IMG/VR virus record: IMGVR_UViG_3300042453_003256
Span: 1 to 30,687 of that record
Source of the DNA: a virus
Length of the DNA: 30,687 nucleotides
Reading direction: 5' to 3' (one strand)
Shown here: positions 1 to 30,687 of the stretch, piece after piece
How the letters are laid out: each line of letters opens with the position of its first letter
Numbering within the stretch: position 1 is the stretch's first letter
Made by a program: the position numbers and the translations under genes
Notes under the pieces: generated by a model
Seen by the model: the letters and a program-made list of their open reading frames with translations, nothing else
What the model was told of the DNA's origin: nothing
Databases searched by the model: none

Positions 1-77
1 GCCTCGACGCGCTGCTCGTCGGCCCTCGGGGCGGGCACCGCTCGCAGGTGCGGCTGACGCGGCGAGGGCTCGCTCAC
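1..77 (-). CDS. Partial late protein, N-terminus only
   Basis: An open frame starts with GTG at 77 and runs off the left edge without a stop (25 codons seen). The GTG overlaps the TGA of the preceding gene (74-76) in a GTGA junction, the same coupling used throughout this block. The residues seen are rich in Pro, Arg and Glu, and nothing identifies a family. I call it a gene because of the junction and the open frame; its function is unknown. Confidence 0.5.
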   Translation of the reverse strand, partial: MSEPSPRQPHLRAVPAPRADEQRVE

Positions 78-967
78 CGCCGGCTCCGCTTGCGCCGAGC
101 ACGGCCGATGCCCGCCGGGCCGCTGATCTCCAGGTTGTAGAAGCTCTTGCGCCCGTCCAGGTCGGGCGCTCGCTGCGGCAGCGCCGCGACGTTGCGAACG
201 GGCACCCGCCCAACGCCCAGGCGCTGCGCCCTGCGGTAGTAACGGAAGGCCGCAACGCCGACGATGGTCAGGAGCGTGCCGCCCACGCCGAGCATGATCC
301 AGGGCCAGGGGTCGAGCGTGCCGGGCTCGGGAGTCTCGGTGCCACTCTCACGCGGCGTCGGGACAGTCTCGGCGGCGGCTGCGCTGCACGCCTCGGGGTC
401 GCCTCCTCGGGCGAGGCACTCGTTGTAGGCCGCGAGCCGGCCCGTGGTCAGGTCGCGGAACTGCTGGGCCCGAGCGCGCGCGATGAAGACGCCGGAAAAC
501 TCCTGGCTGACGTTGATCACCACTTGGCCGAGGATGTAGGCCACGGCCACGGCGGCGATCAGGGCGATGATCGCCAGAGCGATGGTCGCGCCCGTCGTAA
601 GCTCGCCAAGCTGGCGGCGGCTTCGGACCTCGGGGCTCGGGATCGGGAAGGGGATCTGCGCGATCAGCGACGGGGCGATGGGCCGCAGGATGCGCGTGAC
701 GACGGCGTAGACCTCAAGCTGCGCTTTGTAGAGCGCCGTGCGGACCTTGTTGAAGGCGACGTAGTCCGCAGCCGTGTCCAGCCCCGCGCTCTGAAGCGCG
801 AGCAGCCCTTGGCGAGCCTCTTCGACCTCGTCCTCGCCCTTGGCAAGGGCCTCAAGCAGGTCGCGGAGCGTCGGCTCGACGAAGGTCCGGTCGATGTACT
901 CCTCGACGGGCGCGAACCTGCGCCGCGCCTCGCTGAGAGCGCGATCGAAGGTGCTGATCTCGCTCAC
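74..967 (-). CDS. Two-span membrane protein with coiled-coil-like N-domain and basic C-tail
   Basis: The 297-residue product starts at GTG 967, which overlaps the TGA of the upstream gene; upstream in-frame codons read as Arg-rich shadow sequence. Residues 1-100 are charged and helical (RDLLEALAKGEDEVEEARQG). A long membrane segment lies at about 127-150 and a second at 222-243. Between them is a roughly 70-residue loop with two cysteines and a Thr/Pro/Glu-rich stretch. The last 50 residues are strongly basic and end GIGRARRKRSRR. The basic tail after the second span would face the DNA side if the protein sits in a virion or host membrane. No family was recognised; a structural membrane protein is inferred from context. 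Confidence 0.75.
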   Translation of the reverse strand: MSEISTFDRALSEARRRFAPVEEYIDRTFVEPTLRDLLEALAKGEDEVEEARQGLLALQSAGLDTAADYVAFNKVRTALYKAQLEVYAVVTRILRPIAPSLIAQIPFPIPSPEVRSRRQLGELTTGATIALAIIALIAAVAVAYILGQVVINVSQEFSGVFIARARAQQFRDLTTGRLAAYNECLARGGDPEACSAAAAETVPTPRESGTETPEPGTLDPWPWIMLGVGGTLLTIVGVAAFRYYRRAQRLGVGRVPVRNVAALPQRAPDLDGRKSFYNLEISGPAGIGRARRKRSRR

Positions 968-1341
968 CGCCGCCCCCCCATCCCCGCTTGCTGCGCTTGC
1001 TGGACGAGCGCAGCGAGGCGCTCGTCGTGCCGGTACTCGACGATGACGCTGACCTCGGCGTAGCCGATGTTCGATGCGCCGAGCAGCCACTGATGCGGGA
1101 GCATTTCGAAGCGGATCTGCGCCCCGGGGCTCCACACCGGCAGCTTGTACTCACGGTTGGGGCCGATCTCCTCGGGCAGCGTGTCGAAGGTGATCGACAC
1201 CCGAGGGCTCTCGGGGATCATGACCTGCACGAGCCGGTAGCAGCCCGGGATCGCATCCTCGTCACGAGGAAGGAAGATCCGCGCCTCCTGCACCAGCGTG
1301 GCGCGGAAGGCGTGCGTGGGCTTGTAGATCGTCCCGTTCAT
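964..1341 (-). CDS. 125-aa beta-rich protein, possible single-domain virion protein
   Basis: ATG at 1341 follows the previous stop by 4 bases, with a GGTGA-like ribosome site over that stop. The product has no membrane segment and alternates hydrophobic and polar residues in strand-like runs (RLVQVMIPESPRVSITFDTL, YAEVSVIVEYRH). It ends in a short Gln/Ala helix and GMGGRR. Size and strand pattern would suit a single beta-sandwich (for example a minor capsid or spike protein), but this is only a fold guess. It sits between a small basic protein and a membrane protein in the late block. Confidence 0.75.
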   Translation of the reverse strand: MNGTIYKPTHAFRATLVQEARIFLPRDEDAIPGCYRLVQVMIPESPRVSITFDTLPEEIGPNREYKLPVWSPGAQIRFEMLPHQWLLGASNIGYAEVSVIVEYRHDERLAALVQQAQQAGMGGRR

Positions 1342-1345
1342 GGGT

Positions 1346-1630
1346 TCACCGCCGGAAGATTCCGCACGCCTTGGCGCGATCGAAGACCTGATCCCGACGC
1401 GCCGACGCCATCGCGAAGAGCTTGCGCCCGGTTGCCGAGCCACGGTCGGCCTCCGAAGCGTGCGCCATGATGGTGCCCACCGTGAAGAGCGCCTTGCCGA
1501 TCTCTCCGCACGTCATGCGATCGATCCGCGCACTCGTCACCGAGCGCAGCCGGTAGGTCGCATGTTCGAGGTGCTCGCTCGGCGTGCCACGGAGGCTGCG
1601 GCTGCGACGAGTCTTCTTCTTGGCTGCCAT
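1346..1630 (-). CDS. Small basic protein (94 aa), MAAKKK start
   Basis: ATG at 1630 has a strong ribosome site (GAGAGGAGC) 6 bases upstream. The product starts MAAKKKTRRSRSLRG, then has a helical body with two cysteines (MTCGEIGKALF and KACGIFRR) and a basic C-terminus. The AKKK opening resembles that of the 76-aa protein at 8108-8338. Nucleic-acid binding inside the virion or during assembly is plausible from charge alone. No family was recognised. Confidence 0.75.
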   Translation of the reverse strand: MAAKKKTRRSRSLRGTPSEHLEHATYRLRSVTSARIDRMTCGEIGKALFTVGTIMAHASEADRGSATGRKLFAMASARRDQVFDRAKACGIFRR

Positions 1631-1643
1631 GATCAGGCTCCTC

Positions 1644-2597
1644 TCAGGTCAGGCTGATGTAGCCGGTCAGGCCCACGGCGAGGTTGAGACCTTCGGCGGA
1701 CTGATCCAGAGCGATGCCCTGCACGACGATGCCCTCGCCGGGCTCCCAGATCAGCCCGTCGCCCGGGAACTGATGCACCACGGCCATGCCCTGGGTCGTG
1801 CCGAGCAGCGTGGCCGGCATCTGCGAGAGCGGCACGGGGCTGGTCGGGCCGATGTACCAGTCTGCGCCCGTTCCGTTGCCGATCTGACGGATCTGGACTC
1901 GAAGCTGGCGAATGTCGCCCGCGCCGACCGGGTCTTCGACCTCCGCGCCGCAGTGCAAGACCATATCGGTCAGGGCGATGGGCTCGGTGCCGTCGTTGCG
2001 GAAGTCCACGGTGTCGAGGATCACCGGGGCCTCGTTGCTCAGTTCGACCTCGCTCGCCAGGAAGTAGGGGCGCTTGCTCAGGAGGCCGACGCCGCTGAAG
2101 CTCACCGACACACGACGCGGCGAGGCGGGCTGACTCTCAAGGGCGACCTGCACTCGAAGCGAGTCGCGAGCCGAGAGGATCACGGGCCGGTCGAAGGTGT
2201 ACGACGAGAAGGCCGGCGTGAGCGCCTGCGGTCCGGTCACGACCTTGGTCGCCCACAGAGGCAGCGCCTTGAACTCGCGCCCCATGTAGTATTGATCGTG
2301 GAAGGTGAAGCGCACGCCCATGCGCTGCATCTGGCGCATATCCAGCCCGCCCTCGCCGTCAGGGCGCACGAAGAACGTCGCGTGCGTCAGGCGCACCGGG
2401 AACTGCTCGCCGTTGATAAAGGTGTTGCGGTCGCCGTTGCTCACCACGCCATCGGGCAAGAGCGTGAAGGCGTCGAAGTAGGCCCGAGGCTCCTCGATGA
2501 TGCCCTTGGCGACGTTCTGCGCCGCGAGCTTCACCATGTAGTCGATGTAGCGGTCGCCGGGCTTGCCCGTGGGCTGCTTGTGCTCTTCCATGCTCAT
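1644..2597 (-). CDS. Capsid-candidate protein, paralogue of the 371-aa neighbour
   Basis: The 317-aa product starts at ATG 2597, overlapping the upstream TGA (ATGA); a second ATG lies two codons in. It is predicted beta-rich and soluble. It shares ordered motifs with the 371-aa product of 2594-3709: EPRA near the N-terminus, F(I/L)NGE(Q/K)(F/Y)P(V/I)xLTxA, a YY-x-R pair, (Y/W)xFD(R/K)P before an alternating strand, an E-P-G or G-P-G-D turn near the C-terminus, and a final GY-x-S strand. The two are therefore an old tandem duplication. Length and strand content would suit a jelly-roll capsid or penton-type protein, but no diagnostic motif proves that. The pair lies just beyond the three other tandem paralogues, after a likely attenuator. 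Confidence 0.8.
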   Translation of the reverse strand: MSMEEHKQPTGKPGDRYIDYMVKLAAQNVAKGIIEEPRAYFDAFTLLPDGVVSNGDRNTFINGEQFPVRLTHATFFVRPDGEGGLDMRQMQRMGVRFTFHDQYYMGREFKALPLWATKVVTGPQALTPAFSSYTFDRPVILSARDSLRVQVALESQPASPRRVSVSFSGVGLLSKRPYFLASEVELSNEAPVILDTVDFRNDGTEPIALTDMVLHCGAEVEDPVGAGDIRQLRVQIRQIGNGTGADWYIGPTSPVPLSQMPATLLGTTQGMAVVHQFPGDGLIWEPGEGIVVQGIALDQSAEGLNLAVGLTGYISLT

Positions 2598-3709
2598 GCC
2601 TCGATGGATGCGTAGCCGCAGAGGCTGACGCCGATCTGGTACACGCTGTTGATCGGTTGTTCTTCGCCCGCGATCGTGACCGGTCCAGGGGCAGTGACCT
2701 CAAGGTCGAGCCGGTCGCCGGGGCCGAGCGTGATCGGCTCGGGCAGGTCGTAGACCTGCGCCGGGGTGACGCTCGGGCAGACCAGAGCCAGCGGCGCACC
2801 CTGCCGCCACCACCACGAGCCGGTGCCGCCGTTCCGCATCCGAGCCCGAGCCGCAACGCGCAGGCTCAACGGCGAGAGCACCGAGCCGGGGTTGGGGACC
2901 AGAGCCTCGTCGAGGTTGGAGTCGTAGACGCTCTGGTCGATCATGACCGAGAAGGCAGTGACCGGGATCGACCCGTCGCTGGAGGGGTTCTCGGCTGCGT
3001 ACCGCTTGGCGCTGAACCGCTGGGTGCTCGGCCACAGGTCGAGCACGGACTGGACGTAGTTGCTCGGGCCAAAGCCGTCCGCCGGGAAGGGAGGCGTGCC
3101 GCCGAGGGTGTTGTTGTAGCTCTTGAGGCTGATCGACTGGCTCTGTCGAGCGTTGCCGCCGAAGAGGTTGCCGCCCGCTTCCTCGAAGTGGATCAGAGCG
3201 CGCGGATTGATCGGCGGACCACCCGGCAGCCCCGGCGGGAGCGTGAAGGTCGAGAGGTCGAACTCCAGGTCGCCGAGCCTCGGGATGACCATGGGCTTGT
3301 CGAACTTCCAGCGGGTCAGCCCCCAGAGGCTCGAAGCGTAGTCGGGCGAGCCGAAGGCGCTACCGGGGTTGTTCGGCGTGTCGCTGGGCCGAGGCGTCGT
3401 GACCTGCGGGTGGCCCGGGTTCCGCAGGTAATACTGGCGCTGCGGGGCGCTGATAACGACGCGGGGGTTCTCGACGGCTGCCACGCCGCAGTTGCGGAAG
3501 TTGGCGGCGCTGAGAGGATCGCCGTTGCTGAAGCGCGAGAAGGTGTAGTTGATCGGCGCGATCAGGGCTTTGGTCAGCGTGATCGGGTACTTCTCGCCGT
3601 TGAGGAAGTCGTTGGCCGGCAGGCGCACCGTGAACGGAGGACGCGGCTGCGGCTGGCTCGTGTCCACCCGGGCCAGGGACCAGAACGCTCGCGGTTCGTA
3701 GAGCAGCAT
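2594..3709 (-). CDS. Capsid-candidate protein (371 aa), paralogue of the 317-aa neighbour
   Basis: ATG at 3709 is preceded by a weak AAGGTG ribosome-site candidate. The product starts MLLYEPRAFW and contains FLNGEKYPITLTKA at about residues 35-48, then long Pro/Gly/Asn-rich strand-and-loop sequence. Compared with the 317-aa paralogue it carries about 50 extra residues, including a loop of Pro, Asn and Gly around residues 105-125. There is no membrane segment or signal peptide. The gene is first after the hairpin at 3736-3772, so it is probably made at a lower level than the trio upstream. A structural role is inferred from context and from tandem duplication; the fold is unproven. Confidence 0.8.
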   Translation of the reverse strand: MLLYEPRAFWSLARVDTSQPQPRPPFTVRLPANDFLNGEKYPITLTKALIAPINYTFSRFSNGDPLSAANFRNCGVAAVENPRVVISAPQRQYYLRNPGHPQVTTPRPSDTPNNPGSAFGSPDYASSLWGLTRWKFDKPMVIPRLGDLEFDLSTFTLPPGLPGGPPINPRALIHFEEAGGNLFGGNARQSQSISLKSYNNTLGGTPPFPADGFGPSNYVQSVLDLWPSTQRFSAKRYAAENPSSDGSIPVTAFSVMIDQSVYDSNLDEALVPNPGSVLSPLSLRVAARARMRNGGTGSWWWRQGAPLALVCPSVTPAQVYDLPEPITLGPGDRLDLEVTAPGPVTIAGEEQPINSVYQIGVSLCGYASIEA

Positions 3710-3735
3710 CGGATCAGCACCTTAGCCGGAAACTA

Positions 3736-3772
3736 GAACGCCCCTCAAGCCGTTGCCGGCCGAGGGGCGTTC
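3736..3772 (-). terminator. Hairpin, likely partial terminator or attenuator within the late block
   Basis: GAACGCCCCTC (3736-3746) and GAGGGGCGTTC (3762-3772) form a perfect 11-bp stem with a 15-base loop. Read on the minus strand the stem is followed by TAGTTTCC, a short broken T-run. It sits in the only sizeable gap (3710-3798) among the structural genes, just after the 225-aa paralogue. It could reduce read-through into the 371/317-aa genes or protect the 3' end of the upstream message. Confidence 0.6.
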
Positions 3773-3798
3773 GGGGTGACGAGCGCCCGTGCGCCGGA

Positions 3799-4476
3799 TC
3801 AGGCGACCGGACGACGCTTGAGGCCGTCGAGGTGGAAGCGCATCCGCACGGCCTGCGACAGGTCGGAGATCGCACCCGGGAACGAACGCGCTTCGAGGTA
3901 GAAGACGCGGTCGGAGGCGATGTAGACCGGAAGCTGGAAGCGCCGCTGGTTGCTTGCGCTCATCTTGCCGCCCGTGCCGTAGCTGAAGGCCGTGGTGGCC
4001 GTCAGCGCCTGCGAGGAGGCGAAGGCCGGGCTGCCCACGCTCTGGCCGATGCGGCTGAACGGGAAGCGAGCCTGGGGCTTCTTGATGTTCGCGCCGACGA
4101 CGAGGCTGATCACGAGGTCACGCTGAAGCCGGCGAAGGTTCTGCGAGAGCAGGACCGGCGCAGGCGCGAGCGTGATGACCGGATCCTCGCCGACCGTCGC
4201 CGCCGAGAGCGCGAAGTGCTCGTAGGTGATGGCGTAGCAGAGGTACGCCTCGTCGTGGTTCATGCGGGTCTTGGCGACCTGATTCGTGTCGGCCTCGGTG
4301 GCCGTTCGCGCCAGAACGCCCTGCGTCGGAACCTGCTGGCCCTGGACGTAGGTGAAGGCGCGGAGGTTGACGGCCACACCAGCGGCGAACTCGATGGTCG
4401 AGAACTGCTGGTAGTGCAGCCACTCGTCGATCACCACTTCGGAGCCATCGGGGAGTCGGATCTGCTTGATTGCCAT
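3799..4476 (-). CDS. Tandem paralogue C (225 aa), candidate major virion protein
   Basis: ATG at 4476 follows a GGGAG ribosome site. This is the third-transcribed member of a three-gene family. Shared features run in order: IRLPDGSEV at the start, a short D/E-W, (Y/F)ST-x-E, F-x-Y-x2-G-x2-VP, a T-x2-DTN motif, Y-x-I, a basic LQRDL(V/I) helix, a long Gly/Ser/Thr-rich loop, a strand with P(V/L)Y(I/V), and the terminal block (L/F)xG-x3-RPVA. The last seven residues are KRRPVA-type in all three. The protein is beta-rich and lacks membrane segments. High copy is suggested by tandem triplication and strong ribosome sites. It may form hetero-oligomeric capsomers with its paralogues; no known family is claimed. 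Confidence 0.85.
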   Translation of the reverse strand: MAIKQIRLPDGSEVVIDEWLHYQQFSTIEFAAGVAVNLRAFTYVQGQQVPTQGVLARTATEADTNQVAKTRMNHDEAYLCYAITYEHFALSAATVGEDPVITLAPAPVLLSQNLRRLQRDLVISLVVGANIKKPQARFPFSRIGQSVGSPAFASSQALTATTAFSYGTGGKMSASNQRRFQLPVYIASDRVFYLEARSFPGAISDLSQAVRMRFHLDGLKRRPVA

Positions 4477-4497
4477 GGTCTTGTTCTCCCGTTCCGC

Positions 4498-5190
4498 TCA
4501 CGCCACCGGACGACGACGGTAGCCCTCGAAGAAGAGGCGCAGCCGCATCCGCGAACCAGCGGTCAGGTTGAGGTTGTTGACCTGCCCGGGACCGGGCTTC
4601 ACGTCCACGGCCAGACCCTCGCCGCCCGCGACGTAGAGGGGGCTCGCCATCTGGCGCGAGTCACAGACGCTCACGCCGCCGTTGTTGCCGGCGACGTAGG
4701 GGTCGCCGGTCGCAGCGTTGATCGCGGCGCTGTTGTACTGCATGACGCCCGTGCCGGCGGCGAAGATCCCGAGCGGCTGCCGGGTGTACTCCTTGACCGC
4801 CGCGATGCGGGTGATCACGAGAATGTCGCGCTGAAGCCGGAGCATGTTCAGCAGGCTCACGTCGGGCGCGTCCGAGGGCGGCACGCTCGGGTCAAGCTGC
4901 GGATCCTCGGCTCCGATCATGAAGACCTCGATCGCCAGCGAGTAGGCGATCAGTTCCTCGTTCTCGGGGATGCGGTTGCCCTCACCCTCCAGGTTCGTGT
5001 CGGCGAAGGTGGACTGGCGCTGCGCCACCGAGCCCGGGACCGAAGCCCCGCGCCCGTAGGAGAAGGCCGTGAGGACGGGGAACGAACCCGTGCCGATCTC
5101 GACGGTCGAGTAGAGATCCTCGGCGCTAGTCCAGTCGCCGGGGGTGAGGGTCTTGCCGTTGGGCAGACGGATCTTCCAGAGTTGTGCCAT
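4498..5190 (-). CDS. Tandem paralogue B (230 aa), candidate major virion protein
   Basis: ATG at 5190 has a GAGAGGAGC ribosome site 8 bases upstream. The product opens MAQLWKIRLPNGKTL and keeps the family landmarks: W near residue 19, YSTVEIG, FSYGRGASVPG, FADTN, EELIAYSLAIE, LQRDILVITRI, PLYVAGGEGL and the end YRRRPVA. It differs from its neighbours mainly in the Gly/Asn/Ala-rich loop before PLYV. The three copies are well diverged, so the duplications are old and each copy is probably kept for a distinct position in the particle. A capsid role is inferred. Confidence 0.85.
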   Translation of the reverse strand: MAQLWKIRLPNGKTLTPGDWTSAEDLYSTVEIGTGSFPVLTAFSYGRGASVPGSVAQRQSTFADTNLEGEGNRIPENEELIAYSLAIEVFMIGAEDPQLDPSVPPSDAPDVSLLNMLRLQRDILVITRIAAVKEYTRQPLGIFAAGTGVMQYNSAAINAATGDPYVAGNNGGVSVCDSRQMASPLYVAGGEGLAVDVKPGPGQVNNLNLTAGSRMRLRLFFEGYRRRPVA

Positions 5191-5205
5191 GACGGGTTGC
5201 TCCTC

Positions 5206-5946
5206 TCAGGCCACCGGGCGCTTGTAGAGCCCGTCGAGGTGGAAGACGATCCGGTGCATGATGTTCGGATCCGACACCGCCGGGTTCGCCTCGGAGAGAC
5301 CGCTGGGAACCGCGCTGCCGCTCACGTTCTCCAGGCGCAGGCGGTACTTCTCCTGCCCGCCGATGTGGACCGGCACGACGAGGGAGCGCACCGCGTCCTG
5401 CGCCGGCCAGCCGGCGTTGGCTGCCGTGAGGCCGGGCTGACCCGCGACCGCCACCGCCCCGGTGAAGACCGTGGTCGAGGACGCGCCGAAGCCCGTGTTG
5501 TAGTAGCTCAGGCCGGCCCGGTGCGTGAACTTCTGGCTCACGTCGAGGCTGACGAGCAGCGAGGCGTGCAGGATCGAGAGCCGCTTGCGCGTGGGCGCGG
5601 GCTGGTTCGGAGCCGGCACGCTGAGAAGGGTCATGTTGCCCTCCTCGGTCGTGAACTCGTAGAAGTCGGGCTTGATCGCGTAGACGAGAAGCTCCTCGGT
5701 GCTCGCCATCCCGCCCGGGGTCACCACGTTGGTGTCCCGGTCGTTGCTCGTGCGGCGCACCGTGGCGTTGTTCGTCGTCGGGACGGGCTCGCCGCTGACG
5801 TACTGGAAGAGGTCGATCTCGGTGTCCGTGAAGTTCGCGAGAAGCTCACAGGTCGAGTAGAGCGGGGTGTCGCTCCAGTCCACGAAGGCGACCTCGGTGC
5901 CATCGGGCAGCCGCATGGTCGTGATCTGATTGATCGGGCCAGCCAT
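5206..5946 (-). CDS. Tandem paralogue A (246 aa), candidate major virion protein
   Basis: ATG at 5946 has an AAGGAG ribosome site. This is the longest and first-transcribed of the three paralogues. It has the same frame: MRLPDGTEVAFVDW, LYSTCEL, FQYVSGEPVP, DRDTNV, EELLVYAI, LHASLLVSLDV, PVHIGGQEKYRLRLE and the terminal LYKRPVA. It lies 23 bases after the 214-aa membrane protein gene. The order membrane protein, then three abundant-looking beta-rich proteins, resembles virion modules of membrane-containing viruses, but no member of a known capsid family is recognised by eye. Confidence 0.85.
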   Translation of the reverse strand: MAGPINQITTMRLPDGTEVAFVDWSDTPLYSTCELLANFTDTEIDLFQYVSGEPVPTTNNATVRRTSNDRDTNVVTPGGMASTEELLVYAIKPDFYEFTTEEGNMTLLSVPAPNQPAPTRKRLSILHASLLVSLDVSQKFTHRAGLSYYNTGFGASSTTVFTGAVAVAGQPGLTAANAGWPAQDAVRSLVVPVHIGGQEKYRLRLENVSGSAVPSGLSEANPAVSDPNIMHRIVFHLDGLYKRPVA

Positions 5947-5969
5947 GTTCGTTCTCCTTGATCAGCCGA

Positions 5970-6614
5970 TCAGGCGTTGAAGCCCGGGGTGCCGAAGGCT
6001 CCGGTGTTGATCCCCGAGAGGGACACGGTCTCACCGTAGCTGCCGATGGTGCCGGCGCGCTTCCCCGAGGGGCCGGTCGGCTCCATGACGATCGCGCCCA
6101 TGCCACGGCTGTACTCGGGCACGATCGCGCCCGTGCCGAGCCGGCGGCGGTAGCGGCGACCGATGCCGGCGGTGCCCTCAGCGGGCGGGGGCTCCACGGC
6201 CGCGCTCGACTCGATCAGCGAGGACAGGATGCGCGGGCCGTTCGGGCCCGTGACGAGCATGTCCTGGCCGTAGAGCGCGAGACCCACGCCGGTCGCCGCG
6301 ACGAAGGACGCGACCGCCGCCGGGGTGCCGCCGACCATGAGGAGGCCGAGCGAGGCGAGGATGCCCGCGCCGTGGCCCACGGCCCAGCCCCACTTGACGA
6401 GGCTGCGCTGGGTCGGACCCTGGTTCGGATCGATCATCGAACGGACGCTCAGGGCGACCGCAGCGGTCACGCCCGCGCCGACGAGGCCGGGGATGATCGC
6501 CTCACCCAGCGCGCCGCCGGGCAGCGCACCCATCCCGCGACGGATGCTGATGATCGAGCCCATCCCACGACGGCCCCGCTTCACGAAACGACCCTTGGAA
6601 TCACGCTTCGGCAT
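5970..6614 (-). CDS. Basic two-segment membrane protein with RGMG motifs (214 aa)
   Basis: ATG at 6614 has a strong AGAGGAG ribosome site. The N-terminus is very basic (MPKRDSKGRFVKRGRRGMGS). Two hydrophobic regions follow: about 40-58 and a longer one near 80-115, which could be one or two spans. The C-terminal 70 residues are Gly/Ser/Thr-rich and soluble. RGMG occurs three times (about residues 16-19, 27-30 and 169-172). The basic N-terminus should stay on the DNA or cytoplasmic side. The gene directly precedes the triple paralogues, which suits a protein linking membrane and shell. Its function is inferred from position only. Confidence 0.75.
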   Translation of the reverse strand: MPKRDSKGRFVKRGRRGMGSIISIRRGMGALPGGALGEAIIPGLVGAGVTAAVALSVRSMIDPNQGPTQRSLVKWGWAVGHGAGILASLGLLMVGGTPAAVASFVAATGVGLALYGQDMLVTGPNGPRILSSLIESSAAVEPPPAEGTAGIGRRYRRRLGTGAIVPEYSRGMGAIVMEPTGPSGKRAGTIGSYGETVSLSGINTGAFGTPGFNA

Positions 6615-6622
6615 GTTGCTCT

Positions 6623-6655
6623 CCTCTTACCAGCTTGCGAGGTGAAGTTTCACCC
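6623..6655 (-). promoter_or_regulatory. Repeated 33-bp bipartite element, copy 1 (promoter-like)
   Basis: On the minus strand GGGTGAAACTT, 8 variable bases, then AAGCTGGTAAGAGG. The second copy at 13726-13758 matches 25 of 33 positions with identical spacing. It can be read as -35 TGAAAC (6647-6652), a 17-bp spacer and an extended -10 TGG-TAAGAG (6624-6629). Caution: that would put the start of transcription about 3 bases before ATG 6614 and leave the AGAGGAG ribosome site outside the message, so the element may instead be an operator or leader motif. Confidence 0.5.
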
Positions 6656-6668
6656 CTCTTTGTTCGGA

Positions 6669-6887
6669 TCACGACCGCCGCAATCCAAAGCCGGGGCCCA
6701 TGCCCCGCGCAACCTTCTTCGCTGTCGCAGCCTTGGCGTAGCAGCCAAAGACCCGACCGCTCTTCTTGGCGACCACGCAGTGCGGCTTGGCCTTGCTGCG
6801 CCGAGCCTTGCCGATGCCGGCCATGCCTGCCGAGGGGCCTTTCGGATCCCCACGAGCCGGCAAGGCCCTGCACCCGCAGTCGCTCAC
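6669..6887 (-). CDS. Small basic two-cysteine protein (72 aa)
   Basis: GTG at 6887 overlaps the upstream TGA (GTGA). The product has an SDCGC motif at residues 2-6, also present in the 175-aa protein at 12538-13065. It then has a Lys/Arg-rich body with HCVVAKKSGRVFGCYAK and ARGMGPGFG. The C-x9-C arrangement with Lys/Arg between recalls the 43-aa and 76-aa proteins of this block. A start at the internal Met22 would also give a reasonable protein. DNA binding is possible from charge. No family was recognised. Confidence 0.65.
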   Translation of the reverse strand: MSDCGCRALPARGDPKGPSAGMAGIGKARRSKAKPHCVVAKKSGRVFGCYAKAATAKKVARGMGPGFGLRRS

Positions 6888-7303
6888 CGCCGCCTCGAAA
6901 GGAACCAGAGCAGCCCGGCGAGCGCACCCGCGACGGCGAGCGAGCCCAGCGTGGCGTAGACGATCACGCCCGTGCGCGCAGTGGCGACGTTCTCGCCGAG
7001 GGGCTGCCAGTCGCCGATGCGGCGCTCAAGGCCCTCGACCTCGGCGTCGAAGGCCACCAAGCTCTCGGGCGTGCCCGAGTCGCGACCTTCACCAAGCGCC
7101 GCAGAGAGATCCTCGATCTCCTGCCAGAATGCATCGTACTGCGCGAAGGCGAGGTCGATCCGAGTCTCGGGCACGCCGCGAGCTTCGGCCTGCGCGATGA
7201 TCTCGTAGAAAGCGTCCAGGCGGGTGCCGATCTCACTGATCCGCGCGTTGAGCCGGTCGTAGTCCGCGCCGCTCCAGGCAGCGAGGCCGTTGAAGTAGCG
7301 CAT
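6884..7303 (-). CDS. C-tail-anchored membrane protein (139 aa)
   Basis: ATG at 7303 shares one base with the upstream stop (TGATG). The first 100 residues are acidic and helical (YDRLNARISEIGTRLDAFYE, FWQEIEDLSAALGEG). One membrane segment at about 112-135 is followed directly by SRRR and the stop. This layout, soluble N-domain plus C-terminal span plus Arg tail, recurs in six other products of the block. The positive-inside rule would place the Arg tail on the cytoplasmic or virion-lumen side. It could be a minor membrane protein of the particle or a host-membrane protein. Confidence 0.75.
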   Translation of the reverse strand: MRYFNGLAAWSGADYDRLNARISEIGTRLDAFYEIIAQAEARGVPETRIDLAFAQYDAFWQEIEDLSAALGEGRDSGTPESLVAFDAEVEGLERRIGDWQPLGENVATARTGVIVYATLGSLAVAGALAGLLWFLSRRR

Positions 7304-8076
7304 CACGACCTCCGCTTGTTTTGACGGTAGACCCAGTAGGCGAGGCCACCGAAGGCGAGCGCCCCTGCGCCGATCACGAGGTACTGCCACGTCGGCGTGG
7401 TAGGCCGGTTCCCGACGAACGGCGCAAGCACGTCCTCGGGCACGTCGGTCGTCCCGCCTGCGGTGATAGACGCGCCTGCGCCCGCGCTCGCCGCGTCCGC
7501 AGCGTCAGCCAGCGCATCGGCAGAGCCGGTGCTGCGGATGACCTCGCGGGCCGGATCGTTGCCGGTGCGAATGACCTCGGGCTCGCCGACGCTCACGCCC
7601 GAGAGCACCTGCTGGGTCATGGCTTGAAGGGCTTGCGGAAGCTGACCCACGCCCTCGTCGATCAGCGCCTCGAAGTCCGAGAGCGTGTCGAGGTCGCGCG
7701 TCGGAAGCGCGCCCTGGACGAGGCGATCGAAGCGATTGTTGAACCAGCTTGCGATGCCGCCCGCAGTCGTGGGGAAGGCGTTTTCTTCAGACTCAGGGAA
7801 GCGCGCATCCCCGAGCGTAGCCAGCGTGAGGGCCTGCGTAGCTACGCGCACGTCCGCGCTCCACGCCCCGTTCACCGGCAGAGCCCTGGGGATCAGGGAC
7901 TCGTCAGCCGTGGCGAAGTAGGCCACGAGCGCCGACCTCGTCGAGGGCCACGACCGCTGGAAGAACGAGAGCGCGGAGGAGGCAGCCCCGAAGTCGCCCT
8001 CGCTCTGAGCGACGGCGTAGACCCAGAACACGCCAAACGAGGCGAGGATCTGACGACTCTGCGTTTCGGTGACCAT
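7303..8076 (-). CDS. C-tail-anchored membrane protein (257 aa)
   Basis: ATG at 8076 is preceded by CGGAGGAGTC, a good ribosome site. The N-terminal half is helical with aromatic residues (FGVFWVYAVAQSEGDFGAA). The centre (about 165-215) is Ala/Ser/Thr/Gly-rich and probably flexible. One membrane segment near 231-250 ends in YRQNKRRS. No enzyme motif was found. The long flexible stalk before the anchor would suit a protein that reaches from membrane to capsid shell, but that is inference. Confidence 0.75.
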   Translation of the reverse strand: MVTETQSRQILASFGVFWVYAVAQSEGDFGAASSALSFFQRSWPSTRSALVAYFATADESLIPRALPVNGAWSADVRVATQALTLATLGDARFPESEENAFPTTAGGIASWFNNRFDRLVQGALPTRDLDTLSDFEALIDEGVGQLPQALQAMTQQVLSGVSVGEPEVIRTGNDPAREVIRSTGSADALADAADAASAGAGASITAGGTTDVPEDVLAPFVGNRPTTPTWQYLVIGAGALAFGGLAYWVYRQNKRRS

Positions 8077-8107
8077 GACTCCTCCGCGCTTTCAGTCGAG
8101 CCTGGAC

Positions 8108-8338
8108 TCAGCGAGCCGGCTGGTTGTCCACGATGACGAGCCGACGCGCCGGCAGGGCCTTCGCCGCAGCCACGCCCCAGCAGAGCTTCCGCTTGTACTT
8201 CTTGCCGCCACGGGGGCCCTGCACGGTCACGACCTTGCACTCGCTGTTCGCGGGAGCCGCCTTCTTGGTGGCCTTCTTGGACGCCTTCTTGGAGGTCTTC
8301 TTCGCCGCCTTCTTCGCGGCCTTCTTCTTCGCTGCCAT
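8108..8338 (-). CDS. Histone-H1-like Lys/Ala-rich small protein (76 aa)
   Basis: ATG at 8338 has an AAGGAGAG ribosome site. Residues 1-28 are repeats of AAKK/SKKA type, as in bacterial H1-like DNA-binding tails. A compact part follows: ECKVVTVQGPRGGKKYKRKLC, two cysteines 19 residues apart. The 43-aa product of 12048-12179 has a matching C-x-(T/V)-x2-VQG...Y-x-x-C core, so the two belong to one family. DNA condensation or anchoring is the likely role, from composition. Confidence 0.75.
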   Translation of the reverse strand: MAAKKKAAKKAAKKTSKKASKKATKKAAPANSECKVVTVQGPRGGKKYKRKLCWGVAAAKALPARRLVIVDNQPAR

Positions 8339-8385
8339 GATCGCTCTCCTTGGTTGAGACTGTTGAACCTACACCACCCGCGCCG

Positions 8386-8949
8386 TCACCGACGACGGAA
8401 GAGGAAGAACCCGACGCCGCCCACGAGCGCCGCCGCGCCCAGAGCCCAGAGCCAGCCCGAGCCGCTCGACGAGGCTGCGCGCTGGGACGCGGGCGGGGTG
8501 TAGAGCGTCACGCCGAAGTCGTCGCCCGAAGGCAGCGCGTCGTCCGTGGCGAGCACGCCCGGGTCGAGGGCTGCGTCGTGTACGTCCTCGACGGTGTCCG
8601 AAGCAGCATCGGTGCCCGTCGAGTCTGCGACCGCCGGGGTGTCGAACGAGCCGAAGACGACACCCGGGACCGTGTCGGGACCGTAGGGGCCATTCATGTT
8701 GGAGCCCGCAGGCGGATCGGCCTCGGCCTCGTCGATCGTCGTGATCGTGCCTGCCTTGAGGACCGTGAGCGGCGCAGGCCCCGGCTTGATCAGCGGCGCG
8801 ATCTTGGAGTAGGCCGTCGCACTCGCCGTGATCGGGCCGCTGACCGGCACCTGGGCCACAAGCTGATTGTCCGCCGGGACCACCGTGGCGTTGAGGTCGA
8901 ACGCGCCCCGAAGGCCGCGCATCCCATACCGCTGCGTCTTGTACATCAT
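8386..8949 (-). CDS. C-tail-anchored membrane protein (187 aa)
   Basis: ATG at 8949 overlaps the upstream TGA (ATGA). The N-terminal 60 residues contain strand-like segments (NQLVAQVPVSGPITASAT). The middle is acidic and Asp/Ala/Thr-rich. One membrane segment at about 166-184 is followed by FRRR and stop. The overlap couples it to the 155-aa gene upstream. No family was recognised; it is assigned to the tail-anchored group of this block. Confidence 0.75.
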   Translation of the reverse strand: MMYKTQRYGMRGLRGAFDLNATVVPADNQLVAQVPVSGPITASATAYSKIAPLIKPGPAPLTVLKAGTITTIDEAEADPPAGSNMNGPYGPDTVPGVVFGSFDTPAVADSTGTDAASDTVEDVHDAALDPGVLATDDALPSGDDFGVTLYTPPASQRAASSSGSGWLWALGAAALVGGVGFFLFRRR

Positions 8950-9413
8950 CGCCGCACCACCAAGTAGAGGAGCCCCAGAGCGAGCGCACCGCCCGCAGCG
9001 TACTTCGTCACCCGGCGTTGATACCAGGGCTTGCAGCCGTCGTGGTCGATGCCTCGCTGGTCCAAGGTCTCGACGAAGGCTTCGGTGTCGCTCGTGCAGT
9101 TTGCGAAGAGCACCTGCATCATGGTCGCCGTCAGCGTCATGCCCTGCGCTGCGAAGGCCGGCGCAGCGGCGTTCTCGACGAGGCACAAGCAGCGGTCCCT
9201 GACCTCTTGGGGCACTTCGACGGGCCCGGGGCCACCACCGACAGCGTCGGCGCGCGCCTGCTGCACGAGCGCCGCAGCACCCGGGTTCTGCGTCGTTGCG
9301 AGCGTGAGCGCGCGTGAAGCCCGAGCGGCTGCGGTCGAGGTGAAGGTTCCAGTCGGAGTCGCCATCGAAAAGGGCGCACCGATGCCATTCACAGTTCGGA
9401 CGGTTCGGTACAT
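8946..9413 (-). CDS. C-tail-anchored membrane protein with conserved-looking cysteines (155 aa)
   Basis: ATG at 9413 was chosen; a TTG at 9419, overlapping the upstream stop, would add two residues. The middle region has four cysteines (RCLCLVEN, FANC, DGCKPW) in a helical domain, which could form disulfides or bind metal. One membrane segment at about 137-153 ends LVVRR. The domain does not match a family I know. It lies between two other tail-anchored proteins. Confidence 0.7.
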   Translation of the reverse strand: MYRTVRTVNGIGAPFSMATPTGTFTSTAAARASRALTLATTQNPGAAALVQQARADAVGGGPGPVEVPQEVRDRCLCLVENAAAPAFAAQGMTLTATMMQVLFANCTSDTEAFVETLDQRGIDHDGCKPWYQRRVTKYAAGGALALGLLYLVVRR

Positions 9414-9415
9414 GA

Positions 9416-10999
9416 TCAACGACTCCTCAGAGCGATGCCGAGCGCAAGTGCCGCGCCTACGCCACCGAGCACCGGCAGCCAGGGGAAGGTTTGCTGCTGA
9501 CGGTTACGTTGCTCGGCTTCTCGGATCAGGTCGAGCCGGTCAGCCTCAAGCGCAGCGGCCTCGGCTTCGCGCCGCGCCTGCTCCTGTCGCTGCTGCTCGC
9601 TTAGAGCCCGCGTGAGACTGGCCTCTTCGTTGGCAAGGGTCAGATCGTCTTCGGCTTCCACGCCCGCACACGACGCGGGGTAGCTCCGCACGAAAAGCCT
9701 GCGCGGCGTGTCTTGCTCCTGCGGCGCTACGAGGAAGGTGTCGAGCAGGTTGAAGCCGATCTCAAGGATCATGCTCACGACCGCGCCAACGACCGGGTTG
9801 ACCGCCGCAGCAAGCGATCCGACGAGCCGCACCGGAGCGAGACCTGTGCGTACTGCGGCGCTCGTGACTGCATCTTGCAGCCGCTCGACCTTAGCATCGT
9901 CAATCGAGATCATTCCCTTGTTTTTCCAGTAGGGAACGTGATTGAAGACGTACCAGCCGATGCTCTTGAGGAGCATGGTCGGAAGATCAAGCTGCGCGTA
10001 GACCGCTGCCACTGCGATGTAGCGGTCAATCCACGCGCCGAGGTCAACGAAGAACGGACGCTCGTCGTTGCAGGTCGCAACCTTGACCGGCTGCCCGGTG
10101 CGCCAGCACTCGTCGAACACGTCGGCGTAGCTGCGAGACATACAGATCCGGCGCTGCCACGCAGGAATGTCCGCAGGGTTCTGGTCGATCACAAGCCCAG
10201 GCTGCGACCCAGGAAGCTGATCAAGTACGTTGAACCATGCAGGCGTAAGTTCTGCGCTCTGGTCAAGCGCAGTGAACCAGACGGGGGGCGCAGGATTGTC
10301 CCAGGAGTCAATGTCGGGAAGTACCATCCCGCGCTCCGCAGGGGAGAGCATATCCGCGATGCCTGTGGGGTAGCCGCCCTCGCTGTACCCAGCCTTCGGG
10401 TAAGGCTTGCCCTCGACGATGGTCTGCCCATCAGAACCCGTGCGGGTGAAGAGCGTGACCTGATCACCTCGACGCCACTCTTCGTACTCGGGATTGCCGA
10501 GCGGCGCGGTCTGAAAGTCGGTCGGGAAGCGGAACACCGGACGGATGTTCGTCGCGTCGAGAAGCAAGAGCAGGTTCCAGCGCATCGCTCGGAACCATCG
10601 AACAACGCGCACCCCGGGCGTCCCTCGCGGAGGACGAAGAGCCGCGAGCGCGGCGAGGTTGGTCTTGGCGCGGTCGAAGAGATCCTGCCACGTCAACGCA
10701 AGCGGCCCGAGCGCCGGGCAGCCGTCCGCAGGCTCGGGGATCCGATACCAGCGGTTGATCGACTTGCTGGTGAGCATCATGGGCGTAGCGCCCGCCATCC
10801 GCCGGGTGCGCTCGGCAAGGATCGCGTTCGTTTCCGCTTCGATGACGTTGAGCCGGCTTGAGAACACCGCCGCAGCTTGTGACTGCGCCGACACGACCGT
10901 CGTCGCGCTTTCCTTCGTAAGCGTGAAGGGCAAGAACCCACCGCTCGGCGTTGCGCCGACGCCGCGTTTCGCGATACGCCGCTGCGAGTAGTGGGGCAC
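9416..10999 (-). CDS. Large virion-type protein with C-terminal anchor (527 aa)
   Basis: This is the largest product of the late block. I chose GTG 10999 (start MPHYSQRR...), 10 bases after the upstream stop; ATG 11056 would overlap the upstream membrane-span codons by 47 bases. Residues about 90-330 form a Trp/Pro-rich globular domain (RWYRIPEPADG, VPYWKNKG). A long amphipathic to hydrophobic helix near 385-420 (LVGSLAAAVNPVVGAVVSMI) follows, then a Glu/Arg/Gln-rich coiled coil (about 455-500) and a C-terminal membrane segment ending ALRSR. It could be a vertex, spike or genome-delivery protein held in a membrane. No enzymatic motif was seen. Confidence 0.75.
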   Translation of the reverse strand: MPHYSQRRIAKRGVGATPSGGFLPFTLTKESATTVVSAQSQAAAVFSSRLNVIEAETNAILAERTRRMAGATPMMLTSKSINRWYRIPEPADGCPALGPLALTWQDLFDRAKTNLAALAALRPPRGTPGVRVVRWFRAMRWNLLLLLDATNIRPVFRFPTDFQTAPLGNPEYEEWRRGDQVTLFTRTGSDGQTIVEGKPYPKAGYSEGGYPTGIADMLSPAERGMVLPDIDSWDNPAPPVWFTALDQSAELTPAWFNVLDQLPGSQPGLVIDQNPADIPAWQRRICMSRSYADVFDECWRTGQPVKVATCNDERPFFVDLGAWIDRYIAVAAVYAQLDLPTMLLKSIGWYVFNHVPYWKNKGMISIDDAKVERLQDAVTSAAVRTGLAPVRLVGSLAAAVNPVVGAVVSMILEIGFNLLDTFLVAPQEQDTPRRLFVRSYPASCAGVEAEDDLTLANEEASLTRALSEQQRQEQARREAEAAALEADRLDLIREAEQRNRQQQTFPWLPVLGGVGAALALGIALRSR

Positions 11000-11009
11000 C
11001 CTGGAGCTT

Positions 11010-11561
11010 TCAGCGCCGAAGCAGGAGCACGGCCGCGAGCGCCGCGACTGCGACACCGCCCGCGATCAGCAGGGTCTGCTGGGACACGCCCTGCGAGGGC
11101 TGCGAGGTCGAAGCGGCCTCGCGCAAGCGCACGTCGAGGTCCGCAGCGCGAGCGTTGGCCGCATCGCGCTCCATTTCGGCCCGCGCCCGAGCGAGCACGT
11201 CGGCCACGCTCTCGGTAGGGGTCGCAGTGCCATCCGTCGCACCACGCGCCTCGGCCATGCAGGCAGCAGCCCAGGTGTTCGCGACAGCGTCCACGCCCGC
11301 GCCCGCAGCAGCCCAGCCACGGTCCCGGGTCTCACCCTCTCCGGCGAAGGCGCTGAAAATGTCACCTGCGCTGGAGGTGATCGTGCGCGCCGCGACCCAG
11401 CCCGGGTCGGTGCAGAGGTTCGGATCACCGCCGAGGCCGGCGATGCCCGTGCCAGCCAGCACACGGTTACGGGCCGCGTAGGTGCTCGCGAGCCCTTCAC
11501 GAGCGACGTAGGTCGAGCCGATGCCTCGGAAGTTGCCAGCGGGAAGCGCGGAAGCGTACAT
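11010..11561 (-). CDS. C-tail-anchored membrane protein (183 aa)
   Basis: ATG at 11561 follows an AGGTGA site. The N-terminus is Gly/Ala-rich with a FRGIGS motif. A charged helical region (VLARARAEMERDAANARAAD) precedes a Ser/Gln linker and one membrane segment at about 162-181, ending LLLRR. Three cysteines are present. It belongs to the tail-anchored group by layout. No family was recognised. Confidence 0.75.
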   Translation of the reverse strand: MYASALPAGNFRGIGSTYVAREGLASTYAARNRVLAGTGIAGLGGDPNLCTDPGWVAARTITSSAGDIFSAFAGEGETRDRGWAAAGAGVDAVANTWAAACMAEARGATDGTATPTESVADVLARARAEMERDAANARAADLDVRLREAASTSQPSQGVSQQTLLIAGGVAVAALAAVLLLRR

Positions 11562-11566
11562 GGGGA

Positions 11567-12037
11567 TCACCTGTTGCGGGTGCGGGTCAGGAAGAGGCCG
11601 AAGCCTCCGAGGAAGAGCGCGAGCGGGACGAGCGCCGCCCCCCAAGCCCACGGATTAGAAGCTCGCCAGAACGTAGCGGGCGCGATGCTGCTCGGAACCT
11701 CGGGAGCCAGCGTGCTGGTAGAGCGCGAACTGGAACTTGATCGAGTTGCGACGTACCGAGGCGCAGCCTCAAGGATCTTCTGCCGAATGTTGCCATCGGG
11801 CACGTCTGCGGATCGCTGATCAGCGGCAATCGTGATCGTCGCTGCTGTGATCCCCATGCTATCGGTGAGAGCATCGAACGCCGCAAGCGTGCGCTCTCCG
11901 ATGATCCCGTCGATGGGCCCTGGGTCGAAACCCAAAACCGAGAGCGCACGTTGGATTGTGTCACCCGAGATCGGAGGACACACAACAGTACCCGACCGCC
12001 ACTCGCAACCTTCGGGAACGTAAGTCGCGCTCGACAT
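11567..12037 (-). CDS. Peptidoglycan-binding-like domain with C-terminal anchor (156 aa)
   Basis: ATG at 12037 has a GAGAGGTAGG site. Residues about 26-62 match the PG_binding_1 pattern: IQRALSVLGFDPGPIDGIIG, then ERTLAAF. A Ser/Thr-rich linker (98-118) leads to a membrane segment at 131-150 and TRTRNR. No catalytic motif is seen, so it should bind rather than cut the wall. A wall-binding domain tied to a membrane would suit host entry or lysis by a membrane-containing virus. The domain assignment rests on the hydrophobic pattern and the G-x-G-x2-T turn; two cysteines (11 and 20) precede it. Confidence 0.75.
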   Translation of the reverse strand: MSSATYVPEGCEWRSGTVVCPPISGDTIQRALSVLGFDPGPIDGIIGERTLAAFDALTDSMGITAATITIAADQRSADVPDGNIRQKILEAAPRYVATRSSSSSRSTSTLAPEVPSSIAPATFWRASNPWAWGAALVPLALFLGGFGLFLTRTRNR

Positions 12038-12047
12038 GACCTACCTC

Positions 12048-12179
12048 TCAGCGGATCTTGCAGAGGTAGCGGGACTTGCCCTGCACCTTGATGGTGCGGC
12101 AGCCGGGCTTGAGCTTGCCGCCCTTGTGGGCGTCCGCGTAGCTCTTGAACCGGAACGGGGGTGCCTTGCGCTTCGCCAT
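12048..12179 (-). CDS. Tiny basic two-cysteine protein (43 aa)
   Basis: ATG at 12179 has a strong GAAGGAGAG site, and the frame closes at 12048 just before the next gene. The product begins MAKRKAPPFRFKSYADAHKG and has GCRTIKVQGKSRYLC near its end. The C-R-T-I-K-V-Q-G...Y-L-C core parallels the 76-aa protein. With 12 Lys/Arg in 43 residues it probably binds nucleic acid. It is short enough to be missed by length-filtered gene calling, but ribosome site, spacing and family likeness support it. Confidence 0.8.
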   Translation of the reverse strand: MAKRKAPPFRFKSYADAHKGGKLKPGCRTIKVQGKSRYLCKIR

Positions 12180-12196
12180 GATCTTCTCTCCTTCGT

Positions 12197-12541
12197 TCAC
12201 TTCTTGCGCCGCTTACGGGCGCGGCCGAGGGACGAGCCCGTGCGACAATGACCCGCGGGTGCCTTGGCGCGCGAGCCCTTCTTGGTGGCCGCGCATTGTG
12301 CGTCGTCCACGAGCGCCGAGAGCGCCGAGCCGTCGAAGCGTTCGCACGAGCGGTTGTTGCAGCGAAGATCGACGAGGTCACCGTTTCGCCGGTCGAACTG
12401 CGCCCACAGGGATCGGAGCGATCCGAGGCCCGACCCAGGCCAGCGACTGCGGAAGTCGCGGATCTCAGCCTCGCCGAGGCTGACCGAGTAGAGCGAGCCG
12501 TTGTCGTAGGTGCGGATCGCACCGAGGGTCTTGCGCTTCAC
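12197..12541 (-). CDS. Cys-containing protein with basic LGRARKRR tail (114 aa)
   Basis: GTG at 12541 overlaps the upstream TGA (GTGA). The N-terminal half is a small mixed domain (SLGEAEIRDFRSRWPG). The second half has four cysteines (LRCNNRSCERF, DDAQC, AGHC), a possible metal site. The end, SLGRARKRRKK, almost repeats the end of the 175-aa protein encoded just upstream. The tail may target both to the same partner, perhaps DNA. No family was recognised. Confidence 0.7.
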   Translation of the reverse strand: MKRKTLGAIRTYDNGSLYSVSLGEAEIRDFRSRWPGSGLGSLRSLWAQFDRRNGDLVDLRCNNRSCERFDGSALSALVDDAQCAATKKGSRAKAPAGHCRTGSSLGRARKRRKK

Positions 12542-13065
12542 TTCCGCCTCCGCTTGCGAGCGCGACCGAGGGCGGCGCTCATACGCCCGTTGAAGCCCGA
12601 GACTCCCGAGGCCCGCTTGCCGAAGCCCTGGGCGATGGCGACGGGCAGCGTGATGAACGGGAACCACGCGCCGAGGAAGTACCACGCGATGCCCCAGCCG
12701 ACGCTGTTGTTGCGCTTGTAGCCGTGGTAGGCCGAGAAGCCGCCGCAGACCATCGCGATGAGCGAGTAGGTCCACCACCAGCGCGAGTAGCCGCCGACGA
12801 TCACGGTCTGGCCGTTGGGGTCGGTGGTGACCTCGCCGTCCTGGCCGAGCCCGGCGAGCGGACGGGTCAGGACGCGGGCCACGCCGTTGTTGAGCAGGGT
12901 GTACATGCCGAGGCCTCCCAGGCCGTAGCTCGCGGCGATGTTGCCTGACGAGCAGCCGCAGTCGCTGATCCCCTTGTTCGTGACGCGCAAGAGGTTCTGG
13001 GGCTGCTGCGGCGTCGTGCGCGCCGGGTGCAGGTAGTTGAAGCGCAGGTCGAGGTCGTCGTTCAT
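12538..13065 (-). CDS. Membrane protein with SDCGC motif and basic tail (175 aa)
   Basis: ATG at 13065 overlaps the upstream TGA (ATGA). The N-terminal 80 residues are soluble, with SDCGCSSG near 35-42. Two hydrophobic segments lie at about 95-115 (SLIAMVCGGFSAYHGY) and 120-150 (WGIAWYFLGAWFPFITLPVA). The C-terminus is MSAALGRARKRRRK. Both termini are predicted on the same side. It probably belongs to the virion membrane set; the function is unknown. Confidence 0.75.
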   Translation of the reverse strand: MNDDLDLRFNYLHPARTTPQQPQNLLRVTNKGISDCGCSSGNIAASYGLGGLGMYTLLNNGVARVLTRPLAGLGQDGEVTTDPNGQTVIVGGYSRWWWTYSLIAMVCGGFSAYHGYKRNNSVGWGIAWYFLGAWFPFITLPVAIAQGFGKRASGVSGFNGRMSAALGRARKRRRK

Positions 13066-13682
13066 CGGCCCAGCACTCCCTTCCGCACGATGGCACGAGC
13101 GCGAGCCTGGACGGCTGCGGCCTCGGATAGCGCCCGCTGACACGCACCTTGACGCTGCGCTTCGGCGCGCTGCCCGGTCACGATCGCAGCGGTCTCGTAA
13201 GCCTCGGGCGGCGGCTCCGTGGGCCGACCCCACGCAGGCGCAGCGCGGGTCACGATCTGGGGCGGCGTCAAGTCTTCGGGAGGCTGCGGGAGGTACTCCG
13301 CACCCCGGCTCCGCGCCGCCGCTGCCATATCGTAGCTGACCGGGGGTGGCTTCACTCGCCGGCTCGTCGAGTACGGAACGGCGGAAGCCTTGAAGCCCTC
13401 TTCGATCAGTTCCGCCGAGCGCAGGTAGTTCTGGTGCTCGGGACGGTTGGCGTCGTCGGTGAGCAGGTCGCTCTTCCACTGCTGGAAGAGCACGCGCTGC
13501 GGGAGCATCGTCGGCGGCTCGTAGTCCTCGCCCTGGAGCATCCGTTGCTGGTACTCAGCGATGCCGGCCTGCGTGGCCGCAGGGTCGCGGGTCACGAGCG
13601 CCGTGCGAAGCAGCGAGATAGGCAGGCGCGAGATCGCAGCCGGCGGAACGAAGGCAGCACCCTTGGGTCGTCTGTTGAACAT
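13062..13682 (-). CDS. Soluble late protein of unknown function (206 aa)
   Basis: ATG at 13682 lies about 38 bases below the predicted start of the second promoter-like element, with GGGAG as possible ribosome site. The product is helical and Pro-rich (EPPTMLPQRVLFQQW, PPPEAYETAAIV), with no membrane segment. Many Gln, Arg and Ala residues lie toward the C-terminus, which is basic. It could be a scaffold or internal protein. Nothing recognisable was found in it. Confidence 0.7.
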   Translation of the reverse strand: MFNRRPKGAAFVPPAAISRLPISLLRTALVTRDPAATQAGIAEYQQRMLQGEDYEPPTMLPQRVLFQQWKSDLLTDDANRPEHQNYLRSAELIEEGFKASAVPYSTSRRVKPPPVSYDMAAAARSRGAEYLPQPPEDLTPPQIVTRAAPAWGRPTEPPPEAYETAAIVTGQRAEAQRQGACQRALSEAAAVQARARAIVRKGVLGR

Positions 13683-13725
13683 GCAGGGGTAGCTCCCGAG
13701 GTGCGCGAGCGTCGGACGCTGCCAA

Positions 13726-13758
13726 CCTCTTACCAGCTTCGATGGGAAAGTTTCACCC
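13726..13758 (-). promoter_or_regulatory. Repeated 33-bp bipartite element, copy 2 (promoter-like)
   Basis: Minus-strand GGGTGAAACTT, 8 variable bases, AAGCTGGTAAGAGG, as at 6623-6655. Read as a promoter: -35 TGAAAC (13750-13755), 17-bp spacer, extended -10 TGG-TAAGAG (13727-13732), transcription start near 13720, leader of about 38 bases to ATG 13682. The rest of the 200-base gap 13683-13882 holds only a 6-bp GC hairpin (13768-13782). Confidence 0.55.
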
Positions 13759-13882
13759 AGGTGTTGACCGGCCTACGGCCGGGTGATAGGGATGGCTCGC
13801 CAACAACGACAGCCGCAAGGTTGAAGGGTCGAGGGCGGGGCTGGAGCAATCCACCTCGCTCTTCGTCTTTCAAGCGGCCTGC

Positions 13883-14479
13883 TCAGAGCGTGTAGTCCAC
13901 GCAGTGCGTAGCGCCCTGGTACTCCCAGCCCGGCGTCGCGCCCTTGACCGTGGGGTCGAGCGCCACCCACCTCGTCGGTTTGTTCGCAGCCTTCGGGAAG
14001 CCCACCATGAGGTAGACGTGCTCCCAGGCTTGACCGTTCGTTGACACGATGCGGGCTCGCAGGTGCCGGAAGCCGAGCGCGCGGTGCAGGGCGGCGAGGA
14101 CGATGACCATATCGTCGCAGTCACCTCCACCCACGGCCAGGGTGTGCTTGAGCGTCGAGAACAGATCGTAGCCGTCTGGGTCGAGGACGTAGCGGACGTT
14201 CTGCACGAGGAAGTTCCAGAGCAGCGTGCTCTCGCACTCGTCGCTCTGCGGGGCGCACGCTTCGACCTGGGGCATGAAGTAGGGCTTGCCCCAGGCCGTG
14301 ACGATCAGCTTGTTGTCGCGCTCGTCGTCAGGTCTGCCTGACACGAGCTTCACCGCGAGGCGGCGGGTCTCGGGGTCGTCGAGGCTGCGCTGGATCTGCC
14401 GTTCGATCAGAGCGACGTGCTCGTCGAGGTTGTTCGTTTCCCAGTATGCGACCTCGCCGCGTGCTTCTCTGCGTGCCAT
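13883..14479 (-). CDS. Transglutaminase-like cysteine protease (198 aa)
   Basis: I start at ATG 14479 (MARREARGEV); ATG 14488 is three codons upstream, and longer readings run into the leader hairpin. The transglutaminase/papain-like triad is visible: C121 in GGGDCDDMVIV, H154 in WEHVYLMVG and D175 in VALDPTV. The protein has no signal peptide or membrane segment, so it should act in the cytoplasm or virion. Such domains occur in many phages, where they may process virion proteins, cut peptides or modify proteins; the substrate is unknown here. It is the first gene of the leftward late block, just behind its promoter and leader terminator. Confidence 0.85.
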   Translation of the reverse strand: MARREARGEVAYWETNNLDEHVALIERQIQRSLDDPETRRLAVKLVSGRPDDERDNKLIVTAWGKPYFMPQVEACAPQSDECESTLLWNFLVQNVRYVLDPDGYDLFSTLKHTLAVGGGDCDDMVIVLAALHRALGFRHLRARIVSTNGQAWEHVYLMVGFPKAANKPTRWVALDPTVKGATPGWEYQGATHCVDYTL

Positions 14480-14534
14480 GCGCCCCATCCTACACCACGA
14501 CGCAGGGTGCTTGCCACCAGCCGTGTGCTTGGCG

Positions 14535-14576
14535 TAAAAGAGCGGACCCTCGGCCGAGTGGTTCGACCGAGGGTCC
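14535..14576 (-). terminator. Leader terminator or attenuator ahead of the late block
   Basis: GGACCCTCGG (14544-14553) pairs with CCGAGGGTCC (14567-14576): a 10-bp perfect stem with a 13-base loop. On the minus strand it is followed by GCTCTTTTAC, a U-run after two GC steps. It lies about 40 bases below the predicted late promoter start and upstream of the first late gene. It would stop most transcripts unless bypassed. On the plus strand there is no T-run. Confidence 0.6.
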
Positions 14577-14616
14577 AGTAGACCCGACGTGGGGCCCATG
14601 CCGCCAGCCAGCAGCG

Positions 14617-14651
14617 CCGAGAGATTATTCTCGGTCAGGCTACCGCGTCAA
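14617..14651 (-). promoter_or_regulatory. Predicted late promoter with palindrome over the -10 box
   Basis: On the minus strand TTGACG (14646-14651), a 16-base spacer and AATAAT (14624-14629), five of six -10 consensus bases. CCGAGA (14617-14622) and TCTCGG (14629-14634) form an inverted repeat spanning the -10, a typical repressor site layout. Transcription would start near 14617 and run left. No equally good plus-strand promoter for the 14668 gene was seen in this gap. Confidence 0.6.
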
Positions 14652-14667
14652 GCGCAAGAGGTAGCTC

Positions 14668-16029
14668 GTGTCCGTGTCCTCGTACCGTGAAGGCGTCATC
14701 CCCAACCTTGACCCTGACCTCGCGGCCTGTGTCCCCTCGGCGGGACCGATCCACCGCCACCTCGCCTGGGCGGTGAAGACCACCGACGCCGAGGCCATCT
14801 TCCACCTCGGCTCCATCCTGCCGTGCTGGTCGCACGCCGTCGCCTCGCACGGCTTCGTCATCGACGAAGACCACCGCATGACGCCGCGCCTGTGGTCGAT
14901 GCTGATCGGCGTGCCTGCCTCGGCGAAGAGCACCGCCATGAAGCGGGCCATGAACCTGTACCGGCGCTTCTACGACAAGCAGCGCACCTCGGACCCGTTC
15001 GTCATCGCCGAGGGCAGCGTCCCGGGCATCTTCGAGGCTCTGGCCGACAGGCTCGACGCCGACCTCGGGATCAGCCACGCCGTGGTCTACCGCGACGAGG
15101 CCGCTCGGCTGCTCGACAACAAGGACACGAGCGTGTCCGATATGCTCTGCAACATCATCGACGGCGAGGACGTGAAGCGCCACCTGCGCTCGGCTCGCGC
15201 TGCGAACCGCGAGGCACCCGGGTCGGTCAAGGACACGCTCGTCAAGCCTGCCTTCAGCGGCATCCTCACCACGACCTTCTCCCGGCTGCGCGAGGTCACC
15301 AAGGCTTCGTACCTCGAAGGCGGACTGTACTCGCGCTTCCTCTGGTTCGTGGGGCAGCCCCGGCTGCCGCAGCAGTCCCTGACCTACTCGCTGCACAAGG
15401 GCGAGGAAGACGACGTGCTTACGGCCTGGACCGACTGGAGCCGCTGGGCTCTGGGGCAGGCCGCGCTCGGTGTGCCGCTTGTTGTCAAGGTGCCCCCTGA
15501 GTGCATCGAACTGCTCAGGGCCACGCTCTTCGCGAACCTGGAGCGGCACGGCGCGTCGGACAACCGCTTGAACGCCGCTCGGAAGCGCGGCATCCAGCAG
15601 GCCATCCAGCTTGCCGGCCTCTACGCGCTCTCGCAGTCCCGGCTCGTCGTGGAGCCCGAGGATATGGATGCGGCGATCAACCTCGTCGAGTTCTGCCTTG
15701 CTGGCCTTGAACGCCTCGACCCGAGCTTGGCCGTGGATGAGTTCATGCAGACGGTCGATCACGCCTTCCATGCCATCGCTGGGGCCGGTCCTGCGGGGCT
15801 CTCGACCTCCAAGGTCTACGCTGCGGTCAGGCGCAGCAAGGCCATCGTGGACGCCATGCTCGAAACGCTGATCGCCGAGGGCTCGGTGCGCCGGGTGCAG
15901 GTCAACACGGGCAAGCCTGGACGGCCGGCTCTGGCCTACGTCGCCAACGGGGCGGCGCGCTTCCACGGTGAGCCCGAGGAGCCCTCTGCGGCTTCGGAAG
16001 GGCCCGAGGCAGGCCGCAGCGTGAACTGA
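14668..16029 (+). CDS. DUF3987-like primase-helicase-type P-loop ATPase (453 aa)
   Basis: GTG at 14668 follows AAGAGG. Walker A is GVPASAKST (81-89) and a Walker B-like strand HAVVYRDEA is at about 137-145. The layout, a central NTPase followed by a helical part and a C-terminal winged-helix-like region (STSKVYAAVRRSKAIVDAML, about 383-425), fits DUF3987 proteins. These are often found in phages and mobile elements and annotated as the helicase half of a primase-helicase. No primase zinc or catalytic centre is visible, so the priming partner is missing or elsewhere. It should act at the replication fork. It stands alone, 15 kb from polA, with its own terminator downstream. Confidence 0.7.
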   Translation: MSVSSYREGVIPNLDPDLAACVPSAGPIHRHLAWAVKTTDAEAIFHLGSILPCWSHAVASHGFVIDEDHRMTPRLWSMLIGVPASAKSTAMKRAMNLYRRFYDKQRTSDPFVIAEGSVPGIFEALADRLDADLGISHAVVYRDEAARLLDNKDTSVSDMLCNIIDGEDVKRHLRSARAANREAPGSVKDTLVKPAFSGILTTTFSRLREVTKASYLEGGLYSRFLWFVGQPRLPQQSLTYSLHKGEEDDVLTAWTDWSRWALGQAALGVPLVVKVPPECIELLRATLFANLERHGASDNRLNAARKRGIQQAIQLAGLYALSQSRLVVEPEDMDAAINLVEFCLAGLERLDPSLAVDEFMQTVDHAFHAIAGAGPAGLSTSKVYAAVRRSKAIVDAMLETLIAEGSVRRVQVNTGKPGRPALAYVANGAARFHGEPEEPSAASEGPEAGRSVN

Positions 16030-16044
16030 GCCTCCTGGGCCCGC

Positions 16045-16158
16045 CTAGCAGCCCACGGCGAGGTAGCCGGCCAAGAGCCAGACCCCGATGGCGACCGGAA
16101 GCGAGAACACGATGAAACGGACCCGCTGCCGGTGCCCGAAACCTAGGTGGTAGGCCAT
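16045..16158 (-). CDS. Possible 37-aa single-span membrane peptide
   Basis: ATG 16158 to TAG 16045 on the minus strand. The product has a basic start (MAYHLGFGHRQRVR) and one clean membrane segment (FIVFSLPVAIGVWLLAGYLA). The ribosome site is weak. It lies just past the stop of the 14668 gene on the other strand, in otherwise non-coding DNA. The textbook N-in, basic-then-hydrophobic layout supports it; the poor ribosome site and small size count against it. Confidence 0.35.
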   Translation of the reverse strand: MAYHLGFGHRQRVRFIVFSLPVAIGVWLLAGYLAVGC

Positions 16159-16184
16159 AGCACCGAGGCGTAGCGCAAAGACCT

Positions 16185-16205
16185 TGACGGGGCACAACCC
16201 CGTCA
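16185..16205. other. Short GC hairpin
   Basis: TGACGGGG (16185-16192) and CCCCGTCA (16198-16205) form an 8-bp stem with a CACAA loop. Neither strand has a convincing T-run. It lies 27 bases upstream of the possible 37-aa minus-strand gene and 46 bases before the strong terminator. Confidence 0.4.
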
Positions 16206-16250
16206 GCTAGACCTCGCAGACCGGCTCGACCACACCCCTGCGTCCCCAAG

Positions 16251-16298
16251 TAGCCCCTGGAATCGCCTGCAATCAGCGTTCCAGGGGCTATTTATTTT
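16251..16298 (+). terminator. Strong intrinsic terminator
   Basis: TAGCCCCTGGAA (16251-16262) pairs perfectly with TTCCAGGGGCTA (16279-16290): a 12-bp stem with a 16-base loop, followed by TTTATTTT. This is the clearest Rho-independent terminator in the window. It ends rightward transcription about 220 bases after the DUF3987-like gene. Confidence 0.85.
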
Positions 16299-16589
16299 CA
16301 CCCGATTCCAGACCTCTTTGTTTCGCAGGGTTTGGACCCCTACACCCCCCCTAATCATTCCTCAATGATCTCGTGAGGAGGGTGCCAAAGTGGCAAACTG
16401 GCGCGACAAGGTGTCGCTCAGAACGCCCTAACGCAGAACCTGCGTGGGGGGTACCCACGTCCGCGCGCGGAAAACAAAGAGGTGACGGAAAGAATATATT
16501 TATTTTTTTTGATACATACTACTCCTTGTTCTGGCCGACCGCCCGGTTTGTTTCGGTCCTACATCGGCACCTTTTTGGCCGTGCCACCG
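16299..16589. other. AT-rich non-coding segment with inverted 12-mers (possible origin or control region)
   Basis: No convincing gene is present. ACCTCTTTGTTT (16312-16323) and its complement AAACAAAGAGGT (16472-16483) frame about 150 bases. Directly after the second copy is the only AT-rich island of the window (16490-16521, with a TATATTTATTTT run). A 10-base core of the same word (CCTCTTTGTT) also occurs at 6655-6664 beside the repeated late element. AT-rich DNA next to repeats in a replication-gene cluster could be an unwinding region of a replication origin, or a promoter region. Nothing proves either. Confidence 0.4.
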
Positions 16590-16642
16590 AAGTGTGCCAC
16601 GCGCACACTTGTGCTTGACGCCGCAACGGAGCCGCGTACCAT
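16590..16642 (+). promoter_or_regulatory. Predicted promoter with upstream palindrome
   Basis: AAGTGTGC (16590-16597) and GCACACTT (16603-16610) form a 21-base palindrome, an operator-like site. Five bases later come TTGACG (16615-16620), a 16-base spacer and TACCAT (16637-16642). It would drive the 16994-20447 gene group through a 350-base leader. The stretch 16643-16993 has no convincing gene; it contains a GTCCCC-GGAT-GGGGAC hairpin at 16946-16961 flanked by two CGGTCAA words (16939 and 16963). Confidence 0.45.
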
Positions 16643-16993
16643 CGCTCCCGTGACCATCCAGCCTTGGCACGGGGCGGGCGCGAAAGCCTCTCGCGGCCTT
16701 CGGGACGCACAGGGGCGTGGGGCGGCTGTTGCTGTTCCGCCGCCCTGCTGCCTGGGGCTCGTCGCGCTCGTCGGTGTCTCGCCGGGGCGCGCTTCCCCCA
16801 TGCACGCGCTTCGAGCCTACGACGGCTTGCGAGCGAGGCGGGCTGCGGGCTCAAGTAGCGCCCGCTCCGTTCCAGGGCTGGAAGGTCTTGTGCAGGCAAG
16901 GGCAGGCGTGGTTATGTCCTCAAACGAGGACTGAACCCCGGTCAAGTCCCCGGATGGGGACGCGGTCAAAGTCTCGGACGACAGGTAGGGCGC

Positions 16994-17653
16994 ATGGACG
17001 ACACGGTGATCACAATCGCGGCAGGCATCGGCATGGGCTCGCTCAGTACGGTGCTCGTGCTTGGGGTGCTGCTCTACACCCTGCTCAAGCGGGCAGGTCT
17101 GCTCCCGGGTGCTCCCGAGGTGCGGCTGCGCGTCGAGCCCGACCCCAAGGTCGCCGCCGCGCCCTACTCGACGCTCGACGGCGAGGACGACGAGGAGCCG
17201 GGCGCTTCGGGCGACGAGGACGCCGAGGGCGCTGACGCCGCGCCTGTGCCCAAGCGCCTGCCGGTGGTGCAGGACGCGCCGGCTGCGACGTGCAGCGAGT
17301 GCAAGAGCTTCGACCTCGTCGGCGGACAGAAGCTCTTGTCCAGCAACCCCGCCTTCCGCGCCGCTGCCGAGTGGGTGCCGCCCTGGCGCATGGGCCGGGC
17401 GCTCAAGACGCGGCCCAACCCCGAGTATGCTGCGCTTGAGGCCGAGCGGGACGCAGCCGAGGGCGAAGCTCGCGCCGCACTCGGCAAGCGCCTGGAGGTC
17501 ACGCCGCGCGAGGTGCCCTTCGATGACGACGAGCAGGTCGAGCCGGGGCTGCTGCACCTTGACTGGGCGCAGTTCGGGGCGTGCCTGACGCACTCGGAGA
17601 TCCGCGCCTCAAGTGACCGCTGCGACAAGTTCAAGGCCCGGGGGACGGCGTGA
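16994..17653 (+). CDS. Membrane-anchored protein with C-x2-C...C-x2-H...C domain (219 aa)
   Basis: ATG at 16994 follows AGGTAGGG. One membrane segment lies at about 14-31, then an acidic linker (62-80, DDEEPGASGDEDAEGADAA). The C-terminal domain has C100/C103 (CSECKSF), then GACLTH (C197, H200) and C210 in RCDKF. The same order recurs in the next gene, so the two share a domain, probably metal-binding (zinc or Fe-S). The membrane span places the domain at the cell membrane. The two genes overlap by GTGA. Function unknown. Confidence 0.75.
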   Translation: MDDTVITIAAGIGMGSLSTVLVLGVLLYTLLKRAGLLPGAPEVRLRVEPDPKVAAAPYSTLDGEDDEEPGASGDEDAEGADAAPVPKRLPVVQDAPAATCSECKSFDLVGGQKLLSSNPAFRAAAEWVPPWRMGRALKTRPNPEYAALEAERDAAEGEARAALGKRLEVTPREVPFDDDEQVEPGLLHLDWAQFGACLTHSEIRASSDRCDKFKARGTA

Positions 17654-18093
17654 ACCGCGACGGCAAGCACGACGACGCGCAGAGCTACTCCGTGCCCTCG
17701 GCGCTGCCGGTTAGCTGGCACGACGGGGAGCGGAGCGACGCACCCGGGGCCGTGACCGAGTCTCCGGTCGTGACGGGCGCTCTGGCCGAGGAAATGGCCC
17801 ACGTTCTCAGCACGGGGCAGACCTGCGGCGAGTGCCGCTACTTCTCACTGGCGCAGGGGCAGGCGCTCATGGCGGGGCAGCGGTTCCTTGAGCGCCTCGT
17901 GCGCGAGGACTCCTGGCAGATCAAGCACCTCGCCTCGCCGGTCAACCAGCTTGGCGTGTGCGGAGCGCACACCTCGGGCAACAAGGGCGAGCACGAAATG
18001 CTCACCGGCAAGCTGCACAAGGCGTGCGATCAGTTCCGCCCCGGCGGTGCGAAGGTGATCAGCCTCTCGCGCAAGACCACGGACAAGCGGTGA
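17650..18093 (+). CDS. Soluble paralogue of the C-x2-C...C-x2-H...C domain (147 aa)
   Basis: GTG at 17650 overlaps the upstream TGA. Residues 59-129 repeat the domain of the preceding gene: CGECRYFSLAQGQ (C59, C62), LGVCGAHTSG (C104, H107) and KACDQF (C126). It lacks the membrane segment. Four Cys plus a conserved His suggest a metal site. The pair may be a membrane-bound and a free form of one function. No known family is claimed. Confidence 0.75.
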   Translation: MNRDGKHDDAQSYSVPSALPVSWHDGERSDAPGAVTESPVVTGALAEEMAHVLSTGQTCGECRYFSLAQGQALMAGQRFLERLVREDSWQIKHLASPVNQLGVCGAHTSGNKGEHEMLTGKLHKACDQFRPGGAKVISLSRKTTDKR

Positions 18094-18452
18094 CGCTCGC
18101 CGGCTGGCTCACCTGGGCCCTGACGCTGCTCGGGCTCGTGTACCTCGTGACCGAGGCGGCGATCACCGCCCCGCTCAGGGTGCCGCTCGCTCGGCTGCAC
18201 CCGCTCTTGGCGAGCCTGCTCTACTGCCCGGCCTGCTCGGGGTTCTGGATCGGCCTGGGCCTCTACGGGCTCTACCCCGGCGAGGCCATCCCGACCTTCC
18301 TCCGCGCCGTGCTCTCGGGACTTGGGGCGATGGCGCTTTCAACGACGTGGAGCAAGGCCACGGGCGGCAACAGCGCCTGGGACGCCGAGGCTCCCTTGCG
18401 CGAGGCACAGCATGACGAAGCGCCGACGAGCGAAGCGAAAGAAGGAGACTGA
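18090..18452 (+). CDS. Small multi-span membrane protein with CPACSGFW motif (120 aa)
   Basis: GTG at 18090 overlaps the upstream TGA. Hydrophobic segments lie at about 3-22, 40-62 and 72-88. YCPACSGFWIG (45-55) matches the C-x2-C-x-G-F-W pattern of small phage and bacterial membrane proteins of the DUF1360 kind; I know no established function for these. The C-terminus is acidic and soluble. It is coupled to the Cys-domain pair, so all three may act together at the host membrane. Confidence 0.75.
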   Translation: MTLAGWLTWALTLLGLVYLVTEAAITAPLRVPLARLHPLLASLLYCPACSGFWIGLGLYGLYPGEAIPTFLRAVLSGLGAMALSTTWSKATGGNSAWDAEAPLREAQHDEAPTSEAKEGD

Positions 18453-18453
18453 T

Positions 18454-20295
18454 ATGGGTGGCACCATCGTGACGAACGCGGAACTGAAGGACGCTCCGAA
18501 GCAGGTCGAGGACATTCCGCTCGACCAGATCAACGACCTCGCCAAGAACCTCGAAGAGGTCTCGATCCGGCTCTGCCGGCGCAACGAGCGCGGGCAGGTC
18601 GCCACGGTCTACAACGGGATCAAGGTCCGCACGCTCGACCTCGCGAAGATCGACGACTGGAGCCGCGAAATGGCCGGCGGCGGTCGCTACCGCTGCGAGG
18701 TCAAGGATCCGACCGACACGGGCCGCTACGTCATGAGCCCGTTCTGGTTCAGCGTGGAGGGACCGCCCCGGCCTCCGCGCTTCCTCGGAAGCCCCGTAGA
18801 CTTCACCCCTGGACAGGCACAAGGAGCCGTCGCGATGCAGCAGCACTACTACCCCCCGCCGAGCCCGCCGCCCGGGTACGGTGCCCCTGCGCCGCAGCCG
18901 CAGCCCTCGGGCTCGCCGGCCTACGCGCCCCCTCCGAGCCCGTGGTCGCAGGGGCTCGACCCCTCGCAGCGCGGCGGCTACCAGCCGCAGCCCTACTACG
19001 CGGCTCGGCCGCTGATCGAACGGCCGCAGATCGCCCCCGGCGCGACGACCTCTTCAGACGAGGTCGCCCTGCGGCAGGTGGCCGATCTGAAGGGCGAACT
19101 GGCGACGATGCGCGCCGAGAGCAAGGCGATGCTGGAGAAGCTCAACACCGAGAACACGCGCCTGCGTGAGCAGGTCGCCGAGCGCGAGCGCGCCGTCGAG
19201 GCCGAGCGTCACCGGGCCGAGCTTTCGGCGCTGACCGCTCGGATCGAAGCGATGCAGCAGGCGCAGTCGCGCCCTGCGCCCGAAGCCACGAGCAAGATGA
19301 CGGACTGGGCTCCGCTCGCCGCCGCTGTCGCGCCCGTGCTCTCGGCGTGGATCAGTTCGCAGTCCTCCGCTGCCGCCAAGAGCCTAGAGGTGCAGCAGGC
19401 CGGGCTTCAGTCGCTCATGCAGGCCACGCTCGGGCAGGCCAGCAAGACCAGCGACGTGGAGAAGCTGATCACCACGCTCGGCCCGCTCGTGATGCCCCTG
19501 ATCAGCGAGAGCATGAAGAGCCGTGGCCCCGAGGCGCAGGCGGGACTGTTCCAGGCGATGGCCGAGAACAACCTCAACAGCGTGGCGATGATGGCGCAGC
19601 TTATCGAGGCGTTCGCCTCGGCCGGCGGCAAGGAAGAGCCCTGGTATCTGCCGATGATCAAGGAGGCTCTGGGCGGCGTGGTGCAGGTCGCCCAGGCTTA
19701 CACCCAGCAGCCCGGGGGCCTGCCGGGTCAGCAGCCCGTGCCGCCGCGTCCCTCGGGGGCTCTTGCGGCCTACTCGACCCTGGACGAGGCCGAGGCGCAG
19801 CGCGCGCAGCCCACGCAGCAGCCCGCCAAGCGCCCCGCACCGCAAGCGCAGCCCAAGGTGCCGCAGAACCTCGAAATGCTCTTCGCCCTGCTCCCGGGCG
19901 AATTCCAGACGCCCGAGTGGCGGGCGATCCTTCGGGCGCTGCACTCCGAGCCCGCTCCGCAGGCTGATCGCGTGGCCGTGATGCTCACCAGCCACCTTGA
20001 GCACCTCGTGACCTTCGACCTTGTCCCGGCGCTTCTCTCGCAGGTGCACGAGCACCCGCGCGCCACGCTTGAGGCGCTCTTGGAGAAGCTCCCCGTGGCG
20101 CGCACGAGCCCGGCGTATGCCAAGCAGGTGCTCGACCTGACCCTGGCCTACCTCGCCGAGGACGGCTTCGCAGGCGCGGGCAGCGCGCCGACCAAGCTGG
20201 AGGCCGACGCCAAGGGCGAAGCGGCCGAAGCCGAGGAAGCCGAGGAAGCCCACGAGGGCGAGGTCGTCGAGGCCGAGCAAGCGGTGGCCGAATGA
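18454..20295 (+). CDS. Large Pro-rich and coiled-coil protein (613 aa)
   Basis: ATG at 18454 has a strong GAAGGAG site; the frame is open further upstream but there it overlaps the previous gene. Residues 1-105 form a globular domain. About 103-196 is Pro/Gln/Tyr-rich and disordered (HYYPPPSPPPGYG). About 203-271 is a coiled coil (LKGELATMRAESKAMLEKLN). The second half is helical and Ala/Gln-rich, with another Pro/Gln linker near 430-485 and an acidic Glu/Ala C-terminus. It looks like a scaffold or adaptor. Its place between membrane proteins and the replication genes suggests an early or middle role; no family was recognised. Confidence 0.75.
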   Translation: MGGTIVTNAELKDAPKQVEDIPLDQINDLAKNLEEVSIRLCRRNERGQVATVYNGIKVRTLDLAKIDDWSREMAGGGRYRCEVKDPTDTGRYVMSPFWFSVEGPPRPPRFLGSPVDFTPGQAQGAVAMQQHYYPPPSPPPGYGAPAPQPQPSGSPAYAPPPSPWSQGLDPSQRGGYQPQPYYAARPLIERPQIAPGATTSSDEVALRQVADLKGELATMRAESKAMLEKLNTENTRLREQVAERERAVEAERHRAELSALTARIEAMQQAQSRPAPEATSKMTDWAPLAAAVAPVLSAWISSQSSAAAKSLEVQQAGLQSLMQATLGQASKTSDVEKLITTLGPLVMPLISESMKSRGPEAQAGLFQAMAENNLNSVAMMAQLIEAFASAGGKEEPWYLPMIKEALGGVVQVAQAYTQQPGGLPGQQPVPPRPSGALAAYSTLDEAEAQRAQPTQQPAKRPAPQAQPKVPQNLEMLFALLPGEFQTPEWRAILRALHSEPAPQADRVAVMLTSHLEHLVTFDLVPALLSQVHEHPRATLEALLEKLPVARTSPAYAKQVLDLTLAYLAEDGFAGAGSAPTKLEADAKGEAAEAEEAEEAHEGEVVEAEQAVAE

Positions 20296-20447
20296 GCGGC
20301 GAGGACGACCGCAAGGTGCAGGCTCGCGTTCCGCCCGAGGTACGCAAGGCCCTGCGCCTTGCGTGCGTCGAGCGCGGCGTGACCATCCAGCAGGCGCTGC
20401 GCGAGGCCATCGAAGCGTGGCTCGCGCAGCGGCCCGCCAAGGGCTGA
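20292..20447 (+). CDS. Ribbon-helix-helix DNA-binding regulator (51 aa)
   Basis: ATG at 20292 overlaps the stop of the previous gene (ATGA). The product starts MSGEDDRKVQARVPPEVRKA: a short strand (KVQARVP), helix A (EVRKALRLACVERG) and helix B (TIQQALREAIEAWLAQ), the CopG/Arc layout. Such proteins act as dimers that put the paired strand into the major groove, usually at palindromes. Candidate sites here are the palindromes at 14617-14634, 16590-16610 and 20821-20850, but none is linked to it by sequence alone. At 51 aa it is easily missed. Confidence 0.8.
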   Translation: MSGEDDRKVQARVPPEVRKALRLACVERGVTIQQALREAIEAWLAQRPAKG

Positions 20448-20485
20448 ACACACCGACGCTCGGCGCGTGGTAGGCTGCGCCGGTC

Positions 20486-20773
20486 ATGGCAAAAAAGCTC
20501 TTCACGGTCAACGCGCACTCGTCCTACACCGGATCGCAGAGCTACTGCGTGCTGGCGTCGGACAGCAAAGCCGCGATCAAGCGGGTCTTCCAAGGCGAGA
20601 AGCTCACCTCAGAGGGTGATGATCGCTACCTCGTGGAGGACGCGAAGGGGAACTTCGCTCGCGCCACGATCACGGCCTACTCTGACCGTGGCTGCGCCTG
20701 CGTCATCGGCTCCGAGCGAGGAGGCGGCGGCATCGGGCGCACCCGGTCAAGCAAGCGCCGACGCAGAGCGTGA
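20486..20773 (+). CDS. Small protein with very basic C-tail (95 aa)
   Basis: ATG at 20486 has no clear ribosome site; TGGTAGGCT ends 9 bases upstream and could be an extended -10 for a nearly leaderless message. The N-terminal 60 residues look like a small alpha/beta fold (LFTVNAHSSY, CVLASDSKAAIKRVF). The tail is Gly- then Arg-rich (GRTRSSKRRRRA). Nucleic-acid binding is possible. No family was recognised. Confidence 0.65.
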   Translation: MAKKLFTVNAHSSYTGSQSYCVLASDSKAAIKRVFQGEKLTSEGDDRYLVEDAKGNFARATITAYSDRGCACVIGSERGGGGIGRTRSSKRRRRA

Positions 20774-20777
20774 CACT

Positions 20778-20850
20778 TAGTAGTTGACACTCTCCGAAGG
20801 CTGGGCTAGTAGTTCCTCACCCTGACGCAGGCGCTTGAGTCTGCGTCAGG
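20778..20850 (+). promoter_or_regulatory. Promoter and start-site hairpin of the replication operon
   Basis: TTGACA (20784-20789, full consensus), a 17-base spacer and TAGTAG (20807-20812) give a start near 20819. TAGTAGTT is directly repeated at 20778-20785 and 20807-20814. CCTGACGCAG (20821-20830) and CTGCGTCAGG (20841-20850) form a perfect 10-bp inverted repeat exactly at the predicted start. It would make a 5'-end hairpin in the message or serve as an operator. There is no T-run, so it is not a terminator. Confidence 0.7.
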
Positions 20851-20866
20851 TTGGAACGAACGAACG

Positions 20867-22600
20867 ATGGCCCTCACCTTCAGCGCCTCCTCGCGAGGCT
20901 GGACGACGCTTCGTTGGCTTGAAGCCGACGACGCCCAGGTCGTGCCGCTCGCCTTGGACTTGTCCCTGATCCCTGGGACGTTCGTCAACCTGGGGCACCG
21001 CTCGGCCGAGGTGCCGCAGAGTGCCTGGGGCTTGCCGCTCTGGCAGCAGATCGCAGCGCCGCTCGGGTGGCGCTCTCCGATGCAGCCTTCGAGCCCGTGG
21101 CTGCCTGCGCGCCGGCTCTACGAGCACCAGCGTGTAGGCGTCGAGTTCCTCTGCCGGCAGGGCGGCGGGCTGCTCGCCGATCAGATGGGCCTGGGCAAGA
21201 CCACCACGGCCATCGTGAGCGCCGAGCGGCTCGCGCAGGCTGAGAGCCCCGACAGCGCCCGGCTGATTGTCGCGCCGGGCTTCACCCGCGACGTGTGGCT
21301 GCGGGAGCTACTGGCGCTTGGGGCGATCAGTCGGCCCGAGGAGTTCTGCGCCGTTCGGACGCGCAACCCCTTCGATGCGTCCTTCCGCCCGCAAGAGGCC
21401 CGCTGGTGGTTCGTCCACTACGACGTGGCCGAGGACTGGGCTTCCCGGCTCGTGACCAACGCCAGGGGCCGGCCCGTGGTGGCGATCGTGGACGAGGCGC
21501 ACTGGATCAAGAACGGCAAGGCCAAGCGGTCCAAGGGCGTGGCCGTAGCAGCGGGCGTTGCTGCGTGCCGTCTGCTTCTCAGCGGCACGCCGCTGCTGAA
21601 TAAGCCCAGCGAGCTTTGGCACCTGCTGACCGTGCTCGACGGGTCCAGGTCGTGGGGTAGCCCCGTCGAGTTTCGGCAGCGGTACTGCGGCGCGTTCCAT
21701 GACGGGCACGGCTGGCAGGACTCGGTCATGCCCACGAACCAGGGCGAGCTACTCGACAGGGTGTCGCGCCGCTACCTGCGGCGCACCCTCGACGACGCGG
21801 GCATGGATCTGCCCGAGCTTACGCGCTCGGTCTACGAGGTGGACCCCGAGGACCGCGCCAGCATCGACGCGGCGCTTTCGGAGCTTGACCGCGATCAGCT
21901 TCACGAGATTCTGGACGCTCTGGACCGAGGCGCGTTCGGGACCGAGATTCTTCGCGCCCTCTCGCGCCTCGCCAAGGCCACGAGCCGCGCCAAGATCCCG
22001 CAGACCGTCGAGTACCTGCGCGGGCTGCTGGAGCAGGGCGAGCAGGCCGTGGTCTTCTGCCATGAGCGGGCCACGGCGCAGCGCATCGCCGCCTTGCTGG
22101 GGGACGATCCCTCGCTGGGCGCAGCGCGGCCTCGGTGGGCTGAGAGCCCGAGCGACCCCAGGGGCGAGTCTCCCTGCGCCTTCGTCGCAACGGGCGACGA
22201 CCCGCAGGAGCGCCGCGACGAGGTAGTGGCCCGCTTCCAGGCTGGCGAACGCTCCGTGGTTTGCACGACCTATGGGGCGATGCGCGAGGGCGTGACCTTG
22301 CACCGCGCCCGGCACGTCGTGCTGCACGACCTTGCGTGGAGGCCCGCCGACGTGCTGCAAGCCGAGGCGCGCGTGCATCGTATCGGCCAGCGTCGAGCGG
22401 CGACGAGCACTTGGATGATCGTCCGCGACAGCTTCGACACGCTCCTCGCCCGCGCTCTGATCCGCAAGGGCGAGAGCATCGCACGCACCCTCGGCGACCG
22501 CGCCGCCGAGCAAGCCTTCAGCCAGCTTCGGCTGGACAAGTACACCGGGCCCGGCCTCGACGACGAGGCGCAGCGGCTGATCGCTGGCTACTGGAGCTAA
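20867..22600 (+). CDS. SNF2-family helicase (577 aa)
   Basis: ATG at 20867 is the first start after the promoter. The two RecA-like halves of a superfamily 2 helicase are clear: motif I QMGLGKTTT (GLGKT 108-112), motif II DEAH (209-212) in AIVDEAHWIKN, motif III LLLSGTPLLN, then VVFCHERA and motif VI EARVHRIGQRR (HRIGQ 504-508). SNF2-type helicases of this compact size are common in phage replication modules beside PolA and RecB-like nucleases. They translocate on duplex DNA with ATP and may remodel forks or recombination intermediates. Residues 1-80 form a HARP-like or unknown accessory region. It leads the operon that continues to polA. Confidence 0.93.
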   Translation: MALTFSASSRGWTTLRWLEADDAQVVPLALDLSLIPGTFVNLGHRSAEVPQSAWGLPLWQQIAAPLGWRSPMQPSSPWLPARRLYEHQRVGVEFLCRQGGGLLADQMGLGKTTTAIVSAERLAQAESPDSARLIVAPGFTRDVWLRELLALGAISRPEEFCAVRTRNPFDASFRPQEARWWFVHYDVAEDWASRLVTNARGRPVVAIVDEAHWIKNGKAKRSKGVAVAAGVAACRLLLSGTPLLNKPSELWHLLTVLDGSRSWGSPVEFRQRYCGAFHDGHGWQDSVMPTNQGELLDRVSRRYLRRTLDDAGMDLPELTRSVYEVDPEDRASIDAALSELDRDQLHEILDALDRGAFGTEILRALSRLAKATSRAKIPQTVEYLRGLLEQGEQAVVFCHERATAQRIAALLGDDPSLGAARPRWAESPSDPRGESPCAFVATGDDPQERRDEVVARFQAGERSVVCTTYGAMREGVTLHRARHVVLHDLAWRPADVLQAEARVHRIGQRRAATSTWMIVRDSFDTLLARALIRKGESIARTLGDRAAEQAFSQLRLDKYTGPGLDDEAQRLIAGYWS

Positions 22601-22604
22601 CCCG

Positions 22605-22934
22605 ATGCCGATGCTGCACCACACCTTCGCCTGCGCGGTCTGCCGCCGCCCCGTGTCGCTCGACAAGCGTCTGCCGGCCGAGGTGATCCTCGACCTGATG
22701 CGCGACGAGTTCGCGGTGACGGGCCTTGCCAAGGTCGAGGCCGTCACCGATGGCGTGAGCGTCTACAAGCACCCGCTCGTCTGCTCGGACGCCTGCCACG
22801 GCAGGGCGAACCGCGATGGGCTTGAGGGCTACCAGATCGTGGACGGCGACGAGGCCCGCCACGAGGTCGCGGCGATGTACCTCACCGGCTACGCCGCCGA
22901 GGACGACGACGACGAGAGCGAGGCTTCGCGATGA
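22605..22934 (+). CDS. Small Cys-pair protein, probable zinc binder (109 aa)
   Basis: ATG at 22605 uses a GGAG site inside the end of the helicase gene. Cysteines C10/C13 (CAVC) and C60/C64 (CSDACH) can form a four-ligand zinc site. Between them is a mixed helix-strand region. The C-terminus is acidic (EDDDDESEASR). It overlaps the nuclease gene by ATGA and is probably made in step with it. It may be an accessory factor; no family was recognised. Confidence 0.75.
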   Translation: MPMLHHTFACAVCRRPVSLDKRLPAEVILDLMRDEFAVTGLAKVEAVTDGVSVYKHPLVCSDACHGRANRDGLEGYQIVDGDEARHEVAAMYLTGYAAEDDDDESEASR

Positions 22935-23851
22935 CCCTCGTCAAGATCAGCAAGCCCGCCGACACCTCCAAGCGCCGCCCGGCGCAGGTCGTGCTCGGCG
23001 TGGTCGATGCGGGCGCATCGGCCTCGGGCTCGACCTACTACAAGACCATGCGGCGCTGCCCCCGGGAGCACGCGCTGCTGCACGTCGCGGGGCTGCGCCC
23101 GACGCGGTCGAGCGAGGCATTGACCGTGGGCTGGCTCTACCACTACGCCCTGGAGGCGTACTACCGGAGCAACCGCGACGAGAAGGCTGCCTGGGGCGCG
23201 ATCAGCGCCCTGTCGTCCGAGCCCGGCTACGAGGACACCTACCCGACCGTCGAGCGGATGCTCGGGGCGTACCTGGAGCACTACCGGCACGCTGACCGCT
23301 GGGACGTGCTCGCGGTCGAGGAGACTCTGACCTACCGCGATGCGTCGATGGCCTACAGCGCCCGGCTCGACCTCGTCGTGCATGACCGCACGGATGACCG
23401 GCTCTGGATCGTGGAGCACAAGAGCGCCCGGGCTATCACGCCCGACCTGCTCTCGGGCTACCAGATGGATATGCAGATCCTGGGGCAGGTCTGGCTCTTT
23501 ACGCGCTGCGTGGACGGCAGGGCCTACCCGCGCCTGGGCGGCGTCAGGGTCAACATCACCACCAAGGCCGCGAGCCCGAAGATGGAGCGGGTCGAGGTCT
23601 ACCCTTCGCGCCAGCACCTCGCGGCCTTCGAGGAGAGCCTGCGGGCCTGGGCTGCGCTTGAGCCCGCCTACAAGAAGCTCGGCTGGCCCAAGGCGCTCGG
23701 GAACTGCACCGGGCCGACGCGCTACTTCGGCACCTGCGATTTTTTTGACCTGTGCCACGGCAGGCCCGAGGCGAGCGTCGAGCAGATTGCTCGCGAGGAG
23801 CCGCCCGCGGGCTTCGACCGGCGCTCTGATCAGCCCACCGACGACGAGTGA
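22931..23851 (+). CDS. Fe-S PD-(D/E)XK nuclease, Cas4/RecB-like (306 aa)
   Basis: ATG at 22931 overlaps the upstream TGA. RecB-family nuclease motifs run in order: His71 in LYHYALEAYY, Asp147 in ARLDLVV, Glu162 and Lys164 in VEHKSAR, and Gln178 in GYQMDMQ. Cys43 (RRCPRE) with Cys259, Cys269 and Cys275 (NC...GTCDFFDLC) gives the four-cysteine Fe-S arrangement of Cas4 and AddB type enzymes. It should degrade or resect DNA ends, usually in recombination-linked replication. It is followed by a Sak4-like ATPase and a DUF669-like protein, a frequent phage grouping. No CRISPR genes are near, so Cas4-type adaptation is not implied. Confidence 0.9.
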   Translation: MTLVKISKPADTSKRRPAQVVLGVVDAGASASGSTYYKTMRRCPREHALLHVAGLRPTRSSEALTVGWLYHYALEAYYRSNRDEKAAWGAISALSSEPGYEDTYPTVERMLGAYLEHYRHADRWDVLAVEETLTYRDASMAYSARLDLVVHDRTDDRLWIVEHKSARAITPDLLSGYQMDMQILGQVWLFTRCVDGRAYPRLGGVRVNITTKAASPKMERVEVYPSRQHLAAFEESLRAWAALEPAYKKLGWPKALGNCTGPTRYFGTCDFFDLCHGRPEASVEQIAREEPPAGFDRRSDQPTDDE

Positions 23852-23875
23852 ACGAACGAAAGGACGACGACGACC

Positions 23876-24634
23876 ATGCTGGAGCTTCAGAACACGAACG
23901 AGATCACGACGCCCTGGACCGTGTGGTTCCTCTACGGGCAGACGGGCGCAGGCAAGACGACCTGCGCCTCGACCTTCCCCGCGCCGCTCTTCCTCGTGCC
24001 GGCCAACGAGGGCAGCGAGCTTTCGCTGCGGGGCAAGAACCTGTCCTTCGTGCGCCTGGGCCGGCGTGCGGACGGGGCGACGGTGCCCGTGCGGGCGCAC
24101 TTCAGCGAGGTGCTGACCGAGCTTGAGCGCCGCCACGCCCAGATGCGCCAAGCCCTCGCCAAGGGCGACGAGGAGGGCGCGCACACCGCGTTCCCCTGGC
24201 AGACCATCGTCGTAGAGTCGCTGACGCACCTGGGCGATATGCTCGTCGAGGACGTGTCGATGAACGGCACCAAGAAGATGGATCAGCAGGGCTGGGGGCT
24301 GATCAGCAGCTTCCTTCGCACCGTTCACAGCCGCCTTCGGAACCTCGACTGCCACGTCGTCTACACCGCCCTGGCGAAGACCAGCGAGAGCGAGAGCGGC
24401 GCGGTGCTCGGCGGGCCTAACCTGATCGGCTCGACCGCTGAGAAGCTCCCCTCGGCCTGCGACGTGATCGCGTACTGCGAGGAGCTTCCCGGCAGCAAGC
24501 CCGAGCAGCCGCGCTTCCGCGCCCACTTCCGCAAGCACAGCTACTGGGTGGCGCGCTCGCGCTTCTCGACCTTCCCCGCGCACCTCGACAACTTCACCTT
24601 CGCCCAGGTCGAACAGCACCTGGGCCTTGCTTGA
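23876..24634 (+). CDS. Sak4-like RecA-type ATPase (252 aa)
   Basis: ATG at 23876 follows the leader GAACGAACGAAAGGACGACG. Walker A GQTGAGKTT is at 21-29, and a Walker B-like strand TIVVES at 110-115. The size and single RecA-like core fit the phage Sak4/AAA_24 group, single-strand annealing or recombinase-type ATPases that work with an SSB. The next gene encodes a DUF669-like protein, the usual partner. It probably acts on single-stranded DNA during recombination-dependent replication. Confidence 0.85.
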   Translation: MLELQNTNEITTPWTVWFLYGQTGAGKTTCASTFPAPLFLVPANEGSELSLRGKNLSFVRLGRRADGATVPVRAHFSEVLTELERRHAQMRQALAKGDEEGAHTAFPWQTIVVESLTHLGDMLVEDVSMNGTKKMDQQGWGLISSFLRTVHSRLRNLDCHVVYTALAKTSESESGAVLGGPNLIGSTAEKLPSACDVIAYCEELPGSKPEQPRFRAHFRKHSYWVARSRFSTFPAHLDNFTFAQVEQHLGLA

Positions 24635-24673
24635 CCTAACCCGTAACCAACAACGAAAGAGAGAACGACGACC

Positions 24674-25225
24674 ATGGCTCTGATCAGCTACACCAAGGGC
24701 AGCGACAACGGCGGCGGCGGATGGCAGCCCCTCCCCGAGGGCACCTACGACCTGAGCATCCGCAGCGCCGAGGCCAAGACCAGCAAGGCCGGCAACCCGC
24801 AGATCCAGTTGACCTGCGAGGTCGCGGACGGTGAGTACGCCGGCAAGCGGGCCACCGTGTGGTACTCGCTGCTGCCCAACAGCACCTGGAAGCTCGACCG
24901 GCTGATCGACGCCCTCGGCATCGGTCGGCAGCCCACGGGCGAGTTCGACGCGGCGGGCAAGGAGATCCTCGCCTTCGACGTGGATCACCTCGTCGGGCGC
25001 GTGGTGCGCTACAACGTCAAGCAGCGCGAGTACCAGGGGAAGGTCAACAACGACTTCGCCGACGAGGCGCGCTCGCCCCTCGACGAGGCCGCGCCCGTGG
25101 CGACCACGACCGCGCTGCGCCCGGTGCAGGCCGCGCCCGTGGCCCAGGCCGCGCCGGTCGAGCCGCAGCAGTTGAACCTGCCCGAGACTGCGCGGCGGCG
25201 TCCGCGCCCGGCGGGGCCGGCGTGA
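24674..25225 (+). CDS. DUF669-like single-strand DNA-binding protein (183 aa)
   Basis: ATG at 24674 follows GAAAGAGAG and a GACGACC leader. The N-terminal 125 residues match the DUF669 pattern: LPEGTYDLSIRSAEAKTSKA, then a strand pair (QLTCEVADGEYAGKRATVWY), and WKLDRLIDALGI. These proteins are OB-fold-like SSB substitutes linked to Sak4-type ATPases in phages. The C-terminus is Ala/Pro/Gln-rich with repeated AAPVA units and is probably a flexible tail. Gene order supports the assignment. Confidence 0.85.
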   Translation: MALISYTKGSDNGGGGWQPLPEGTYDLSIRSAEAKTSKAGNPQIQLTCEVADGEYAGKRATVWYSLLPNSTWKLDRLIDALGIGRQPTGEFDAAGKEILAFDVDHLVGRVVRYNVKQREYQGKVNNDFADEARSPLDEAAPVATTTALRPVQAAPVAQAAPVEPQQLNLPETARRRPRPAGPA

Positions 25226-25740
25226 CCGGCTCGCGCAAGCCGCCGACCCGCCCCGGTCACCTGCGTGCCGCTCCGAGCCCGAGCAACGGGGTCGGTGCGC
25301 GCCCGCCGACCGAGGAGGAGTTGACGGCGCTCCAAGCGCAGGCGCAGCAGGAGGTCGCGGCCATGCTCGCCGGCATGGTCGAGGCGTTCAGCAGCGCCGC
25401 GCCTCCGGCCGATCAGCTTGTCAGCACGGCCGTCGCCACCCTGCACCAGCAGGAGGCGCTCGGACAGGTGATCGACGACGCCACGCACCCCGACAAGCGG
25501 AAGGCCCACCCCGAGTGGGGCGTGAAGCTGAAGCACCGGCAGACTGGCGCGCAGGGCGTCATCCGCGTGCCCAAGGACTTCGGGGCCTGCAAGACCATCG
25601 AAGAGGCGCTGCACCACGCAACGGTCGTGGCGCTGCTCACCAACCCCACGCCCCGCGTGCTGCTCTTCGCGCACGGCTTCGACGTGGAGTTCTTCCAGGC
25701 CCCGGCCTCGACGCCGCAGCCCAAGATCACGCTGACCTGA
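25222..25740 (+). CDS. Unknown replication-module protein (172 aa)
   Basis: GTG at 25222 overlaps the upstream TGA. Residues 1-35 are basic and disordered. A helical region follows (ELTALQAQAQQEVAAMLAGM), then a compact C-domain with strand-like segments (WGVKLKHRQTGAQGVIRVPK, TPRVLLFAHGFDVEFF). No catalytic motif is seen. Translational coupling with the SSB suggests a shared role. It precedes the structured gap at 25741-25894. Confidence 0.7.
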   Translation: MTGSRKPPTRPGHLRAAPSPSNGVGARPPTEEELTALQAQAQQEVAAMLAGMVEAFSSAAPPADQLVSTAVATLHQQEALGQVIDDATHPDKRKAHPEWGVKLKHRQTGAQGVIRVPKDFGACKTIEEALHHATVVALLTNPTPRVLLFAHGFDVEFFQAPASTPQPKITLT

Positions 25741-25748
25741 CCCTCGCG

Positions 25749-25854
25749 AGGCTCACCTCGGAGCGAACGCGCTCCGAGGTGGGCTGCCGCGTGAAGCCCT
25801 CGACCTGCGGGTGTCTGTCCTACCTGCGGCGTCGAGGGTTTCACGCGGCGGCTC
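25749..25854 (+). other. Two overlapping long hairpins between genes (possible RNA switch, ncRNA or origin)
   Basis: Hairpin 1: CACCTCGGAGCG (25754-25765) pairs with CGCTCCGAGGTG (25770-25781) around an AACG loop, and the stem can extend to 25750-25785 with wobble pairs. Hairpin 2: 25786-25804 pairs with 25831-25849 over 19 bp (one G-U), around a 26-base loop containing two ACCTGCGG-type words. It can also extend to 25781-25854, using the last five bases of hairpin 1, so the extended forms exclude each other. No T-run follows either stem. The structured block fills the gap before the Dam-like gene. Confidence 0.7.
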
Positions 25855-25894
25855 GACCGCCGCGACGCCCACCACGAACGAACGAGGCAAGAGC

Positions 25895-26452
25895 ATGGGA
25901 AAGAGCGAGCACACGCTGAGTACGAACGACGAGGTCTGCACGCCGGCAGCGATCTACGACCGCATCGTCGAGATCCTTGGGCCGATCGGCTTCGATCCGT
26001 GCTCGCACCCCTCCAGCACGGTGCCCGCGCAGACGCAGGTGCTGCTGCCGCGCTACTGGACCGACCCGGAGAAGCTGCACCCCGCCGAGGAGGACAACGG
26101 CGAGCAGCTTACGATCTGGGGCGACGGGCTCCGCTACGACTGGGGCGGCATGGGGCTCGTCTACGTCAACCCGCCCTACTCGCTGCTCCCAAAGGAGCCC
26201 TGGGTCGCCAAGGCGCGCGACGAGGCCGACGAGGCCGTGCTGCTGCTGCCCGTTCGCACGGCGGGCGCGTGGTGGCAGGATGAGGTCACGCGCTGCGCGG
26301 CGGTCACCTTCCTCCGAGGCCGCGTGCAGCACGCAGGCGAGGAGCAGGGCGCTCCGTTCCACCAAGCCCTCGTGTACTGCGGCCCTCGTGGAGCCCTGTG
26401 GCGCGAGAAGGCGCAGGCCCTGGGCTGGACCGTGCTCCAGGCGCAGCCGTGA
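25895..26452 (+). CDS. Phage Dam-type DNA N6-adenine methyltransferase (185 aa)
   Basis: ATG at 25895 follows GAACGAACGAGGCAAGAGC; a longer frame to 25811 would run through hairpin 2 and is less likely. The protein fits the phage DNA_N6_MTase (Dam) family: N-terminal TNDEVCTPAAIYDRI, a SAM-binding-like GFDPCSH (32-38) and the catalytic NPPY at 92-95 in VYVNPPYSLLPKEPW. The length is usual for the family. It would methylate adenine in DNA, protecting it from host restriction or marking it; the target site is unknown. Confidence 0.88.
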   Translation: MGKSEHTLSTNDEVCTPAAIYDRIVEILGPIGFDPCSHPSSTVPAQTQVLLPRYWTDPEKLHPAEEDNGEQLTIWGDGLRYDWGGMGLVYVNPPYSLLPKEPWVAKARDEADEAVLLLPVRTAGAWWQDEVTRCAAVTFLRGRVQHAGEEQGAPFHQALVYCGPRGALWREKAQALGWTVLQAQP

Positions 26453-26559
26453 CGGATCCCAAGGCATCGGAAAGGCGGGTGGCTGTGGCGTGGTTCGGTG
26501 CTCTGGTGGCGGTCTTGATCGCCGTGCTGGTCTACTTGCACGTCGGCGGTGAGCCGTGA
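26449..26559 (+). CDS. 36-aa single-span membrane peptide
   Basis: GTG at 26449 overlaps the stop of the Dam-like gene, and its own TGA (26557-26559) overlaps the GTG of polA at 26556. The product is a basic N-terminus (MTDPKASERR), one membrane segment (WFGALVAVLIAVLVYLHV) and GGEP. Perfect 4-base couplings at both ends and the clean span make it a real gene despite its size. A membrane peptide within a replication operon could tether replication, or act in lysis or exclusion; its role is unknown. Confidence 0.75.
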   Translation: MTDPKASERRVAVAWFGALVAVLIAVLVYLHVGGEP

Positions 26560-29420
26560 GCCGGGAGACTCTCCGCTCGGGCTTCGACAAGCAGCACGCC
26601 GAGTGTGCGCGCTGTGAGCTTCGCTCGGCTTGCGCTCGGGGCACCGTGCAAGGCGAGCGCCCTTCGGACTGGAAGCCCGGCGGGCTTATGATCGTCGGCG
26701 AGGGCCCGGGCTCGGTCGAGCTTTCGCACAAGCGCCCCTTCGTCGGCCCCGCAGGACGGCTCCTCGACGCGCTGCTCAAGGCAGCGGGCATCGAACGCGA
26801 GCGGTGCTGGATCACCAACGCCACGCTCGGGCTGCCCCCGCGCTTCGAGGACAGCGACACGCCGAAGACGCCGGGCAAGGCTGCGCTGCACGACCGCTTC
26901 CCGATGGCGCTCTACTCGTGCTTGCCGCGCCTTGAAGCCGAGATTGCCGCCGCCCAGCCCCGCGTGATCGTGCCTCTGGGCCCGGCGGCGCTGATCGCCC
27001 TGACCGGGCACGAGGAGCACCGCACGCGCCTTGTGCCCAACCCGTGCCTCGACGTGGCCTGCGACCCTGACACCCGCAAGTACCGCGCGCCCTGCCTCGT
27101 GTGCGCCAACGGGGCGTGCTCGTGGTACGCGGCGCTGACCTCGACCGACCCCAAGGCCGAAGCGGACGCGATCAAGGCTGCCTCGGGCGGCTGGTGCCCG
27201 GCGTGCGGGCAGTCAATCAGCCGCTTGCAGCCCCGGGCGATGAAGTGCCCGACCTGCGGGGGCAAGAAGCGCCGCGAGGAGCCCTACACCACCTTCGGCG
27301 CACGCTACTCGCTGGTGGGCCGAGAGGGCGTAGCGGGTGCGGTCTTTGAGGCGGCGAACCTGCCGAGCCGCCTGGACGAACTTGGGGTCAAGTACATCGT
27401 CCCGACCTACCACCCAAGCTACTGCCTTCGCTCGGCCAAGGACGCGGGCAAGTACATCGCCGGGCAGTACGCGGCACGCGCTGCGGTCGATCACCTCGCC
27501 AAGGCCCAGGCGCTGACGCAGCGCGACGTGCGCTTCCGCGCCGAGGCGGCGTTGACCCGCTCGCCGCTTGAGGTGCGGGCGTGGTTCGCCAAGGCCGACC
27601 GCGACGTGGCCGTGGACATTGAGACCAACGCCTACGGTGGGCCCTGGGCCTGCACCAAGATCACGGTGATCGGCTTTGCGTGCGCGTCGATGCCCGAGGC
27701 GCTCGTCATCGACACGCGCGACGTGCCGCTCGACTGGAACACGCCGAGCGCGCTGCTCGACGAGATCCACCGCTTCCTGGCCGACCCCGAGCGCGGCAAG
27801 GTCTTTCACAACGGCAGCTACGACCGGCTCGTGATCCTGCGCCTCTGGGGCATCGAGGTCGAGGGCGTCGTCGGCGACACGCTACTGGAGCACCACGCGC
27901 TCTACCCCGACGAGGAGCAGGGCCTGGGGTTCTGCGCCCACGAACTGCTCGACGCGCCGGCCTGGAAGGGCGGCAGCCACAAGATCGAAGCCGGCGCGAC
28001 CGACGACCTCTCGGGCTACGAGAGCCTGGAGGACTTGGCGCTCTACAACGCCCGGGACACGCGGGCGACGGCGCTGCTGGACGAGGTCATGCGCGGGCCC
28101 AAGGGCAGCGGCGGCAGGCTTCAGACTGAGCACGTCCAGGGCGTTCACGACCTTGATCTTCGGATGCAGAGGATCGCCGTGAAGATGGAGCACGCGGGGC
28201 TGCCGATCTCGACCGAGCGGTTCAAGGAGATCGAACGCGCCTGCCTGGGCGTCATGGACGCAGAGCTTCGCGAAATGCGCTTGCTCGTGGGCATCCCCGA
28301 CCTCGTGCCGCGAGGGCCGCAACTGACCGAGGTGCTCTTCGACCCGGCGGGGCCGATCCGGCTGCCCGTCACCGAGCGGACGGCGACGGGCCAGCCCTCG
28401 GCGAGCAAGGAAGTCCTGGCCCGCATGAGCGACAAGCACCCCTTCGTGCAGCACCTGCTGCGGTGGCGGAAGTACGAGTACGTCCTGAGCCACTACGTTC
28501 GCGGCGCGGGCCTGGAGCCCGGGCCCGATGGGCGCATCCACCCTCAATGGAAGGTTCACGGCACGGTGACGGGCCGCTGGTCGAGCAGCCCCAACTTCCA
28601 GAACTGGCCCAAGGGCGACGGGATCGACCCGGCGACGAACCTCCGCTCGTGCATCGTCGCGCCGCCGGGCCGCGTCATCGTCGGGGCGGACTACTCGCAG
28701 CTTGAAATGCGGATCATGGCGAGCCTGTCCGGTGACCCCGACCTGATCCGCAGGTGCATGGAGGCCGACGAGGCCGACAAGCTCAACCCCGAGCGCGACC
28801 CGCACAGCTACGTCGCGAGCATGACGTTCGGCAAGACCTTCCTCGACGCCGACAAGCAGGCCCGCAAGGCCCTGCGCGACGTAGCCAAGCGGGTCGTCTA
28901 CGGGCTGAACTACGGTGCGGGTGCGGCGACCATCCTCTCGGCGATCTACGACGGCGGCTACAGCGGCCCGCCGCTCACCACGCGCCTCGTCGAGGCGACG
29001 GTCGCCAGCTACTTCCGCGCCTTCCCGGGCGTGCCTCGCTGGCGTGACCGGCAGCTTTCGAGCGTCCAGCAGGCCGGCGAGGTGCGGAGCCCCATCCTCG
29101 GGCGGCGGCGGATCTTCCCGCTGGGCGAGATCGACGTGACGGTGGCCTACAACTTCCCGATCCAGTCCGGTGCGGCTGATCTAGTATCGCTGCGCCTCGT
29201 GGAGCTTGATCGCCGCCTCGCTGACGCCGATCCCTCGGCGGTCCTGCTCGCGCAGGTTCACGACGCCGTCTACGTCGAGTGCTCCGAGGACCGCGTGAGC
29301 GCCGTCGAGCGCGTCGTCGAGGAGTCTCTCACCCTTGAGCGCACCCTGGTCGAGGGCTCGCAGCCGATGCTGTACTGCGCCTCGGCCAGCCACGCCCGCT
29401 CCTGGGACAAGGCCGCGTGA
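26556..29420 (+). CDS. polA: Family-A DNA polymerase fused to a family-4 UDG-like domain (954 aa)
   Basis: GTG at 26556 overlaps the previous stop. Residues 1-310 form a UDG family-4-like domain: C17ARC20, GEGPG (49-53), KRPFVGPAGRLLD and YHPS (286-289). It is interrupted at about 160-250 by Cys pairs (C180/C183/C188, C214/C217, C231/C234). The position of the usual Cys in VVKCRPP reads ATLGLPP. The 3'-5' exonuclease has D354-I-E356, N419/D423 and Y497-x3-D501. Polymerase motif A is D712YSQLE, motif B R774-x3-K778-x3-YG-x2-YG and motif C H902D903. All catalytic residues are present. A UDG-like domain fused to PolA is known from SPO1-type phage polymerases. It should be the main viral replicase. 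Confidence 0.95.
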   Translation: MSRETLRSGFDKQHAECARCELRSACARGTVQGERPSDWKPGGLMIVGEGPGSVELSHKRPFVGPAGRLLDALLKAAGIERERCWITNATLGLPPRFEDSDTPKTPGKAALHDRFPMALYSCLPRLEAEIAAAQPRVIVPLGPAALIALTGHEEHRTRLVPNPCLDVACDPDTRKYRAPCLVCANGACSWYAALTSTDPKAEADAIKAASGGWCPACGQSISRLQPRAMKCPTCGGKKRREEPYTTFGARYSLVGREGVAGAVFEAANLPSRLDELGVKYIVPTYHPSYCLRSAKDAGKYIAGQYAARAAVDHLAKAQALTQRDVRFRAEAALTRSPLEVRAWFAKADRDVAVDIETNAYGGPWACTKITVIGFACASMPEALVIDTRDVPLDWNTPSALLDEIHRFLADPERGKVFHNGSYDRLVILRLWGIEVEGVVGDTLLEHHALYPDEEQGLGFCAHELLDAPAWKGGSHKIEAGATDDLSGYESLEDLALYNARDTRATALLDEVMRGPKGSGGRLQTEHVQGVHDLDLRMQRIAVKMEHAGLPISTERFKEIERACLGVMDAELREMRLLVGIPDLVPRGPQLTEVLFDPAGPIRLPVTERTATGQPSASKEVLARMSDKHPFVQHLLRWRKYEYVLSHYVRGAGLEPGPDGRIHPQWKVHGTVTGRWSSSPNFQNWPKGDGIDPATNLRSCIVAPPGRVIVGADYSQLEMRIMASLSGDPDLIRRCMEADEADKLNPERDPHSYVASMTFGKTFLDADKQARKALRDVAKRVVYGLNYGAGAATILSAIYDGGYSGPPLTTRLVEATVASYFRAFPGVPRWRDRQLSSVQQAGEVRSPILGRRRIFPLGEIDVTVAYNFPIQSGAADLVSLRLVELDRRLADADPSAVLLAQVHDAVYVECSEDRVSAVERVVEESLTLERTLVEGSQPMLYCASASHARSWDKAA

Positions 29421-29713
29421 CGGCCCGCCCAAAGCGCGACGACAGCATCGAGGTCTTCGTCTGCGAGCGCCTCGGCAACGGCGTGCGCCTTACGCGCCGA
29501 GCGTGCGGCAAGCGATACGCGCACCTGCACTCGCCCGCAGCCAAGGCGTTCGAGAAGTGGACGGCCTCGGCGTGCCTCTCGTGCCCCATCGGCAAAGAGC
29601 ACGCCCGAGGTCAGCGCCCCACCCGCTGGCCTGACGGCGGGACCATCGTCAGCGAGCGCCTTGCGCCCTTGGTGGGCGTTGAGCGGCTCGCCTGGAAGGG
29701 AGGAGGATCGTGA
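29417..29713 (+). CDS. Small Cys4 protein (98 aa)
   Basis: GTG at 29417 overlaps the polA stop. Four cysteines (C16, C30, C53, C56 in ACLSCPIGKEHARG) and a basic body suggest a zinc site. Small phage proteins ending in a CxxCPxGxxHA segment are frequent near replication genes; none has a role I can name. It is coupled at both ends. Confidence 0.7.
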   Translation: MTARPKRDDSIEVFVCERLGNGVRLTRRACGKRYAHLHSPAAKAFEKWTASACLSCPIGKEHARGQRPTRWPDGGTIVSERLAPLVGVERLAWKGGGS

Positions 29714-30018
29714 AGACCCGGCTCGTGTGCTGCCCCTCGTGCGACTGGCCCATCGCGAAGCTGGCCCTGGAAGGACAAAAGGCGGTCCAGCTTGTGGCTG
29801 GTCCGCCCTCGGCCCCGACTTCCGTCGCTGGTGTTGCTGACGTTTCCGTCGAGCACCGCCCCCATACCCCGGCCGAAGGCCGGGCGCAACTTTTGATCGA
29901 CACCCTCGTCGCGCTCGTCGAGCGTGCGGAGCGGGAGATCCCCAACCACACCTTGCGCGCGGCTCTTCGCAGCGACCTGCGCGACCTGCTGGCCGAGCAT
30001 GGCCGGGTGCTGCCATGA
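29710..30018 (+). CDS. Small unknown protein with CCPSC motif (102 aa)
   Basis: GTG at 29710 overlaps the upstream TGA. The start MKTRLVCCPSCDWPIAK holds three close cysteines, perhaps half of a metal site completed by a partner. A Pro/Ala/Val linker leads to a helical C-terminus (LIDTLVALVERAEREI). No family was recognised. Confidence 0.6.
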   Translation: MKTRLVCCPSCDWPIAKLALEGQKAVQLVAGPPSAPTSVAGVADVSVEHRPHTPAEGRAQLLIDTLVALVERAEREIPNHTLRAALRSDLRDLLAEHGRVLP

Positions 30019-30497
30019 CCGTCGCCGCCATGCGCTACGTCCTCTCGCGCATCGCCGAAGCGTTGGGCTGCTCGCCTGACGAAGACGAAGACCTCGTCGA
30101 GGCCGCTACGCGGCTCGTGGCCGAGGTCGAGCGGCTTCGTGGCGACCTTGCGCGCTGCCGCGAGGCGCAACGCGCCACCGCCGAGGGCTGGCATGGACAC
30201 TCGGCAGAGCACGCCATCGAGTGCGCGCTCGGGCAGGCGTGGCTTGAATCGCAAGGACTGTGGCCGCGCAAGGCCAGCGATGACGACGACGACGACGAGG
30301 ACGAGGGCTGCGCCTGCGACGACTGCGCCTCGTGCGGCGGCTCGGGAGGTGGCGATCCGCCGATGGTCTGCCGTTCGTGCGGCGGCTCTGGACGATCGCG
30401 CAGCGAGCCGAGCGAGCCCGACTACTACGGCGACGAGGACGACGACGGCGAGGGACGCGGCTCCGATTGGAGCGCATGGAGGGCGAGGGAATGGTGA
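30015..30497 (+). CDS. Acidic protein with DnaJ-type CxxCxGxG zinc motifs (160 aa)
   Basis: ATG at 30015 overlaps the upstream TGA. Residues 1-85 are helical with a coiled part (RLVAEVERLRGDLARCREAQ). After an acidic run (DDDDDDEDEG) come CACDDC, CASCGGSG (104-111) and CRSCGGSG (119-126), like the zinc repeats of DnaJ. The C-terminus is Asp/Glu/Tyr-rich. There is no J-domain HPD motif, so it is not a full DnaJ. It may bind unfolded proteins or a partner through zinc. Confidence 0.7.
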   Translation: MTVAAMRYVLSRIAEALGCSPDEDEDLVEAATRLVAEVERLRGDLARCREAQRATAEGWHGHSAEHAIECALGQAWLESQGLWPRKASDDDDDDEDEGCACDDCASCGGSGGGDPPMVCRSCGGSGRSRSEPSEPDYYGDEDDDGEGRGSDWSAWRAREW

Positions 30498-30687
30498 TGG
30501 ACGAGCGACACGATAGACTGGACGCCATGCTCCGCGAGGGGCGGCTGATCCGTGGCGCGTGGACCAAGGGGCACGACCGCGCTTGCCTGCTGGCGGCGCT
30601 GTCGCCGGAAGCGGGCGCGGCCGAGTCCGCGTCGGCGTGCCCCGCCGAGGTGATGCCTGCGTGGCTGGCGTACCTCACGCCGTGGCT
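30494..30687 (+). CDS. Partial protein at the right edge
   Basis: GTG at 30494 overlaps the upstream TGA (an ATG follows at 30497). The frame stays open to the end of the window (64 codons). The visible part is helical (DRLDAMLREGRLIRG) with an Ala-rich segment containing two cysteines. Nothing identifies it. Confidence 0.6.
   Translation, partial: MMDERHDRLDAMLREGRLIRGAWTKGHDRACLLAALSPEAGAAESASACPAEVMPAWLAYLTPW

Follow-up and report, generated by a model that had tools for sequence, protein, structure and literature searches.

Salisaeta icosahedral phage 1 (SSIP-1) is a membrane-containing, two-MCP phage with a T=49 capsid and a 44 kb genome that belongs to the vertical single-barrel group (PMC4958249, PMC6356626, PMC6260650), and its genome "hardly shares any similarity" with GenBank entries, having no close relatives there (PMC6356626). 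It is unclassified and combines a 43.8 kb circular dsDNA genome with an internal membrane. Two further systems are relevant here, namely the Halopanivirales (Sphaerolipoviridae, with SH1/HHIV-2/HCIV-1; Simuloviridae; and Matsushitaviridae, with P23-77/IN93), which possess an FtsK/HerA-type packaging ATPase, and the Portogloboviridae, with the archaeal Sulfolobus polyhedral virus 1 (SPV1). The FtsK/HerA ATPase is also a hallmark of PRD1-type viruses (PMC8328091).

We evaluated a 30.7 kb fragment (the whole stretch analysed, hereafter the window), which most likely derives from a bacterial virus with no tail, in which an internal membrane is enclosed by a round shell of jelly-roll proteins. Its closest described relative is SSIP-1 rather than PRD1, PM2 or P23-77, the types to which an earlier note on this DNA had compared it. 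From the genes of the window lineage we infer its virion type: very probably, this is a distant lineage with a large genome that works in the manner of SSIP-1 and has capsid-type proteins of two sizes, three small and two large.

Relatives of the window and genome size

Both the late and the replication block of the window recur in five further IMG/VR contigs, with block synteny kept in G007, G003, G401 and G402 and partial in G400. Because the core genes and their order repeat in these five other contigs, the late block is not a product of chance. Three of the five relatives (80.6, 87.3 and 86.8 kb) have direct terminal repeats and appear complete, and each of them contains integrase-family genes besides the late block and the SNF2/Sak4/UDG-PolA module. 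Judged by these sizes, the window is no complete genome and represents roughly one third of one, and the relatives are about twice the size of the largest described tailless membrane phage that we found (44 kb). Single-jelly-roll membrane phages may thus attain the genome sizes of tailed phages.

Late-block relatives were recovered by alignment-based scans only; when the 317-aa, DUF3987 and 537-aa proteins were run against viral_contigs as single sequences, no relatives emerged. The sole contig from a MAG (Phycisphaerae) is 4.3 kb long and may be mis-binned. Scanning 392 genomes of its phylum yielded no further relative, so we do not fix the host as Phycisphaerae.

Gene content of the late block

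The late block (74-14479) comprises 23 genes, all on the minus strand, most of them with a Shine-Dalgarno-like motif and with neighbours that overlap or nearly touch. Those outside the capsid-type and transglutaminase-fold genes are as follows.

74..970, minus: ~298-aa protein with two hydrophobic segments, candidate membrane-associated virion protein (TM scan; positional counterpart in G007, 35324-35911)
964..1338, minus: small beta-rich protein of 124 aa that immediately follows the large capsid-type pair (kept in 6/6 contigs)
1346..1630, minus: 94-aa small basic protein (RBS, composition)
5970..6614, minus: 214-aa membrane protein adjoining the capsid trio upstream (TM scan; kept in five contigs)
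6669..6887, minus: 72-aa very basic protein (composition)
6884..7303, minus: 139-aa C-tail-anchored membrane protein (hydrophobic-segment scan, as for the next six membrane proteins unless stated)
7303..8076, minus: 257-aa C-tail-anchored membrane protein
8108..8338, minus: 76-aa very basic protein, N-terminus Lys/Ala-rich (composition)
8386..8952, minus: 188-aa C-tail-anchored membrane protein
8946..9413, minus: 155-aa C-tail-anchored membrane protein
9416..11029, minus: 537-aa membrane protein with one hydrophobic segment at ~400 and another at the C-terminus
11010..11570, minus: 186-aa C-tail-anchored membrane protein
11567..12037, minus: 156-aa protein with a peptidoglycan-binding-like domain and C-terminal membrane anchor (PF01471, PG_binding, E 0.002, below cut-off)
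12048..12179, minus: 43-aa basic protein (composition)
12197..12541, minus: 114-aa basic protein (composition)
12538..13065, minus: 175-aa protein with one hydrophobic segment and a basic tail (hydrophobic-segment scan, contig comparison)
13062..13682, minus: 206-aa protein (N-terminal part matches G007)

The earlier note had described 23 late genes with at least ten membrane proteins, two tandem paralogue sets, several tiny basic proteins and no recognisable tailed-phage gene, and this description held. At least one hydrophobic segment (a 17-residue window with a mean of at least 1.5) occurs in 10 of the 23 proteins; the 72-, 76- and 43-aa proteins have K/R versus D/E counts of 17/2, 24/2 and 14/1; and terminase, portal, protease, tape-measure and tail families gave no match among the 23 proteins, the sole clear family match being Transglut_core at 13883-14479 (3.5e-7). 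In seven of the 23, the segment lies at the extreme C-terminus, mostly followed by a basic tail, as against 0/19 early genes. SSIP-1 has a late block similarly rich in C-tail-anchored proteins (10/25 late versus 3/32 early by the same analysis).

Ten membrane proteins in one structural block are consistent with an icosahedral virion with an internal lipid membrane. About ten such proteins, seven with a C-terminal helix anchor, would coat an internal vesicle beneath the shell, while the tiny basic proteins may condense DNA or lie beneath the shell. The 156-aa protein (11567-12037), with its membrane anchor and peptidoglycan-binding-like domain, is a candidate wall-binding protein that could aid entry at the cell wall.

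A transglutaminase-fold homologue of an SSIP-1 structural protein

13883..14479, minus: 198-aa transglutaminase/protease-fold protein with conserved Cys-His-Asp (PF01841, 3.5e-7)

Transglutaminase-fold (TG-fold) domains are widespread in cells too. Among 50,697 phage records, tblastn with this gene matched SSIP-1 gp34 only (E 2e-8), and hhalign gave 97.6% (E 4e-12) for the two proteins; an alignment showed the Cys-His-Asp to be common to both. As gp34 is annotated structural, sequence comparison identifies the window protein as a homologue of an SSIP-1 structural protein, and it may act in the virion in maturation, crosslinking or entry. This homology ties SSIP-1 to a lineage from metagenomes with six or more members.

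Beyond this gene, the likeness lies in organization: both genomes show the order membrane protein, tandem paralogues (gp45 and gp46 in SSIP-1), more structural proteins, and the 214-aa membrane protein takes the same relative place as gp44, with no sequence similarity to it. The other late genes are unlike those of SSIP-1 in sequence, hhalign of 22 window families against all SSIP-1 proteins giving nothing significant except TG-gp34. The window also differs in having three tandem single-jelly-roll-type paralogues rather than two, the two putative two-barrel proteins of 317 and 371 aa, replication by a UDG-PolA/SNF2/Sak4 module whose counterpart is undetectable in SSIP-1, and relatives of about twice its genome size.

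Capsid-type proteins

1644..2597, minus: 317-aa capsid-type protein, candidate large capsid protein (AlphaFold pLDDT 56.6; Foldseek and VIA; six contigs)
2594..3709, minus: 371-aa paralogue of the 317-aa protein (paralogy; six contigs)
3799..4476, minus: 225-aa single-jelly-roll capsid-type protein, trio paralogue 3 (paralogy; six contigs)
4498..5190, minus: 230-aa single-jelly-roll capsid-type protein, trio paralogue 2, the one modelled (pLDDT 64.6, pTM 0.67)
5206..5946, minus: 246-aa single-jelly-roll capsid-type protein, trio paralogue 1 (paralogy; six contigs)

Within the tandem trio of paralogues (225/230/246 aa), identity to the first member is 31-32%; the trio stems from an ancient triplication that predates the lineage, and all six contigs have it. 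The top four PDB chains for the 230-aa model in VIA were all vertical single-jelly-roll capsid proteins (SPV1, Z 8.2; HHIV-2, 7.0; SH1, 6.8; HCIV-1, 6.6), with P23-77 VP17 at rank 7 (Z 6.4). The 230-aa and 317-aa models, built on shallow alignments, have low to moderate confidence, and Z values of 6-8 may mirror a common arrangement. Foldseek likewise placed SPV1 as the best PDB chain (prob 1.00). The single BFVD match below 1e-3 was I1ZBH9, a 211-aa protein that by its fitting length is probably SSIP-1 gp46; a literature search on this identity returned nothing. Sequence-level searches with the trio gave no match (tblastn of the 246-aa protein against the 50,697 phage records), a null result (trio profile against gp45/gp46 profiles) and nothing credible (trio profile against PDB sequences). 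At the level of predicted fold, the 230-aa protein reads as a one-barrel vertical capsid protein, and these moderate-confidence models support the trio as single-jelly-roll capsid subunits.

The 317/371-aa proteins, also tandem paralogues (23% identical), are more weakly assigned as putative two-barrel large capsid subunits. The 317-aa model (low confidence, pLDDT 56.6) has two beta-barrels, with residues ~116-243 nested within 23-115 and 244-317, and loosely matches jelly-roll capsids in Foldseek and VIA, its best matches being picornavirus, birnavirus and nucleoplasmin barrels. We rejected kinship with birnavirus VP2, the top Foldseek matches having a TM-score near 0.2, and call the protein jelly-roll capsid-like only. 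No Halopanivirales or PRD1 capsid appeared among the 50 VIA matches listed, and no double-jelly-roll capsid among the Foldseek and VIA matches listed. The 317-aa protein had no tblastn match in the 50,697 phage records and the pair profile nothing credible among PDB sequences; against gp45/gp46 that profile gave 45% across 31 columns.

The lineage resembles Halopanivirales in its predicted vertical single-jelly-roll subunits, its one-barrel plus putative two-barrel capsid-type proteins and its many membrane proteins, but differs in lacking sequence similarity, in PolA-based replication and in genome size (16-19 kb in Simuloviridae, about 30 kb in Sphaerolipoviridae). Portogloboviridae supply the best structural match of the 230-aa model, with no sequence or gene-content similarity found. 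These sequences allow one to test what number of capsid proteins a shell of this type requires, and bear on whether double-barrel capsids arose from single-barrel ones.

Packaging genes and alternative readings

Large terminase, portal and HK97 capsid genes, which the earlier note had named as evidence against its tailless reading, were sought across the lineage. Large terminase (phrog_2, PF03354) was negative in all members tested, and portal (PF04860) and HK97 capsid (PF05065) were negative in the members tested, all at the thresholds applied and each including the three apparently complete genomes, while identical searches of a tailed control contig (G006) returned TerL (phrog_2, 2.3e-24) and portal (5.2e-61). 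SSIP-1 likewise has no terminase found. The FtsK/HerA ATPase (PF01580), proposed earlier as the opposing marker, did not appear above cut-off in any of G000, G007, G003, G400, G401 and G402. A sub-threshold PF01580 match in G400 covered a 20-residue P-loop only, and its G401 orthologue is a RecD-like helicase. Unlike SSIP-1, the lineage also has no counterpart of gp40 (predicted packaging ATPase, phrog_6891), for which blastp and hhalign gave nothing above P-loop background.

The replication module, with SNF2, Sak4 and PolA relatives in many tailed phage records, would suit a tailed phage (Caudoviricetes) in which the terminase, portal and HK97 genes have diverged beyond recognition or lie outside the fragment and the beta-rich proteins are decoration, fibre or tail; the relatives' hmmscan family lists, moreover, give the best 25 of 70-87 (PHROGs) and the best 25 of 38-39 (Pfam), and direct exclusion applies to the named families. 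We consider this highly unlikely given the three 80-87 kb terminal-repeat genomes negative for all three families, the ten structural-block membrane proteins, the homology to an SSIP-1 structural protein and the trio's matches to vertical capsid proteins. A double-jelly-roll (PRD1/PM2) tailless membrane phage, with the 317/371-aa proteins as major capsid proteins and the trio as accessory, is also very improbable: the 317-aa model does have two barrels, and PRD1 and PR772 P3 rank further down among the VIA matches of the 230-aa model, but the barrels are nested with best matches that are not PRD1-type, the HHIV-2, SH1, HCIV-1 and SPV1 proteins outrank PRD1 for the trio, and the PRD1-type ATPase was not found. 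A plasmid-like or satellite element bearing a secreted/membrane gene cluster and no virion of its own, for which the unrecognised packaging ATPase and the relatives' integrase-family proteins might speak, is exceedingly unlikely beside the capsid-like trio, the virion-protein homologue, candidate spike genes that conserve AIGxVVP at the N-terminus, the full replication module and, weakly since they were selected there, the IMG/VR origin of all six contigs.

The tailless membrane-virus interpretation thus appears largely right, with the named tailed families absent and the capsid candidates modelling as jelly rolls; of the capsid types raised earlier, it is the single jelly roll that the trio matched. 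The lineage offers a case for studying DNA packaging on an 80 kb scale in a tailless phage with no recognisable terminase or FtsK-type motor, and it provides search profiles for a group that virus annotation based on terminases and tails would overlook.

Replication module

14668..16029, plus: DUF3987-type P-loop ATPase (helicase/primase family) adjoining the late block (PF13148, 3.6e-11; 5/6 contigs)
18454..20295, plus: 613-aa coiled-coil, Pro/Gln-rich protein (kept in 6/6 contigs)
20867..22600, plus: SNF2-family helicase (PF00176, 2.8e-23; phrog_62, 2.6e-70)
22931..23851, plus: PD-(D/E)XK exonuclease (PF12705, 2.3e-12; phrog_1218, 1.5e-25)
23876..24634, plus: Sak4-like RecA-fold ATPase (phrog_124, 7.8e-31; 6/6 contigs)
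24674..25225, plus: DUF669 single-strand-binding-type protein (PF05037, 4.6e-9; phrog_378, 2.7e-13)
25811..26452, plus: Dam-type DNA adenine methyltransferase (PF05869, 3.4e-11)
26556..29420, plus: uracil-DNA glycosylase / 3'-5' exonuclease / DNA polymerase A fusion (PF03167, 4.2e-20; PF00476, 1.3e-59; 6/6 contigs)

Within the conserved set, two ATPases would be the best candidates for a packaging motor: the one of DUF3987 type, which adjoins the late block, and the Sak4-like one. Tentatively, these could be tailless membrane bacteriophages of 80-87 kb that form a lineage at the level of a family or order, build their shell from five capsid-type proteins (three with one barrel, two with two) and package their DNA by a motor other than terminase or FtsK/HerA, possibly one of these two ATPases. 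The plus-strand module would copy the genome through the UDG-PolA fusion, SNF2 helicase, Sak4 recombinase, exonuclease and SSB, suggesting that large single-jelly-roll membrane phages may carry tailed-phage-like replication genes. The joining of SNF2/PolA to a virion block, noted earlier as unusual, recurs in all six contigs and is a stable component of the lineage.

A new lineage with a conserved gene arrangement

Gene content, conservation and structure comparisons together support a new lineage of large-genome tailless phages, predicted to carry a membrane and a vertical single-jelly-roll capsid and to work like Salisaeta icosahedral phage 1 (SSIP-1), which both upholds and sharpens the earlier note's proposal of a tailless membrane virus. 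The open-licence papers that could be searched do not describe this lineage, and the large-genome comparison is limited to that same literature.

The window, a linear fragment of 30,687 bases in its IMG/VR record, holds a compact minus-strand late block of 23 genes (74-14479) and a replication block of plus-strand genes from 14668 onward. Late proteins are almost without family matches, with Transglut_core (13883-14479) the only match passing its cut-off and a weak peptidoglycan-binding match at 11567-12037 (minus strand). The replication genes are ordinary by family, comprising a DUF3987 ATPase, SNF2 helicase, PD-(D/E)XK exonuclease, Sak4-like ATPase, DUF669 SSB, Dam methyltransferase and, from family matches, a fusion:

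26556-29420, plus strand: UDG, 3'-5' exonuclease and DNA polymerase A in one fused 954-aa protein (UDG-PolA)

Using an alignment of the late block's tandem 225/230/246-aa paralogues, we recovered the contig G007 (37,943 bp), syntenic across both blocks, and a second scan (six rows) revealed four more: G400 (63.9 kb), G401 (87.3 kb), G003 (80.6 kb) and G402 (86.8 kb). Direct terminal repeats, exact in G003 (127 bases) and G402 (123 bases) and with one mismatch over 200 bases in G401, make these three look complete. The window's gene arrangement is thus real and conserved: all six contigs share the paralogue trio, the 317/371-aa pair and a 124-aa protein from the late block, as well as a 613-aa coiled-coil protein, SNF2, exonuclease, Sak4 and UDG-PolA (two separate genes in G402), while five of six carry the DUF3987 ATPase and the transglutaminase/protease-fold (TG-fold) gene, the latter missing from G400, itself incomplete.

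Capsid candidates

The earlier note had proposed comparing predicted structures of the trio and the pair with single and double jelly-roll capsids, and for the trio the comparison pointed to single jelly rolls. For the 230-aa protein, an AlphaFold model (pLDDT 64.6, pTM 0.67) matched the single-jelly-roll capsid proteins of SPV1, HHIV-2, SH1 and HCIV-1 at VIA ranks 1-4 (SPV1: Z 8.2, 3.5 A, 138 residues). P23-77 VP17 followed at rank 7, and PRD1-type capsids ranked lower still; Foldseek likewise gave SPV1. In BFVD, the only match below 1e-3 was I1ZBH9 (211 aa), a length shared by SSIP-1 gp46 and gp35, and accession order suggests that it is probably gp46. In the trio tree, the 225-aa (support 0.987) and 230-aa (0.998) clades each hold one copy per virus, with the 246-aa sequences apart from both (0.995), so the triplication arose before the lineage did, and none of the three copies has been lost.

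For the pair the match was looser: the weaker 317-aa model (pLDDT 56.6) has two beta-barrels, the second nested inside the first, and matched jelly-roll capsids but also nucleoplasmin-like barrels (Z 6-8). In sphaerolipoviruses the large major capsid proteins consist of two stacked barrels and the small ones of one (PMC4958249, PMC5332951). A predicted set of three single-barrel and two double-barrel proteins would therefore fit that scheme, with more paralogues. A predicted jelly-roll shell is moderately supported by these models.

Tail and packaging genes

The earlier note had named a large terminase, portal and tail genes, or an HK97 capsid fold, as evidence that would refute a tailless virus, and direct searches of the lineage members tested found no TerL (phrog_2, PF03354), portal (PF04860) or HK97 capsid (PF05065), while the same searches recovered TerL (2.3e-24) and portal (5.2e-61) in the tailed control contig G006. 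The case leans on these named-family searches rather than on the best 25 families per list for the four large relatives, where integrases, methyltransferases, helicases and enzymes of nucleotide metabolism appeared but head and tail families did not.

The expected alternative to a terminase, an FtsK/HerA-type ATPase typical of Varidnaviria (PMC8328091), was not borne out: family search found no counterpart in the lineage, nor did protein and profile comparison find one of SSIP-1 gp40, the predicted packaging ATPase (PMC4124505). Given the negative FtsK/HerA search, the lineage should not be filed in Halopanivirales. P-loop proteins found throughout are the Sak4-like ATPase, DUF3987 ATPase and SNF2 helicase.

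Resemblance to SSIP-1 and a proposed virion

Profile comparison matched the TG-fold protein to SSIP-1 structural protein gp34 (97.6% probability); the homologues in G007, G003, G401 and G402 match gp34 as well, and Cys, His and Asp are kept throughout. Hydrophobic segments occur in 10 of 23 late proteins, bearing out the claim of at least ten membrane proteins, and seven lie at the extreme C-terminus, a style common to the SSIP-1 late block (10/25) and unlike early genes (0/19 in the window, 3/32 in SSIP-1). The order membrane protein, single-jelly-roll tandem, large beta proteins, small beta protein resembles gp44, gp45/46, gp47, gp48, a positional likeness only since sequence similarity is absent.

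Building on gene content and conservation, we propose that an internal membrane would bear tail-anchored proteins, the 11567-12037 product would be a peptidoglycan-binding entry protein, the TG-fold protein may act in maturation, crosslinking or entry, and tiny basic proteins may condense DNA. Spikes would be encoded outside the window; candidates for spikes or receptor-binding proteins, perhaps sharing an anchor, are late proteins that have an AIGxVVP-type motif in common at the N-terminus and vary in sequence beyond it:

G007:37510-37943
G003:79071-79982
G401:47608-49017
G401:49018-50046

Further observations

The 613-aa protein (18454-20295, plus strand) is Pro/Gln-rich and alike in make-up, without significant sequence similarity, to SSIP-1 gp33, directly before gp34. 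A 268-aa methyltransferase-like protein (G401:24562-25368; L035:4562-5368) shares 37% identity across 194 residues with gp43 (residues 748-931), a 2319-aa SSIP-1 structural protein. The replication module also occurs on two viral contigs of ~10 kb (L002, L003), whose UDG-PolA is 88-89% identical to the window's, so that they represent close relatives. Integrase-family proteins in G003, G400, G401 and G402 suggest that the lineage may be temperate. Finally, a 4.3 kb contig with 214/246/230-aa genes (L015, JANQGB010001443.1) lies in a Phycisphaerae MAG, which may hint at the host or reflect a mis-binned virus contig.
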